From a virus, in the IMG/VR virus record IMGVR_UViG_3300020202_000114, positions 1 to 44,539 of that record: 44,539 bases of DNA. One strand, written 5' to 3'. The notes below the pieces were generated by a model. That model saw nothing but the letters and a program-made list of their open reading frames with translations, did not search any database and had not been told where the DNA came from. The position numbers and the translations under genes were made by a program. Below are positions 1 through 44,539 of the stretch, piece after piece. Numbering within the stretch: position 1 is the stretch's first letter; the number at the start of each line of letters is the position of its first letter.

Positions 1-99
1 TTCAGAATGTGCAAAGGACACGATGCTGACTGCTCTTGCGCTTCAAGGCTTGCTGATCGCGCCCTCACCTGGTTCCACGAACGGGAGAAGAGGAAATGA
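1..99 (+). CDS. C-terminal fragment of a small early protein (5' end missing)
   Basis: The frame is open from base 1 to a TGA at 97-99 and ends in ALTWFHEREKRK. The same 12-residue tail ends the 236-residue protein at 43496-44206, but the residues before it (CKGHDADCSCASRLADR) differ. This is therefore the tail of a different version of the gene at the same locus. The stop overlaps the ATG of the ASCH gene. Function is unknown. Confidence 0.55.
   Translation, partial: FRMCKGHDADCSCASRLADRALTWFHEREKRK
60..99 (+). repeat. 40-bp direct repeat, copy 1 (pair at 44167-44206)
   Basis: Forty identical bases encode the end of the upstream protein, the ribosome-binding sequence GGGAGAAGAGG and the overlapping ATGA. 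After it the two copies lead into different genes: ASCH here and a 77-codon gene at 44203. It marks the left border of an exchanged cassette. Confidence 0.85.
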
Positions 100-680
100 A
101 GGAACGCCCCATCTTATTCAGCGCCCCAATGGTCCGAGCCATCCTCGAAGGACGGAAGACGCAGACGCGGAGGGTTGTAAAAATATCGAATCCAGAAAAT
201 GCCATGCGGGTCGAGTTCTCATCGACGGATTTTGGCGTTTACCGATTTGACCTTTATTTTCCAACGCACGTCCGAAGCGAGACTTTTCCATGCCCCTACG
301 GCCAACCCGGAGATCGGCTTTGGGTGAGGGAGACTTGGCGTGACGGAATTTACGATGGTCCAATTTACCGTGCGGATGCTTGCAAAGTCACCGATGAACA
401 GCTTGAAGGGACTTGGAAGCCTTCAATTTTCATGCCCCGCTGGGCCTCCCGCATCACGCTCGAAATAACCGACGTGCGTGTGGAGAGGTTGCAGGAGATC
501 AGCGAAGAAGACGCAAAGGCGGAGGGGGTTCTCCGCTCTGGGCAAACCTTCAGACAAAGTTTCAATGATCTATGGGGAACCATCCACGCCGCCGACGGCC
601 CCAACGGATGGAGCGCTGATCCTTGGGTTTGGGTAATCGAATTTAAACAAATCGCACACACACGGGAGAAGAAGGGATGA
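96..680 (+). CDS. ASCH-domain protein
   Basis: This 194-residue protein matches the pattern of ASCH (PUA-like beta-barrel) proteins common in phages. It starts with KERPILFSAPMVRAILEGRK, then has QPGDRLWVRETW (about residues 69-80) and SIFMPRWASRITLEITDVRV, and ends in WVWVIEF. ASCH proteins are thought to bind RNA or modified nucleotides; no catalytic role is shown here. The start overlaps the previous stop (ATGA) behind GGGAGAAGAGG. Its last residues (AHTREKKG) are shared with the otherwise unrelated protein at 44203-44436. It occurs only on the alternative end branch, so it is probably a variable cassette. Confidence 0.85.
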   Translation: MKERPILFSAPMVRAILEGRKTQTRRVVKISNPENAMRVEFSSTDFGVYRFDLYFPTHVRSETFPCPYGQPGDRLWVRETWRDGIYDGPIYRADACKVTDEQLEGTWKPSIFMPRWASRITLEITDVRVERLQEISEEDAKAEGVLRSGQTFRQSFNDLWGTIHAADGPNGWSADPWVWVIEFKQIAHTREKKG

Positions 681-783
681 GTGAGCACCTTAAAAAGGAA
701 GTCATTCAAAACTACGAAGCTTACGGATGCGTCAAATGCCAGCGATGGCACTATGACGATGAAGACGTTTACTACGAGCATAT
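657..783 (+). repeat. 127-bp exact direct repeat, internal copy (pair at 44413-44539)
   Basis: These bases are identical to the last 127 bases of the window. One base before the match, A656 corresponds to G44412, and a few bases further back the sequences are unrelated. A length of exactly 127 is a common assembler k-mer, so this is best read as circular closure onto an internal position, not as a biological terminal repeat. Confidence 0.85.
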
Positions 784-877
784 CTGGAATCAATCCAAGC
801 ATGGAATAAGGACAGTATCGAGGGAAGAGAGGTTTATCAATTTTCTTTCGGATATGCGCGATGAGCTATCAAAGTAA
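677..877 (+). CDS. Small early protein with one CxxC
   Basis: Sixty-six residues, acidic and aromatic, with one Cys pair (CVKC, residues 18-21) and an HYDDEDVYYEH stretch. It follows AGAAGAAGGG and overlaps the previous stop (ATGA). One Cys pair could ligate metal only together with nearby His or by dimerisation. I do not recognise the family. Confidence 0.7.
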   Translation: MSEHLKKEVIQNYEAYGCVKCQRWHYDDEDVYYEHIWNQSKHGIRTVSREERFINFLSDMRDELSK

Positions 878-1055
878 AAGAGACGACCTATCCAATTTCA
901 AGGCCCGTGGAGGTGATAAGGGTAAGACCATAAACCTCCAAACTCCTCAGTTCTGCGATGAGTGCCGGAACGAAACAAGAACGAAGGTTTATCTGGACCA
1001 TTACGGATTCGGAAGTCATTTAAAGGTCTGCATTATTTGTGAGATTCCAAGATGA
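861..1055 (+). CDS. Small CxxC-pair protein
   Basis: Sixty-four residues with two Cys pairs, CDEC and CIIC near the C-terminus, the pattern of a zinc ribbon. It overlaps the upstream gene by 17 bases with no strong ribosome-binding site, which suggests translational coupling. The target is unknown. Confidence 0.6.
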   Translation: MSYQSKRDDLSNFKARGGDKGKTINLQTPQFCDECRNETRTKVYLDHYGFGSHLKVCIICEIPR

Positions 1056-1091
1056 CCGCGCACACCACGCATGGAAAGGAGAGGGGAATAG

Positions 1092-1313
1092 ATGGCTAGG
1101 AAATACGAGCTTAAGAGTGAATATTGCCCTCCTATAGATACATGCCGGGTTATTCAGGTGATTGAGACCTGTACGGAAAGGCGTGGCTCTGGAGTGGAAG
1201 GTGACCCAATTCGTGTTGTAACGACATACTGGACTTTAGACGGCAAGTTTATATGTGAAATTGATCCGTGCATGAAAAAGAATGATCGCGCGCACTCAAA
1301 GGAGAGGGGATGA
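1092..1313 (+). CDS. Hypothetical early protein
   Basis: Seventy-three residues starting at an ATG about 10 bases after GGAGAGGGG. It has scattered cysteines but no clear CxxC pairs. The C-terminal codons (RAHSKERG) run through a CGCGCAC motif and the next gene's ribosome-binding site. The upstream 36-base gap also carries CGCGCAC. Family not recognised. Confidence 0.65.
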   Translation: MARKYELKSEYCPPIDTCRVIQVIETCTERRGSGVEGDPIRVVTTYWTLDGKFICEIDPCMKKNDRAHSKERG

Positions 1314-1729
1314 GACCTTTAAAGGTTAGAGCTTGGAACAACGGAAAGATGCTTTATCCGGATGGAATTTTTTTTAATCCGGTAAAACCATCGCATATTC
1401 GCCTTTATTTTGGAAATCCAGAACCAGGCGTTGAATATCGAAGTGCCCCATACAACTTAAATGAACCCACAATTATCATGCAATTCACCGGCCTCCACGA
1501 CAAGAACGGTAAGGAAATCTACGAAGGGGATATTCTTGGGTGCGGTGGGAAGAAGCCCTACGAATACATCCATGAAGTAAAACTGATCGTGAATGACTCG
1601 AATATCCGTTACGACTACGGTTACTCACACGAGCACAACTTCCCGGCACCGCATTGGGTAGAAATCATCGGGAATATTCACGAAAACCCAGAACTTCTCG
1701 CGCACCCAACCCCAAAGGAGCGGAGATGA
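1310..1729 (+). CDS. YopX-family protein
   Basis: The 139 residues show the YopX pattern: KVRAWNNGKM at the start, IMQFTGLHDKNGKEIYEGDI in the middle (about residues 56-75) and VEIIGNIHENPELL near the end. YopX proteins are widespread in phages and prophages and their role is unknown. The start overlaps the previous stop (ATGA) after AAAGGAGAGGGG. The last codons again carry CGCGCAC followed by the next gene's ribosome-binding site. Confidence 0.9.
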   Translation: MRPLKVRAWNNGKMLYPDGIFFNPVKPSHIRLYFGNPEPGVEYRSAPYNLNEPTIIMQFTGLHDKNGKEIYEGDILGCGGKKPYEYIHEVKLIVNDSNIRYDYGYSHEHNFPAPHWVEIIGNIHENPELLAHPTPKERR

Positions 1730-1884
1730 GTAACGCTGACCTTTGCTTGGAGTGCGGCCAGGCAACGATTTCAACCGGAGGCATTGGCTGTATCTGCAAC
1801 AAGGTTGAATGTTCTTGTGGGGCATTGGTTGATAAGGTTTCGGGGCTTTGTACGAAATGCTGGAATACAAAGGAGCGGAGATGA
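1726..1884 (+). CDS. 52-residue Cys-rich microprotein
   Basis: The start is set by AAAGGAGCGGAG directly before ATG and an ATGA overlap. Eight cysteines are arranged as CLEC, CIC, CSC and CTKC, which suggests one or two zinc-ribbon sites. Its stop overlaps the next start behind an identical AAAGGAGCGGAG, so the two junctions look duplicated. Confidence 0.65.
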   Translation: MSNADLCLECGQATISTGGIGCICNKVECSCGALVDKVSGLCTKCWNTKERR

Positions 1885-2684
1885 CGACATGCACTAAATG
1901 TGGAAGCTCAGATGACTTCCTCCATACTTGCGTTAAATGTAAGCCGAATATTTACGATGAGCTTGCCGCCCTGAGGGAGGAGTGCGCGAGGTTGAAGAAG
2001 GCCAATGAGCTGTATGAGAAGCAGCTCACGGACATTGGTTATGAAGCGGCGTTTCCAAAGAACATCATTTTCTACGATGACGGCACAGAGCGAGAGATTG
2101 AATGGGTTACTGGCGACGGCCCTGAATACAATAGCCCTTCTTGTTGGGTGACAACGGATAAGTCTCAGGAACTTTCAGAACTACGCGCACAGCTCGAAGC
2201 TGAGAAAGATGACAACGAAATATTGGCTCAGATTAGCGAGATTCTTGTTGGTTATCGGGAAGGAAGCCATAAAGACATTCTCGCTGGACTTAGAGAACTG
2301 AAGGAAGAAAATCAACGTCTCAACGATCTAAACCGTCAAGAAGTCTCAGAGAAAATCGAGCCATTCAAGAAAGCGTGGGAAGAAGAACTCTCCACCCACC
2401 GCGTACTCATCTCAAGGCTTACGCAGGCGTTGGAGAAGATAGCGAAGGATTACGAAGAGTCTGGTTGCATGGATTGCACGACTGGACGCGAAGCAAAGGA
2501 CGCCCTCCAATCCTCGCGCACATCTCACCTACTGGAAAGAGATAAGGCTAAGGACGAAGTAATTGAAGCGGCGAGAAAGCTTATGGGAGATAAGGGGCCA
2601 GCGCATGATATTGAGTATTCGTCTGAATATTCAGCGCTTGACGACGCCCTCCACCGACTCGACGGGTGCCGGGAGGGGAAGTGA
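1881..2684 (+). CDS. Coiled-coil protein with N-terminal Cys pairs
   Basis: 267 residues. The N-terminus carries CTKC and CVKC pairs (a probable zinc ribbon). It is followed by long charged helices rich in Glu, Lys and Leu (about residues 25-55, 105-170 and 175-250), consistent with coiled coil. AAAGGAGCGGAG precedes the ATG, and an in-frame ATG 33 bases upstream has no such site. It may be a scaffold or adaptor protein; function is unknown. Confidence 0.7.
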   Translation: MTTCTKCGSSDDFLHTCVKCKPNIYDELAALREECARLKKANELYEKQLTDIGYEAAFPKNIIFYDDGTEREIEWVTGDGPEYNSPSCWVTTDKSQELSELRAQLEAEKDDNEILAQISEILVGYREGSHKDILAGLRELKEENQRLNDLNRQEVSEKIEPFKKAWEEELSTHRVLISRLTQALEKIAKDYEESGCMDCTTGREAKDALQSSRTSHLLERDKAKDEVIEAARKLMGDKGPAHDIEYSSEYSALDDALHRLDGCREGK

Positions 2685-2914
2685 GCGCACACCCTGATTT
2701 TAAGAAGAGAGCGGAAGAAACGATGCAGGCTTACATCGACTCTCACGGAGACAAAGGAGAAATAGCCAAAGCCCTCCTCCAAGCCTATAGAGAAGGTCTT
2801 GAGTGCGCGCAAAAGATTGCTGAGAAAGAATCCAAAAGCCCATGTGAGGCGATTTGCCATTGCGCTGAGGAAGTCGCGCACACCATCCGCTCAGAATCCG
2901 CACGACTAGGATAG
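2681..2914 (+). CDS. Small helical early protein
   Basis: About 77 residues from a GTG that overlaps the previous stop (GTGA) just after GGGAGGGG. A GTG 15 bases upstream is an alternative start. The body is predicted helical (FKKRAEETMQAYIDSH, ALLQAYREGLECAQKIAEKE). Two GTGCGCG/CGCGCAC sites lie inside it. Family not recognised. Confidence 0.6.
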   Translation: MSAHPDFKKRAEETMQAYIDSHGDKGEIAKALLQAYREGLECAQKIAEKESKSPCEAICHCAEEVAHTIRSESARLG

Positions 2915-2918
2915 TCTG

Positions 2919-3197
2919 ATGGAATCTAAAAGAAAGTATTTTAAATGTGGGTGTGGCCATGCGGTTTTAGAAATCGACCAATGGAGTGATGCCACACACC
3001 CACAAATTTATTTAGGATTTTTTGAGATCGGATTAAACAAGGACAATCGTTACGGGTGGAAGGAGCGATTAAGACACGCTTGGTATGTGATCAAAACCGG
3101 GAGAGCCTTCGCTGATTCTGTTGTCCTTGAAGTTAGCGAAGCAGAAGCTCTCGGCAAGGCTCTGCTGGAATCAACACTATCAGGAGACTCTAAATGA
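2919..3197 (+). CDS. Phage hypothetical protein with CGCGH motif
   Basis: Ninety-two residues. The N-terminal YFKCGCGHAVLEI looks like a metal-binding strand. The centre has RLRHAWYVIKTGRAFADSVVL and then an acidic helix, a pattern I associate with small conserved phage proteins of unknown role. It ends in ATGA with the next gene. Confidence 0.7.
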   Translation: MESKRKYFKCGCGHAVLEIDQWSDATHPQIYLGFFEIGLNKDNRYGWKERLRHAWYVIKTGRAFADSVVLEVSEAEALGKALLESTLSGDSK

Positions 3198-3373
3198 ACT
3201 GCCCAGAGTGCAGTAAACAAATGATTGGTGTTGAGTATTGGTACGGACACCCACAACGATACGACGGAATTAGTGAGTGGTTATGCGAAGGCTGCACTAT
3301 CCGCATTGGTCGGTGGTCAAAAAAGAGATTAGCGGATGGTGAGTCCGAGATTCGTTATGGGGGTGCGGCGTGA
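3194..3373 (+). CDS. 59-residue zinc-ribbon-like phage protein
   Basis: Starts at ATGA overlapping the previous stop. Cys pairs CPEC and CEGC flank GVEYWYGHPQRYDGISEW, followed by IRIGRWS. This arrangement of a Cys pair, a Tyr/Asp/Gly stretch, a second Cys pair and RxGRW recurs in small phage proteins of unknown function. A single zinc site is likely. Confidence 0.65.
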   Translation: MNCPECSKQMIGVEYWYGHPQRYDGISEWLCEGCTIRIGRWSKKRLADGESEIRYGGAA

Positions 3374-3576
3374 AAAAGAAATCGTTTAAGAATCTGCTAA
3401 AGAGCATCGATCAGGCGAGGGGAGGGCAGGTGAAGAAAAAGAAATGGAAAGGCTCAATCAAGCTCGACGCAACCAAGATAGGTCAAGAAGTGATTCGGAT
3501 TGTACTCGAAGAGATTTTAAAGAGACCTGTGGTTATTCATAGAAGGAAAGTTAAGACGAAGGTGGGTGCGCGATGA
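3370..3576 (+). CDS. Basic small protein
   Basis: Sixty-eight residues, very Lys-rich (KKKSFKNLLK, VKKKKWKG, RRKVKTKVG), starting at a GTG that overlaps the previous stop. The charge suggests nucleic-acid binding. The last codons contain GTGCGCG, which lies directly against the ATG of the next gene. Confidence 0.6.
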   Translation: MKKKSFKNLLKSIDQARGGQVKKKKWKGSIKLDATKIGQEVIRIVLEEILKRPVVIHRRKVKTKVGAR

Positions 3577-3662
3577 ATAAGTGGGTATTTGAAAGGATGT
3601 TTTTCGTGTTGGCGGTAGTTTACTGCGTCATTGGTGCGTTTATTTATTTTACGCACTCATGA
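3573..3662 (+). CDS. 29-residue single-pass membrane protein
   Basis: MNKWVFERMFFVLAVVYCVI and GAFIYFTHS form one hydrophobic segment (about residues 9-26). The ATG follows GTGCGCG without a gap and overlaps the previous stop (ATGA). The stop overlaps the next start. The tight overlaps on both sides support real translation. Confidence 0.6.
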   Translation: MNKWVFERMFFVLAVVYCVIGAFIYFTHS

Positions 3663-3799
3663 CGAAGTTCTTGGTGTGCGCGAAGTGCGGGGATCATTTG
3701 GTCGAGAACATCTTCACGAATTCTCGCGCACCCAAAGAACTCTGTGACAGGTGCTATAAAATAAAATCAGAAGAGAATATAGCGGAACTAGAGGGGTGA
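3659..3799 (+). CDS. 46-residue zinc-ribbon microprotein
   Basis: Two Cys pairs, CAKC (residues 7-10) and CDRC (29-32), 18 residues apart, form a standard four-Cys zinc ribbon. It overlaps both neighbours. Both orientations of the GTGCGCG motif occur within its codons. Confidence 0.65.
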   Translation: MTKFLVCAKCGDHLVENIFTNSRAPKELCDRCYKIKSEENIAELEG

Positions 3800-4011
3800 A
3801 GTGCTCCCATGACTATTGTAAAAGAATTGGTGAGGTTTGGGGATGTATTTATTGTGGAGAAGTTCCGGCGAGAATATGGGTTGATCGGCTCAAACCAAAT
3901 AAAAAAGTGTGTGGAAAAAGGAGCTTTACTCAAGCACCTCTGGAGAATGAAATAAACATAAGGACACCCCTTGGCACTCTACATAAAAAACGACCCTCTA
4001 CGGCCTTATGA
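3796..4011 (+). CDS. Cys/His small protein
   Basis: 71 residues from a GTG overlapping the previous stop. CSHDYC and CIYC could bind one zinc ion. The second half overlaps the next gene by 41 bases and looks less protein-like, so the 3' portion is uncertain. Confidence 0.5.
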   Translation: MKCSHDYCKRIGEVWGCIYCGEVPARIWVDRLKPNKKVCGKRSFTQAPLENEINIRTPLGTLHKKRPSTAL

Positions 4012-4261
4012 ACTGGCAAAGAAACAAATCGAGGAAGAAAGACGAAAGCTCGTAAGTGAAGCAGACAAAAGAAAGGTAATCGAAGATAGGATCGAGAAAG
4101 AATTGAAGTTGAGGCGTGACGAAGACGTTCAGATTTTGAAGGAAATGAAGGGCAGTAAGACGTATACGAGGCACGAAGGACAGATCAACGTCCAGAAGTT
4201 CATCATCGAAAGCGAGCTTCAGAATTTGTTCGGAGACACAACGACTTCACTTGGAGAGTAA
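3971..4261 (+). CDS. Charged helical protein
   Basis: 96 residues from a TTG six bases after AAGGA. ELAKKQIEEERRKLVSEADK and VIEDRIEKELKLRRDEDV form a long charged helix, probably coiled coil. The C-terminus (FIIESELQNLFGD) is less charged. An in-frame ATG start is absent. Function unknown. Confidence 0.6.
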   Translation: MALYIKNDPLRPYELAKKQIEEERRKLVSEADKRKVIEDRIEKELKLRRDEDVQILKEMKGSKTYTRHEGQINVQKFIIESELQNLFGDTTTSLGE

Positions 4262-4333
4262 ATGCTAAACAAATTTAGATGGTTCTTGATTCGACTTCTT
4301 TTTCACCTTATTCCTAAAGAGAAAAAGCGCTAA
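4262..4333 (+). CDS. 23-residue basic hydrophobic peptide
   Basis: The ATG follows the previous TAA directly. The product MLNKFRWFLIRLLFHLIPKE plus KKR is amphipathic and basic. It is the last rightward gene and overlaps the stop of the leftward phosphoesterase gene tail to tail by four bases. Small size keeps confidence low. Confidence 0.4.
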   Translation: MLNKFRWFLIRLLFHLIPKEKKR

Positions 4334-5073
4334 CGGTACTCAACTCCCGCCTGAGTAATAAACCTGCCTTCGGGACTTACTAATTGGATTCCAAAAGAGA
4401 AATTCCCCGAATCCTTAATATTCGCATAGAAAAATCCGTTACACCATTTCGTAGACTTGCCGTGTAGGTAAGGCGCCTGGAGCTTCGCGTAGCAGGGGAC
4501 TTGAACGGCTACATGCCTTTCTTTGGCGTCTATAAACGAGAAATTGGGCGCAATCTCGGCTGAGTGGAAGTGCCCGAAGACAACGTTTCTTTGGCAGCGC
4601 ATGACCGCTTGAGTGGCTGGGTGAGAGGTGCCGAACTGGTCGCCGTGGCAGAAGTAGAGCTTGCCTAGTTTGTAGAAGGCTCCGTACGGCTGCATTTCAA
4701 CGCCATACTTCTTAAAGTCGCAGAGAACATCCACGGTGATCTTTTTCATTTGCGGGTACTTCTGCGAGAACTGCACCGCCCACTGCTCGTGGTTGCCTTG
4801 GACGTAAACAAATTTAGCCTTTGGCATGGCTTTTCTGAGTTGGGCAAGTTGTGCGCGGAAACACGCGGCATCAGCTTCTAACTCCATCCGAACTTGATTA
4901 AAGCCTTTGTTTTTAAAGTTCTCGTCGTTCCAGTGGGAAATACAGCCGAAGTCTACGTTGTCGCCACCGAAACCAAAAACATTTATTTTCTGGTCAACGC
5001 AATACTTGATGAGAGGTTCGAGTGGGATGTTGTGGGGACTGTGTGAATCGTAAAGCCAGACGGTTTTTATCAA
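4330..5073 (-). CDS. Calcineurin-like metallophosphoesterase
   Basis: 247 residues with the metal-ligand blocks of the family in order: DSH (9-11), GGDN (36-39), GNHEQW (93-98), HGD (143-145) and GHFH (167-170). Such enzymes use two metal ions to hydrolyse phosphomono- or phosphodiesters, including nucleic acids and nucleotides. The substrate cannot be told from sequence. It is the last gene of the leftward operon and overlaps its upstream neighbour by four bases (ATGA). Confidence 0.9.
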   Translation of the reverse strand: MIKTVWLYDSHSPHNIPLEPLIKYCVDQKINVFGFGGDNVDFGCISHWNDENFKNKGFNQVRMELEADAACFRAQLAQLRKAMPKAKFVYVQGNHEQWAVQFSQKYPQMKKITVDVLCDFKKYGVEMQPYGAFYKLGKLYFCHGDQFGTSHPATQAVMRCQRNVVFGHFHSAEIAPNFSFIDAKERHVAVQVPCYAKLQAPYLHGKSTKWCNGFFYANIKDSGNFSFGIQLVSPEGRFITQAGVEYR

Positions 5074-5219
5074 AGGTCTCGGATCAGCTTTTTAATCCTT
5101 TTGAACTTATCGCGCACCTCGTGAGACTTCATTGATTCGTATATCTGATTATCCATATCGTTTAACAAATCAATGATCTCGTAGGTTTTGATGCGTTTCT
5201 TCTTCGACTCCTCTACCAT
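5070..5219 (-). CDS. Small charged protein
   Basis: About 49 residues (VEESKKKRIKTYEIIDLL near the N-terminus), helical and basic. GGAGACAAG lies upstream of this ATG with a rather long spacer. An earlier ATG at 5276 would add 19 residues and overlap the upstream membrane gene but has no clear ribosome-binding site. Function unknown. Confidence 0.55.
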   Translation of the reverse strand: MVEESKKKRIKTYEIIDLLNDMDNQIYESMKSHEVRDKFKRIKKLIRDL

Positions 5220-5253
5220 GGGTGCGCTTGTCTCCAAAAGTGTCTGTACGGGG

Positions 5254-5706
5254 CTAGAAACGCAAGAGATTGGCATAATAGAACGTTCGTTCGATAAAGA
5301 GTGCGCCGATTAAGAAGCCTTGGACGATTTCGACATACTTCCAGTCTAGGCGGTACTCATTCTCACCGTTATTGGACCAGTAGGTGCCGAGTAGCCACCA
5401 AAGTCCTAGCACCCAAGCCCATACGCCTGACATGGCAATAAAGCAGGCGGTTTGAGCCATTCCGTAGCATGCCACGTCGTCCCAATCGCGCTCTTCCACC
5501 TCGTCGAGGTTAAAGTGGAGGATCGCACTCAGAATAACCATCTCAAACCAAAAGCCTGTCAGGAGTGCGCCGATAAGTGGTAGGACGTAACGCCTTAGCC
5601 ACTTATGGCCCTTCTTAAACGGCCAAATGTCTCCTCCTCCGGCACGATATAGATAGCCAGAGATTGGAATGACTAGCCAATATTGAAGAGATTGATAAGG
5701 CTCCAT
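5254..5706 (-). CDS. Polytopic membrane protein
   Basis: 150 residues with about four hydrophobic segments: near residues 38-62 (YVLPLIGALLTGFWFEMVIL), 80-100 (ACYGMAQTACFIAMSGVWAW), 100-112 and 128-148. Many Trp residues sit at the interfaces. It lies among other small membrane genes at the end of the late operon, where a holin or membrane-remodelling role would fit, but no holin family is recognisable. Confidence 0.7.
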   Translation of the reverse strand: MEPYQSLQYWLVIPISGYLYRAGGGDIWPFKKGHKWLRRYVLPLIGALLTGFWFEMVILSAILHFNLDEVEERDWDDVACYGMAQTACFIAMSGVWAWVLGLWWLLGTYWSNNGENEYRLDWKYVEIVQGFLIGALFIERTFYYANLLRF

Positions 5707-5927
5707 GTCTTCTTTTCGTTTTGGTCGTGCGAGTCGGTTTTGTTGATGGTGCCAGCGTTGGTTTCGATACGTTCGTCAGTTGTGTGGCTTGGGCGTATCG
5801 TCTTAAGGACGCAGTACCCCAGACCCAGAATTACGGCCATACAGAACATGAGCACAATCGCCTTTGCGTACGTCCTACCGTCAACGAATCCCAGGAAGAA
5901 CTTCTTCCAGCTCCAGGGTTCAGCCAT
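5673..5927 (-). CDS. Single-pass membrane protein
   Basis: 84 residues. The N-terminus MAEPWSWKKFFLGFVDGRTY leads into a transmembrane helix (AIVLMFCMAVILGLGYCVL, about 23-41), then a polar tail rich in Thr, Asp and Lys. The topology could suit an inner-membrane spanin or holin accessory. That is inference from size and neighbours only. Confidence 0.65.
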   Translation of the reverse strand: MAEPWSWKKFFLGFVDGRTYAKAIVLMFCMAVILGLGYCVLKTIRPSHTTDERIETNAGTINKTDSHDQNEKKTWSLINLFNIG

Positions 5928-6021
5928 TTTTGCGCTCTAGCTTGGCGATCTGAGCTTTGATAAAATCCGCAAGAAAAACTCCAACACCGAAACAAACGAA
6001 TCCGAATAGAATTAGCTTCAT
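5920..6021 (-). CDS. 33-residue single-pass membrane protein
   Basis: MKLILFGFVCFGVGVFLADF followed by IKAQIAKLERKNG. A short hydrophobic helix precedes a charged C-terminus. AAGGAT lies six bases before the ATG, and the stop overlaps the next start by eight bases. Possible small lysis or membrane accessory protein. Confidence 0.55.
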   Translation of the reverse strand: MKLILFGFVCFGVGVFLADFIKAQIAKLERKNG

Positions 6022-6025
6022 TTTT

Positions 6026-6325
6026 TTATCCTTGTATGGCTTTCAGTATGTTAATGACGGCAGGGGAAATAACCGTGACAAAAACCCCCGCAATTAAAAG
6101 AAACAGAACACCGAATCGGAGATTGTCTGCATTTTCATGCTTATCCATATCCTTTCGGATGTTTTCCAACCTTAAGACTTTCTCTCGGTATGCGCGAGAC
6201 TCAATGATATGAGCTTTAAATTCTTGACGATCTTCTTCAATAAATCCACGGATGTACTGAACGTCTCTAACGACTTCAGTGAGTTCTCGGACGGCGTTAT
6301 CAAGTTTTCGTTCAAGATTCTCCAA
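6026..6325 (-). CDS. Coiled-coil protein with C-terminal membrane anchor
   Basis: 99 residues from a TTG preceded by GAGGAAGTG. Residues 1-68 are heptad-like helix (LERKLDNAVRELTEVVRDVQ onward). Residues 71-92 are one transmembrane segment (FGVLFLLIAGVFVTVISPAV). Tail-anchored coiled coils near lysis genes can be spanin- or antiholin-like, but this is unproven. Confidence 0.65.
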   Translation of the reverse strand: MENLERKLDNAVRELTEVVRDVQYIRGFIEEDRQEFKAHIIESRAYREKVLRLENIRKDMDKHENADNLRFGVLFLLIAGVFVTVISPAVINILKAIQG

Positions 6326-6470
6326 CTGCTTTCACTTCCTCTTTTGATTTAACGGCTACTTGGTTATTGATTACTTGTAGGTCTTGCTGCAACTTTTGAA
6401 TCATTGCGAGCGTGTCGTAGGCTGCGGCTTTCAGTTCTACAACGCTCATTTCATCGAGCTTTTTAGTCAT
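6312..6470 (-). CDS. 52-residue helical protein
   Basis: MTKKLDEMSVVELKAAAYDT begins a largely helical peptide with Gln-rich heptads (IQKLQQDLQVINNQVAVK). The start overlaps the upstream stop as TAATG and its 3' end overlaps the next gene by 14 bases. Similar short helical proteins often sit next to fibre genes in phages. Confidence 0.6.
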   Translation of the reverse strand: MTKKLDEMSVVELKAAAYDTLAMIQKLQQDLQVINNQVAVKSKEEVKAVGES

Positions 6471-6754
6471 TAATCAGGGCTCCCATTTACGGTTCCGGTT
6501 AGTTTTCCGTCTGCGATAAGCTTATTTAGAACCCTCTTATGCAGAGAATTAGTCGAAAGGTTGGCTTTGTTTAGAAGCACCATAAGATCGGTTGCTTCTT
6601 GGCCCGTGTAATAAAATTCTCTGTACACACTCCCGTCACTTAACCTGATAAAAATAAGAGAACCTTCCCAATCAAACACAAGTTTCCTAACTTTGAAGAA
6701 TGTTGAGGTGCGCGGGTCTACTGCGAGAGGCGTAGTTAAATCAATCTGTTCCAT
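6470..6754 (-). CDS. Small late protein downstream of the fibre
   Basis: 94 residues with a beta-rich first half (FFKVRKLVFDWEGSLIFIRL, GSVYREFYYTG) and a helical second half. It follows the large fibre gene by eight bases and is coupled to the next gene by TAATG. It may be a fibre accessory or assembly protein; family not recognised. Confidence 0.65.
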   Translation of the reverse strand: MEQIDLTTPLAVDPRTSTFFKVRKLVFDWEGSLIFIRLSDGSVYREFYYTGQEATDLMVLLNKANLSTNSLHKRVLNKLIADGKLTGTVNGSPD

Positions 6755-6762
6755 TTGTCTCC

Positions 6763-9700
6763 TTATGCCGCTGATAGAAGTCCAAAAGCTTCCATTTTTG
6801 CAAGTAAACTGTTGAACTTGGTGGTGATGTCGGCCAATGTTCCGTCTGCATCTGCAATTCCGGTTTGCTGATAAATCTTTACCACCGAACCGTCTTCCGT
6901 TCTGAAGTGAGGCGCTGCGTTACCGGCGGCTTGGTCTGCTGAATACATCTGGAATTGATCCGTGACATTTCCTGTTGGGGCAGTTCCATTCTTTATAGAT
7001 AGAGTCGATGTTGCACTAGCCCCAGCCGCTGTTCCACCTCCCAAAATGAGGTTTCCGCCATTCGTTAGAACGAATTTGGTTCCAGTGCTTCCGGCGTTAG
7101 CGTAAAAACCAACCGAACCCGCAACTCCAAAAATGTCCCCACGGTTGGTGCCAAAAAACCAGTTAGCATTGGTTCCTCCACCCGTGACGAGAAACCCAGC
7201 TTCATTGCCATCGGCGGCTGTAGTGATGCAATCGAACCGCGCAGATTGCGTTGTTGAGCTAATTCTTACGGCGTTTAACACTTCTAAAAAGTAACCCGTC
7301 GTAACGGTTGATACACCCGCTCCCACTGGACCGGTGCTTATAATTCCGTAATTATTGGTTGCGCCGCTAACCGTAACATACAGTCCGATGTTCGTTGTCG
7401 AAGCCCCGGTTGTGGTGACGTATTGGCCGTAGCTTGTCCCGGTGACGTTTCCTGTGCGTTGAATGTAGACACCTGCCGCCGTGTCGGTTGTGCTATTCTG
7501 CCTGACTTCAACCTTATGGGTGGAGCCTATAACCGCTGATCCAAAAATGACGTTTCCATTCCAGTAGCCGTCTCCGGCAGCGTCCATATTGACCTTGCCA
7601 GTGCCACCAGATGTTAGGGCGAAAAGGGTAGTTGCGCTAGTTGAAGAGTTTGGGGCGTCGATTCCAAAAACAGTCTTCGCGGCATTAGCGGATTCGTCTC
7701 TCGCGCGGAAAAGGTGAACGTCCGAGGCGTTGGTAAATACGGCGAGCTTTGCGTTTAGGCCGTTAGAATCTGAGGTTGTGCCGATCTTGACGCGATCACC
7801 TGAGGCGTCAACAAGGAGAAGGGCTGCATCCGTGTCTCCTTTTGCGAGCAAGTCACTTGTTGCGCTTTGCGCGTCGTTTAGAACGAATTGCCCATTAGCA
7901 GAGTAGAAAGCAAAATTATTCGTCCCATTGGTCGCGTTGGCGACTATGGCCCTGTTATTTGTACCGGCTCCAGAAACAGTAAAAAGCCCCGCCGTATTTG
8001 TTACGCCATTTTCTGTCTGCGTTACAGTGAGAGCATCGGGGAAGGCACTTGTATTCGTCCAAATATTTACGGCTGCGGCGATTCCCTCGGACTGGTTCCC
8101 AAAGTTGAAGGTAGCCCGACCCACTGCCGGGATATTCATCCGGTAGTAGTCGTTTCCGCTTGCGTCTTCGACTAGAAGTACGTCGCCTGAACCTCTAATT
8201 GAGAGAACACCAGATGGAGTGCTGTTGTTGATTCCTATTTTGTCTGCTGAAGCATCTACGAATAAAAGATGAGTCGCGGTGTCGCCTTCTACTCGGAAAT
8301 CACAAGTCGAAAGTCCAAGGTCATTAACCACGACTTGAGTATCAAACACTTGAAATGTCTCAACACCAGCAGCGCCAGGTCTGAAATAGATTGGAAGCCC
8401 TGTGCTGGTCGTAAAGAACATACCGCTTGTTCCGAATAAGGCGCTCATAAAGACTGATCCAATTGGACCGTCATAAAATTGCCAAGTAATATTTGAAGCG
8501 CCTGTTGACCCGAGCCTGAAACTCATTGTCGGGTTTGCTGCTGGTGCTGCCATCTGAATCGAGCTATAAGTTCCGTTTGGGTCCCCGTACAACTGGAACA
8601 CACCACCAGCAGAACCAGCTGTTGTTCCAAAAACGAATGCCCGACCAGATGTCGGCGTCATGTTGAAATCGCCGTTTCCATTCGTTTGGAGGTCTGAATA
8701 AACCGAGCCGTCGGTGTGAGTGAGTCGGAGCTGTGGGTTGGAGGCGTCTAAGATATCCAGGCGGCGGTCTGGGCCTGTGGTTCCAATGCCAAGCCGTCCG
8801 GTACTCGTAATCCTCATCCGCTCGTTCATTGTGGAGTTGGAGGCTGTGGTGTAGAAACCCAGGTAACCCGCCCAATTAGTTCCAACGTCCTCCATTGCTC
8901 CGATAATGGCACCGAAACCGTGGGTCTGGACACCGGAGTTGCCGCTAAATTGGAGCGTCCCGCCAACCCCTGTCCCAGCCGAGTTTGTGGAGGTGATGTT
9001 CACCATTGCTAGATTCATTGAGCCGCTATTGACGTTAAAGCTGGAATTGTGCGTGGCCTCTATTTCTAAACGTGATTCCGGCGAGTTGGTTCCAATGCCG
9101 ATCTTGTCTGCCGAAGCATCTAAGAAGAAAAGATTAGCGTTGAAGTCGCCCTCCATTCGCACATCACCGCTAGAGATACCAGACTCGTTAAATACGGTTA
9201 CCCCGTCTCCGTAAATGACAAAGTAATCGCTTGCTCCAGTGGCATCACGAATCAGAAATGATCTATCGCTTGAATTTGTTCCTGCGTGGATTCTTGGCCC
9301 GTAGGATTGGCTGGTTGTTCCTGAAGCCGTTAGCTCAATGGTATTTTGATTGGCCGCCCCAGTTACAATTAAGCTCACAAGACCGGTCGTGGCTGGAATC
9401 TCAACGTGTGCGGCAGCAGTTGGAGCACTGCCACCAAGTTGAATGTCACCATCACTATCAACGTAGATCCTTATCGTGTTGTTAGAGATAAGCCCGAGAT
9501 GATGATTTGTTGCTGCGCCAATCAGAGTGCCTGAACCGGCTGGGCCGGCGGTGAATCTACCCACAATGTCAGCGGATGAATCACGGAAGAAGAAGTCTGT
9601 TTGTCCGTCGAAAGTCGCGTAGATAGCTCTCGTAGCAGAGGAGCCGAATCCAGGAGCATCCGCGCCATTACCAATATGGAGCCTTGCTTGAAGAGTTGTG

Positions 9701-9870
9701 GACACCGGATTAATACCGAGAGAATTATTTGTGTCATCCCAGAAGAAGTTCGAGTTGTCTTGGGCTAAGATTCCACCGGAGCCTAAAAAGAGGACAGAGC
9801 CTTCGGTGCCATTTGTAATGGTGGCTCCTATGGCCAGCGGGGTTCCCGTGGTGGATTGTCTTACGGACAT
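6763..9870 (-). CDS. Large repetitive tail fibre/spike-type protein
   Basis: 1035 residues, almost entirely beta-prone and rich in Gly, Ser, Thr and Asn. A unit of the form LxVDASxDKIGIG recurs (LFFLDASADKIGIGTNSPES, LLFVDASADKIGINNSTPSG, LLLVDASGDRVKIGTTSDSN), with related GRLGIGTTGPDRRLDI units. Such repeats build trimeric beta-helical fibres, many of which carry a C-terminal self-cleaving chaperone. Here the C-terminus is only a short helix (ITTKFNSLLAKMEAFGLLS), so a chaperone domain is absent. Host recognition is the likely role. Confidence 0.8.
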   Translation of the reverse strand: MSVRQSTTGTPLAIGATITNGTEGSVLFLGSGGILAQDNSNFFWDDTNNSLGINPVSTTLQARLHIGNGADAPGFGSSATRAIYATFDGQTDFFFRDSSADIVGRFTAGPAGSGTLIGAATNHHLGLISNNTIRIYVDSDGDIQLGGSAPTAAAHVEIPATTGLVSLIVTGAANQNTIELTASGTTSQSYGPRIHAGTNSSDRSFLIRDATGASDYFVIYGDGVTVFNESGISSGDVRMEGDFNANLFFLDASADKIGIGTNSPESRLEIEATHNSSFNVNSGSMNLAMVNITSTNSAGTGVGGTLQFSGNSGVQTHGFGAIIGAMEDVGTNWAGYLGFYTTASNSTMNERMRITSTGRLGIGTTGPDRRLDILDASNPQLRLTHTDGSVYSDLQTNGNGDFNMTPTSGRAFVFGTTAGSAGGVFQLYGDPNGTYSSIQMAAPAANPTMSFRLGSTGASNITWQFYDGPIGSVFMSALFGTSGMFFTTSTGLPIYFRPGAAGVETFQVFDTQVVVNDLGLSTCDFRVEGDTATHLLFVDASADKIGINNSTPSGVLSIRGSGDVLLVEDASGNDYYRMNIPAVGRATFNFGNQSEGIAAAVNIWTNTSAFPDALTVTQTENGVTNTAGLFTVSGAGTNNRAIVANATNGTNNFAFYSANGQFVLNDAQSATSDLLAKGDTDAALLLVDASGDRVKIGTTSDSNGLNAKLAVFTNASDVHLFRARDESANAAKTVFGIDAPNSSTSATTLFALTSGGTGKVNMDAAGDGYWNGNVIFGSAVIGSTHKVEVRQNSTTDTAAGVYIQRTGNVTGTSYGQYVTTTGASTTNIGLYVTVSGATNNYGIISTGPVGAGVSTVTTGYFLEVLNAVRISSTTQSARFDCITTAADGNEAGFLVTGGGTNANWFFGTNRGDIFGVAGSVGFYANAGSTGTKFVLTNGGNLILGGGTAAGASATSTLSIKNGTAPTGNVTDQFQMYSADQAAGNAAPHFRTEDGSVVKIYQQTGIADADGTLADITTKFNSLLAKMEAFGLLSAA

Positions 9871-10464
9871 TTAGGTGACTGGATTACCCTTAAGGTCTAG
9901 GAAGCGGGGATGGATGCAGTCTACGACCTTCTCACGGATAACCGCACGCTCAACCTCTACGTCTTTAACGATGGCGTTGATGATCTGCCTATCCGTAATA
10001 ACGGCGTTGATAACCGTCTGGTCTTGGATCACCGCATTAACGACGGGGATATCTTTGAGGACTGGATTAATGATTTCCTTGTCTTTAAAGATTGGTCTTT
10101 CAACTTCGACATCTTTATAGATTAATTTTTCTACTTCGACTTCTTTGGGTTTAATAACCAATTCTTCGACTATCTTGGGTGCGCGGATTTCTTTGATTCT
10201 TTGGTCGATGGCTTTGTCGAGACGAGCGATAATCACAAGCTCCATCTTGTCGAGTACTGCCGCGCACACCTTATCTGCAATCTCGTTGACGATCTTTTCA
10301 AAGCCTACCGGAACTTTGATTTCTTCGTTTACAAAGACGGGTCTTTTAATGATCTCATCTTCAAAGACGGGGGACTTTACCTTATATTCGGTCTCAATAA
10401 CTTTGAGTCCAGCGACGATATTGATTTCTTTGGTCTTTCCTTCTTGAGGATTAGATTGGATCAC
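9871..10464 (-). CDS. Virion-associated protein with ten-residue repeats
   Basis: 197 residues. Residues 107-176 are seven tandem ten-residue units (for example KDVEVERPIF, KDKEIINPVL, KDIPVVNAVI, QDQTVINAVI, TDRQIINAIV), and two related units occur at 34-53. The alternating charged/hydrophobic pattern suggests a beta-solenoid or triple-stranded beta fibre. A helical block (55-95) lies between. It sits directly upstream of the large fibre gene, so a fibre stem or connector role is plausible. Confidence 0.7.
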   Translation of the reverse strand: MIQSNPQEGKTKEINIVAGLKVIETEYKVKSPVFEDEIIKRPVFVNEEIKVPVGFEKIVNEIADKVCAAVLDKMELVIIARLDKAIDQRIKEIRAPKIVEELVIKPKEVEVEKLIYKDVEVERPIFKDKEIINPVLKDIPVVNAVIQDQTVINAVITDRQIINAIVKDVEVERAVIREKVVDCIHPRFLDLKGNPVT

Positions 10465-10467
10465 TGA

Positions 10468-10788
10468 TCACTCCCTTTCGTAAGTTATTGAGATTTCCGA
10501 ATCCGTCGTCTCTCTGAAGCACTTAAACTGGCTCATTTGGTTCTGACCGTTTAAAACAAGGATCCCACCGTCAGGGAGCAGGTGGCCAACGGTGGCGGAT
10601 GGGGTGGTTCCGTCATAGGTATAGCGGATGGCCGCACCATCATTTGTAAGAAACGCCGAGGCCGCACCACCGGAAGTATTGGAGTCCTTATACTTAGAGG
10701 GAGTTAATACCTGGACGGCATTGGTGACGGTGAGCTGCTCGAAGGCGTAACCGACATTCGGCCTTGTTTGGACGACCATTCCTGACAT
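10468..10788 (-). CDS. Small beta-rich virion protein
   Basis: 106 residues (VVQTRPNVGYAFEQLTVTNA, AIRYTYDGTTPSATVGHLLP), predicted to be a single beta-sandwich. Small proteins of this kind accompany fibre genes and may decorate the virion. The start codon overlaps the -35 element of the opposing promoter. Confidence 0.65.
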   Translation of the reverse strand: MSGMVVQTRPNVGYAFEQLTVTNAVQVLTPSKYKDSNTSGGAASAFLTNDGAAIRYTYDGTTPSATVGHLLPDGGILVLNGQNQMSQFKCFRETTDSEISITYERE

Positions 10789-10816
10789 TGACTATTTCCT
10801 TTCTTTGAGGTAAAGT
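10788..10816 (+). promoter_or_regulatory. Sigma70-type promoter for the rightward insert
   Basis: TTGACT, a 17-base spacer and TAAAGT. The predicted transcription start (about seven bases downstream, near 10823) coincides with the first paired base of the folded leader. It drives genes opposite to the surrounding late operon. Confidence 0.6.
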
Positions 10817-10822
10817 ATTTCC

Positions 10823-10909
10823 GTCACCAGCCATGACAACTTAATCAATTTTCTGAAGGGTCGATGCCCTTACCCCGACTAACCTGGCTGGTGATGTCGG
10901 GGTTTCTTT
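10823..10909 (+). ncRNA. Folded leader RNA with terminator-like stem
   Basis: Three pairings are visible. GTCACCAGCCA (10823-10833) pairs with TGGCTGGTGAT (10885-10895). AAGGGT and GCCCTT (10856-10871) form a tight hairpin with a CGAT loop. ACCCCGAC (10872-10879) pairs with GTCGGGGT (10896-10903), followed by TTTCTTTTT. The first and third interleave, so they form a pseudoknot or alternative states. A ribosome-binding site and ATG follow immediately. It could be an attenuator, a riboswitch-like leader or a small RNA. No known class is recognised. Confidence 0.6.
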
Positions 10910-10920
10910 TTGGAGAAAGA

Positions 10921-11169
10921 ATGTCAAACATTGTGAAACTGAACTTTGGTGGTGAAGAAGTTGACGCCGAAATTATCGAAGTAAACCAATCCAGTGAAAA
11001 GTGGAACGATTATTTCTTGGATGATGGCACAACCCTTAAGGTTAAGCTGGTTGTGCAGAAAGTTTTTAGAGTGATTGGTAAATTTGACCATGAGGGTAAT
11101 CCTGTGTACATTTTCTATTCAACAAATATTTCAGCAACAAATTCACCAGGGTCTCTCAAAAAGAAGTGA
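10921..11169 (+). CDS. Small beta-rich protein behind the folded leader
   Basis: 82 residues (MSNIVKLNFGGEEVDAEIIE start) with a start set by GGAGAAAGA directly before ATG. It looks like a small beta/alpha fold with a charged tail (SLKKK). It is the first gene of the rightward insert and overlaps the next leftward gene tail to tail. Family not recognised. Confidence 0.65.
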   Translation: MSNIVKLNFGGEEVDAEIIEVNQSSEKWNDYFLDDGTTLKVKLVVQKVFRVIGKFDHEGNPVYIFYSTNISATNSPGSLKKK

Positions 11170-11353
11170 AGGATAACGCGCTTTCCCATGCGTGGTCATT
11201 GGAACATTTGTATTTGTTTGGATGCTCAACAGAGTGAACAGCATTTCCGTCCTCGTCCCAGTAAAACGGAACTGAGGAACCAGTTATAGTTGCAAAACCA
11301 GTTTGATAAACCTTGCTTTTTTGATTTAGCTTTACGCACTCTGGGCATCTCAT
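11156..11353 (-). CDS. Small Cys/His protein
   Basis: 65 residues: CPEC near the N-terminus, then aromatic strands and a CSNDH motif near the C-terminus, giving a possible single zinc site. AAGGA precedes the ATG. It is transcribed leftward between two rightward genes. Confidence 0.6.
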   Translation of the reverse strand: MRCPECVKLNQKSKVYQTGFATITGSSVPFYWDEDGNAVHSVEHPNKYKCSNDHAWESALSFTSF

Positions 11354-11407
11354 AGATTTTTCCTTTGTTTAAGGTTTGTTATCTCTTTACTTAAAAAGGG
11401 GGTTACG

Positions 11408-11569
11408 ATGAAGGTAGCTCTAACGTTGTTTGGTTTAGTCATGTTTGCAGCACCAGCGTTTGCCGATTACGAATACCGTGTGAATAAGAACGGAACGGGT
11501 TATTTCCGTGATAGCTCGAATGACGGAAATCCGTACAATAACGCGAACTATCTAGGACTAAACGACTAA
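11408..11569 (+). CDS. 53-residue exported protein
   Basis: MKVALTLFGLVMFAAPAFAD is a clear Sec signal peptide with a likely cut after AFA, leaving a mature peptide of about 34 residues rich in Asn, Gly and Tyr (YRVNKNGTGYFRDSSNDG). AGGGGG lies before the ATG and a terminator follows ten bases after the stop. The product should act in the periplasm or at the cell surface. Superinfection exclusion is possible but unproven. Confidence 0.65.
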   Translation: MKVALTLFGLVMFAAPAFADYEYRVNKNGTGYFRDSSNDGNPYNNANYLGLND

Positions 11570-11577
11570 ACCAAGTG

Positions 11578-11609
11578 GCCGCTGCCCTTAACCGGGTGGC
11601 GGCTGTTTT
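11578..11609 (+). terminator. Rho-independent terminator
   Basis: GCCGCTGCCC (11578-11587) pairs with GGGTGGCGGC (11594-11603) in a ten-pair stem including two G-U pairs, with a six-base loop, followed by TGTTTT. It lies just after the small exported-protein gene. Confidence 0.75.
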
Positions 11610-11625
11610 AAGGGGGGTTGTTGAT

Positions 11626-11982
11626 ATGTTGATGCGCCTAACCATTTTACTACTTCTCATTTCAAGCCCCGCCCTCGCAGATGGTGAGAGGTTTAAGTAT
11701 TACCCTAGTCCGAGCAGTGCGAGCGATGAAGTTTTGCGCTTTTTGGATTCTGAAAACGGTTTTTTTTACACCGTTTCTGGTCCGAAGGATAAATTGACTG
11801 TAATGATTTATGATATTCGGGATGGCATAGCGTTTATAAAGCCTCTTCATGCAGTAAATATTTCCTCTCAGGCTGAGTGGAATAAGCTTATTTATGGAGC
11901 GATTGCACCAAAGGAAGATTTGGATAAAATGGTGAGAATAATTAAAGAATATCAAGAACCCACAACTAAGAAAGGGGGGTAA
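11626..11982 (+). CDS. Exported protein with signal peptide
   Basis: 118 residues. MLMRLTILLLLISSPALADG is a Sec signal with a likely cut after ALA. The mature part is a small alpha/beta protein (FLDSENGFFYTVSGPKDKLT, VMIYDIRDGIAFIKPLHAV) without cysteines. AAGGGGGG precedes the start; an ATG six bases later is an alternative. Two exported proteins in one rightward insert suggest a cell-envelope role such as exclusion of other phages. Confidence 0.65.
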   Translation: MLMRLTILLLLISSPALADGERFKYYPSPSSASDEVLRFLDSENGFFYTVSGPKDKLTVMIYDIRDGIAFIKPLHAVNISSQAEWNKLIYGAIAPKEDLDKMVRIIKEYQEPTTKKGG

Positions 11983-11983
11983 T

Positions 11984-12064
11984 GTGTTAAGTGGATTATT
12001 AATCATTATCGGAATAGCATTAATAGCAAGGGCATTGGGGTTTGACATAGACCTATTTAAATAG
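11984..12064 (+). CDS. 26-residue membrane peptide
   Basis: From a GTG after AAAGGGGGGT: MLSGLLIIIGIALIARALGF plus DIDLFK, essentially one hydrophobic helix. Its last four codons lie in the palindrome CTATTTAAATAG, which also encodes the last four codons of the converging gene. Very small, so moderate confidence only. Confidence 0.45.
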   Translation: MLSGLLIIIGIALIARALGFDIDLFK

Positions 12065-13585
12065 CTCGCTAATTTTTTCTGCCATACCACCACCAAGCTT
12101 AAGACCAGCTCCAACAATACTGCTTCCGGCAGCTATGCCAGCACCCTTCTTGACTATTTGTTTAATTAGCCTTCCTCTAGCCTCATCCGAAATAGCGTTC
12201 TGCTTCATCGCATCTAAAAAGCTTAAGTGGTTGTCTGCTTCGGTGGCAGCATCCTGAAGCTTCTTGTTATAGACTTCGTTCACCTTCATTACCTTCTCTG
12301 GCATATCAATTGCGAGCTTTTGAGTTTTTTTAATTAAGTCTCTCTTGGTTGCAGACGCACTATTTAGATCATCAAGAAATCCTTGTCCTGACTTTGATTT
12401 GAGCGCATTTATAAGCCTCATCTCATCCGGTTTGGCTTGACCGTTGGCGTATTTAGCGAAGAAATTAATTCCCTTAGTAGTGTCATAGGTGCCGGATTTA
12501 TTGAACGGCTGGAAGATGTTATAGGCTTCGTTCTTCATCTGAAGCTCTGGCGCATACTTTTGTCTAACGGATTTTATTTTATTTGAGGCTTCACCAAGAG
12601 AGTTTGCGACCTCTTCTCTTGTAACCGTTAAAATATGTTCTCCAGAACCATACTTTGAGCCAGCCTTGCTCGTTAATATTCCTTGGAGTTCTTTGTCAAC
12701 TTTGGCTAGATCGAGAGTCGGACTACCAGTTGGTACAACCGCTCTCTGCGGTCCCTGTGGAGTCATCACTACTTCGGTAGCCATTGTGGTTCCAGGAACC
12801 TGTTTCCCAACTTTTTGGTAATAATCGAAAATTTTTCTCTCCGAGACAGACCAAACCGATTCCGGCTTACTATTTAAGCCTGCCTTTTCGACAACCCTCC
12901 CAAGGGCATTGTGTAATTCTTCTGTGTCGATTTTTTGATCGGCAATAGCTTTCTGATAATCAGCTCCGAACCGCTTAGAAACATCTCGAGCTATCTCAAC
13001 CCACGCTTTTCGTGCTTGGATTGTGGCCTTATCTGCTGCCTGAGGAATAACCTCTTTATCAAGAACGTCAATTTCTGATTTAATAGCGTTTTTTGCGATT
13101 TTGAACTCAATCCCAGTCTTCTTTACCTCAGCGAGTTTTGTCTGCTCAACCACTGACATAGACTGTTTATATTCATCAGCGGCTTGCTTGATCATCATGT
13201 CAATATCGGCTGAGTTTGGTTTTTTTAAACTGTTGGCCAAACCGGTGATTCGCGCACCAATAAGAACCATCGGGTCAGTCATTTGAGCGACTAATTCACC
13301 TGGGGTTCTATCAATGGAAGCGCCGCCCTCGGAATAGGTAGGTAGACCAGCTTTTGCTAATGCGGCTCTCTTAACTTCTTCTGCTAGAGTCTGTGCTGGT
13401 CCTCCGGCAAGAGTCCTCATACTCGTCGGACCCTGCTCAATGGTTCTCATGGCCCCAGTTTTGAGTATGTCTTTGGCTGCTTCTACGGGAGACTGTTTTG
13501 TTGGCTTCTCTTGATTTGTTGGTGTTTTTTCTCTTACTGTGAAAACTTCACCAGTTTTTTTATCTCTTACTTTGAATTCTGCCAT
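12053..13585 (-). CDS. Putative DNA-ejection (internal virion) protein
   Basis: 510 residues, mostly helical and Ala/Lys/Glu-rich, with a basic Pro-containing N-terminus (AEFKVRDKKTGEVFTVREKT). Near the C-terminus is a Gly-rich hydrophobic stretch (KKGAGIAAGSSIVGAGLKLG) that could insert into membrane. It is the last of three consecutive helical proteins after the tail genes, the position of P22 gp7/gp20/gp16-type ejection proteins. Sequence alone does not prove this. Confidence 0.65.
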   Translation of the reverse strand: MAEFKVRDKKTGEVFTVREKTPTNQEKPTKQSPVEAAKDILKTGAMRTIEQGPTSMRTLAGGPAQTLAEEVKRAALAKAGLPTYSEGGASIDRTPGELVAQMTDPMVLIGARITGLANSLKKPNSADIDMMIKQAADEYKQSMSVVEQTKLAEVKKTGIEFKIAKNAIKSEIDVLDKEVIPQAADKATIQARKAWVEIARDVSKRFGADYQKAIADQKIDTEELHNALGRVVEKAGLNSKPESVWSVSERKIFDYYQKVGKQVPGTTMATEVVMTPQGPQRAVVPTGSPTLDLAKVDKELQGILTSKAGSKYGSGEHILTVTREEVANSLGEASNKIKSVRQKYAPELQMKNEAYNIFQPFNKSGTYDTTKGINFFAKYANGQAKPDEMRLINALKSKSGQGFLDDLNSASATKRDLIKKTQKLAIDMPEKVMKVNEVYNKKLQDAATEADNHLSFLDAMKQNAISDEARGRLIKQIVKKGAGIAAGSSIVGAGLKLGGGMAEKISELFK

Positions 13586-14538
13586 TAGCTGACAATCTCG
13601 TATTTGGTTGGGTCCAGACCGAGCCTGTTCAAAACGTCCGAATTACCAGACCCATCTGGAGGCGCAATACCAGCGATTTCGTAATCAAATCCAATATCAT
13701 CAAGAACGGATTTAAACGATTTATCCTTTAATAGATATTTAACCGACTCCTCATCTGCTCCAGAAAGCGCGAGTTCCATAAACTGCTTAATGGCTTCTTT
13801 TCGCTCGTTAGATGTCAGGGTCTCACTAGTAATAGCTTCTATTGCGCCCTTCTGTTCCTGCTCAGCAAGGTTTCCAGCTTCACCAGCCATCTTGATTATC
13901 TGAATAGCTTGTAAGCGTTTATTCTTTTGAAGCGCCATTAGCTTTGCGTTTGGCTTTACACCAGTCTTCGCACCAATCACGTCGAGTGTGCCCATAATTC
14001 TTTGCGAAGTCTCAGAATTAACCCCGCTATCTGGCAAAGCTTCGTCGTACTGCTTTCTGAGAGTATTTAATTTTTTTCCGAGAACAGCGAGCTTCTTGCC
14101 TGTTTCTTTTTGCTTGGTTGCAATCTCGGCCTCACCAGTAACTCGTGCTTTATCTGCGGCGGTTTGCACCTCGAGCGAAGCTTTTTGTTTTTCAACCTCA
14201 AGCGTCGGCGGGATTGTTGCAGTAACACCACCCTGTGAAACGCTGCCACCAGCCGGAAGCTGAGACTGAATCATTTCAAGCCCGCCAGGCTGAGCAAGGT
14301 TAGTAATTGACATTCCACCCCTAGCTGAATCAGCGGAGTTTTTAATTTGCTTAATAGCAAAACCAGCAAGTAATAGGCTTGGGTCTACATTGGCTTTGAT
14401 TATTGCCGCCCTCTGCTTTTCATCAATAGGCACACCAGTGGCGGCCTGAATCTGATTAAAAGCCTCGTTCTTTCTTTCCAGATCGGCTTCACCCTGAATA
14501 AGATTTTTTATTTTTTGTCCGATGTCAGCTAATCCCAT
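13585..14538 (-). CDS. Putative ejection protein 2
   Basis: 317 residues, helical, Gln/Ala/Lys-rich (VEKQKASLEVQTAADKARVT, about residues 115-134). It overlaps the next gene by one base (TAATG). It lies between the Pro/Gln-rich protein and the 510-residue protein, in the set assigned to ejection proteins by position and composition. Confidence 0.6.
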   Translation of the reverse strand: MGLADIGQKIKNLIQGEADLERKNEAFNQIQAATGVPIDEKQRAAIIKANVDPSLLLAGFAIKQIKNSADSARGGMSITNLAQPGGLEMIQSQLPAGGSVSQGGVTATIPPTLEVEKQKASLEVQTAADKARVTGEAEIATKQKETGKKLAVLGKKLNTLRKQYDEALPDSGVNSETSQRIMGTLDVIGAKTGVKPNAKLMALQKNKRLQAIQIIKMAGEAGNLAEQEQKGAIEAITSETLTSNERKEAIKQFMELALSGADEESVKYLLKDKSFKSVLDDIGFDYEIAGIAPPDGSGNSDVLNRLGLDPTKYEIVS

Positions 14539-14545
14539 AAAACCT

Positions 14546-15307
14546 CTAGAAATTGAGAATGTTAGTTGTTGGGGGTTTGGCCATCATTGTCGCCCCGGAC
14601 CCAAGGATTCCGGTTACCGCACTAATGTTTTGACCCCTACGAGTCGTTCTGTCACTTAGCTGCTGGCCGAAGATACCAGCATTGGTATTAAAAATTGATG
14701 CGTTAAAATTATTCAGTGCTGATTGATAATTAAACACTGAATCGGGACTGACATTATTCACCAGCTGGCCTACACCAGAAGTTCCATTTACGGTGGGCAT
14801 CTGTCCTATAGGAACTCTTCCAGCCGTTGAGAGGGCAACATTTAATCTGCGATCCTTAAGGCTCTGCTTTAGCTGTTGAAGTTGGATTGACTCATCTATT
14901 GAACCAAGAGGCGAAATAGCTCCTAAGCCTCTCTGAGATTGCCCGGCCCTTATTTGTTGAAGCAGTCCCGGTGCTAGCGCGTTGTATTCTTGTTCGTCGT
15001 TACCGTTTAAGTAAGTGGCTAATGTCTTTTGTGCGCCAGCCAGTTCTGGTGAGAGCGAGCGCTCAACATCTGCAAAAGCCGGGCCGTAGGTCTGCTGAAG
15101 TTTGAGTGCTGCCTCTGCAAATTTTGGGCCATATTCTTGTAGCGACTCAAGCTGCTGCTGTGAGAAACCGGGTCCGTACTGCTCCTGAGCAGCGAGAATC
15201 TTTGGCAGGGCATCGATCTGTGCTTGGATGGCTTGGGCTGATGTCTCTGCTGCGCTAGGTGCCGGAGGTGGGGGCGCTGGAGCCGCAGATGAACCACCGC
15301 CGCCCAT
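14546..15307 (-). CDS. Putative ejection protein 1, Pro/Gln-rich
   Basis: 253 residues. The N-terminus is low complexity (GGGGSSAAPAPPPPAPSAAE). Then come three YGPxF units about 17-20 residues apart (EQYGPGFSQQQLESLQ, EYGPKFAEAALKLQQ, TYGPAFADVERSL) and a long Gln-rich helical region. The YGP repeats on a helical scaffold are typical of phage internal proteins that form a channel or travel with DNA. Placement after GNAT and fibre genes agrees. Confidence 0.65.
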   Translation of the reverse strand: MGGGGSSAAPAPPPPAPSAAETSAQAIQAQIDALPKILAAQEQYGPGFSQQQLESLQEYGPKFAEAALKLQQTYGPAFADVERSLSPELAGAQKTLATYLNGNDEQEYNALAPGLLQQIRAGQSQRGLGAISPLGSIDESIQLQQLKQSLKDRRLNVALSTAGRVPIGQMPTVNGTSGVGQLVNNVSPDSVFNYQSALNNFNASIFNTNAGIFGQQLSDRTTRRGQNISAVTGILGSGATMMAKPPTTNILNF

Positions 15308-15606
15308 TAGAGTGCCACCGAGCCTTTTTCGGACAATTTCATAAAATCCTCACGTTTGTAAAGTTTGGACATCCTGCCGTTATATTTCTCGCGCTTGAAG
15401 TAGCACCACTTGGCATCCTGCGCTTTGAATAAAATCATGTTTACCAACTGTCTGAATACGTAGCCATTACGGTATTCAGGGTGAATCCAAAAGTCGTTAA
15501 TCCAGATGAACTCTCCGCGAAGCTTGTCAAAGCCAGATTGTCCGACTTGACGCCATTCGATGTAGCCTATTACCCGACCTTGATCGTCTTTTGAAACGCT
15601 GACCAT
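15307..15606 (-). CDS. GNAT-like acetyltransferase-fold protein
   Basis: 99 residues. GYIEWRQVG, FIWINDFWIHPEYRNGYVFR (about 32-51) and a following helix match the middle of the GNAT fold (beta4, then the acetyl-CoA loop, here RNGYVFR). It is shorter than usual at the N-terminus. Small GNAT-like proteins are frequently found beside phage tail/internal protein genes. Substrate unknown. Confidence 0.65.
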   Translation of the reverse strand: MVSVSKDDQGRVIGYIEWRQVGQSGFDKLRGEFIWINDFWIHPEYRNGYVFRQLVNMILFKAQDAKWCYFKREKYNGRMSKLYKREDFMKLSEKGSVAL

Positions 15607-15929
15607 TAAAGCTTCTTAAACGTTTTCGCTTCTTCTTCGGTTAAGCCGAGTTTACTTAGGAGTGCGGCTTTCTTTGCGTCCTCGGCGTTTTTCTTGGATT
15701 GTTTTTCTGCAAGCTTTGTTGGGCAAACTTTAACCTTTTTTGTTACGTCGTCGATCACCCAGCAGTCCCGGTCTTTTCTGTCTGGAAGATCAGAGCTATC
15801 AATCCAATGATATGAAGTGCCGGGAGGGACGCTGCGCTTGATTGCTTCGTCTTCGGAGTGGATTGAGTTCGGTGCAAACGTAACAATTGAGATACCGCCT
15901 TCATCGTTTTTGTAAACAAGTCTTTTCAT
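15606..15929 (-). CDS. Small late protein with C-terminal Lys/Glu helix
   Basis: 107 residues from MKRLVYKNDEGGISIV. The sequence GGAGACAG just before this ATG is a ribosome-binding site, so the upstream in-frame ATG is not preferred. It overlaps the fibre stop as TAATG. The N-terminus is beta, the centre WVIDDVTKKVKVC, and the end is a charged helix. It resembles small tail-associated proteins, with no named family. Confidence 0.6.
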   Translation of the reverse strand: MKRLVYKNDEGGISIVTFAPNSIHSEDEAIKRSVPPGTSYHWIDSSDLPDRKDRDCWVIDDVTKKVKVCPTKLAEKQSKKNAEDAKKAALLSKLGLTEEEAKTFKKL

Positions 15930-16894
15930 TATCTGTCTCCCCATGCGATTACGGCGACGTACTGGCCGTCGAGTGCGGAACCACCATTGTCTTGAAGCTG
16001 AATTTTGACCGCGCCAACCGCAGGGTTGGTTCCGATTCTACGAAGACCGAAGGCGGGGATATCTGCGTTCGTGTCTGCCGTATCAACCTTCGCTGAACCA
16101 GAGACTGCGTAATCGGCTGTAGCGAAGTCGGTGTCCCAGGTGACGGTGTAGTACCCGGTTCCGTTATCCGCGATAGAGGTCACATTGTAGGATTCAAGAA
16201 CGGCAATTGTTCCGGTGCCGTTTAGGGTGCACCAACCCTTAGCTACACCGGGATGGAAAACGGTGCGCCCTGGAGTGACGGCCTTGGCAACATCCGTAGC
16301 AGCTTCCATTTCGGCTTGGGAAGCCACTGTAACTCCACCAGATAGAGCTGTCCCATCTTTACGATAGTAGTTAACGACTCTTGCGTTTGCAGTCGTCTCC
16401 GCTCTTACAACTGCTACGTCTCCAGCCGCCGTTGTGATATTGGCTCCGGTGGGGAGTATGAGTGAGGTTGCGTTGTGGGTAAGCGTGAGTGCACCGTCAA
16501 AAACTACGGTTCTCTCGGCTCCGGCTTGGGGTGCGGTTCCGAAGCTTGTGATCGTTGTGGTTCCGGTGATATGGATAAAATTTCCATCCGTGACCCATAT
16601 GGTTGTAGTGCCCGCAGAAGCTACGTCCGCTCCCTTAGCCTCATTAATATCCTGAGCGATGGTGCCGAGATTAATCTTGGATGCGGCGATGGCAGCGGCT
16701 GAGTTGATATCAGCGTTCAAAATGCTGTCGGTTAGTGAAAGCTTGGAATAAACAATTCCGGCACCAGAGGCAATGTTTACGTTCTGGATATTTCCGTTGT
16801 AATCCGTCGCTAGCGGGTCAACCTTACCGTTTAAAACGGAAGATGTGATTGATACCGGATCGGCACCAATCGTAGGCAGTGTAACTATGGCCAT
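15929..16894 (-). CDS. Tail fibre protein
   Basis: 321 residues from MAIVTLPTIGADPVS; a longer reading would run into the upstream gene. The first 100 residues have ILNADINSAAAIAASKINLG spacing typical of fibre shafts. Then TTTITSFGTAPQAGAERTVV and LTLTHNATSLILPTGANITT form a domain widespread in phage fibres. The C-terminal 100 residues (GTIAVLESYNVTSI, DNGTGYYTVTWDTDF) form a beta-sandwich, probably a receptor-binding head. Confidence 0.8.
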   Translation of the reverse strand: MAIVTLPTIGADPVSITSSVLNGKVDPLATDYNGNIQNVNIASGAGIVYSKLSLTDSILNADINSAAAIAASKINLGTIAQDINEAKGADVASAGTTTIWVTDGNFIHITGTTTITSFGTAPQAGAERTVVFDGALTLTHNATSLILPTGANITTAAGDVAVVRAETTANARVVNYYRKDGTALSGGVTVASQAEMEAATDVAKAVTPGRTVFHPGVAKGWCTLNGTGTIAVLESYNVTSIADNGTGYYTVTWDTDFATADYAVSGSAKVDTADTNADIPAFGLRRIGTNPAVGAVKIQLQDNGGSALDGQYVAVIAWGDR

Positions 16895-16895
16895 A

Positions 16896-19070
16896 TTACG
16901 AAATTCTCCCTTGCTTTGGCTGCGCGTACAGTTCGTACTCGACGAATGTTGGTCGCTTGTTATAAATGGAATTAACGATCTTGAGTCTTGCGGAGTTTCC
17001 GGTGCCTGAAAACTTTGAGCGATAGCTGTTATTTGCGTTCGCTCCGCCACCAGTCGTGGCTGGGGTTGTGAATGGGGTTACGAGACCGCTCGCCAAAGTA
17101 TCTGTGGACGCTATCGACACAAACCCGGTGCGGTTAATATCGATGGAGTAGTTATAGACTGCGTCCGAACCCGTGAGAGCGGAGAACCTAACGGGATCAA
17201 ACACCTTCCGAACGAAAGGCTCCCCAAAGTCTAGATCGCGAGTAATGATGGTTTGGGTGATGGTCGTTCCGTTATCGGTATTGCCTGAGAGGACTTTGTA
17301 GCAGAGTGTGAGTGCGCGAGCATCCCCACCGATGATCGTTTTTAGGTTATCCCCGAACCCAAACGAAGTAAGACAAGATAGATTCCAAGTATCAAGCGGA
17401 ATCGTTGTCCAGGCGGAGTTTGGGTCGCCATTCCTAACGGCTGAGATTGAATCCCAGATCATCCACCGATTAGGGATAGTGGATGTGCCGATAGGGACGC
17501 CTAAGAGGTAAAGACCGTTCTCGAAATAACCGACTGAATTATTTATGGCGTCTTGGTTAATATCTTCGATAATGTCGCTGATGGGGTCAGAGATGACGCC
17601 GACACGGAGCTTGTCAAATGTCGTGCGCGAGAGAAGTCTGACCCCATCATTAGCGAGATAAATATGGTCGTTGCCAATATCACAAACCGTTCTTCCAGCC
17701 GGGCACCCAATAACCGAGGAGAGAGGTTTTAGGGTCCAATCTGTAAGCGGGGTAGCTCCGTCCATATTAAGAACAAAGATTGAGTCGTTCTTATAAATGA
17801 TGAGTTCAAACTCTTTAAACATCTTAAGCCAGGTAACTTTTCCACCAGAACCCGACCTGACTTTAAAGACGTTGGTAGAGCGATTAAAGGTTTGGGGTGC
17901 GAGCGCGTCCGAAAACCAGACGTAATCCCGCTCGGACTGAGTTAAAGAACCGGAGAGGAAGAGACGGTTATTTGTGGCGTACTCACCGAACGTGGTGCGC
18001 GGACAGTCAGTGTTCGTGTTCCCTTCGTCGGTAACCGTTAAAGACGAATCAATGCTGTAAACGTTATCCGTGCCGTTAAGAATAAAAAGACGGTCATTGG
18101 CTTGAACGAAGTTTGTGGTGAGTCCTGCGGTAAGCCCAGTAAGACCTGTGATGTTGTCCCAGGTAAGGAAGTTTGAGTTTAATTCCTGAATTGCCGTGTC
18201 TTTAGCGCGGATTGGTTTGTTGTAGGTAGTTCCGACGGCAAACGTAGTGAGACCCAGAATAGCCTTCATTTCTAGATCATCTGCGGCGAAGGCTCCGTCG
18301 TAGATTCTAAGATCGTCTAGTTCACCGTCAAATGTGCGCGATCCGGCTGCGTTGTTTCCTAAGTAGAGGACAACCGCAGAATCATCGCCAATCGTGCCAA
18401 CGCCCGTCGTATCTGTTGAGTAAGATGCGATAGCGCCGTCAATATAAATATCAAGAGATTTATCAGCGTTATGGATAGCATCCACCCTATGCCAAGCACC
18501 AGTAGATAGAGTGGTAGAAGTAACGACGATAGCATTAGTCGTGCCATACCCAACCTCAAAAGTTAATTTAACAGTGCTGCCCGATTGTCCGTTGACAAAC
18601 AAACGGTAACCAACCGCTGAACCTGACCACTTGTCAAAAATTCGCCCCTCATCATTTTCTCCGTCAGAATCGACGTATATCCACGCGGATAAGCGGCAAG
18701 CCCCCATGCTAGTAATGTCAATCGAGCTGTCTGCGGGCACGGAAATAGATGATGTTGTGCCGTTGAATGACGCGCATTTTCCAAACTTTCCATCGACATA
18801 AGTAACTCCCGTTGCGGTTCCGTCATTATCTTCTTTGTCGTCAACCGCCGTAGACGCATCAAACGTCCATTTGGAAATTAAGGTGGCCGGGTTATCGCCA
18901 ACAAGCGTCAAGCCTTCCCGCTGCTCAAGTTTCCCAACCTGGCTGATATATGAGTTCTCGATTAGAGACGCTTGATTGGGCTTAACGGCAGAAGGCTCGT
19001 CTCCGGAGTTTTGACCTCCGGTGAAGTCGATTTGACGTACCTTCGCTCTCCCGCTAGTGAGAACAGGCAT
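16896..19070 (-). CDS. Tail stabilisation (P22 gp10-like) protein with LamG insertion
   Basis: 724 residues. The N-terminus (KVRQIDFTGGQNSGDEPSAV, then NQASLIENSYISQVGKLEQR) and the later beta-propeller-like repeats (VQANDRLFILNGTDNVYSID, FGEYATNNRLFLSG, WLKMFKEFELIIYKNDSIFV) match tail-machine stabilisation proteins. Residues about 64-262 are a concanavalin/LamG module (GKCASFNGTTSSISVP, LSAWIYVDS, DGELDDLRIYDGA). That module probably binds carbohydrate and has been inserted into the tail protein. Start TAATG-coupled to the upstream gene. Confidence 0.75.
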   Translation of the reverse strand: MPVLTSGRAKVRQIDFTGGQNSGDEPSAVKPNQASLIENSYISQVGKLEQREGLTLVGDNPATLISKWTFDASTAVDDKEDNDGTATGVTYVDGKFGKCASFNGTTSSISVPADSSIDITSMGACRLSAWIYVDSDGENDEGRIFDKWSGSAVGYRLFVNGQSGSTVKLTFEVGYGTTNAIVVTSTTLSTGAWHRVDAIHNADKSLDIYIDGAIASYSTDTTGVGTIGDDSAVVLYLGNNAAGSRTFDGELDDLRIYDGAFAADDLEMKAILGLTTFAVGTTYNKPIRAKDTAIQELNSNFLTWDNITGLTGLTAGLTTNFVQANDRLFILNGTDNVYSIDSSLTVTDEGNTNTDCPRTTFGEYATNNRLFLSGSLTQSERDYVWFSDALAPQTFNRSTNVFKVRSGSGGKVTWLKMFKEFELIIYKNDSIFVLNMDGATPLTDWTLKPLSSVIGCPAGRTVCDIGNDHIYLANDGVRLLSRTTFDKLRVGVISDPISDIIEDINQDAINNSVGYFENGLYLLGVPIGTSTIPNRWMIWDSISAVRNGDPNSAWTTIPLDTWNLSCLTSFGFGDNLKTIIGGDARALTLCYKVLSGNTDNGTTITQTIITRDLDFGEPFVRKVFDPVRFSALTGSDAVYNYSIDINRTGFVSIASTDTLASGLVTPFTTPATTGGGANANNSYRSKFSGTGNSARLKIVNSIYNKRPTFVEYELYAQPKQGRIS

Positions 19071-20086
19071 TAATAGCTGTTTCCGAAGTAGTAGAGATTA
19101 CGTTGTCCGTAAGCCTGAGGATCACCGTTATCTGGAATGATCTGAGTGATCAGGTTTCTCGGTCTACGGCTATACCAGAGTTCGGTTACGCTTTTAACGA
19201 ACTTATTCTCTTGGGATTGTGCGGCGGTTTCTTGGCCATCTTCCCAGAGCGCATCCGCTACAACACCCTCAACAATCTCGTTCGCGCATGGTATTAATGG
19301 AACGTCATTGTCGTTGGTGAGCGGCATCCAGCGTTTCTTGTACCAGACCTGAGCCGTAAGAGCCGATGCGGGGGTAACTGAAAGCCTAATCCACTTGTAG
19401 TATGGTGCGCGTTCGTTGGGTGCAAGCTTCGCAAGGACATTAGCGTTTGTGGTGAACTCTCGAACAGTGACAACACCAGACAAGTCTTGGAGCGTGCCAT
19501 CAGATGTGCCAGCAGATATGGTTAACTCAGTACCAGAATCAAACGTATTCGTTGAGCTTGCAGCGGTCGTTCCGGTTAACGTGATAGACTCGGAAACAGG
19601 CATTCCGCTCACCTCGCCAGTAATGCGGATAATCTTGGGTGAGGTGTCTGAAGCGCTAGTTGAAAGCACCTGGACCCTATCAGCAGTAGAAAGAAGCGCT
19701 GAAACCGACTTAGACCCGATATCAACGTACTGATCTGGGTTGCCAGTTTGGACGTTCCCAGAGACTTCAAGCATGACCGCGTTAAACCGGATGTGGTCTC
19801 GTATGTCTAGGGCAGTTATTTCAATGCCATGGGTCGAGTCCCACATCTTGATAATCTGCTCAACGTCATAGCGTAACGCGTAGTCCCGCGTTCCGGTAGT
19901 GACGGAGAGATTGTAGCTCCGGTTTAGTTCATCCCAAGGAAAGCTTCGAAGGATGCGGTCGTAGCGAGTCCGGCACCAATCCTTAACCTTCGGGAGAAGG
20001 TCGTTGGCATTGCTAGTCGAAGTACTTGTATTCTGGACTAGTGCCTGTGACCTTACGCATATGCGCTTAAACGTATCGTTTATCAA
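19070..20086 (-). CDS. Head-tail adaptor (P22 gp4-like) with Ig-like domain
   Basis: 338 residues. The N-terminal helix region (LPKVKDWCRTRYDRILRSFP followed by WDEL) is typical of head-completion or tail-adaptor proteins that dock on the portal. Residues about 110-220 form an inserted beta domain (SVSALLSTADRVQVLSTSAS, IRITGEVSGMPVSESITLTG). The C-terminus returns to helices (ADALWEDGQETAAQSQENKF). It starts four bases into the upstream gene and lies directly upstream of the gp10-like gene. Confidence 0.65.
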   Translation of the reverse strand: MINDTFKRICVRSQALVQNTSTSTSNANDLLPKVKDWCRTRYDRILRSFPWDELNRSYNLSVTTGTRDYALRYDVEQIIKMWDSTHGIEITALDIRDHIRFNAVMLEVSGNVQTGNPDQYVDIGSKSVSALLSTADRVQVLSTSASDTSPKIIRITGEVSGMPVSESITLTGTTAASSTNTFDSGTELTISAGTSDGTLQDLSGVVTVREFTTNANVLAKLAPNERAPYYKWIRLSVTPASALTAQVWYKKRWMPLTNDNDVPLIPCANEIVEGVVADALWEDGQETAAQSQENKFVKSVTELWYSRRPRNLITQIIPDNGDPQAYGQRNLYYFGNSY

Positions 20087-20265
20087 GGAATGTCGTAAAC
20101 CAAAAGCCCGACAAACGTATTCGTGTTCGTTTTGTAAGCTACGCTAAGAAGTCGAATCGGATTAGAGGTTGAATCGAGTGTTTCTAGCTGAGTCTCTATA
20201 GACGACAATACCGCAGAATAATTAGCGTTTTCGGTGCTATAGGTAGAAATCTTGTAAGCTGCCAT
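20083..20265 (-). CDS. 60-residue late protein
   Basis: MAAYKISTYSTENANYSAVL starts at a TAATG overlap with the upstream stop. A longer in-frame reading lies inside that gene and has no ribosome-binding site. It is beta-rich at the end (PIRLLSVAYKTNTNTFVGLL). A head-tail joining role is possible from its position. Confidence 0.6.
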   Translation of the reverse strand: MAAYKISTYSTENANYSAVLSSIETQLETLDSTSNPIRLLSVAYKTNTNTFVGLLVYDIP

Positions 20266-20723
20266 TAGGCCACCGAAATAGCAGTCCAGTCCATAAAGCG
20301 ACCGAACTGATCCTTCCATCTTCCGGTAATGCTGGTTGGGGTATCGATGTCATCTACGGTAAGCGTCTCCGCTATCCAGTTTTGACGTATATTTCCTTCC
20401 GAGAACTCCGTGCAGAATTGTCCAGCTAAGCTAAGAACCGCAACTCCATCCTGAGCATCAGCCGTCGGCCCCCAAGTACGAATGGTGCCATTCAACGTAG
20501 CGGCTCCTGGCTGGGATTGGTTGGCTTGGGGACGGAAGGTCAGTCTGCGACCGTCAGTAGTCGTGACTGAAGTTCCGTTGTTCTGCTGGTAGGTGACGGC
20601 TGAAGCACCGCCGTCCGTCAGTTCAAAGGTGAAGGTCTGGTTCGTGGTAACGGTGTGCTGAATACCGAAGGGGTCTTCAAACTTGAGTGCGCCCGCACCA
20701 CAGGTCGCTGTTTTTGATGCCAT
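20265..20723 (-). CDS. Beta-rich virion protein downstream of the glycan island
   Basis: 152 residues without helices of note: TVTTNQTFTFELTDGGASAV, GRRLTFRPQANQSQPG, VAVLSLAGQFCTEFSEGN. The composition fits a small capsid decoration or tail protein. It is separated from the methyltransferase gene by ten bases with a TAGGGAGGAAT ribosome-binding site. Family not recognised. Confidence 0.65.
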   Translation of the reverse strand: MASKTATCGAGALKFEDPFGIQHTVTTNQTFTFELTDGGASAVTYQQNNGTSVTTTDGRRLTFRPQANQSQPGAATLNGTIRTWGPTADAQDGVAVLSLAGQFCTEFSEGNIRQNWIAETLTVDDIDTPTSITGRWKDQFGRFMDWTAISVA

Positions 20724-20733
20724 CTATTCCTCC

Positions 20734-21561
20734 CTAAAAGAACTTTTTCTGTGCCAGAACATGAACGTCATCCCAGGAGGGGAACCGACGTTCGTAGTTC
20801 TGACGAGACAGGATTACATTAAATCCTAGGGAGTCTAGGTGGCGTGTTAGAGAGCGCCTATTCCACATGATGTGGTTATAGTCGGGCTTCCAGTGTATGA
20901 AGCACGATGAGGAGCGCGTGTTAATAAAATCAGTGTCTGGCGTCCCTATAAAAATTATACCGTCCTCCGCAAGTAACTTCTTACAAAGCTCCAGCGAACC
21001 AACTGGATCAGAGAAACATTCAAGTGTGTGATACATCCAAATAAGACTATATTTTGTGACTTCCGGGAACTTGTGCTGCTCAAAATCAGCTGCGATAACG
21101 TTGCCTTTTGTTGTTAGTGCCGAATTCTTATCGATCACCGTTGGCACCCAGCCACGCTCGGCAAAGTAATCCTCGAAATAGGTATTTTGACGACCAACAA
21201 TCAGAACCCTTCGTCCATAAACCAGTTCTTCGATGATTGGGGCGTATAAGCGGATTGGGTACTCATAGGACGCTTGGCGCTTCTTATCATACTTTGAGTG
21301 CGCCTCCCAGTATTTGAGGTCATAGGTTCCAGTAGGCAACTTATCTTGGAAAACAATTCCACAGGAGCAGGCGAACCATTTTGACTTCTTTTTTGTGTTT
21401 GCATCCTGCATGAAATAAACGTGCGAAACATAGGACTGGCAGATTGGACAATTTGTAACTTTTATCTCGCCTATCTCTACAACTTCGGCTTCCTTCTTAA
21501 GATTTAACACTGGCGTAGACCACTCTGAAATGGTCGTAGACTCGCTGAATCGGAAGGCCAT
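20734..21561 (-). CDS. Class I SAM methyltransferase with N-terminal zinc ribbon
   Basis: 275 residues. CPIC (about 38-41) and CSCG (about 64-67) form a ribbon. The Rossmann part is divergent: RRVLIVGRQNTYFEDYFAER replaces the usual glycine-rich loop, then VIDKNSAL, VIAADFEQHKFP and YSLIWMYHTLECFSDPVGSL correspond to motifs II-IV, and LLAEDGIIFIGTPD to the post-motif strand. It resembles Methyltransf_23-type enzymes acting on sugars. It is the last gene of the glycan island and overlaps the glycosyltransferase gene by 65 bases. Confidence 0.75.
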   Translation of the reverse strand: MAFRFSESTTISEWSTPVLNLKKEAEVVEIGEIKVTNCPICQSYVSHVYFMQDANTKKKSKWFACSCGIVFQDKLPTGTYDLKYWEAHSKYDKKRQASYEYPIRLYAPIIEELVYGRRVLIVGRQNTYFEDYFAERGWVPTVIDKNSALTTKGNVIAADFEQHKFPEVTKYSLIWMYHTLECFSDPVGSLELCKKLLAEDGIIFIGTPDTDFINTRSSSCFIHWKPDYNHIMWNRRSLTRHLDSLGFNVILSRQNYERRFPSWDDVHVLAQKKFF

Positions 21562-22486
21562 CAGCCATGCAGATTGAGGAACCCGTCACTGGGTTAAGGG
21601 GGCACTGAAGCTTCATGTCGTAGATCAGGAAAAGGCATGGGGCGCACGGAGAAAGCGACTGATCTGCTTCTATCGAGTAGTCGTTTTTAAAGTGCTTGGT
21701 GATGCACTCTTTTGTGTTGTGCCCAAGTAAGCATATTTTTGGCGTGTCGTAGCATCCAGCCGCGTGGATAATCCCAGTGTCTGGGGCAATCACCATATCC
21801 ACTAATCCGGTTAGAGCCATACTGGTACGCATGGGGATATTGCCAGAAAGCTTTGTAATGTTGCCTTCCATGGAGTCTTCGAGGAGTTGGCAGCGCACAT
21901 CTCCAACGGTGATAAGATGTAATTCTTGGAAGTCTTTGCACATCTGGTTACAGAGGTCCATCATCCATGGGTAGGCTTTGTTGGTGCCGGAACCGGAGAG
22001 TCCTATAAGGATATTGAATTGGTCTTTTTTGAGGTGTGCGCGAGCCTCTTCTAGCTCTGAGTCGTCGAAGAAGAGTTCTGGTTTAAACCCATCAGGACCA
22101 GAAGGTTTTTCAAGGCGAGCGTGTTCAAAAGCATATTCATAGAAGTTTCTGTCAAAACGTTTTATCCTTTCCTGTTTTGGGAGTTTATAGTCAGGGCCTC
22201 TTGGGTGCTGGGAAAGAGCGACTTCAATGGACTCTGAGAAGTCCATGACTTTCTCGCAATGGTTTTTCTTTTGAAGCCACTCAATATGATCGGCTAACCT
22301 ATCAATTGGAATGTCTTCATCATGCTGAATAAGTTTTTCGATGTGCGGGTTATTCTTGAATACTTCCATTCCGCGTTTTGATGTGACAACGTATAACTTG
22401 TGGCCTTGGCTATGGAGGCGCCTGAGAACAGGGGTTAAAATGACGCAATCTCCAAAAGCAGCTGATCTAAAAATAAGTATCTTCAT
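21497..22486 (-). CDS. Glycosyltransferase family 9 (heptosyltransferase-like)
   Basis: 329 residues with two Rossmann-like halves. The N-terminus KILIFRSAAFGDCVILTPVL is the acceptor-domain signature. The C-terminal half has GLSGSGTNKAYPW and VIAPDTGIIHAAGCYDTPKI, the nucleotide-sugar site typical of GT9. Family members usually transfer ADP-heptose to lipopolysaccharide core, but phage versions may use other donors. It is overlapped by both neighbours. Confidence 0.85.
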   Translation of the reverse strand: MKILIFRSAAFGDCVILTPVLRRLHSQGHKLYVVTSKRGMEVFKNNPHIEKLIQHDEDIPIDRLADHIEWLQKKNHCEKVMDFSESIEVALSQHPRGPDYKLPKQERIKRFDRNFYEYAFEHARLEKPSGPDGFKPELFFDDSELEEARAHLKKDQFNILIGLSGSGTNKAYPWMMDLCNQMCKDFQELHLITVGDVRCQLLEDSMEGNITKLSGNIPMRTSMALTGLVDMVIAPDTGIIHAAGCYDTPKICLLGHNTKECITKHFKNDYSIEADQSLSPCAPCLFLIYDMKLQCPLNPVTGSSICMADGLPIQRVYDHFRVVYASVKS

Positions 22487-23268
22487 TTCTGGTAAACGAA
22501 AAACTCCAGTTTTCCCCAGGTTTTTGACTCGCCATCCAACGGCATGTGCGCCATGATCTTTGCATAATCTAGTCCAGCTAACTTCTCAAGGAATAGCTTC
22601 TGGTCATCCTCAACCTTCACCTTGTTTGAGGTTGTCGTAACGGATAAGTGATGGACAACCTTCGATGTTGGAACCAAAATCACTTTCCATTTGTTGATTT
22701 TCGCCCATAGGCAATAAGAGGAGTCCGAGCAATGGTTTCTAAATCGCTTATCGAGTAGGCCTATTTCCCTAATCATGGAACATCTAAGAAGACCGGACGC
22801 GAGAGGAATCCAGTTGCACTCAATAGGTTTTTCTGGGAGCTTCTCTTCTTCAACAAAATACTGATAGCCACGGATGAGATCGGAGCCGCAAAGCTCTGCG
22901 TTTTGACCTTCTTTGTTCGGGTGGATGCGAACGGAGGCAGCTATACCAACCTCAGGATCAGCGTTCATAGCGAGAACCAGTTCCTGAAGGAATCCCGGTT
23001 GTGGCTCGGTGTCGTTGTTTAATAGAAGGATGTAATCGAAGCGGTCACCGCACCAGAGGATTCCTTGGTTTACGGCGTTGGTGAAGCCGGAGTTTTCCTC
23101 TAGTCTTAGGACATTGACAAGCGGATTTACATACGGTTTCTCAGACCCGTCATCGACTACCAGTATTTCAATCGGCTCTCCGGTGCCGTAGTTCTGTGTC
23201 ACTAGCTCAACGCACTTATTGGTGTATTCTTCCTTGCCGTACATCGGGATAATGACGGCTACATTCAT
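22483..23268 (-). CDS. Glycosyltransferase family 2
   Basis: 261 residues. VAVIIPMYGKEEYTNKCVEL, ILVVDDGSEKP, NSGFTNAVNQGILW and LLLNNDTEPQPGFLQEL match GT-A, family 2; the NNDTE segment stands for the metal-binding DxD. CSDSSYCLWAKINKWKVILV is the acceptor/catalytic region. The start is taken at the ATGA overlap with the upstream stop. The sequence resembles rhamnosyltransferase-type GT2 proteins. Confidence 0.88.
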   Translation of the reverse strand: MNVAVIIPMYGKEEYTNKCVELVTQNYGTGEPIEILVVDDGSEKPYVNPLVNVLRLEENSGFTNAVNQGILWCGDRFDYILLLNNDTEPQPGFLQELVLAMNADPEVGIAASVRIHPNKEGQNAELCGSDLIRGYQYFVEEEKLPEKPIECNWIPLASGLLRCSMIREIGLLDKRFRNHCSDSSYCLWAKINKWKVILVPTSKVVHHLSVTTTSNKVKVEDDQKLFLEKLAGLDYAKIMAHMPLDGESKTWGKLEFFVYQK

Positions 23269-23762
23269 TTTATTGACCACCAGTCACTATTCTCGAACGT
23301 AACCCGCATCTTGTTCTGGATAGCCCAATCACAAACAGCGCGGTAAACACCATAAGTGTCCTCCGAACCATCAAAGTCGTGACCACCGATCATCCCGCCT
23401 GGTTTCAGCTTCGGGAACCAAGCTTCAATATCCGCTCTGGCATTTTCGTACCTGTGATTTGCGTCGATATAGACAAAATCCAAAGACTCATCCTTTATAT
23501 CTTCCGAGGCAAAGATGGAATCCTTATGGATAAACGTGACATTTTTAGAGGAGCTAAATTTATCCGAAGCAACGCGCTTTTTCTCTCTCTGGCTTGCGAT
23601 GGTGGTATCTCTGGTGTAGATGGGGTAGTTGTCTACGAGGTAAAGCATTACTGGACTTAATCCGTTCAGGATGTCGGATGCGTTGTGGCCATAATCCACA
23701 CCAATCTCTGCCCCGACAGGGGACGAGCAAATAGTCTTAAGATACTCGAAGAATGGCCTCAT
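23265..23762 (-). CDS. Class I SAM methyltransferase (Methyltransf_24-like)
   Basis: 165 residues, a compact methyltransferase: VGAEIGVDYGHNASDILNGL (motif I), MLYLVDNYPIYTRDT (motif II), FSSSKNVTFIHKDSIFASED, LDFVYIDANHRYENARADIE (motif IV with the acidic metal-binding pattern of this family) and LKPGGMIGGHDF. Such enzymes often O-methylate sugars or small molecules. ATGA overlaps on both sides show tight translational coupling. Confidence 0.82.
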   Translation of the reverse strand: MRPFFEYLKTICSSPVGAEIGVDYGHNASDILNGLSPVMLYLVDNYPIYTRDTTIASQREKKRVASDKFSSSKNVTFIHKDSIFASEDIKDESLDFVYIDANHRYENARADIEAWFPKLKPGGMIGGHDFDGSEDTYGVYRAVCDWAIQNKMRVTFENSDWWSIK

Positions 23763-24241
23763 CGCTTCACCGTGATGTGAAAGTGTTGGGGGGTTTTTGA
23801 ATTAACGTCCATGTCTCGAACAGCGGATAGAACCTCAAATCCAACTTTCCGGCACTCATTAGCGAAGGAGTCCATGTCCCACAAAATGTAGATTTTCCTG
23901 CATTGCCAGTGCCACATCTCATGGGGTGCGTTCCAATTGATGAAGTATGGGTCTAGCATTGAGATGGTGAATTCACCAGGACCTTCGTCATAGGCTTCTT
24001 TCAATCTTTCGAGCGGGTACTTACAGTTATTCCAGGTAACGTTTCTTTCTATTAAGTTCTCCCACTTGGTGTAAAAGATGTGCTTGCAGTTGCAGAAGGA
24101 ATATCCCATATCAGGGAAGCGTTCCCACTTGTCGCTTTGGACATAGTTGCCCTTAATCATCATTCTTTGTTGTGCGCCGCAGAACGGGCACTCCTGAAGG
24201 AAGAACGGGTCTACCGGAGGAAGGGTTTTAGCGATGCTCAA
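23759..24241 (-). CDS. Methyltransferase remnant or accessory protein lacking the SAM domain
   Basis: 160 residues from a TTG behind GGAGAAGCTC. The N-terminus has CPFC and CNCK pairs as in the zinc-ribbon methyltransferase at 20734. The second half (YILWDMDSFANECRKVGFEV) resembles the C-terminal cap of such enzymes. The glycine-rich SAM loop between them is missing, so it is probably a deleted paralogue. It may still bind substrate or partner. Confidence 0.55.
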   Translation of the reverse strand: MSIAKTLPPVDPFFLQECPFCGAQQRMMIKGNYVQSDKWERFPDMGYSFCNCKHIFYTKWENLIERNVTWNNCKYPLERLKEAYDEGPGEFTISMLDPYFINWNAPHEMWHWQCRKIYILWDMDSFANECRKVGFEVLSAVRDMDVNSKTPQHFHITVKR

Positions 24242-25205
24242 GAGCTTCTCCTATCTTGTCCATTATTTTGTCCGCATCAAACCAGACGCACGCTGGCATC
24301 TTTTCCTTGGTCGGGCACCCCCAATATTCGTGTGGGTTTTTATGGCATGGGGAGCAGTGGACTGGTGCTTGGAGCCAATAGGCGTTTTTAGCGCCCTGGA
24401 TATGATTCTCGTAAGAGGCTGCTGTTAAGAGCTGCAAGCAGGGGGCATCCCAGGAGTGGGCTATCAAGGGTAAACCCGTCTCCATAGAAACTGTCAAGTC
24501 TAGGTATTTCGTCATAAGGGCGACACTTCGGATGTTTCTTTTTCCGACCCAGGAGATTATTCTTTCTCCCTCGAATACTTGGTCTAGACAATGCTCGTCT
24601 CCAGTTAAAAATAGGATTGCGTTTGGATATTTCTCTAAAATCCTTCTTCCGATATTTTCGGCTTGAACGAATTTCTTATGGAGTGATGTGCCGGAGAGGT
24701 TTAAAAGGATTAGGTGAGAAGCGTTATACTTTGATTTGGTCTTTATGGCCTCGGCTTGCGCGAGTGCGTGGTCCTCGTTGCAGTAGTAGAGTTGTCCACG
24801 CGTACCGAGATACTTGTCTGGTAGATTACAGGCCTTGGTCATTACATCGTAATAAGTCATCTTTCCGAAGTTCTTACGTCTAAACTCGTCATTCCTGTAA
24901 TAGCGCGAATCATTCTCGTTGCAGCAGACGGCAAGCTCAATCGTGTAAATCAGGTTGAACGATATATCGTATTTTTCCTCGCAGTAGTCCCAATTCTTTC
25001 TTAGGCGATTGTCTGTCAGCTTTGTTACATCGACATATTGAAGGTCATCTATAAACGGGTTTCCCTGTAGGATTTGATAGCCCTGGTAGTTTGTTTCAAA
25101 TGTGATGTGGTCTACGCCGTAGTGATCTTTAATCAGTCGCGGAAGGTGAGACGCGTGGAGGACGTCTCCGAGGCCGCCGAATCGAGAGATGAAGCAAGTT
25201 TTCAA
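24228..25205 (-). CDS. Glycosyltransferase family 9, second copy
   Basis: 325 residues from a TTG overlapping the previous stop (TTGA), after GAGG. CFISRFGGLGDVLHASHLPR is the N-terminal GT9 signature. LILLNLSGTSLHKKFV and LTVSMETGLPLIAHSWDAPC are the C-terminal donor-site motifs. It differs clearly from the copy at 21497, so the two probably add different residues. Confidence 0.82.
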   Translation of the reverse strand: MKTCFISRFGGLGDVLHASHLPRLIKDHYGVDHITFETNYQGYQILQGNPFIDDLQYVDVTKLTDNRLRKNWDYCEEKYDISFNLIYTIELAVCCNENDSRYYRNDEFRRKNFGKMTYYDVMTKACNLPDKYLGTRGQLYYCNEDHALAQAEAIKTKSKYNASHLILLNLSGTSLHKKFVQAENIGRRILEKYPNAILFLTGDEHCLDQVFEGERIISWVGKRNIRSVALMTKYLDLTVSMETGLPLIAHSWDAPCLQLLTAASYENHIQGAKNAYWLQAPVHCSPCHKNPHEYWGCPTKEKMPACVWFDADKIMDKIGEALEHR

Positions 25206-26539
25206 ACGAGCCTCAACTCAGGTATCGGAACCAGGTAATAGCCTCCGCGCTCCTTATGGGACTTGGTCTTTGCCATTAACTCTTCGGCAAAGTTCCAAGC
25301 AAGTAATAGCATGAGATCCGGCTTCTCAAATTCAAAGTGGGAATTTCCCACAATGGGAAGTTTTGAGCCTGGGGTAAATTTATTCTGCTTTGCTGGGGTA
25401 TCGTCAACAATTGAATGTATATACTTTGTGTCTACATCTGTATAGTTCAGAAGGCTGATTCCTTTTGCTGATGCCCCATATGCCATTACCTTTTTTCCGC
25501 TTACATAGAAAAGCTCCATTAGTGTGCGGAACGTCTGGATTGACTTCTTTACTCTTTCCGTGAAGGCATCGTATGTATTCACATCGTAAAGATTGTGTTC
25601 TATTTCAAGGGTGCCAATTTCTTCCACTGACGACTCTTCCGGGTAAAAGTCTTTGGAGGTGTAGATACGAAGCGATCCACCGTGAATCGGTAGTCTCTCA
25701 ACTCTAAATATGGGTAGACCATGCTTATCAAATAAGCGTCTTAACGGACCGAGTAGAAAATATGAGAGATGCTCGTGGTAAATAGTGTCGAACTGGTTAT
25801 TTTCGATCAGGCTTAAGAGGTGGGGGACTTCGACGACGAAGATTCCGTTTGGTTTGAGCGCGATGTTAATGCCATTCAAAAAGTCGGTTAAGTCGTCTAC
25901 ATGAGCAAACACATTTGTTGCGGTAATAAAGTCTATTTGGCCTTCTCCGTACTCGCCCCATGGACGAAGGCGTTTGTAGTTCAAATCCTCGGCGAGTTCA
26001 CTGGACCAGAATCGAGGGATTACGGGAACGAGGTTGTCAACGCATTCGTCCTGTGTAAACTTATCCAAGTTATCAAAAAGGATATTGTTTAAATTCTTCG
26101 CGGGTTCGACACCCAAAATATAAAATCCGGCTCTTCTAAACTGCTTCAAAAGGCACCCATCATTGGAGGCGATATCTAGAACTCTCGGTCTTTGCTTCTC
26201 CACCCACGCTTCATTACTACCCAAAAACCACTCCGGTTTTGGACTTGGAGACCACATAGCCTTTAAAGTCAGGGCCATGTCATAACAGTGCTTTTTGAAT
26301 GTTTCCGAAACGGATGAGTGGTATGGGTAGTTGTTGTAAAGAACCGTGGGTTCCACCACGACACTTAGCTGAGATAAAAAACAGTCCTTACAGAGAAGAA
26401 CTTCGATTGGGTACTTCGGTTCTTCTTGTGTGCGCGAATCGAGAAGCGCGTTGCAGGCGGGGACTACGCCAAGATCAAGATATTTATGAAAGTTTGTGGA
26501 ACCGCAAATTCGGCAGGACTTGACGACCTTATAATCCAT
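25202..26539 (-). CDS. Sugar C-methyltransferase (three-domain, zinc-binding)
   Basis: 445 residues with the full three-part architecture: an N-terminal zinc site (C9, C12, C50, C53; CRIC and CKDC), a SAM domain (RVLDIASNDGCLLKQFRRAG, about 119-138), and the C-terminal domain (VMAYGASAKGISLLNY, then IVDDTPAKQNKFTPG and PDLMLLLAWNFAEEL). This is the pattern of TylC3/NovU-type C-methyltransferases acting on nucleotide-linked keto-deoxysugars. AAGGGA precedes the ATG. It is the first gene of the glycan island. Confidence 0.88.
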   Translation of the reverse strand: MDYKVVKSCRICGSTNFHKYLDLGVVPACNALLDSRTQEEPKYPIEVLLCKDCFLSQLSVVVEPTVLYNNYPYHSSVSETFKKHCYDMALTLKAMWSPSPKPEWFLGSNEAWVEKQRPRVLDIASNDGCLLKQFRRAGFYILGVEPAKNLNNILFDNLDKFTQDECVDNLVPVIPRFWSSELAEDLNYKRLRPWGEYGEGQIDFITATNVFAHVDDLTDFLNGINIALKPNGIFVVEVPHLLSLIENNQFDTIYHEHLSYFLLGPLRRLFDKHGLPIFRVERLPIHGGSLRIYTSKDFYPEESSVEEIGTLEIEHNLYDVNTYDAFTERVKKSIQTFRTLMELFYVSGKKVMAYGASAKGISLLNYTDVDTKYIHSIVDDTPAKQNKFTPGSKLPIVGNSHFEFEKPDLMLLLAWNFAEELMAKTKSHKERGGYYLVPIPELRLV

Positions 26540-26571
26540 CGGTCCCTTTTTGGGCTTACGGTGTTAGATTT

Positions 26572-26602
26572 GGGTGAGGGCAGCTTGTGGCCACCCTCAC
26601 CC
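26572..26602 (-). promoter_or_regulatory. Strong intergenic hairpin between capsid genes and glycan island
   Basis: GGGTGAGGG (26572-26580) and CCCTCACCC (26594-26602) form a perfect nine-pair stem with a 13-base loop. In the leftward direction no T run follows, so it may be an mRNA-stabilising or processing hairpin or a weak terminator that lowers expression of the island relative to capsid genes. Confidence 0.6.
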
Positions 26603-26615
26603 GCATCTGTCTTAC

Positions 26616-27041
26616 TTAGTTATCGGACGCGACAAACGTCTCGCGATAGGTAACCGTGGCTCGAACCGTGAGGGCCGCAGCCGTCGAGAGAACGGAATAA
26701 AGGTGAAGCGCACCACCCGTCGGGATAGTTGCACTCGCCACTTCCGCCACCGAACCAGCTACTTCCACACCCGCCGCATGGGTACCAACGAAGATGATCG
26801 TTCCGAGGGCCGCAGTTCCATTGCTGGAAGTCGCTGCGAGAACCCACTGAGACGAACCACCCGTACCGAGCGTCGTGTTCGACATCGACCAGTCAAGAAC
26901 CGTTATCGGGTTCATGGCGGTGAAGCCGTCCACAATCGCCGTTGCACGCGTACCCGCAGTCACCACACCGAACGTCAACGTCTTAACCGACCCATAAGAA
27001 GGATCGGAATAAGAGCGACCGCCTTTAGAGCTAGTAGCCAT
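26616..27041 (-). CDS. Putative capsid decoration protein
   Basis: 141 residues, beta-rich, Ala/Thr/Gly-rich (VKTLTFGVVTAGTRATAIVD, SGGALH-like strands), without cysteines. It follows the major capsid gene by 14 bases with AGGAAGGAGG-type ribosome-binding sequence. Position and composition are those of head decoration or cement proteins. Confidence 0.65.
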   Translation of the reverse strand: MATSSKGGRSYSDPSYGSVKTLTFGVVTAGTRATAIVDGFTAMNPITVLDWSMSNTTLGTGGSSQWVLAATSSNGTAALGTIIFVGTHAAGVEVAGSVAEVASATIPTGGALHLYSVLSTAAALTVRATVTYRETFVASDN

Positions 27042-27055
27042 AGATTCCTCCTTCC

Positions 27056-28006
27056 TTAGAGTGAGTTAACAGTGATGATGCGAGTCTGGCCGTCAGCCTG
27101 GCCATTTAGGACGCCACTCTGCGACCAGACCTGCTGGAAGCCTAGGAGCGCGTACCACGCAATCGCCTGATCCCGACCAAAATCCGTCGGAATACCGACG
27201 CGGATTTCCTCGGGGATAGCGATACCTTCACGAACCGCATCCGCACCGAAGAAGCAGGCTTCGCCATAAATACCGTTCGAGCCGTCGGTGTTGGAGAGGA
27301 AGTTCGTTTCTTCGACGAAACGGCAGCCGTAGTAACGACCGACTTCCCCGATATAAAGCGGGTCCATGGTCGTGAGCTGGGCCTTCGATTCGAAGAAGTC
27401 GTAAAGACCTCGGATCGAGTTCGTGGACGCAACGCAAACGTAGAGATCATCATTGGTGCGGCGCGGAATAAACGCCTTCTTCATCTGGTCAATGATGTCG
27501 CGCACGTTCTTGTCCGACATGTTGGCTCCGGCGGTGGCGTTAGCCGTTCCAGCCGTACCAAACGTCGTGGTCGCGGTATTCGTGATCGTCGCGATATAGT
27601 CGTTCGTCATAAACTGCGTTGCGGCGGCAGAGTCCAGCACCACGCGCATATCGTTCATAAGAACGGTTCTAATCGTTTCTGGAACCTGGATATCCGCAAG
27701 TGTCTTCACCTTTTGCGTGTACGGAATCGAGTTACCGTACTCGGTCATCGTGAGAGTGCCTTGCAGGATCGTATAGTTCCGTTTAGGAATCGTGTCCGTT
27801 TCAATCAGGGTGCCGCCAGCGGTAGAGATGTTCGAGATTTTGTCAAAGAACACCTTATTACCACGATTCGTTCCAGCCGCAGGTTCAATGTCAACGAACT
27901 GACGGAATTTCTGGAGCGATTGGGCCTTATAGCGGACCTGTTGAGACAGAGTGTTGTTTGTGAAGAACCCGCCAAGCGAGTTCGTCGCAAATAGCTGTTG
28001 TCCCAT
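27056..28006 (-). CDS. Major capsid protein, N4 gp56-like
   Basis: 316 residues. SLQKFRQFVDIEPAAGTNRG, GGTLIETDTIPKRNYTILQG and TLTMTEYGNSIPYTQKVKTL correspond to the E-loop and following strand of N4 gp56-family capsid proteins (HK97 fold). The alpha-helical spine lies at about 115-190, and FGRDQAIAWYALLGFQQVW is near the C-terminus. Scaffold lies upstream and the decoration protein downstream, the usual order. Confidence 0.85.
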   Translation of the reverse strand: MGQQLFATNSLGGFFTNNTLSQQVRYKAQSLQKFRQFVDIEPAAGTNRGNKVFFDKISNISTAGGTLIETDTIPKRNYTILQGTLTMTEYGNSIPYTQKVKTLADIQVPETIRTVLMNDMRVVLDSAAATQFMTNDYIATITNTATTTFGTAGTANATAGANMSDKNVRDIIDQMKKAFIPRRTNDDLYVCVASTNSIRGLYDFFESKAQLTTMDPLYIGEVGRYYGCRFVEETNFLSNTDGSNGIYGEACFFGADAVREGIAIPEEIRVGIPTDFGRDQAIAWYALLGFQQVWSQSGVLNGQADGQTRIITVNSL

Positions 28007-28027
28007 TTACTTCTCCATTAGAGGCTT

Positions 28028-28996
28028 TTAGCCTTGGGAAACTTTGCGGGAATTCCGCATCTTGTTTCTAGCTTTGATTTCTTCTCGCACCTTGTCGGCG
28101 TCGGAGAGGAGAGCCGGGTTCGTCTGAGTCGGCGCTTCATCCACTTCTGTCGCATCTGGCTCTGCCAGTGAAACGCGTGAGCGCGTTACAGGAACGATCC
28201 GTTCTACCTTGGGAGTTTTAATTAAACCTTGTTGATGAATTTCACGATAAGCATCGGCAACCGCCCGACGAAGGCCATTTGCCCGGTCGGGATCGTTGTA
28301 ATAGAGCTTATGAAGTTCCGGGTCGTTATAGAGACCCATCGCAATCTCAAAGAGTTTGCCTTTTTGATTGGCGAGGGTGAGGTCCGACTTCATATCGGGC
28401 TGACCCTTGTCATCATAAACGACATAATCTTTGGCAAGGTCTAAGAGGGCTTGGTTTTCACGCTCGGCTTTGGCTTGGGCTTCACGCTGCGCCTTTGTCT
28501 GCCTTTCCTCAACCTCTTTGATAGCGGCTTCTTTTTCTAGCTTGATAAGGTAGCGTTGTGCGGCAATCTCTTCTTTGACATTGCCCTCTTCGCGCATTTT
28601 GACGATGTACGCCTCAACCTGTTCGATGGTTGGGGGAGTATCATCTGTTTTCTTATCTGGTGCCGTTTGGGTAGGATTAGCAGACTTTAGTCTTGCGATT
28701 TCAGCCTGTGCCTCAGCTAGCTGCTCTTCGGCGCTCTTTTGCTTGGCGACCACTTTATCGATCCGTTTCTGAACCGATTTCTTGATCTTCTCAAGGGGAT
28801 CGGTGACTTCCTCAGACTCCGGTTTCGGCTCAGAGGATTCATCCTTTGGCGTACTGACGGTAGGTTCTTCCTGTGGCGAGTCTGGCGTCTCGTTAAAGGT
28901 GATAACTTCCTGCTCTACTGCTGCTCGAGGATTATCAATGATCGATTCATCGGCAGAGACTTTCGGTGTCTCAGTAACCTTTGGTGCGTCTGGCAT
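28028..28996 (-). CDS. Scaffolding protein
   Basis: 322 residues, highly charged. The N-terminus is acidic and disordered (Pro/Ser/Glu-rich). A coiled coil runs about 85-200 (AKQKSAEEQLAEAQAEIARL, AAIKEVEERQTKAQREAQAK). The C-terminus is short and basic (ARNKMRNSRKVSQG), as needed to bind capsid subunits. It lies directly upstream of the capsid gene. GGGAGGC precedes the ATG. Confidence 0.8.
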   Translation of the reverse strand: MPDAPKVTETPKVSADESIIDNPRAAVEQEVITFNETPDSPQEEPTVSTPKDESSEPKPESEEVTDPLEKIKKSVQKRIDKVVAKQKSAEEQLAEAQAEIARLKSANPTQTAPDKKTDDTPPTIEQVEAYIVKMREEGNVKEEIAAQRYLIKLEKEAAIKEVEERQTKAQREAQAKAERENQALLDLAKDYVVYDDKGQPDMKSDLTLANQKGKLFEIAMGLYNDPELHKLYYNDPDRANGLRRAVADAYREIHQQGLIKTPKVERIVPVTRSRVSLAEPDATEVDEAPTQTNPALLSDADKVREEIKARNKMRNSRKVSQG

Positions 28997-29085
28997 TATT
29001 GCCTCCCAAGGATTTATAGTTTCCTAGAAACTTACTGCGTCATGGCTTATAGACGCCAAGTGTCTGTTAATTTGAATATATCAGC

Positions 29086-29289
29086 CTATGCAATATCGGG
29101 CGCTTGCGTGGACATGGTTGCAGTTACTTTAAGATCTGGTGATGTCGTAAAAAGTAAGTCAACTTTGATTGATTCAACGCGGTTCACATTGACGATTTTC
29201 CCTGCTGAGAAATTAATCTGAAGATGCCCGTACCTCTTCTCATCAATCCAACGATTTACTTCATCAAGTAACTGCTTTGGGATGGCCAC
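29086..29289 (-). CDS. 67-residue late protein
   Basis: The N-terminal helix (IPKQLLDEVNRWIDEKRYGH) is followed by strands (INFSAGKIVNVNRVESIKVD). It overlaps the upstream stop by one base. Small proteins between portal and scaffold are often head-assembly accessories; I do not recognise this one. Confidence 0.6.
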   Translation of the reverse strand: MAIPKQLLDEVNRWIDEKRYGHLQINFSAGKIVNVNRVESIKVDLLFTTSPDLKVTATMSTQAPDIA

Positions 29290-29474
29290 TACTTTCTCCA
29301 GAACTCTTTAGCTAATTCCTTCGCCGCTTTGTCACCGCCGATTTTGTAGGCGCGGTCCAACATCGCTCTTTGGCGGTTCTTCGTATAACCGTTCGGATTC
29401 TCTGATTCTTTTTTTAAAACCTTCCGGCAGAATTCGTATTCTTTTACCGGATCGACATAACCTTTCTTACTCAC
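29289..29474 (-). CDS. 61-residue basic helical protein
   Basis: KKGYVDPVKEYEFCRKVLKK then RQRAMLDRAYKIGGDKAAKE: Lys/Arg-rich helices. Overlaps the upstream gene (ATGA). Function unknown. Confidence 0.6.
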   Translation of the reverse strand: MSKKGYVDPVKEYEFCRKVLKKESENPNGYTKNRQRAMLDRAYKIGGDKAAKELAKEFWRK

Positions 29475-29650
29475 TGTTGGTTCTCCTTGAAATACTCGGA
29501 CGCACCGTAGCTTCCGCTATCCATTGCTTCCTGACGCATATCACGGACACTGTATCCCGGTGCCTCTTTTTTTGGTGCTGGCTTTGGGGCCTCTTTTTTT
29601 AATCCGTTTTTAATACCCGCGATAATTTGTTTCGTGGTTAACTTAGCCAT
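29471..29650 (-). CDS. 59-residue basic protein
   Basis: MAKLTTKQIIAGIKNGLKKE with a Lys/Pro linker (APKPAPKKEAP) and an acidic tail. The start is set by GAGG six bases before ATG; an ATG six bases earlier is possible. Function unknown. Confidence 0.6.
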   Translation of the reverse strand: MAKLTTKQIIAGIKNGLKKEAPKPAPKKEAPGYSVRDMRQEAMDSGSYGASEYFKENQQ

Positions 29651-30071
29651 TGTCATCCTCTAGGAACGGGTTATAGATCGGAGCTTTTCTATCTAGTGCT
29701 TCTTCCTTTTTCTTTTGAGAGAGCTTTTCTCTAGCTGCGATGAAATCTTGTAGGCTGTTAAAAAAATCCATAAGAGCCTTTTGGTATCCTGCAACGAATA
29801 GAGGATTTTCGCCTTTCCAGTTCGAGGTAAGGGTTCCGTGCCAGTAGCGACCGTTCGTGAATCTACCTGAAACTCCGGCGATGGATTCTTGTAGAAGGGG
29901 GAACGCGATTTCCTGCCACGGCTTTGAATTGAAAAGCTCTTCAACGAGATTGCCGTTATAGCGGATAAGTGCTTCCGGTGAAGTTGGTTTATCTTCTGGC
30001 TGCGACTTTTGCGGCCCTGGGATCACCGAGGACGCCTTGCGAACCTGCCGCTTTTTGGGCTTTGATTCCAT
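29643..30071 (-). CDS. Late protein overlapping the portal gene
   Basis: About 142 residues from MESKPKKRQVRKASSVIPGP, with GGAG upstream. The N-terminus is basic and disordered. The core (ALIRYNGNLVEELFNSKPWQ, FPLLQESIAGVSGRFTNGRY) is helical and ends in charged residues. Its first 83 bases are read in another frame as the C-terminus of the portal, an unusually long overlap. Confidence 0.6.
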   Translation of the reverse strand: MESKPKKRQVRKASSVIPGPQKSQPEDKPTSPEALIRYNGNLVEELFNSKPWQEIAFPLLQESIAGVSGRFTNGRYWHGTLTSNWKGENPLFVAGYQKALMDFFNSLQDFIAAREKLSQKKKEEALDRKAPIYNPFLEDDNG

Positions 30072-32151
30072 TTTTAAGTTGCTCCGACTGGATATGTAAC
30101 TGCACATGCTTATTCATGAGGTTGGCAAAGCCCGGATTTTTCATCGCTTCGGCTCCCTGCGGTGAATTGGCCCACTCCTCAATAACCGCCAAATGAACGC
30201 CGTCGTTATCGTCGGGGGAGACAGGCACATCAAATCCGTTCAACATGCGAACGATTTCGGATTGCTGCTCTTCTACTTCGCTTAGCTGAACATCTTCGGG
30301 GGAGGTGATAAACCTGGATGAAACGTCTACATCTGGGTCTTTGTCGATGTAGTCTTGGAGCATGTTGTAAACATTGGTTGGAGTTACGACACCGACTGGC
30401 TGACCATACTGCATGATGACATTCATGCGCTCCATGGATTTTGTCATCTGTAGGTGGGGGTCGGTGGCGTCGAGAGAGCCGCTCCAGCTCACTATCACTT
30501 TAGTGCGAAAATCCTCAGGCGTGAGGACAACGCCACCGATTTTTGTTGGCTTCGTTACGGACTGCTTGCAGATTAAATACATGTGATTCGCGACTTCCGA
30601 GAGCGTGTCTAGGAAGAGCGCAATATCCATATTGACCTGGCGCGTGGCAGCCTGGTTAATCGCTTGAATCTCGGTCGCCGTGCGAGCAGAGCCTTGGTTC
30701 ACCGCCGACCGATTAGAGAAGTCTGTAATCGAAAGATATTCCTCGGCATAAGCTTTGGCTTGCTGCTCAAGTCTTTCGGATGAAACGTCGGTAGTGATGC
30801 CTTTATTTAACATTTCAATTTCACCGGGTTCGCCTTGAATCACTTGACCCGGACGCATCCGTATCTCGTCTCCCGCCATACCGAGTTGCTTAGAAACACG
30901 CCACATCGGGGCGTTATTCATTTCGTCTCTAATGAGGCGGGCGTTGTACATCTTTTCAATCGTCTGGTGAAGGCCGCGAATCTTTTCGGGAACTCCTCGT
31001 GAGCTATACCAGCGGGTGTTCTTTAATTCATAATCGTGTTTAACATACGTCCACATTCCATGGTCGTAATCCAAAGGCTCTGCTTGGAGTGCTCGGACTT
31101 CATATGGCGCGTCTTTATCGTTATTTGTTCCAGCTTCCTCAATCCACGCAAAAACCCATTTCTCGAAATCATCCTCATCGTTTTCGCGGTACCAAGCTTC
31201 GCATTCGCGAACATTAAAAAGTCCGCTCTTAACGTCCAGGGTACTAACCCCCTCAGAGATCGCCCAAGAGGTGTTTGTTAAGCCGTTGTCGTTCGTGCCA
31301 CCTTCGGGGTTTAGGGATTTGACGGTTTCCAAGTCATAGATATTGTTTTTAGCGAGTTTCAAAAGCTCTTGGTAGCTCATCCACATATCGTGGCAGATAC
31401 GTGGCAACCGCTGGGTCTCCGTACCACTGGAGGGGACAATGATGCGGAGACCCCGTTCTGGGATTACGGTTGGTTCTGAATAAACTTCTTTTTTGGTAAA
31501 CGTGATGACTTTCTTTCCAGCTTTTAATTGTTCAATCGCTTTATCAATCTGCTTAAGATCGTCTTTATCATTCAAAGACATTTCCTCACGCTCAGAAAGA
31601 ATGAGCCTGAGTTCGTCTTTCTTCATGCTCTTTAAAAGCTTAATATCTTCCTGTGAGTAGTTACTCTCAAGATCGATTGATCTATTAATCGTGCGCGAGA
31701 AGAATTTTTCTATGATCTTAAATACGGCGTGCCCGTTTTCAAGGAAGTAATCGACAAAGAGCGTTACTTTCTTGGCCCACCCAAAGTCGCGCTTCTTAAT
31801 CAAGTTATTCAGTGCGCGTTCGATCTTTTCGGCAGAGGACTTGGTTTCCGGCGTAATAACTTCGCCCTCATCCAGCGTCACGACGATTTGCTTTTTCATG
31901 AGAGTCGCGACCGAGACGAACATGCTTTTTAGCTTTGTGATAAACTTGTCGGTAATGGGGATTGGGACTTCGGCGGCCCCAGGATAGGGACGGTTGGTTC
32001 TCCGCTTTAGTCCCAGGCGGGCGTTATGGGCGACAACCTGCTTATCTTTCCATACCTGCCTATCTTGGTCATCTTGGCGCACCTTCGCGGCCAGCTTCGT
32101 TATGAATTCTTTTTGCTTCTGACTAATTGCTGGCTTTTTCTCGGTTTGCAT
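29989..32151 (-). CDS. Portal protein
   Basis: 720 residues, the size of P22/N4-class portals. The N-terminus (QVVAHNARLGLKRRTNRPYP, then GAAEVPIPITDKFITKLKSM) is typical of large podoviral portals. The central clip/stem region includes WYSSRGVPEKIRGLHQTIEK. SITDFSNRSAVNQGSARTAT is the conserved segment before the tunnel loop, followed by helices and a C-terminal barrel-like tail. It lies downstream of TerL in the standard packaging order. Confidence 0.85.
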   Translation of the reverse strand: MQTEKKPAISQKQKEFITKLAAKVRQDDQDRQVWKDKQVVAHNARLGLKRRTNRPYPGAAEVPIPITDKFITKLKSMFVSVATLMKKQIVVTLDEGEVITPETKSSAEKIERALNNLIKKRDFGWAKKVTLFVDYFLENGHAVFKIIEKFFSRTINRSIDLESNYSQEDIKLLKSMKKDELRLILSEREEMSLNDKDDLKQIDKAIEQLKAGKKVITFTKKEVYSEPTVIPERGLRIIVPSSGTETQRLPRICHDMWMSYQELLKLAKNNIYDLETVKSLNPEGGTNDNGLTNTSWAISEGVSTLDVKSGLFNVRECEAWYRENDEDDFEKWVFAWIEEAGTNNDKDAPYEVRALQAEPLDYDHGMWTYVKHDYELKNTRWYSSRGVPEKIRGLHQTIEKMYNARLIRDEMNNAPMWRVSKQLGMAGDEIRMRPGQVIQGEPGEIEMLNKGITTDVSSERLEQQAKAYAEEYLSITDFSNRSAVNQGSARTATEIQAINQAATRQVNMDIALFLDTLSEVANHMYLICKQSVTKPTKIGGVVLTPEDFRTKVIVSWSGSLDATDPHLQMTKSMERMNVIMQYGQPVGVVTPTNVYNMLQDYIDKDPDVDVSSRFITSPEDVQLSEVEEQQSEIVRMLNGFDVPVSPDDNDGVHLAVIEEWANSPQGAEAMKNPGFANLMNKHVQLHIQSEQLKNGIKAQKAAGSQGVLGDPRAAKVAARR

Positions 32152-32338
32152 TAGCGCCCTTTTCTAGGTCTTTCAAAAAATAGTAATAACAACGGATTGC
32201 GGCTCTCAGCCTTTCGCGATCCATGGCGAGTAACACCGTTTTTTCTGTGGAGCGGTCAAGATTTTCCTTGACACTCTCAGCCCAAAGAAGCTCTTTATCT
32301 ACCATGGCCCCCAAAACCATCTTATCGGTCAAGTCCAC
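32123..32338 (-). CDS. Small helical protein between TerL and portal
   Basis: 71 residues (TDKMVLGAMVDKELLWAESV, RERLRAAIRCYYYFLKDLEK), all helical. It overlaps the portal start by 29 bases and follows TerL by three bases. Function unknown. Confidence 0.6.
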   Translation of the reverse strand: MDLTDKMVLGAMVDKELLWAESVKENLDRSTEKTVLLAMDRERLRAAIRCYYYFLKDLEKGANANREKASN

Positions 32339-32341
32339 TAC

Positions 32342-33895
32342 TCACTCTAAAACATCCCCCCAGCGGCCATATTCTTCGCCCGACGGAACTTCTTCGTAAT
32401 GCATAACCTTTCGGACTCTTTCTTGTTGCTCAACCTCAAATCGTGAGTGCGTGTAGCTAAGACCTTCGATATTTAAGACCCAGGAATCGGCGCGGTCGGG
32501 GGAGGAGCCAACGGCGTCTTTTACTTCTTCTTTCGGAGTAACCCACATGCGCCCGTTGTCTTTTTTGTATTTATGGGCGTTGAGTTGACGCATCAGCGTG
32601 TAGTCGTCGTCAATCGCGACGTTGCCGGATTTCATCTTTTCCGCAGCTTCGCAGTAAACCTCGTCGCGACGGTTAAAGTATTTCACCGGGTTCTTGGCTT
32701 TTTGACGGGAATCAAACGCAACGATTTTTACATTCCGCTCGTTTTTACCGAGAAGATTCGTAACAACCGCAATTACGTCGTTTCCAATCGCATCGCAAAT
32801 AAAAACCTGGGCGTTGTATTTATGGATTAGCTGTACGGCTTCCGCCCCCAATTCTCCGGCGCTTGTTTTTCCAGCGATGATTTTCCTTGCGATAATATTC
32901 CCGTTATTACCGACATAAAACGGTGCTTCGTCCTCGCCCTGACCGGAGGGGTCTAGCGAAACCACAATCCGGTCACGGGACATGATCGGCTGGTTATGAA
33001 CGGCCTTTTTCATGTCATTAAAATTAAAAAGGATTCCTTCTTCCGAGCCTTCGTAGTTGATATCGAGTTCTTGTGCGATTTCGACTGGATCGTTGTTTCT
33101 GCGCTTACACTCGTTGTCATACCAGGCTTGGTCTTTTTCTGGATGGAGTTTCCAATGGAGTGATTTAACGTCAATGGCACCCGAGTGCCTAAGCTTCGCA
33201 AATTGGTTATTAAATCCATTCGGGGTACTGACAACAATGCGGCAGTTGGAAGAGTCGGCACTTGCTCTCCAGGCACTTTGGTCGCACTCCCAGAACGCGA
33301 ACTCGTCAAAAAAAATCGCTCGTCGTCTACCCCCTCGCGAGAAATTGTTATTCGTCGCTTCGCCAGTAATCGTAGCTTTACTTTCTGGATTAACCAGTTT
33401 CAGGTAGTTCGAGTGGTTTTTAGGGTCCCACCCTTTCGGGCGCATCCAGGCGGGTTCGTTACGGATAATAAAGCGCACCTTCTCGAGCAACGTGTCCATG
33501 TTTCCCATAACGTCGATGTACTGCTCCTTACGGGAACCAACGAGAAAATCAAACCCCTCACCCGCAAACTGCCAAAGCCAAGTAAAAACCAAAAGCACGC
33601 ACCACGTAACCCCCATATCACGGCTTTTGTCGATCAATAGGTCTTTTTGGTTTAGAACCCGATGGACCAATTCTCTAATCAGCTCGTCTTCGTATGGATA
33701 GGTAATGAATGGGATAGTGGACGGGTTCTTACGTGGGTTGTAGGTCGCAACGAAGCAGTTGGTCCAAAAGAGAATATCCGAACGGCAAAGATCCAAGACT
33801 GCGCCCTGAGCCACTGGATTGTTCGCGCACTTCATCATCAGTCTTAACCGGAAGTCCGCGTTCCCGGCGAAGTCTTTAGGGTACTTCTCAGTCAT
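32342..33895 (-). CDS. terL: Terminase large subunit
   Basis: 517 residues. The ATPase has a Walker A-like KSRDMGVTW (90-98) and Walker B IFFDE (194-198), with the coupling motif VVSTPNG (221-227). The RNase H-like nuclease has its first acidic residue in VVSLDPSGQG (D315), a second in FICDAIGND (D368) and a third near the C-terminus in SSPDRADSW. It packages DNA through the portal. Its ATG overlaps the upstream stop by eight bases. Confidence 0.93.
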   Translation of the reverse strand: MTEKYPKDFAGNADFRLRLMMKCANNPVAQGAVLDLCRSDILFWTNCFVATYNPRKNPSTIPFITYPYEDELIRELVHRVLNQKDLLIDKSRDMGVTWCVLLVFTWLWQFAGEGFDFLVGSRKEQYIDVMGNMDTLLEKVRFIIRNEPAWMRPKGWDPKNHSNYLKLVNPESKATITGEATNNNFSRGGRRRAIFFDEFAFWECDQSAWRASADSSNCRIVVSTPNGFNNQFAKLRHSGAIDVKSLHWKLHPEKDQAWYDNECKRRNNDPVEIAQELDINYEGSEEGILFNFNDMKKAVHNQPIMSRDRIVVSLDPSGQGEDEAPFYVGNNGNIIARKIIAGKTSAGELGAEAVQLIHKYNAQVFICDAIGNDVIAVVTNLLGKNERNVKIVAFDSRQKAKNPVKYFNRRDEVYCEAAEKMKSGNVAIDDDYTLMRQLNAHKYKKDNGRMWVTPKEEVKDAVGSSPDRADSWVLNIEGLSYTHSRFEVEQQERVRKVMHYEEVPSGEEYGRWGDVLE

Positions 33896-34061
33896 CGTCT
33901 TCTTCGTCGTAGTCCATCGCTAGGTGATAGAACTCGTGGATTGGCCCCGCATCGTGAGGATTAAAATGCGCCCATCGGATTTGTCCATCCGGGCACGTGT
34001 AGAGAAGTCCCCAGCCATCGGGGAACATCTTGTCCAGTATTTCTTGGTGGTCTTCTCTCAT
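33888..34061 (-). CDS. Small acidic-tailed protein upstream of TerL
   Basis: 57 residues from MREDHQEILDKMFPDGWGLL; the end is DYDEEDDD. The longer reading (from 34157) would overlap the Cys-rich gene in another frame, so the internal ATG five bases after that gene's stop is preferred. No clear ribosome-binding site is seen, which suggests translational coupling. Confidence 0.55.
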   Translation of the reverse strand: MREDHQEILDKMFPDGWGLLYTCPDGQIRWAHFNPHDAGPIHEFYHLAMDYDEEDDD

Positions 34062-34065
34062 GCGG

Positions 34066-34242
34066 TTAGCAGGTAATCTGATTCCAATACGGATAAATTG
34101 GGTAAAACGGGTAATAAGGATACCGATTGGATCTTCCACAACTAGGGCAGTACCCACACTGAGGGCAGTTCTGCTGATGATTGAGGCTGTTTAAATTTCC
34201 CTGCATTGAACTCAATGGTTCTGGCTTCCGATCATCAAGCAT
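34066..34242 (-). CDS. 58-residue Cys- and Tyr/Pro-rich protein
   Basis: MLDDRKPEPLSSMQGNLNSL leads to CPQCGYCPSCGR (26-37), two closely packed Cys pairs that probably bind one zinc ion. A tail of alternating Tyr and Pro (YPYYPFYPIYPYW, 41-53) follows. GAGGTG lies five bases before the ATG. Similar CPxCGxCPxCG proteins occur in many phages; their role is unknown. Confidence 0.65.
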   Translation of the reverse strand: MLDDRKPEPLSSMQGNLNSLNHQQNCPQCGYCPSCGRSNRYPYYPFYPIYPYWNQITC

Positions 34243-34605
34243 GAAGCACCTCGAATGTTAATAGAATAAATATATCTATACTAAAAAAATTGTACAAGTT
34301 GGGAGCGGATGATCTTATTAACACCCACCCCCGTCCAATCCTGGGGTACCCACCCCCTTAGACCTCCCTACACATACCTTTCTTTTCGCTTTACAGGCTT
34401 ATAGACGAACGATAGAGCTTCGGCCAATAGCTTGGTAGCACTTCTGGTCATTGAGTGCTATATGGCCTGTAATACGTCAATGTCCGATAATATTGGTTAT
34501 GGAGTTTATTCCGATCTAAGTATTTGTTGATAATAAAGGAGTTATAACAATTCGTTCTGTGTGACATAAGCTAATTCTGGATTATTGGCCATTGTTAGAC
34601 GAACT
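34243..34605. other. 363-base non-coding region between terminase genes
   Basis: No convincing gene on either strand. It contains an A/T-rich part (34250-34295), the palindrome TTGTACAA, two copies of ACCCACCCCC and scattered promoter-like words. Non-coding DNA beside terminase small subunit genes often holds the packaging initiation (cos/pac) site. I cannot show that here. Confidence 0.5.
34323..34357. repeat. Direct repeat ACCCACCCCC x2
   Basis: Two identical ten-base copies (34323-34332 and 34348-34357) start 25 bases apart. On the minus strand this gives four G runs (GGGGG, GGG, GGGGG, GGG), which could form a G-quadruplex. It lies in the candidate packaging region. Confidence 0.7.
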
Positions 34606-35088
34606 CTACATGTCCATTAACTCTCTGACCTTGTCCCATTTCTGTTCTGCGGATAGCTGGGTAATGTCGATCTTGTTCAGAATGAGCGTATTATTGGTGA
34701 TTTGCTGCGCTTGAGAGCTGGAATCTCCCTCTAATTCCTTCCTTTGGGCCTCAATGATGGCTACAAGTTCCTTTGCATCCTTCGGAGCGATTGTTTTTGG
34801 TGCCTTCTCCTCGCAGAGCTTGAGCCGTCTCCATCTCCTTGTCCTCTCAGCTTCACGATCTATCATAACCAAGTCTTTATGTTTCTTAACTATTTGGCTT
34901 ACTCTGACTTCTGAGATTCCGAACTCTTGAGCGATAGTCTTTAGGGTTGCGCCTTGCTTATACCTATCTAATAGCTTCTGATTTCTTTCGGAAGGGGCTT
35001 TAAAGGTTATTACTTTAGGGTGCGCGAGATTGGGTTGTTTTGAGGCTGAATTTTCTTCGTAGCTTACTTCGTCTGGATTGTTGTCCAT
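34606..35088 (-). CDS. Putative terminase small subunit (HTH)
   Basis: 160 residues. The HTH is at about residues 37-70 (LLDRYKQGATLKTIAQEFGI, SEVRVSQIVKKH). A basic linker (RTRRWRRLKL) and an oligomerisation-type helix (AKELVAIIEAQRKELEG) follow, and the C-terminus is WDKVRELMDM. The order DNA-binding, oligomerisation, C-terminal tail and the position at the head of the packaging genes fit TerS. A transcriptional regulator is the alternative. The ATG has no ribosome-binding site and lies six bases after a TAGAAT, so the message could be leaderless. Confidence 0.65.
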   Translation of the reverse strand: MDNNPDEVSYEENSASKQPNLAHPKVITFKAPSERNQKLLDRYKQGATLKTIAQEFGISEVRVSQIVKKHKDLVMIDREAERTRRWRRLKLCEEKAPKTIAPKDAKELVAIIEAQRKELEGDSSSQAQQITNNTLILNKIDITQLSAEQKWDKVRELMDM

Positions 35089-35179
35089 AGATTCATTCTA
35101 ACAATCTACTCAAGTAATAGTGTGTGAGTGCGCTTTTATCACTACTAATAGGAAACTTTTAAATAGTGAAAATAAGATA

Positions 35180-35208
35180 TTGACATACATCACTTGTACG
35201 TATATACT
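35180..35208 (+). promoter_or_regulatory. Strong sigma70-type early promoter
   Basis: TTGACA, exactly 17 bases, TATACT. The predicted transcript start is at or within two bases of the ATG at 35217, so the first message is effectively leaderless. It drives the rightward early operon. Confidence 0.85.
35197..35207 (+). promoter_or_regulatory. Operator-like element, half 1 (inverted partner at 35379-35389)
   Basis: TACGTATATAC overlaps the -10 box. Its exact reverse complement GTATATACGTA lies at 35379-35389, just downstream of the first gene. Inverted copies flanking a small ribbon-helix-helix gene suggest repressor sites, perhaps with looping. Confidence 0.6.
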
Positions 35209-35216
35209 CTCAATGT

Positions 35217-35357
35217 ATGAAGAAGAAATTGACACTTACTGTTGACGAGCAAGTGATTATCGACGCGAAGAAAAAAGCTCTCGATGATCGAAAGGAACTA
35301 AGCGAAGTGACCGAGAAGTTATATCAAGCGTATGTGAGGGGAGAAGTAAAGCTGTAG
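35217..35357 (+). CDS. 46-residue ribbon-helix-helix regulator
   Basis: MKKKLTLTVDEQVIIDAKKK then ALDDRKELSEVTEKLYQAYV shows the fold plainly: a basic beta strand (KLTLTVDE), helix A, a turn and helix B. Such Arc/MetJ-type proteins act as dimers with the paired strand in the DNA major groove. It is the first early gene, with a promoter-overlapping operator-like site and no ribosome-binding site. Autoregulation and control of the early or late switch are likely (inference). Confidence 0.7.
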   Translation: MKKKLTLTVDEQVIIDAKKKALDDRKELSEVTEKLYQAYVRGEVKL

Positions 35358-35404
35358 ATTTTTTTTAAGTTAGTGGGTGTATATACGTATAAGGAGTGCG
35401 CGAG

Positions 35405-35464
35405 ATGTTTATTCCGATGTGGCTGATTGTGGCAGTGGTGATTTGGTGGATTTTAGAAGATTAG
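35405..35464 (+). CDS. 19-residue membrane peptide
   Basis: MFIPMWLIVAVVIWWILED is one hydrophobic helix. AAGGAG precedes it, and a GTGCGCG motif fills the space between the ribosome-binding site and ATG. Very short, so uncertain. Confidence 0.4.
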   Translation: MFIPMWLIVAVVIWWILED

Positions 35465-35492
35465 TTGTGCGCGAAAAAGGGGAGGGAAGACG

Positions 35493-35687
35493 GTGAGAAT
35501 TAAGTTTGATTGCGGCCATGAAGCGGAAGTAAGTGAGACGAGCGCTAAGCTTCACTCTCTGCGTAAAAGCTTCAGCTTGTGTGCCGCTTGCTCGCCGGTC
35601 GCCGGTTACGAAGGTTTTAAGACTGCGGATAGACGATATAGAGCCGCAGTAAATAGGGCTAAGCGTAAGGGGAGGGAAGAGGAATGA
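35493..35687 (+). CDS. Small Cys protein
   Basis: 64 residues from a GTG after GGGGAGGGAAG. CGH, CAAC and a basic C-terminus (RYRAAVNRAKRKGREEE). Possible zinc-binding nucleic-acid protein. The stop overlaps the next start. Confidence 0.6.
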   Translation: MRIKFDCGHEAEVSETSAKLHSLRKSFSLCAACSPVAGYEGFKTADRRYRAAVNRAKRKGREEE

Positions 35688-35884
35688 TTATGAGTGCGCG
35701 TGAAGAATGGCGAGTGTCTGACACGAAACGCAAGCTTAATAACGGCTCTCCGCTTGGTACTTGGGTTGAGTTATGGAGAGACGGACAGCTTGTCGGCAAG
35801 CGCTTGGTTAACGCCGGGAAGCCTTCGGATATCGAATGGGCTAAGCGTGATATTCTCGAAGACCCGAAAGCGATAGACCTGTGA
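35684..35884 (+). CDS. Small early protein
   Basis: 66 residues with RVSDTKRKLNNGSPLGTWVE, LWRDGQLVGKRLV: beta strands followed by a helix. The ATG overlaps the previous stop; an ATG six bases later has better spacing to GAGG. Family not recognised. Confidence 0.6.
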   Translation: MIMSAREEWRVSDTKRKLNNGSPLGTWVELWRDGQLVGKRLVNAGKPSDIEWAKRDILEDPKAIDL

Positions 35885-35991
35885 CCGACATAGACAAGCT
35901 CGTCTATAGGTACTATCACGACCCTGTATTAAATGACTGGTCTGATTTGGTGTGCGCGTTGCGCGAACTGACCAGGAAAGGAGGAGCCTAA
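35881..35991 (+). CDS. 36-residue early peptide
   Basis: GTG overlapping the previous stop; VTDIDKLVYRYYHDPVLNDW then SDLVCALRELTRKGGA, helical. Its last codons supply GGAGG for the next gene. Translational coupling is likely. Confidence 0.5.
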   Translation: MTDIDKLVYRYYHDPVLNDWSDLVCALRELTRKGGA

Positions 35992-36129
35992 ATGCCTATG
36001 TACACCTTTAAGGTATTGGTTGACGGTGCGCCGCTGATCGATGAGAGTTATTATTTAGATTCGGAATTAAGGGCTTTGGAGTATATTGAATCTAAGGTGA
36101 AAAGAATAAGGCGGTTCTATGAAAGGTAG
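35992..36129 (+). CDS. 45-residue early peptide
   Basis: The ATG follows the previous TAA directly, with AAGGAGGAG upstream. Beta strands (YTFKVLVDGAPLIDESYY) then a basic helix ending ESKVKRIRRFYER. The last 13 residues are closely matched by the micro-ORF at 36520-36564. Confidence 0.55.
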   Translation: MPMYTFKVLVDGAPLIDESYYLDSELRALEYIESKVKRIRRFYER

Positions 36130-36274
36130 TAAATTCGATACGACGATCTTATTGGCGCTACTATCAATCGCCAGAGAAAACGAGAAGTATGATGCAAACA
36201 AATCGTATAAGCTGATTAAGCGGACGCATGATCAGATTATGAAATACATTAAGGCTCACGGGTTTAAAGAATAA
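36119..36274 (+). CDS. 51-residue basic helical peptide
   Basis: MKGSKFDTTILLALLSIARE followed by a basic helix (YKLIKRTHDQIMKYIKAHGF). It overlaps the previous gene by 11 bases without its own clear ribosome-binding site. Function unknown. Confidence 0.5.
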   Translation: MKGSKFDTTILLALLSIARENEKYDANKSYKLIKRTHDQIMKYIKAHGFKE

Positions 36275-36296
36275 AGCAGTTTTATAGGGGTTAATT

Positions 36297-36527
36297 ATGG
36301 GTGCGCGAAAAGCTAAGGTTGGTTGTTCGGTGTGCCGCAGTAAGACATTTCTACCGCCATGCAATCTTCACGCCGCCGGGCCTTTATTCTACAAGGCGGC
36401 GAAGACTTGGCTAGCGCATTACGACGAGTTTGTGAAGCTTAAGGGGATTGGGGACGAGGCTGGAATAGCTGAGTTACGCCATGCAGTTGCAATCGCTGAG
36501 GGGAAAGAACAGCTATACAATGACTGA
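36297..36527 (+). CDS. Small Cys protein beginning in a GTGCGCG motif
   Basis: 76 residues. The start ATG is followed at once by GGTGCGCGA, so the motif encodes residues 2-4 (GAR). CSVC plus a third Cys and a His follow (CRSKTFLPPCNLH), then a helix. AGGGG lies seven bases upstream. Possible zinc finger. Confidence 0.6.
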   Translation: MGARKAKVGCSVCRSKTFLPPCNLHAAGPLFYKAAKTWLAHYDEFVKLKGIGDEAGIAELRHAVAIAEGKEQLYND

Positions 36528-36564
36528 GTCTAAGATCAAGAGAATTAAACGGTTTTATAATTAG
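36520..36564 (+). pseudogene. Micro-ORF copying the tail of the 35992 gene
   Basis: MTESKIKRIKRFYN matches ESKVKRIRRFYER at the end of the earlier gene, and the underlying bases are alignable over about 39 positions. It is either a decayed duplication or a tiny coupled ORF; its start overlaps the previous gene. Confidence 0.4.
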
Positions 36565-36574
36565 GGGTGCGCGA

Positions 36575-36805
36575 ATGACTCTAAAAGATGATCTTCACAA
36601 CGTAACGAATAGATATATTACGAAGTCAAAAGAATCGAACGCGGTAAAGCTTCAGAACGTAAGCAACGCGCTATTAACCGAATTGTCATATACGATGGCA
36701 TTCACGGCGCACGAGCTAAACATGCCGCTCAAGAAGATCATCGAAATGCACGTTAAAGCTCTTAAGAAAACTACACCGTTTAAGTGCGGTGAGTGCGCGA
36801 AGTGA
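36575..36805 (+). CDS. Small helical early protein with C-terminal CxxC
   Basis: 76 residues, mostly helical (NAVKLQNVSNALLTELSYTM, AHELNMPLKKIIEMHVKALK), ending FKCGECAK. AGGGG and GTGCGCG directly precede the ATG. The final codons carry another GTGCGCG and overlap the next start. Confidence 0.6.
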   Translation: MTLKDDLHNVTNRYITKSKESNAVKLQNVSNALLTELSYTMAFTAHELNMPLKKIIEMHVKALKKTTPFKCGECAK

Positions 36806-36897
36806 AATGCCCGCATTGTAGGTCTGAAAGGTATTTGGTTGACGTAGGTTATTTGTTTTGCCCTGATTGTAAGTTTTACGAGAACTTGGCGCGTTAA
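36802..36897 (+). CDS. 31-residue zinc-ribbon microprotein
   Basis: GTG overlapping the previous stop. CPHC (3-6) and CPDC (20-23) make a minimal four-Cys zinc ribbon. Tight overlap and regular Cys spacing support real coding despite the size. Confidence 0.5.
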   Translation: MKCPHCRSERYLVDVGYLFCPDCKFYENLAR

Positions 36898-36925
36898 ATC
36901 GCGCTCACATAGGAGGAAATAAGGG

Positions 36926-37126
36926 GTGCGCGAAAAGCAATCGAGTAAAGAGAATTGGTACGATCAGTGCGCGAACCTGATCGCGAAGTATAGAAATAAG
37001 ACCGAAAGCGATATAAACGAGCATTTTGAAGTACTTAATCAGATATGCAAAATCCTTTCTAAAAATGGATTCCTTGATGATGATTGGTGGTGTGAAAACG
37101 AAAGATATCAAGCACACGACAAATGA
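36926..37126 (+). CDS. Small early protein starting within the GTGCGCG motif
   Basis: 66 residues. The start codon is the GTG of GTGCGCGAAAAG, after AAGGGG. Helices (YDQCANLIAKYRNKTESDIN, FEVLNQICKILSKNGF) end in an acidic Trp pair. Function unknown. Confidence 0.6.
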   Translation: MREKQSSKENWYDQCANLIAKYRNKTESDINEHFEVLNQICKILSKNGFLDDDWWCENERYQAHDK

Positions 37127-37308
37127 AACGCATGATCGTTGGAAAGTTATTACAAATTAGTGATATGGGCACTCCGGTTTACTTCTTCAAAGTTAAGATC
37201 GGGAAGACATTTTATAGAGCGGTTTTCTCCACTAAAAACAACAAGCCGCGCCTAGAAATGATTGATGCAGACGATTTGAACGGAAGAATCCCTAATGCGA
37301 ATTCATAA
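37123..37308 (+). CDS. Small beta-rich early protein
   Basis: 61 residues with strands VGKLLQISDMGTPVYFFKVK, IGKTFYRAVFSTKNN, suggesting a small barrel. ATGA overlap with the previous stop. Family not recognised. Confidence 0.6.
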   Translation: MKRMIVGKLLQISDMGTPVYFFKVKIGKTFYRAVFSTKNNKPRLEMIDADDLNGRIPNANS

Positions 37309-37525
37309 GGAGTGCCTGACTTGCGAGTGTAAGGAGCCAATCCGTATTTGTGCGTTTTGCAAGCAAGTTATTGAAAAGAACCATAAAAGAGAGTATTTCC
37401 AGATGAGGGGCCGCAACCATTATTTCTTTCATCAGCCGTGCTGGAAGCGAATAATAAGTTTGGTCTACCACGACAGAAAGCGATTTTTTAAAACAAATAA
37501 ACTACGCACAAATGAATTCCGCTAA
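37295..37525 (+). CDS. Zinc-finger-like early protein
   Basis: 76 residues with CLTCEC, CAFCKQ and HQPC (residues 7-49), followed by a basic tail. Two Cys pairs plus a His/Cys pair resemble a treble-clef or PARP-type finger arrangement in outline only. Confidence 0.6.
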   Translation: MRIHKECLTCECKEPIRICAFCKQVIEKNHKREYFQMRGRNHYFFHQPCWKRIISLVYHDRKRFFKTNKLRTNEFR

Positions 37526-37697
37526 ACAACACGCAACCTATATCCTAGAGAACGGAAAAGAAGTGGTGTGCGGGACATGCTACTGCGAGAGAAGGCAGAA
37601 TCATTTTAGGTTGTGCGCGGACTGTAAGAAGCCGGTGATTGGCACATGGAGATTGAATAGGCTCGGTGAATATACTTGCTGCGGAGACACAAATTGA
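37512..37697 (+). CDS. Zinc-ribbon early protein
   Basis: 61 residues: CGTCYC, CADC and CC near the end, with basic linkers. Probably binds zinc. Its 3' end overlaps the next start (TTGA). Confidence 0.6.
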   Translation: MNSAKQHATYILENGKEVVCGTCYCERRQNHFRLCADCKKPVIGTWRLNRLGEYTCCGDTN

Positions 37698-38104
37698 TAC
37701 GTGCTTGCGCCTGGTGCAATAAAGAAATAGGGAGCAAGGAACCACTAGAGGACAACTCCATCACGCATACCATATGTGAGGAGTGCCGAAAAAGAATAGA
37801 AAAGGAACGCGATAACATTTATACTCGAGTGGTTGAAAGTGAAAACCTCGCTCTTCATAGACCGCCATGTGAAGGATTTGGGGAAGAAACGCGCTATCGA
37901 TCTTCGGAAAAGCTTCTCGTCTTACGTCGAATTTTTAATATCGAAGGACGTCAAGAAGCCGAAGAAAAAATAACCCATTCCAACCATTCAAATTTTTATC
38001 CATCATTCGGTAATTACCGACTTTCTATTTTCTTAAAGATAAAGCTTGACACCTTTTTTAGGATTGTTAAGAATGCGTGGTTACGTTTAAGACCGCTTAG
38101 CTAA
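37694..38104 (+). CDS. Zinc-ribbon protein with doubtful C-terminal extension
   Basis: From a TTG seven bases after GGAG. MIRACAWCNKEIGSKEPLED and ICEECRKRIEKER give two Cys pairs (CAWC, CEEC), a sound zinc ribbon over about 45 residues. The frame stays open for 90 more codons, but that part looks unlike protein, overlaps a better gene in another frame (37833-37973) and covers a promoter and palindrome. A lost stop or frameshift is possible. Confidence 0.5.
   Translation: MIRACAWCNKEIGSKEPLEDNSITHTICEECRKRIEKERDNIYTRVVESENLALHRPPCEGFGEETRYRSSEKLLVLRRIFNIEGRQEAEEKITHSNHSNFYPSFGNYRLSIFLKIKLDTFFRIVKNAWLRLRPLS
37833..37973 (+). CDS. Second 46-residue ribbon-helix-helix protein
   Basis: TTG start (or GTG six bases later, with GAGTGG upstream): MKVKTSLFIDRHVKDLGKKR then AIDLRKSFSSYVEFLISKDV and a Lys/Pro tail. 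The strand KTSLFIDR, helix A and helix B with the polar turn match the fold, and the length equals that of the 35217 protein. It lies in a different frame from the preceding ORF, just upstream of a palindrome and promoter. Confidence 0.6.
   Translation: MKVKTSLFIDRHVKDLGKKRAIDLRKSFSSYVEFLISKDVKKPKKK
38007..38020. promoter_or_regulatory. Perfect 14-bp palindrome, operator-like
   Basis: TCGGTAATTACCGA is self-complementary over all 14 bases. It lies 26 bases upstream of a TTGACA box and between two DNA-binding protein genes, as an operator would. Confidence 0.65.
38046..38074 (+). promoter_or_regulatory. Promoter for the HTH regulator
   Basis: TTGACA followed, at 17 bases, by AAGAAT (TAAGAA at 16). 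The -35 is perfect, the -10 weak, so activation or repression is plausible. Confidence 0.55.
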
Positions 38105-38111
38105 GTCCGCA

Positions 38112-38199
38112 ATTGTTAGAGTGCGCGTTTTAAATCGGCCTATATCTAATTAGGCGCAAACTAACAATAAAAAAGAGGCGGTTTAGACGATCTGAACCG
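38112..38199 (+). promoter_or_regulatory. Structured 5' leader of the HTH gene
   Basis: ATTGTTAG (38112-38119) can pair with CTAACAAT (38161-38168), with TGCGC/GCGCA inside; the TGCGC strand is part of a GTGCGCG motif. Next, CGGTTTAGA (38179-38187) pairs with TCTGAACCG (38191-38199), ending six bases before the ATG. The second hairpin could limit ribosome access. Confidence 0.5.
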
Positions 38200-38205
38200 G
38201 ATGCG

Positions 38206-38559
38206 ATGTTATTAGTAAATGGTGATACGGTAAAAGCGTGGTTGAAATCGATCAACAAAAATCAACAGTGGCTCGCTGATATGTACGGGTGCAACAAATC
38301 GTACGTGAGTCAGATTCTAAATAATGGGTGCGCTGTCTCGGGGAATTTCGTCGGATTTCTCATGCACATCACGCACATGGATTTTTGGCAACTCTTTCAA
38401 TATTTCAATGAACCGGATTGCCGAAAATTTTACGGAAAAGAAGTTTCGATGAACGGACAGATCATGCCGAGAGAGACGTATTATAAGCTCATTGAATCGC
38501 GCATTAAGCATAGAAAAATACTTGATAAATATGTTGACAAGGTCCGTGAAACGGTTTAA
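38206..38559 (+). CDS. HTH regulator (XRE-like)
   Basis: 117 residues. VKAWLKSINKNQQWLADMYG and CNKSYVSQILNNGCAVSGNF (residues 9-48) form a Cro/CI-type HTH with the recognition helix around NKSYVSQIL. The C-terminal half is helical and may dimerise. Promoter, palindrome and leader hairpins upstream suggest regulated expression. It may control the early genes or the lytic enzyme that follows. Confidence 0.7.
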   Translation: MLLVNGDTVKAWLKSINKNQQWLADMYGCNKSYVSQILNNGCAVSGNFVGFLMHITHMDFWQLFQYFNEPDCRKFYGKEVSMNGQIMPRETYYKLIESRIKHRKILDKYVDKVRETV

Positions 38560-38765
38560 ATTTGTTGCAATCTGTTTAATCATGCTCTGTGAGATGAGGA
38601 AAAGTAAGGCGTTTGGATGCGTTGATGGCGGCTGTTTTGGGGCCGCCTTTAAGCAGGCTTAGTGCTTAACATAAGGTATCCTATTTACCTTAAACGACTT
38701 ACGTCAATTCTGACTTAATCGAAAGTTAAGTCAGCCCTCAACTCACGAGCATATCTCAAAGGGAT
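38560..38765 (+). other. Non-coding region with a series of hairpins
   Basis: GGCGGC (38627-38632) pairs with GCCGCC (38642-38647), followed by TTTAAG: a weak terminator. Next are AAGCA/TGCTT (38651-38667), TAAGGTA/TACCTTA (38672-38692), TGACTTAA/TTAAGTCA (38711-38733) and AGCATATC/GATATGCT (38748-38770). The last encloses the start of the lytic enzyme gene. No gene seen. Confidence 0.65.
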
Positions 38766-39185
38766 ATGCTTGTGGGAAATTCAAAGCTCCACAATAAGAC
38801 ATATAAGGCCGTATTAAGCCTTCTTGTAGCCCTCCTTGTGCAGTGCCCAATATCATGGGCGAAATCAGAACCCTCCCGCTGGCTAGTCACGGCTTACTGC
38901 GCTTGCAAGAAGTGCTGCGGTCCCAAAGCTAAAGGCATTACCGCTTCCGGTAAGCGCGTCAAACCGGGCTATATTGCTTTAAACTGGCTCCCCTTCGGCA
39001 CCAAGGTATTAATCAACGGCAAGCCCTATGTCGTTGAAGATCGCGGCGCTGAATCCCTCTTTGGAACGTATTACCACCGCAAGCAAATCAAATCCCGCAT
39101 TAAACACATCGATATTTACATGCCGTCACACTCGGATGCTTTGCGCTTTGGGAAGCAGTACCTACCAGTGGAGATACTTAAATGA
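38766..39185 (+). CDS. Exported 3D-domain lytic enzyme (probable endolysin)
   Basis: 139 residues. A hydrophobic segment (AVLSLLVALLVQCPISWA, about 15-32) is a signal peptide or signal anchor. The rest is a 3D (double-psi barrel) domain: VTAYCACKKCCGPKAKGITA, VKPGYIALNWLPFGTKVLIN, VVEDRGAE, KHIDIYMPSHSDAL and LPVEIL, with the conserved aspartates in EDRG and HIDIYM. Related domains occur in MltA-type lytic transglycosylases and resuscitation factors, so peptidoglycan cleavage in the periplasm is likely. ATG at 38766 or GTG at 38772; AAGGG is better spaced to the latter. Confidence 0.8.
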   Translation: MLVGNSKLHNKTYKAVLSLLVALLVQCPISWAKSEPSRWLVTAYCACKKCCGPKAKGITASGKRVKPGYIALNWLPFGTKVLINGKPYVVEDRGAESLFGTYYHRKQIKSRIKHIDIYMPSHSDALRFGKQYLPVEILK

Positions 39186-39379
39186 GACTCAAAAACTCGG
39201 ACGTTATTTTCCGCATGGTTTGTAAGCACTGTCACGCTCAGTTTTGGTTTGCGCTTGGTGATCGGTATTCCTGGGATCACGCAAAGGCCGCTTACTACTC
39301 GTTTAAGCTTGATTTCCACTCACACAAGATGGATTGCCTGAATAAAAAAATGGAGTCCATCTTAAATGTCAATTCGTAA
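39182..39379 (+). CDS. Small Cys/His protein
   Basis: 65 residues with CKHC (about 14-17), then HSHKMDC near the C-terminus, a plausible C2HC zinc site. ATGA overlap with the lytic enzyme stop. Function unknown. Confidence 0.6.
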   Translation: MRLKNSDVIFRMVCKHCHAQFWFALGDRYSWDHAKAAYYSFKLDFHSHKMDCLNKKMESILNVNS

Positions 39380-39560
39380 CCTTTTCATGGACCGGGAATT
39401 TAAAAACGATTCCACGTTCTTTACTTGGTTCTACGACAACGAAGAGGATTTGAAGAACGATTACCTAGACGAGTATTGGTACAAGGACATCGATCTAAAG
39501 GATAAGGCTGAATATAGAAAATTCTTTAACTGGTGTCAGGATTGGTATTTCTGTGAGTGA
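39366..39560 (+). CDS. Small acidic aromatic protein
   Basis: 64 residues, very rich in Asp, Glu, Trp, Tyr and Phe (FFTWFYDNEEDLKNDYLDEY). Such acidic aromatic microproteins can mimic DNA or bind host enzymes (for example anti-restriction proteins), but this is only a composition-based idea. Confidence 0.55.
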   Translation: MSIRNLFMDREFKNDSTFFTWFYDNEEDLKNDYLDEYWYKDIDLKDKAEYRKFFNWCQDWYFCE

Positions 39561-39639
39561 GTGCGCGATCTGCATGCGTTTAACGTATGAAGTTATTTGC
39601 TGGGACTGTATTCGGGAGGGCTTGCGCCAATGGGGTTAG
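39553..39639 (+). CDS. 28-residue Cys-pair peptide
   Basis: From GTG inside the previous gene's end: CAIC (4-7) and CWDC (16-19) make a minimal zinc ribbon. GTGCGCG encodes its Cys-Ala. Overlaps the next gene by ten bases. Confidence 0.45.
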   Translation: MSECAICMRLTYEVICWDCIREGLRQWG

Positions 39640-40445
39640 TGGTTGAACCGATTCTTCAGTTTTTAAGTAAGGACGATTCAACGATTGATGATTGGATTGC
39701 GCGGCAGTATGGCTATCTCGCTGAATATTCCATGAAGCGCCAGTTCTCGAAAAAAGAAAACGGTCCTGTCTTAAGGTTCTCGGGGTGCGGCAAACGCGCA
39801 CGACAGATTGCCTATGAGTATCACGGCTTCCAGGCTAACGGTAAAACGCAAGATTCTCGCTCTAAGATTGTTTTCCTCTACGGCGATCTTCTTGAAGCTC
39901 TGATTGTCTCCCTCGCCAAAGCCGCCGGGGTTCAGATAACCGCCTGCGGTTTAGACCAAAAAAAGATCTCGCTCGAAATTGAGGGCGTTCAGATTAACGG
40001 GCACCCAGACGGACTCATTATTACCAATCCCATTCATACGTTTGAGTGCAAATCCATGTCCTCTTTCGGATATGGAGAGTTTGAGCGCGGCAATATCTCG
40101 CATGAATACTTGGTCCAAGTGAATCTCGGGATGGAAGCTCTGGGGCTTGATAGATGCGTCTTCGTTGCGATTGAAAAAGAGTCTGGGGTTATGAGTGAGC
40201 GCATCGTTCATAAGGACGAATCCATTATTGAGTGGGTAAGGCAGAATGTATCAAAAGTAATACATTCGACACCTGACAACCTTCCCGAGCGTTGCTTCAC
40301 TCCGAACGAAAAGGGCTTCTACCCGTGGCAGTGCGTCTATTGCAAGTTCTACAAAACCTGTCTCGTGGAACCCGGTCTCGCAAAGATTGAAGTCGTTAAA
40401 AACGCTAACAAATTAAAAGCCATTCAAGTGGAGGCCGCACTCTAA
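39630..40445 (+). CDS. Cas4/RecB-like PD-(D/E)XK nuclease
   Basis: 271 residues from an ATG nine bases after GGGAGGG. FSGCGKRARQIAYEY supplies the first Cys. GHPDGLI (about 132-138) and TFECKSM (about 145-151) are the PD-(D/E)XK core, followed by the QVNLGMEALG helix. CVYCKFYKTC supplies three more cysteines, so an iron-sulphur cluster as in Cas4 and AddB is expected. The likely role is end resection for recombination. No Cas1/Cas2 or CRISPR array is present. Confidence 0.85.
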   Translation: MGLVVEPILQFLSKDDSTIDDWIARQYGYLAEYSMKRQFSKKENGPVLRFSGCGKRARQIAYEYHGFQANGKTQDSRSKIVFLYGDLLEALIVSLAKAAGVQITACGLDQKKISLEIEGVQINGHPDGLIITNPIHTFECKSMSSFGYGEFERGNISHEYLVQVNLGMEALGLDRCVFVAIEKESGVMSERIVHKDESIIEWVRQNVSKVIHSTPDNLPERCFTPNEKGFYPWQCVYCKFYKTCLVEPGLAKIEVVKNANKLKAIQVEAAL

Positions 40446-40513
40446 TGGACCCCAACAAAGAAGCAGAATTAACTCTTCATTATCAGTACGAGGAAAAAAT
40501 CAATGAAGAATGA
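40445..40513 (+). CDS. 22-residue peptide
   Basis: TAATG-coupled to the nuclease; MDPNKEAELTLHYQYEEKIN then EE, acidic helix. Its end overlaps the next tiny gene. Low certainty because of size. Confidence 0.35.
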   Translation: MDPNKEAELTLHYQYEEKINEE

Positions 40514-40586
40514 AATCGACGCTTTAATCCGCGCACTCGAAATCTTATACCCACAACAAGCACGAATCGTAGAGGAGAAAAAATGA
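40503..40586 (+). CDS. 27-residue helical peptide
   Basis: MKNEIDALIRALEILYPQQA then RIVEEKK, one amphipathic helix. Its last codons provide GAGGAG for the next gene, with an ATGA overlap. Confidence 0.4.
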   Translation: MKNEIDALIRALEILYPQQARIVEEKK

Positions 40587-41101
40587 ACCTAACGTATCCA
40601 TTCGGAAAAGATAAACCGGGTTCTCAATTCGGGAAGCCGCTCTCGGAGGTTCCGAATAAGTCCTTGGAGTTTTTGATTAAAGCTTGCTCAGAGTCATTAA
40701 ACGACCCAGAGAAAGCAAAGTTCTCGGCACGTAATAGGGAACTAATTAACGCCGCTAAGAGCATCTTGATTGCTCGTTTAAACGGCGAGCCTGGTCCGGC
40801 ACCCAAACCCGCACCCATGATCAAAGGCTCAGACATTCAAGAGTACGACTCCAAAACAGACCAGTACACGCTAAAAGAAGACGTTAGAAAGCATTTCAAT
40901 CCGCCAGCACCCACAAGCCAGTCAAAGCTGGGGGAGATGATTCTTGCTGAAACAAAATCGACAAAAGCGATGGTAGGCGAATCTCTCACGAAGATAAATA
41001 GGATGATCGCAATAATCGAGCGCTCGCTCGGAAACATGCACTCCCAGCCGGTATCAGACATTCCGGGCACCCAAGAAGAACCCTTTAATGACCAGTTCTA
41101 A
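40583..41101 (+). CDS. DUF3820-like protein with disordered tail
   Basis: 172 residues. FGKPLSEVPNKSLEFLIKAC (about 16-35) followed by RNRELINAAKSILIARL resembles the small domain found in DUF3820 and exonuclease X C-termini. A Pro-rich linker (EPGPAPKPAPM) and a helical C-terminal half follow. Adjacent to the Cas4-like nuclease, so a recombination partner is plausible. Similarity is modest. Confidence 0.6.
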   Translation: MNLTYPFGKDKPGSQFGKPLSEVPNKSLEFLIKACSESLNDPEKAKFSARNRELINAAKSILIARLNGEPGPAPKPAPMIKGSDIQEYDSKTDQYTLKEDVRKHFNPPAPTSQSKLGEMILAETKSTKAMVGESLTKINRMIAIIERSLGNMHSQPVSDIPGTQEEPFNDQF

Positions 41102-41327
41102 GAAAACCTTCTTAGAAATGCTTCATGAGTGCCACTCCGAAATGGAGTCTCGCTCTGAAGCGTTTAAGAAGCTCTCCGGTAAGGACCGCTCCGACATAGG
41201 GTTCTACTGGGAGGGTTTCGGCTCATTCCCAAAGAAGACCCCGTTCTATCTCTTAAACACGAACGGATTAGATTTTGAAGACATACAGACAGTTGCTCGG
41301 ATTCATAAGGAAATGTTCGGAGAGTAA
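41088..41327 (+). CDS. Small early protein
   Basis: 79 residues: helices at both ends (TFLEMLHECHSEMESRSEAF; FEDIQTVARIHKEMFG) around FYWEGFGSFPKKTPFYLL. It overlaps the previous gene by 14 bases and directly precedes the structured RNA region. Family not recognised. Confidence 0.6.
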   Translation: MTSSKKTFLEMLHECHSEMESRSEAFKKLSGKDRSDIGFYWEGFGSFPKKTPFYLLNTNGLDFEDIQTVARIHKEMFGE

Positions 41328-41341
41328 AGAGTCGTAGACGT

Positions 41342-41496
41342 ACGGCGGGTGTTTTAGATTTCCTGACCCGAACTCAGGAGAAGCGGCCTAGATAAGCCGC
41401 ACCCTATAACCAATTGTCCAGCCTATACCAGCGAGAGGGCATATCGCGGACAAGCCCAGAGCGGGGAATACACCTACCCGTCGTCCGGGCCGACGA
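41342..41496 (+). ncRNA. Candidate multibranched structured RNA, class unknown
   Basis: A closing stem ACGG/CCGT plus GGGTGT/ACACCT (41342-41352 with 41470-41481) encloses several stems. TCCTGA/TCAGGA is at 41361-41379. GCGGC/GCCGC is at 41383-41400. TTGTCC/GGACAA (41414-41419 with 41448-41453) contains an abutting GCGA/TCGC stem. A short CCC/GGG follows. TCGTC/GACGA (41481-41496) lies outside. I recognise no riboswitch, ribozyme or known phage RNA family. Confidence 0.6.
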
Positions 41497-41585
41497 TTGG
41501 AGTACGGTCAAAACGAACACGGCGTAAGTAGAACGAAATTCGGTTCGGCGCGCCAAAATCATTTTTAGGCATTAGTTTTACTGTT

Positions 41586-41625
41586 CTGAGTAGAAAAAGC
41601 CTGAATACAGGCGAGAAAGACTCAG
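41586..41625 (+). promoter_or_regulatory. Two-tier hairpin at a ribosome-binding site
   Basis: CTGAGT/ACTCAG encloses a 7x7 A/G-rich internal loop and then GCCTG/CAGGC with an AATA loop. The 3' strand runs straight into AGGAAG, the ribosome-binding site of the 30-codon ORF, so folding could control translation. Confidence 0.6.
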
Positions 41626-41634
41626 GAAGTACCT

Positions 41635-41727
41635 ATGCCCAAGAGTTTATTAGTGGTGGACTTCCACGGAGGTAAAAGTTTTATGAAAGTGGCGAATGGA
41701 CCCACTCAAGCTACGAAGGATTGCTGA
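41635..41727 (+). CDS. 30-residue leader-like peptide
   Basis: MPKSLLVVDFHGGKSFMKVA then NGPTQATKDC. AGGAAG lies six bases before the ATG, the best ribosome-binding site in this stretch. It overlaps the next gene's start by 32 bases, so it may act as a coupling or leader peptide. Confidence 0.45.
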   Translation: MPKSLLVVDFHGGKSFMKVANGPTQATKDC

Positions 41728-42085
41728 CCGGATGGTTGAATTATCGCGTGAGATTTATGAGTTTTGCGAAGACATTGAAAAAGAGAAACCGAAAGAACGA
41801 ATGATCGACTGGTGGTGCGTGAGTTATAAGGAAAAATTTGGGCGCGACTACATTGTGACGAGCTACGACAAGTCCTGCGGCATCCTAAAAACTTTAAGAA
41901 CAAAGCTTGGCGAAGATGGTCTAAAAGACCTTTGTAAGAAGTATTTCGACTATGACGATGAGTGGGTGAAGAAACAAGCCCATAGCATCGAAGCGCTCCC
42001 TGCCGTAGTCAACCGAATCCGCGCACACCAAGCCGCAAGCTCACTAGAAAAGTTCTACAAAAAGGGGGTAAACCATGCTTCCTAA
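41696..42085 (+). CDS. Helical early protein, possibly replication-related
   Basis: 129 residues: LKLRRIADRMVELSREIYEF helix, then DWWCVSYKEKFGRDYIVTSY with KTLRTKLGEDGLKDLCKKYF, outlining a small winged-helix-like fold. This arrangement recalls N-terminal domains of phage replication proteins, but there is no recognised motif. It overlaps the next gene by 11 bases. Confidence 0.55.
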   Translation: MDPLKLRRIADRMVELSREIYEFCEDIEKEKPKERMIDWWCVSYKEKFGRDYIVTSYDKSCGILKTLRTKLGEDGLKDLCKKYFDYDDEWVKKQAHSIEALPAVVNRIRAHQAASSLEKFYKKGVNHAS

Positions 42086-42512
42086 CCCAGATAGTCCGGT
42101 AGCAAGGATCTGTCTCGCGCTCTACTACGACTTTATGGGGAAAAAAATATCTAAAAAAGAATTTGTCGTAGGTCTAGCTTACGCCCAAGTTAGAGAAGAG
42201 TGCTTACTGGAAATGCGCCCGGAGAGCGAGCCGCTCCCCACCGAAGAAATCATCTCCATCTTAAACGCCAGTCCCAGAGAAAAAGAAAAGATCGATTGGA
42301 GAGCGGAGCCTATTTTTTCGTACTTAAACAACCTTCACCGAGTCAGGAATAAGAACAAGGCAACAAAAGAAAGGCTGGAATGGGCTAAACAACGAATACC
42401 GCTCTCAGATGCAGAAACGCACAAGAAGATAGACGAACACCTAAGCATGTTCGGAGTCCGAATCGCGCACCACGAATCTTACTTAGATAAATCCATAAAG
42501 GAGGTCGCTTGA
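42075..42512 (+). CDS. Helical early protein
   Basis: 145 residues, all helical (PVARICLALYYDFMGKKISK, EEIISILNASPREKEKIDWR, FSYLNNLHRVRNKNKATKER). AAGGGGG precedes the ATG. Partnered with the previous gene by overlap; the pair might form a replication or packaging-regulation complex (inference). Confidence 0.6.
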   Translation: MLPNPDSPVARICLALYYDFMGKKISKKEFVVGLAYAQVREECLLEMRPESEPLPTEEIISILNASPREKEKIDWRAEPIFSYLNNLHRVRNKNKATKERLEWAKQRIPLSDAETHKKIDEHLSMFGVRIAHHESYLDKSIKEVA

Positions 42513-42682
42513 AAGACAGAAGCCCAATTATGACGGTTAGAGAGATAGCCAAGTACCTTGGAGTCCATGAAATGACGATTTATCGCCTAGCCAAAAGAAA
42601 AGAGATCCCATGCTTTAAATTAGGCGGCAGATGGCGGGCACACAAAGAGCGCTTGGACAAAGTGATTATGGGGATTAAGTAG
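42509..42682 (+). CDS. Excisionase-type (MerR-like, HTH_17) DNA-binding protein
   Basis: 57 residues from TTG, with AAAGGAGG five bases upstream and TTGA overlap. MTVREIAKYLGVHEMTIYRL, KRKEIPCFKLGGRWRAHKER is the winged-helix pattern shared by excisionases and small MerR-like proteins: helix-turn-helix then the GGxWR wing. No integrase is seen in the window, so a regulator or replication role is as likely as excision. Confidence 0.8.
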   Translation: MKDRSPIMTVREIAKYLGVHEMTIYRLAKRKEIPCFKLGGRWRAHKERLDKVIMGIK

Positions 42683-42840
42683 TGTGGCGCGTCGTTGGTG
42701 TAATTTTGGGGTATTTATTTGTAGGGTTGGGCGTACTCGGAATAGTTACATGCTTCTTTGGTAATAGCTTCCATCCTGGGATGGCTCTAACCCTCGTAAA
42801 CGGTGTGATTATTCTTTTTATAATCAATCGGGTGGGCTAG
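42682..42840 (+). CDS. 52-residue double-pass membrane protein
   Basis: GTG overlapping the previous stop. Two hydrophobic helices, VVGVILGYLFVGLGVLGIV (about 4-22) and ALTLVNGVIILFIINR (about 35-50), with HPG between. A holin-like or membrane-accessory role is possible. Confidence 0.55.
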   Translation: MWRVVGVILGYLFVGLGVLGIVTCFFGNSFHPGMALTLVNGVIILFIINRVG

Positions 42841-42915
42841 ATGATCTACGTCTTCTCCTGGCTTCTGGTGTGCGCGGTTATTCTTATGTGGTGGAAAGGA
42901 AAGTCGCGCACATGA
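42841..42915 (+). CDS. 24-residue membrane peptide
   Basis: MIYVFSWLLVCAVILMWWKG then KSRT. One hydrophobic helix. Its codons carry GTGCGCG and, near the end, CGCGCAC. Overlaps the next gene by four bases. Confidence 0.45.
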   Translation: MIYVFSWLLVCAVILMWWKGKSRT

Positions 42916-43334
42916 AAAAGAAAAAGGTAAAGAAGCTCTCCCAGACCAAGCTTTTAAGAAAATACGAACCAGAGTTAAGAGACATCATCATTAAAAGAGA
43001 CGGGAATAAGTGCGTGATAGCTGGGTACAGGCATAAGTGTAGTGCGCGGCTTGTGGCTGATCATAGGCCTTCGGGAAGGAAGAACCATAGCACCTTCCTA
43101 GATCCGCGCAATCTTTCCACGGTCTGCGCCACGGCCAATATGCTCGCCCAATGGGACGATTTTATTAGTGCGGCAATCAGGGTTGAGGTGATGCAAAGAG
43201 AGGGTGCCGGAATCATCGAGGAATTAGAGAAGCTTTCGCGCACTCCTAAAAAGTGGGATGAGCTTTCAATTCGCGCACACCTGGACAACTGTAAACGTTA
43301 TTTTTTGAAGAATAAATCTGGGTGCCCAGAATGA
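42912..43334 (+). CDS. NinG/HNH-like recombination protein
   Basis: 140 residues from an ATG with AAGGAAAG eight bases upstream. IIIKRDGNKCVIAGYRHKCS, ARLVADHRPSGRKNHSTFLD, PRNLSTVC follow the beta-beta-alpha-metal order with DH and the Asn of HNH nucleases. The C-terminus (MQREGAGIIEELEKLSRTPK, then CKRYF) is close to lambda NinG (Rap). NinG-type proteins resolve or process recombination intermediates. The last His of canonical HNH is not obvious. Confidence 0.7.
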   Translation: MKKKKVKKLSQTKLLRKYEPELRDIIIKRDGNKCVIAGYRHKCSARLVADHRPSGRKNHSTFLDPRNLSTVCATANMLAQWDDFISAAIRVEVMQREGAGIIEELEKLSRTPKKWDELSIRAHLDNCKRYFLKNKSGCPE

Positions 43335-43495
43335 CTGAATTTAGTGAATTCGAGAAGAAACTAGCCGTCAAGATTGCAAATTTCATCTTATTCGCTTTTG
43401 TAGTCTCGTCTCTTTATATCGTTTTTGGATTCGAGAAGACGGTTATAGCTGTACTTCCTGTCCTGCTTTTAAACGCAATATCTATCTTTGATTGA
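43331..43495 (+). CDS. 54-residue double-pass membrane protein
   Basis: Charged N-terminus (TEFSEFEKKLAVK), then two helices, IANFILFAFVVSSLYIVFG and VIAVLPVLLLNAISIF. ATGA overlap with the previous gene. Function unknown. Confidence 0.55.
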   Translation: MTEFSEFEKKLAVKIANFILFAFVVSSLYIVFGFEKTVIAVLPVLLLNAISIFD

Positions 43496-44206
43496 GTGAC
43501 CGCACCTATGAATAAAGAAAAAGATTGCTCGATCTGTAACCCCAAACCAGAAGCTCCCGAGGCACCTATGACCAAATACCACGAATTAACGGAAAGGATT
43601 TGGAGATCAGATGACGATACTTACAATTTTAAGCATCGTCTTGACTCCCTCATCCGAGAATACATTGAGGGGTGCGCGGAGGAAATAAGAGAAAGTTACG
43701 GACTACAAGCTGGAAGTCAACTTGTCGGTAGAAGATACCTTCATCAAATCCTCGGTCTCTCAACAGAATCTTTAAGCGCCGCAGGCACGCCTTGTGAGAA
43801 TTGTGATAGAAGAGAGCCCGGTGCTTCTATTTTCTTAACAGGAAGCAAAGATATTAAACAATCTAAGTGCATTAAATGCGGCAAAAATTATTCTGACATC
43901 TTTAAACCACAAGGAGCCAATCCAGTGAGTGAGAAAGAGTGGTGCTCGCACTACAAATTGAATGAGAGAACGAACTGGTACGAAAGAGAAGCCAATGTTG
44001 GAAGTGGCGTATTTAATTGTGTTGTCCATCATCAGGATAAGTTTTGTGCAGTTTGCGGAAAAGAAAAGCCGCGCACCCCAACCGAACAAGAGGAGCTTGC
44101 AGCTAAGTTTAGAGAGTTTCTGCCTTACGCTGGAAGTGACATGAACCTAATGAGCCTTGCTGAAATCGCCCTCACCTGGTTCCACGAACGGGAGAAGAGG
44201 AAATGA
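43496..44206 (+). CDS. Multi-zinc-finger early protein
   Basis: 236 residues from GTG; ATG at 43508 or at 43568 (GAGG upstream) are alternatives. Cys pairs: CSIC, CENC, CIKC and CAVC, with CSHY in between, around helical segments (KHRLDSLIREYIEGCAEEIR, EQEELAAKFREFL). Probably binds several zinc ions. Its last 12 residues are shared with the fragment at the left end of the window. Confidence 0.6.
   Translation: MTAPMNKEKDCSICNPKPEAPEAPMTKYHELTERIWRSDDDTYNFKHRLDSLIREYIEGCAEEIRESYGLQAGSQLVGRRYLHQILGLSTESLSAAGTPCENCDRREPGASIFLTGSKDIKQSKCIKCGKNYSDIFKPQGANPVSEKEWCSHYKLNERTNWYEREANVGSGVFNCVVHHQDKFCAVCGKEKPRTPTEQEELAAKFREFLPYAGSDMNLMSLAEIALTWFHEREKRK
44167..44206 (+). repeat. 40-bp direct repeat, copy 2 (pair at 60-99)
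   Basis: Identical to 60-99, ending in the stop of the multi-zinc protein and the start of the 77-codon gene. Left border of the variable cassette. Confidence 0.85.
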
Positions 44207-44436
44207 GCGAAGACGTTTGCTTTCTAATCACAGTCTTAAATGAAGATCGACTTCTGAGGTGCGCGTTAAAGGTTAAACGCGATTCTTTGAGCGGTGACGT
44301 AATTGATTACCCAATGGAACCAGAAAATCGAGAGCAGCTTTATAAGCTCTTACCGCTGCACGTTCAGTCGTGCGGCCCAATTGTCGATGTTGAGGGAATC
44401 TTTGAGGTCGCGCACACACGGGAGAAGAAGGGATGA
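44203..44436 (+). CDS. Small early protein, alternative cassette gene
   Basis: 77 residues: VCFLITVLNEDRLLRCALKV, VIDYPMEPENREQLYKLLPL, GPIVDVEGIFEVAHTREKKG. A small alpha/beta fold of unknown role. It occupies the position that the ASCH gene holds on the other branch, and the two share only start-site bases and the last residues. Confidence 0.6.
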   Translation: MSEDVCFLITVLNEDRLLRCALKVKRDSLSGDVIDYPMEPENREQLYKLLPLHVQSCGPIVDVEGIFEVAHTREKKG

Positions 44437-44539
44437 GTGAGCACCTTAAAAAGGAAGTCATTCAAAACTACGAAGCTTACGGATGCGTCAAATGCCAGCG
44501 ATGGCACTATGACGATGAAGACGTTTACTACGAGCATAT
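44413..44539 (+). repeat. 127-bp exact direct repeat, terminal copy
   Basis: Identical to 657-783; see that entry. It shows how the sequence closes into a circle. Confidence 0.85.
44433..44539 (+). CDS. 5' part of the gene at 677-877 (repeat copy)
   Basis: The first 35 codons of the same small CxxC protein, cut off by the window end. Not an extra gene in the circular molecule. Confidence 0.8.
   Translation, partial: MSEHLKKEVIQNYEAYGCVKCQRWHYDDEDVYYEH

Follow-up and report, generated by a model that had tools for sequence, protein, structure and literature searches.

The window analysed here, the whole 44,539-nucleotide stretch of IMGVR_UViG_3300020202_000114, represents a tailed-phage genome of about 43.8 kb. 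This genome, like that of a second phage carrying the same repeated word, was judged circular or circularly permuted because both sequences extend beyond their own starts. The direction of transcription flips at 35.1 kb. The genes include a metallophosphoesterase-like gene (4330-5073), the major capsid gene (27056-28006), a terS-like gene (34606-35088), a gene for an HTH (XRE-like) protein (38206..38559, +), a Cas4/RecE-like exonuclease gene (39597..40445, +) and a gene for an HNH protein (42870..43334, +), which is weakly NinG/Rap-like and has a homologue in the second phage. A consensus-like early promoter is located at 35180-35208. No methyltransferase was found among the protein families searched with a subset of the ORFs, and a host search by alignment of the capsid and terminase against 84,980 GTDB genomes found no relative.

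The 7-mer GTGCGCG occurs 54 times in the window, 33 times on the + strand and 21 times on the - strand, and this exact count agrees with the initial annotation, which had also estimated a tenfold excess over some five copies expected at random. Dinucleotide shuffles (n=100) gave 4.38 ± 2.04 copies with a maximum of 9, and Markov models of orders 0 to 4 gave expectations of 3.9, 4.3, 4.7, 7.7 and 12.7; the Markov-corrected comparison, set beforehand as a test, thus leaves the observed count far from expectation. At order 5 the expectation is 39, mostly accounted for by the word itself. The enrichment amounts to about 11-12-fold over chance, and GTGCGCG ranks first of all 7-mers by z (21.7 at order 2, with 4.7 expected), while its reversed and complemented forms are present at expectation. 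The word is non-palindromic and is found in all modules, as annotated.

From the left end, sites are situated between 861-1055 and 1092-1313 (1057..1063, -), 19 bases upstream of the start at 1310 (1289..1295, -) and upstream of the start at 1723 (1699..1705, -). Three are located in 1848-2684 (1982..1988, +; 2184..2190, -; 2515..2521, -), one in 2666-2914 (2803..2809, +), one 42 bases upstream of the start at 2919 (2875..2881, -), one abutting the ATG at 3573 (3566..3572, +) and two in 3659-3799 (3676..3682, +; 3725..3731, -). The metallophosphoesterase-like gene carries an antisense site (4851..4857, +), followed by sites in 5070-5276 (5111..5117, -), 6470-6754 (6708..6714, +), 9871-10464 (10179..10185, +; 10261..10267, -) and 12053-13585 (13251..13257, -). 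Antisense sites on the + strand are then found in 16896-19070 (17312..17318, 17623..17629, 17995..18001 and 18334..18340), 19070-20086 (19405..19411), 21497-22486 (22036..22042), 25202-26539 (26430..26436) and 29989-32151 (31691..31697 and 31812..31818). The major capsid gene contains a sense site (27499..27505, -) and the terminase large subunit gene another site (33824..33830, -); the terS-like gene has an antisense site (35020..35026, +), and the terS-like gene of the relative G008 also has a site.

To the right of the transcription flip, the first site is placed between an SD-like AAGGAG and the ATG at 35404 (35396..35402, +), the next 24 bases upstream of the start at 35493 (35467..35473, +) and another just within the gene starting at 35684 (35694..35700, +). 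The site in 35881-35991 (35952..35958, +) is retained in the G008 homologue, and the one at the start of 36297-36527 (36301..36307, +) has a similar counterpart in the G008 start, ATGGGTGCGCG. Further + strand sites lie between an SD-like AGGGG and the ATG at 36575 (36567..36573), at the 3' end of 36575-36805 adjoining a probable GTG start at 36804 (36793..36799), over the GTG start of 36926-37126 (36926..36932) and within the same gene (36967..36973), in 37512-37697 (37613..37619), in the gap upstream of the HTH gene (38121..38127), and between 39366-39560 and the ATG at 39574 (39561..39567). The exonuclease gene contains one site (39795..39801, -), and others are found 51 bases upstream of the start at 40583 (40530..40536, -) and upstream of the starts at 42075 (42020..42026, -) and 42509 (42464..42470, -). 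In the HNH gene one site overlaps the GTG start (42870..42876, +) and three are internal (42905..42911, -; 43042..43048, +; 43237..43243, -). The remaining sites lie 48 bases upstream of the start at 43322 (43272..43278, -), in 43496-44206 (43672..43678, +; 44070..44076, -), in 44203-44436 (44259..44265, +) and at 44409..44415 (-). The last is polymorphic between two alleles within the contig, the other allele of the locus (near 653) being one base off and without the site.

Overall, 47 of the 54 sites are within curated genes, including all 18 in the late region. Density is higher in the early region (36 sites in about 14 kb) than in the late region (18 in about 30 kb), and the early sites lean weakly to gene starts (p 0.015): half of them (18/36) lie within -60 to +40 of a start, against 1/18 late sites. 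In the right-early module (35.2-39.6 kb) all sites are sense and several adjoin SD-like sequences or start codons, a pattern which could point to a start-associated, translation-linked element comparable to the SAS of cluster K mycobacteriophages. Such an assignment is very improbable, however, given that 29 of the 54 sites have an antisense orientation relative to the nearest gene start and that the 18 in late genes (13 antisense, 5 sense) are mostly distant from starts; antisense sites count against it because an element acting at the mRNA level would not be retained on the antisense strand.

The effect of coding constraints was assessed by synonymous-codon shuffling, which yielded 2.8 ± 1.5 copies in the early genes against 29 observed and 2.1 ± 1.4 in the late genes against 18 observed, so that the late sites stand 8-9 times above the yield of codon usage. 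Because these shuffles remove most sites, the word is under selection at the DNA level, and its status as a functional word at that level is supported. That composition, codon usage, protein motifs or inherited homology produced the enrichment as a side effect is hardly credible: the Markov expectation of GC-rich words does climb somewhat with order, and three site contexts seem common to the window and G008, but neither the codon and dinucleotide shuffles nor the order-4 models account for the count, the reversed and complemented words stay at expectation and the enrichment is missing from almost every other member of the family. The shuffles ruled out composition, codon usage and protein motifs as the cause, and plain inheritance from a common ancestor was rejected on the grounds that most window sites are at non-homologous places in G008. 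Many 6-base palindromes are avoided in the window; avoidance of palindromes cannot lift a non-palindromic word 11-fold and was likewise discarded.

Absence of enrichment from every related phage and from the host had been set as a refutation test. Among about 30 related contigs the word is enriched in only one phage, IMGVR_UViG_3300021057_000017, a circular genome with DNA about 70% identical to the window and 23 copies against 3.9 expected; the enrichment is therefore absent from most relatives and present in one diverged relative. There the word is mostly at places other than in the window, and the variant words GGGCGCG and GTGCGCC are also tolerated. Most late window sites are not common to the window and G008. 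Viral contigs queried with the HTH protein, exonuclease and metallophosphatase included no further carrier, and phages with a G008-type replication protein were without the word. Similar-looking words in loci L093, L114, L115, L118 and L127 turned out to be tandem or clustered repeats.

Orientation is not random over a large domain, with 22 of 24 sites between 17.3 and 39.6 kb on the + strand (permutation p 0.003), and the sites keep their strand across the transcription flip. The second phage shows mirrored polarity (p 0.003 when its enriched variants are included and 0.063 with only the 7-mer). Polarity regardless of the direction of transcription would suit a guide for replication, segregation or packaging other than Chi, such as a primase, translocase or motor signal. 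We consider this improbable, since the polarity is lost in the left-early region and has no tie to a GC-skew switch, and none of the known words compared matches GTGCGCG.

The sequences flanking the sites are not random. The initial annotation had described them as (A/G)GTGCGCGA; of this, the purine at +7 stands (A in 31/54, A or G in 44/54), whereas the real upstream preferences are elsewhere, namely G at -2 and -3, A/T at -4 and T at -6, with -1 merely not C. Chi-square values reach 41 (-2), 38 (-3), 31 (+7), 19 (-4) and 17 (-6), and the extended consensus reads TnWGGnGTGCGCGR, about 14 bases. The preference is equal on both strands and largely alike in early and late sites, and it reappears in the second phage, also around the variant words there. 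From the 7-mer to the 9-mer, z falls in the window and rises for the stoperators of Bxb1 and D29, which served as controls.

The word could accordingly form the core of an asymmetric 14-base site for a phage-encoded DNA-binding protein, a possible explanation although one we regard as somewhat doubtful. The binder would perhaps be the HTH protein, acting at some 50 places to silence or tune early genes as stoperators or P1 C1 operators do. This is a serious rival because the extended consensus has no parallel in P1 Chi and an HTH candidate is common to both phages. Among the relatives compared, the HTH protein is confined to the two word-bearing phages (45% identical between them) and, the terS-like protein aside, is the sole putative DNA-binding regulator found in both. 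It has matches in phage repressor families; the fold comparison gave XRE-like proteins as the best hits, all with E of 0.001 or above. The recurrence of the flanks on both strands and in the second phage including variant words, the early-gene density and the association with starts also fit a regulator. On the other hand, the fold model is of low confidence (pLDDT 63), XRE proteins are usually dimers bound to palindromes, and no exact site overlaps the early promoter. Known regulator sets are moreover mainly intergenic, with 20 of 23 best-word sites of Bxb1 in intergenic positions and 12 of 14 P1 C1 operators outside long ORFs, and orientation in L5 and Bxb1 tracks transcription, while the late window sites are all genic and mostly antisense. 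A regulator site would imply a many-site system unlike known repressors. An unlikely alternative of broader scope is that the phage encodes a DNA-binding system whose more than 50 asymmetric sites are mostly in coding sequence, on either strand and written through codon choice, and which might serve genome-wide silencing, packing or self-marking instead of acting at promoters. None of the phage repressor sets compared has this architecture.

The initial interpretation is partly borne out: a functional word at the DNA level is supported, and among the functions proposed a recombination signal is best supported, through the comparison with P1 Chi, with a regulator site as a live rival. The proposed methylation target was set aside, as the families searched with a subset of the ORFs contained no methyltransferase. 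Our preferred interpretation, with a probability of roughly 0.45, is that GTGCGCG may be a Chi-like polar signal read by a RecBCD- or AddAB-type recombination nuclease of the host that acts at double-strand ends. Chi tells the DNA-destroying enzyme of E. coli to stop and repair instead. Circularly permuted phages would expose double-strand ends at entry and in headful packaging, and a host nuclease might chew from such an end until it meets a properly oriented word and then switch to recombination. The switch would spare phage DNA and could aid circularisation or repair; phages with many words might thus survive better, which would favour word-creating codon choices and gene-junction sequences. 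The turnover of individual sites (one polymorphic, most late sites unshared with G008) was counted for the Chi-like reading. The flank preferences, the early density with its leaning to starts, the phage's own exonuclease and the variants in the relative were counted against it. If the word is Chi-like, the phage genome would disclose which repair word an uncultured host uses, even with the host itself unavailable. The same statistic could then be applied to metagenomic phages by the thousand to read their repair words, and could help to link phages to hosts. The word makes a testable prediction, namely its over-representation, or absence of it, in host core genes.

Comparison with known words confirmed the annotated lack of a match to HIP1, uptake sequences and E. 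coli Chi. None of the Chi sequences of E. coli, H. influenzae, L. lactis, B. subtilis, S. aureus and P. syringae equals GTGCGCG, nor do HIP1, Haemophilus USS, Neisseria DUS or KOPS, and no enrichment in the window was found for the Chi of L. lactis, H. influenzae, S. aureus, B. subtilis or P. syringae, or for HIP1, USS, DUS or KOPS. L. lactis Chi, GCGCGTG, is GTGCGCG read backwards without complementing, and its count in the window matches expectation. Chi words have 5-8 bases and differ between bacteria (PMC5959072), and Chi is over-represented in phages dependent on host recombination (PMC3784561).

The stoperators of cluster A phages (Bxb1, D29 and TipsytheTRex, PMC9283540) resemble the window word as asymmetric, genome-wide repeats with phage-specific variants. 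They have a 13-base consensus, with 26 copies in TipsytheTRex, are mainly intergenic and track transcription in orientation. The window word does not share this placement in promoters and short intergenic gaps following transcription: its sites are predominantly genic, sense in the right-early module and mostly antisense in late genes. P1 C1 operators are also asymmetric, scattered and in both orientations, but have 17 bases and occur at promoters, mostly outside long ORFs. The SAS of cluster K (PMC3203893) are asymmetric repeats close to early-region starts; they differ in having 13 bases and in lying nearly all just upstream of starts in a single orientation, whereas many window sites are antisense and intragenic. 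By the same statistic the regulator words (stoperators of Bxb1 and D29, SAS of Anaya, C1 operators of P1) reach z of about 9-16. E. coli Chi (GCTGGTGG) in P1 differs from the window word in sequence, length and density (0.53/kb against 1.2/kb). None of its flanks exceeds a chi-square of 9, and the window word is called Chi-like, not Chi, because of a strong flank preference that P1 Chi lacks. Both are nonetheless short asymmetric words, about 11-fold enriched in around 50 copies, on both strands and for the most part intragenic, and P1 resembles the window phage in its pac/headful packaging and terminal redundancy. As would suit Chi, the window word exceeds what composition and codon usage give (54 against 4.4-4.7) and is dispersed through coding sequence free of ties to regulatory positions, all late sites being genic and the early lean to starts weak. 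With 50 copies against 4.5 expected, z 20.3, 31 on + and 19 on -, and most copies in long ORFs, 26 of them sense and 17 antisense, P1 Chi is the closest quantitative match to the window word among the systems compared.

GTGCGCG was found 33 times on the plus strand and 21 times on the minus strand of the window. By comparison, 100 dinucleotide-preserving shuffles yielded 4.38 ± 2.04 copies (maximum 9), and Markov models of orders 0-4 predicted 3.9 to 12.7. By extremity it was the top-ranking 7-mer of the window (z ~22 at order 2). No copies of GTGCACG or GTGCGCA, each one base off the word, were present in the window, and the palindrome TGCGCA, contained in the latter, was totally avoided (0 vs 16.6 expected). 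It is one of several 6-base palindromes strongly avoided throughout the window, among others GAGCTC (0 observed, 12.2 expected), CCGCGG (0, 9.5), CGATCG (0, 9.0) and CGGCCG (0, 8.1), a pattern suggesting that the host possesses several restriction systems.

Synonymous codons were redealt separately within late and early genes, leaving proteins and codon usage unchanged. The shuffled late genes carried 2.1 ± 1.4 copies vs 18 observed, and the shuffled early genes 2.8 ± 1.5 vs 29. The observed counts far exceed these values; GTGCGCG is therefore no product of proteins or codon usage and is selected at the DNA level. Alignment of the 54 copies revealed an asymmetric consensus of more than 7 bases. 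With the word at 0 to +6, the site prefers T at -6, A/T at -4, G (or T) at -3, G at -2, any base except C at -1, and A or G at +7. Measured against local base composition, this preference was seen on both strands and in both early and late regions, G at -2 being the only element that weakens at late sites.

The window, an IMG/VR virus record, represents a tailed phage, in which terminase, portal-region and capsid genes run leftward from ~35 kb and many small early genes rightward from 35.2 kb (gene starts were hand-curated from ORF lists). A consensus-like sigma-70 promoter (TTGACA-17-TATACT, 35180-35208) precedes the rightward genes, the first of which (35217-35357) encodes an Arc-like/DUF6364 ribbon-helix-helix protein, resembled by a 46-aa protein at 37833-37973. 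Upstream of an HTH gene, an imperfect inverted repeat (38104-38206, TTGTTAGAGTGCGC ... GGCGCAAACTAACAA), which may be a terminator or operator, flanks the GTGCGCG site at 38121. The two ends of the window are overlapping alleles of a single locus (46-104 with 44153-44211, 90%; 652-783 with 44408-44539, 99%), which makes the genome circular or circularly permuted, with a length of ~43.8 kb. The alleles differ in carrying an ASCH-like gene (96-680) or a 77-aa ORF (44203-44436), which suggests that a cassette is exchanged in the population and that the genome is circularly permuted. The site at 44409 is present in one allele and one base off in the other.

Between 17.3 and 39.6 kb, 22 of 24 sites lie on the plus strand, compared with 11 of the 30 in the rest of the window (permutation p 0.003). 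Since this stretch spans the reversal of transcription at 35.1 kb, the word reads in the sense direction within the right-early module and is antisense to most late genes. From the skew profile we estimate that base skew accounts for this polarity partly, not wholly. Half of the early sites (18/36) fall at -60 to +40 of gene starts (background 0.31, p 0.015); late sites showed no such leaning in the same test.

Among ~30 related contigs collected by terminase and capsid searches, GTGCGCG was enriched in only one phage, IMGVR_UViG_3300021057_000017 (G008; 23 vs 3.9), of which contig G024 represents a fragment with 100% identity. Its end overlaps its own start, and its late genes are ~70% identical to those of the window at the DNA level. 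Sites turn over: the majority of late sites are not common to both phages, and three contexts appear by eye to be common (terS, 35881-35991 and the start of 36297-36527). Copies in G008 have the same upstream leanings, as do, more weakly, its enriched variants GGGCGCG and GTGCGCC, and its polarity mirrors that of the window (p 0.003 with variants; counting the 7-mer alone, p 0.063). In other relatives, the highest-scoring dispersed words reached z ~5-7 at order 3. A weaker, genome-specific word, CGATGTAG, is dispersed in relatives G007 (L032-L033) and G006 (L030-L031), at 8 vs 0.5 and 8 vs 0.4. Two unrelated phages also had dispersed words of their own (CAGGCGG in L107, 9 vs 0.7; TAGACGG in L090, 10 vs 1.0), possibly Chi-like words of other hosts.

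Chi words differ between bacteria (PMC5959072) and occur in excess in phages dependent on host recombination (PMC3784561). As the explanation we favour, with a probability of about 0.45, GTGCGCG would be a Chi-like word of the host, itself not found by capsid and terminase alignments against 84,980 GTDB genomes. The window phage would package by headful and, like other headful phages, expose double-strand ends; recognition of GTGCGCG would turn a degrading nuclease into a recombination starter, and the phage would benefit from protection of its ends.

The k-mer statistic was applied unchanged to phages with understood words (Bxb1, D29, Anaya and P1) and recovered stoperators in Bxb1 and D29, SAS among the top words of Anaya, and, in P1, Chi as well as the C1 operators. 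For the regulator words z was ~9-16, and most of their copies lie outside genes. The main rival reading, less probable than the Chi-like one but a serious alternative, is a phage-encoded binder of GTGCGCG, for which the XRE-like HTH protein (38206-38559, plus strand) is the candidate. The intergenic placement and transcription-following orientation of stoperators were tested for and are not displayed by the window's word. The HTH gene is present in both word-bearing phages (45%), a correlation over two genomes that also share other early genes; it is one of a few non-structural genes common to them and absent from the other relatives, among which are also those for a metallophosphoesterase-like protein (60%) and for an HNH protein of NinG/Rap-like type (33%). 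AlphaFold models the HTH protein with low confidence (pLDDT 63); the closest matches in the PDB are XRE-type domains, at E above 0.005. As for the Chi-like reading, P1 Chi (50 copies vs 4.5, z 20.3; 31 on plus, 19 on minus) lies mostly in ORFs on both strands, and GTGCGCG scored 54 vs 4.7 (z 21.7; 33 on plus, 21 on minus). Unlike GTGCGCG, P1 Chi has no flank preference, but the two are alike in count, fold, length and placement.

Follow-up and report, generated by a model that had tools for sequence, protein, structure and literature searches.

The window, the whole 44,539-nucleotide stretch of viral DNA analyzed here, most likely comprises an entire phage genome with a circular map (43,756 bp), to which an alternative branch of 656 bp is attached. 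We consider it probable that branch and circle are two alleles of one gene slot, arising from a linker-bounded exchange of cassettes in a phage population. What the metagenome assembler caught is ordinary phage mosaicism, or gene shuffling.

Assembly geometry and the circular path

The first-pass annotation had described a 127-bp repeat and a 40-bp repeat, and both proved exact: positions 657-783 are identical to 44413-44539, and 60-99 to 44167-44206. The longest repeat expected by chance in 44.5 kb is ~15 bp by our own estimate, and no other duplication was found elsewhere in the window. If one mismatch is allowed at 656 (A/G), the right-hand match starts at 652/44408. On the left, 46-99 and 44153-44206 are 93% identical, with four mismatches, all within 46-59. 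The paths diverge to the left of base 60 (10 of 14 positions identical at 46-59 and 14 of 45 at 1-45, in an ungapped comparison), so the difference between them has no boundary there.

Relatives were gathered via terminase, at 66-72% identity. Two of them, G010 (IMGVR_UViG_3300021057_000017; 44,248 bp) and G006 (44,919 bp), with terminases ~70% identical to that of the window, have terminal overlaps of exactly 127 bp and form circles of 44,121 and 44,792 bp. Removal of bases 1-656 leaves the window with a 127-bp terminal overlap too, and positions 657-44539 close into a circle of similar size, 43,756 bp. This circle carries the 77-codon gene, and bases 1-656 carry a complete ASCH gene. The word at 657-783 recurs at the contig end over exactly 127 bp, as expected for an assembler's k; word lengths commonly used by SPAdes include 127. 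The length is most simply that of the assembler's word, technical rather than biological, and the 127-bp overlaps are the basis for deducing both assembler and word length. Bases 1-656 are best read as an additional entrance to the 127-mer that both paths share, and the contig as a circle to which they form a tail. Working at a word length of 127, a short-read de Bruijn assembler (or a tool retaining 127-bp overlaps) would have started in the branch, entered the node at 657-783, rounded the circle, and halted on meeting the node again at 44413-44539. Read this way, the right extent of the repeat (783) is biologically meaningless, and base 1 marks the place where the assembler stopped rather than a border. 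The branch rejoins the circle on the right; on the left the two have only 40 bp in common before they diverge.

The record has no repeat at its extreme ends and yet most likely contains an entire genome, and bases 1-656 should not be annotated in the same genome as 44203-44436. Exact-match scans of IMG/VR, from which near records may have been excluded, with the left linker, bases in 1-60, and the right linker returned no second record with either junction. A host search of genome contigs, using the terminase alignment and a conserved 316-amino-acid late protein, gave no match. Among the late structural genes, a 445-amino-acid C-methyltransferase-type protein (Methyltransf_13/23/14; 25202-26539, minus strand) is kept in 7 of the 8 relatives compared, at 41 to 53% identity.

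Two cassettes on a common linker

Between the repeats, one path carries a 194-codon open reading frame (96-680, plus strand) and the other a 77-codon frame (44203-44436, plus strand), an ASCH gene and an unrelated gene, as the first-pass annotation had proposed. The ASCH protein matched phrog_874 with an E value of 7.8e-72 and the Pfam ASCH family at 6.8e-4 (20.7 bits, just below the curated cutoff of 21.2); no sequence match was found in the PDB. Hundreds of phages encode full-length relatives, in many cases at 40 to 52% identity; no ASCH gene was found in the 12 terminase relatives, several of which are partial. Salinibacter ruber M8 phages account for 184 of the 340 phage records with an ASCH relative and may offer a natural data set for cassette variation. 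The 77-amino-acid protein matched nothing in Pfam, PHROGs, PADLOC, phage records, or IMG/VR. The GC content is 53.8% in the ASCH segment versus 45.8% in the 77-amino-acid gene.

The left linker lies at 60-99 in the ASCH branch and at 44167-44206 on the circular path (both on the plus strand). It comprises the last codons of the upstream gene, the Shine-Dalgarno (SD) sequence GGGAGAAGAGGAA, and an ATGA overlap. On the circular path the upstream gene encodes a zinc-ribbon-like protein of 236 amino acids (43496-44206, plus strand) with homologues in G010 and G006. In the branch, only the 3′ end of an alternative upstream gene is present (1-99, plus strand), with a frame open until the stop at 97-99 and a product ending in ADRALTWFHEREKRK. 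The last 12 codons of this partial gene are common to both, and both proteins end in ALTWFHEREKRK because the SD sequence and ATGA of the next gene sit within those codons.

The right linker has the same construction. In the ASCH branch (652-680, plus strand; TCGCACACACACGGGAGAAGAAGGGATGA) it begins at ASCH residue 186 and encodes the tail AHTREKKG with its stop, an SD sequence, and the start of the next gene; its counterpart on the circular path (44408-44436, plus strand; TCGCGCACACACGGGAGAAGAAGGGATGA) includes the motif CGCGCAC. The ASCH protein and the 77-amino-acid protein share the tail AHTREKKG. That the proteins share tails is thus a side effect of sharing a translation-coupling linker. 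Neither these tails nor the divergence left of base 60 figured in the first-pass annotation. Similar endings (KERG, KERR, and EGK) occur elsewhere in the array. NTGA is found at 25 of 40 early starts and ATGA at both junctions of the slot; the 77-amino-acid gene has an SD sequence and ATGA at both ends.

The 80 ASCH homologues compared end near query residue 186 (median, 3.5 residues beyond it), and the shared DNA begins at 652, within the codon for that residue; the ASCH core is therefore complete and is followed by a linker-coded tail. In 42 of the 80 homologues the stop overlaps the next start as ATGA or GTGA. Because the linker starts where ASCH homologues end, the downstream gene, which encodes 66 amino acids (677-877, plus strand) and is common to both paths, retains its ribosome binding site with either cassette, through SD and ATGA coupling. 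Database searches found no relatives of the 66-amino-acid protein; a defense-system reading was set aside, PADLOC having given only marginal matches, to this protein. A YopX-family gene lies in the same cassette chain at 1310-1729 (Pfam, 8e-19).

The variable array begins on its left, 0.9 kb upstream of the slot, with a NinG/Rap-like HNH endonuclease gene (42909-43334, plus strand). The general HNH family phrog_589 (2e-8) outscores the NinG/Rap family phrog_5034 (5e-6; residues 3 to 125, nearly full length), and the G010 counterpart matches the same families. The slot itself is hypervariable in relatives: the small genes that follow the homologous upstream gene in G010 and in G006 are not the same.

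We favor the reading that these paths are two variants because the 127-bp node is exact, relatives circularize with the same overlap, and imperfect homology is found at both borders. The NinG/Rap-like gene with its ATGA chain, the contrast in GC content, and the varying small genes of G010 and G006 also support an exchange. The slot would be one position in a ninR-like chain of small, translationally coupled early genes, each cassette being a whole reading frame joined to a shared linker, which encodes a few C-terminal residues, an SD sequence, and the ATGA by which the next gene overlaps. The cassettes were probably exchanged by homologous recombination, possibly over short homologies, within the linkers or flanking DNA, which would keep the downstream gene translatable. 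We infer the coexistence of both alleles in one population, and likewise the recombination route, linkage, and frequency. The first-pass annotation had seen, as a probable reading, two genomes of one population differing by one swapped gene. Two variants is the best reading, but "one swapped gene" is unproven, since differences in the ASCH branch are already present among the final codons of the upstream gene, and the point where the branch attaches on its left lies outside the contig. A simple two-allele bubble is likewise unproven, as no rejoining with the circle is seen on the left within the contig. The branch may belong to a close strain or to a more distant phage sharing the right side only.

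The GTGCGCG motif and alternative readings

GTGCGCG occurs 53 times in the circle, against 4.2 copies expected from dinucleotides (12.7-fold) and 7.6 from tetranucleotides. It ranks first among 7-mers both in the window and in G010 (23 copies versus 3.5 expected) but in none of the seven other relatives examined. Its density in the early region, where 13 kb holds 36 copies, is ~5-fold that of the late region. It falls between -40 and +3 at 10 of the 40 early starts, with 4.1 expected (P = 0.006 for a zone chosen post hoc). In a symmetric test, its excess within 20 nucleotides of gene ends was not significant (P = 0.08). It is strand polarized, with all copies on the plus strand at 35.0-39.6 kb and most on the minus strand from 39.8 kb through 2.9 kb. 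Only 3 of 1,000 shuffles gave a layout as strong in the window; the layout in G010 is similar, weaker, and only suggestive (92 of 1,000). This polarization argues for a role at the level of DNA over one at the level of transcripts. A literature search on GTGCGCG in phages found nothing relevant. The motif itself is real.

At the right border the sequence is indeed TCGC(A/G)CACACAC, as had been claimed. The further claim that the cassettes are bordered by the motif holds for the right border only: the left border lacks the motif, and the ASCH allele carries a one-base variant. From the early-region density, we estimate a ~10 to 17% chance that one of two borders lies within a few bases of GTGCGCG, so the position of the border does not establish a role for the motif in exchange; its placement there is probably incidental. 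It would add to the exchange model if GTGCGCG were a dedicated recombination site or hot spot (Chi-like, or a boundary element) and had determined the right border. The over-representation of the motif, its rank in G010, its presence at 10 of 40 early junctions, and its strand bias along the circle all favor such a role, which we nonetheless regard as improbable: just one of the two borders has the motif, with the ASCH allele one base off, the gene-end excess is not significant, shared homology alone accounts for the border, and only one exchange is known, with no second. Slightly more doubtful still is the fuller proposal that the phage owns a Chi-like or boundary DNA signal, the 53 strand-polarized copies of GTGCGCG, which forms part of gene linkers and steers the exchange of cassettes.

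Other readings dispense with a pair of alleles. The ASCH branch could come from a distinct, more distant phage that shares only a short recent segment, the linker and the region of the 66-amino-acid gene. Divergence that goes on left of base 60 and a GC content 8 points higher in the ASCH segment fit this account, and sharing past the 127 bp is unmeasurable because the contig ends there; the upstream C terminus and linker are also common, however (40 bp exact, 93% over 54), which makes the left context homologous, and we hold this account to be unlikely. Were both cassettes instead in tandem on one linear molecule, with a duplicated linker and 66-amino-acid gene segment, the contig end would lie inside a repeat, as it does. 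Such an arrangement is very improbable given that the repeat length equals exactly the terminal overlap of two circular relatives, that the window minus the branch measures 43.8 kb, in line with the relatives' circles of 44.1 to 44.8 kb, and that the window has no other duplication. The least credible reading, which we give hardly any weight, is that bases 1-656 were artificially joined to the phage as an assembly or library chimera. The branch sits at the contig start, where chimeras can arise, but the linker is fused in frame at the natural end of ASCH, and the SD sequence and ATGA are kept at both ends. Both junctions are also flanked by imperfect homology (A/G at 656; four mismatches in 46-59), which a chimera is not expected to yield and which favors a real exchange.

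Comparison with lambdoid phages and phage mosaics

Cassette exchange between linkers, as we read the window, shows cleanly and in a natural case how genes can be swapped in phage operons with translation of the next gene intact: the exchanged unit stops where the protein core naturally ends, and the tail, the ribosome binding site, and the overlapping start come from a short linker. The ASCH domain links the protein of the window to phage ASCH proteins (phrog_874) and to the characterized ASCH-domain relative, the Escherichia coli amidohydrolase YqfB (PMC9599836). The protein of the window has 194 amino acids versus ~103 for YqfB; any RNA binding or ac4C amidohydrolase activity of it would be putative.

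In the lambdoid nin region, genes are tightly packed with ATGA overlaps (PMC8022706), and ninR was described as a chain of interlinked genes by Kroger and Hobom in 1982, as cited in the same paper. The window resembles ninR in its packed small early genes, ATGA overlaps, and embedded ribosome binding sites, as well as in its NinG/Rap-like endonuclease gene and in cassettes that vary between relatives. It differs in that its linkers often contain CGCGCAC/GTGCGCG. Its terminase is at most ~37% identical to that of any named phage, and none of orf/ninB, ninE, ninH, or the Q antiterminator was seen among the proteins scanned.

Experimental and comparative studies show that phage mosaics can arise by homologous recombination across short or diverged stretches, leaving above-background identity at the borders (PMC3945230, PMC2327257). 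The borders in the window look like such homologous-recombination borders. A Cas4-type/RecE-like exonuclease is encoded at 39597-40445. As in temperate-phage mosaicism (PMC2327257, PMC3945230), unrelated segments are flanked by short stretches of above-background identity, or "HR traces"; unlike the published temperate-phage mosaics, the window presents two alleles within one metagenome contig.

Follow-up and report, generated by a model that had tools for sequence, protein, structure and literature searches.

GTGCGCG, a short polar DNA word in two related phage genomes, and its possible Chi-like role

Escherichia coli Chi is recognised from its 3′ side, and lactococcal Chi is the word GCGCGTG. 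Among lambdoid phages, those that lack recombinases carry Chi in excess, concentrated in the interval from the replication genes to the terminase; T5, a virulent phage, also over-represents the Chi of its host (PMC3784561).

Here we describe a word, GTGCGCG, that stands in large excess in a viral DNA stretch of 44,539 nucleotides (IMG/VR record IMGVR_UViG_3300020202_000114), hereafter the window. Like lactococcal Chi, it has seven bases, is G/C-rich with one T and is polar, but it is that site read backwards, a distinct site, and the backward word occurs at chance in the window (3 and 1 copies were counted). It resembles the Chi of recombinase-less lambdoid, T5- and P1-like phages in being a short, G-rich, asymmetric word in strong excess, found also in coding DNA, dense in the interval between replication gene and terminase and accompanied by no detected recombinase, whereas it differs in sequence, in density (about 1.2 per kb over the whole window against about 0.2 per kb reported for those phages), in a polarity opposite to the one expected for entry at the packaging end, and in a density that stays about equal or rises past the replication gene (PMC3784561). 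Cluster A stoperators are likewise tens of asymmetric, genome-wide sites whose words differ slightly among related phages, but they span 13-14 bases, lie along transcription and are bound by a lysogeny repressor, whereas GTGCGCG has 7 bases, an orientation independent of transcription and no associated sign of lysogeny (PMC6550527, PMC9283540). The SAS of Cluster K mycobacteriophages share with GTGCGCG that they are short and asymmetric, recur in non-structural genes and in part lie at start codons, yet they almost always sit a few bases before starts, while most GTGCGCG sites lie elsewhere (PMC3203893). The word departs in orientation from the stoperators, which are oriented with transcription (PMC6550527), and in position from start-associated sequences, which are located before starts. 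A search of the published literature for GTGCGCG returned unrelated texts only.

Abundance of GTGCGCG in the window and its relatives

GTGCGCG occurs 54 times in the window against 4.4 expected, about 12 times chance, and the maximum reached in dinucleotide shuffles was 9. This excess was absent from the initial annotation, which had described a strand switch, and it is the larger finding of the two. The word is sharp: its one-mismatch neighbours are found at about chance in the window, with GTGCGCC as a clear exception (12 vs 3.8 expected), while GTGTGCG (16 vs 3.4 expected) largely reflects overlap within GTGTGCGCG. Flanks of the copies are nearly random, with a weak preference for GG 2-3 bases 5′ and for A or G directly 3′, and the lack of any longer common flank indicates that the copies are not duplicated repeats. 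GTGCGCG is a short, exact, asymmetric DNA word, as Chi is. Its density reaches 2.1-3.5 sites per kb in early DNA versus 0.58 per kb in late DNA, where all 18 sites fall inside coding sequence; non-coding DNA is not enriched among the early sites either (6 of 36, against 10.3% non-coding, p = 0.16, with a gene list partly drawn by hand).

A terL search revealed a phage family with related structural genes, in which an excess of the word was found in two members, the window and the genome G010 (44,248 bases, circular with a 127-base end repeat, terL 72% identical to that of the window). The G010 word is looser, GKGCGCS, with observed over expected counts of 23/3.5 for GTGCGCG, 19/3.8 for GGGCGCG and 16/3.6 for GTGCGCC. 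Among 19 large or complete related genomes scored under a codon-preserving control, GTGCGCG in the window ranked top; the other tested records held few GTGCGCG copies or counts resembling the backward control. G008, many of whose structural proteins resemble those of the window more closely than the G010 proteins do (87% vs 77% for the capsid protein), has zero copies. The window is a mosaic, with many structural genes nearer to G008 and with several early genes and the word common with G010. Searches for relatives through the helix-turn-helix protein, the exonuclease and a late-region protein (12053-13585) brought no further phages, and none of the relatives found through the replication initiator carried GTGCGCG; the very high word scores that we inspected among these initiator-based relatives were mostly tandem or low-complexity coding repeats.

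At alignable late sites, the word is absent from most homologous positions in the relatives. Site 31691 changes FSKTI to FSRTI, in contrast to the lysine found in 13 of 14 relatives, site 10179 changes I[KE].PK to IRAPK, and site 4851 changes FREQL to FRAQL, the last against one relative only. Judged by these alignments, the late sites appear to be mostly specific to the window and recently gained, in some cases at positions where the residue is conserved elsewhere. At 17312, 19405 and 31812, all late sites, the homologous place in G010 reads GGGCGCG, the form of that genome, and the small-terminase site 35020 reads GTGCGCG in both genomes; since the C form also occurs at 31812 and 19405 in one or two word-poor relatives, the G010 matches at these two positions alone prove little.

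These data also bear on whether the word has any function. An excess and polarity arising merely from codon use, amino-acid composition or repeats is scarcely credible to us: synonymous codon shuffling of the late window genes leaves 1.15 + and 1.1 − sites against 13 and 5 observed, and the nearly random flanks and the mostly wordless homologous positions in relatives speak against it, although codon use does account for part of the late polarity of G010. Chance or codon use as the source of the word was rejected by the dinucleotide and synonymous-codon shuffles and is largely refuted.

Strand polarity along the genome map

The blocks of sites and the genes on the window map are as follows.

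4851..35026, mostly +: late (leftward) region with sparse sites, 13:5 (+:−) when counted over 4301-35099
35020..39567, +: 13 consecutive GTGCGCG sites, exact matches, from the small-terminase gene into the early operon (35020, 35396, 35467, 35694, 35952, 36301, 36567, 36793, 36926, 36967, 37613, 38121, 39561)
39795..42470, −: four consecutive sites, exact matches (39795, 40530, 42020, 42464), the switch of the initial annotation
42870..44415, 4 + and 5 −: mixed sites of the distal early region, exact matches
1057..3731, 4 + and 7 −: mixed sites of the distal early region past the contig join, exact matches
32342..33895, −: terminase large subunit (phrog_5989, E = 4.7e-16)
34606..35088, −: probable terminase small subunit, a putative function based on matches to HTH families and a place just upstream of terL
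38206..38559, +: XRE-like helix-turn-helix protein (phrog_1468, E = 4.9e-07)
39597..40445, +: PD-(D/E)XK-type exonuclease (phrog_1990, E = 1.2e-26)
41696..42085, +: possible replication-initiator gene, by position only, just upstream of 42075-42512
41328..41634, no strand assigned: non-coding, about 300 bases in which no ORF was judged to be a gene, speculatively an origin region

The end of the window (44408-44539) repeats positions 652-783 with 131 of 132 bases identical, which makes the genome a closed circle of about 43.76 kb. The first 650 bases, which hold an ASCH-domain gene, seem to represent another allele of 44207-44407, and 46-99 resembles 44153-44206; the allele at 652 is without the GTGCGCG site that is present at 44409 in the other. 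Two 46-residue proteins encoded at 35217-35357 and 37833-37973 resemble small ribbon-helix-helix regulators, the first matching DUF6364 and an Arc-like repressor profile. At 42870-42911, GTGCGCG and its complement, 28 bases apart, flank the ribosome-binding site before an ATG at 42912, and the pair could form a 7-base-pair RNA stem.

The initial annotation had counted 25 GTGCGCG and 5 CGCGCAC between 4.8 and 39.6 kb, with 8 and 16 on the arc that runs from 39.7 kb through the contig join to 3.8 kb; we reproduced these counts exactly, together with the flanking pair at 39561 (+) and 39795 (−). The proposed strand switch at 39.7 and about 4 kb is real at those breakpoints (Fisher p = 2.5e-4), yet it amounts to a modest bias and not to a clean flip, since a runs test on strand order is not significant (p = 0.37); the stretch from 42.5 to 3.8 kb is mixed in polarity. 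The strand distribution does differ from chance in sign permutations that re-chose the best arc every time and thereby corrected for breakpoint choice (p = 0.0064 with 5000 and 0.0053 with 3000 permutations), the best arc being 17312-39561, with 22:2 inside versus 11:19 outside.

Turning points of GC skew, read from the detrended cumulative curve, match this pattern in part: the turn at 4,678 fits the switch near 4 kb, whereas the other lies at 34,988 and none is found at 39.7 kb. Both turns, at about 35.0 and 4.7 kb, are changes of gene direction, and in G010, likewise, skew turns only at gene-direction boundaries. The switch near 4 kb, said to lie close to the converging arms, indeed coincides with the convergent gene boundary and the skew turn, and for this reason a replication end is indistinguishable there from a gene-direction boundary. 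The 39.7 kb switch falls at the start of the exonuclease gene, and here the claim that transcription direction does not explain it holds: early genes run rightward on both sides and late genes leftward, so neither transcription nor early-gene codon use can account for the change of polarity.

The probable small-terminase gene has a homologue at the corresponding position in both G010 and G008, and we took it to mark the packaging end of the early genes. The possible initiator at 41696..42085 owes its assignment to the homologue of 42075-42512, which follows the initiator gene in G010; a direct comparison of 41696..42085 with the G010 initiator gave no homology. Speculatively, 41328-41634 might be an origin or encode an RNA, and 41.3-41.7 kb gave no Rfam match and no origin-type repeats. 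From the small-terminase gene to the putative initiator the window has 12:2 (+:−) sites versus 8:14 in the distal early genes (p = 0.0057), and its late genes hold 13:5; in the distal early genes each orientation by itself far exceeds chance. On the genome map the word of G010 points the same way (scan p = 0.0027), with 19:0 from terminase to initiator versus 8:8 in the distal early genes (p = 0.00055) and the same gene direction on both sides. The late genes of G010 hold 20:3 sites of the looser word, or 21:3 in the count set against 8.9:2.9 after codon shuffling, so codon use explains part of this late-gene polarity. Between terminase and initiator there are 2.1-2.3 sites per kb versus 0.58-0.79 in late genes, and the far side of the initiator is equally dense or denser.

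The suggestion that polarity is tied to a replication origin or end is thus partly supported: in G010 the polarity is lost at about 24.4 kb, just past an initiator gene with a good match (phrog_9474, E = 7.5e-43), but in the window the 39.7 kb switch comes some 2 kb short of the putative initiator and meets no skew turn. In both phages the orientation of the word is tied to the DNA and not to transcription, as that of Chi is, and the data support GTGCGCG as a selected, polar DNA word with a polarity independent of transcription.

Polarity and placement also bear on an action in RNA, associated with starts as the SAS of Cluster K mycobacteriophages are, which we regard as very unlikely. Certain + sites of the early region overlap a ribosome-binding site or a start codon (ATGGGTGCGCG at 36297, AGGAGTGCGCGAGATG at 35396), and ATGGGTGCGCG recurs in G010 before a different protein. 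However, the enrichment of + sites at starts is only weak (4 of 20 within −20 to +10, uncorrected p = 0.045) and is absent from G010, SAS lie almost all at starts in one orientation (PMC3203893), and an RNA signal should not take opposite senses in late versus early transcripts.

A phage DNA-binding protein or a polar guide as alternatives

The main rival explanation is that the sites bind a phage protein, for example the XRE-like protein, silencing or blocking transcription at numerous points along the genome as Cluster A stoperators do, which we judge rather improbable. This protein is the best candidate reader because, among the phages examined, only the two word-bearing ones have it; the G010 homologue is 44% identical with a similar recognition helix (SYVSQI and SYISQI), and the words of the two phages are similar and not identical, but other early genes are also common to the window and G010. 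Its structure model is of low confidence (mean pLDDT 62.8), too weak for a structure search. XRE dimers usually bind palindromes, at odds with the asymmetric GTGCGCG. Site number and asymmetry are stoperator-like, site 38121 lies between the promoter-like sequence and the start of the helix-turn-helix gene, and for 7 of 16 early − strand sites a start codon follows at a distance of 10-60 bases (uncorrected p = 0.001); against this, every late site is coding and the early ones are not enriched between genes. Stoperators, moreover, follow transcription (PMC6550527), whereas the dominant orientation of GTGCGCG runs against it among the late genes and with it among the first early genes. No tyrosine integrase was found in the window or G010, and a terL profile run against 84,980 bacterial and archaeal genomes gave 299 pattern hits and no relative, hence no sign of lysogeny. 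An alignment search with the metallophosphoesterase found no bacterial host genome.

A polar guide, whether for a KOPS-like translocase or for packaging, or else a replication-priming signal, would agree with a polarity that is independent of transcription and changes near the replication gene. We nevertheless consider it unlikely: no FtsK-type translocase was found in the window, where a weak match at 41088-41327 (E = 0.027) is below the cut-off, and the far higher density in early than in late DNA is unlike an even guide. We know of no terminases with dispersed guide words.

Recombination genes and the Chi-like reading

We searched the window and G010 for annealing recombinases and found no match to Sak4, RecT, ERF or Rad52 types, while exonucleases are present in both. 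The nearest word-less relatives with the early region included, G006 and G008, encode a Sak4-like annealing protein together with an exonuclease. The contrast of word present and recombinase absent is one of two phages versus two, and five further relatives (G011, G013, G022, G023 and G037) have neither a detected Sak4, RecT, ERF or Rad52 nor GTGCGCG; these phages may have different hosts, whose words differ. Under the codon-preserving control, it was not evident that Sak4-less relatives in general each possess a polar word. In G023 (L057, L117-L119; no detected Sak4), CCTGGAC occurs 38 times versus 11.3 in that control, 27:11 by strand and genome-wide, and could be another such word.

Taken with the excess of the word, its sharp definition, an orientation that does not follow gene direction, the polarity in G010 and the residue gains, the lack of a detected annealing recombinase points to GTGCGCG as a Chi-like word for the recombination enzyme of a host, a reading to which we give an even chance. 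We infer the enzyme, its host and its direction, as well as the positions of the origin and the packaging site. A host helicase-nuclease of the RecBCD or AddAB type would enter phage DNA at a free end, and the word, met in its active orientation, would switch the enzyme from degradation to recombination, by which a phage without its own annealing recombinase might protect its DNA and build concatemers for packaging. Under the 3′-side rule of E. coli, the dominant sites would act on and halt an enzyme that starts at the replication gene and heads for the terminase and through the late genes. That direction would fit a leftward-growing rolling-circle tail; lambda-like entry at the packaging end would need the opposite polarity. 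It is unlikely that the word is instead of another kind, neither Chi nor a repressor site, which was recently written in at dozens of places, conserved structural-protein residues included, and which guides a DNA-tracking enzyme of a new kind by marking direction relative to the replication gene.

Rapid gain of sites within one lineage, combined with words that are related but not identical in two relatives, would allow the evolution of this kind of word to be traced directly. If Chi-like, the word would be a tag of the recombination enzyme of the host and could identify that host by matching phage and chromosome words, and the link between a missing recombinase and Chi, known from lambdoids, would extend to uncultured phages.
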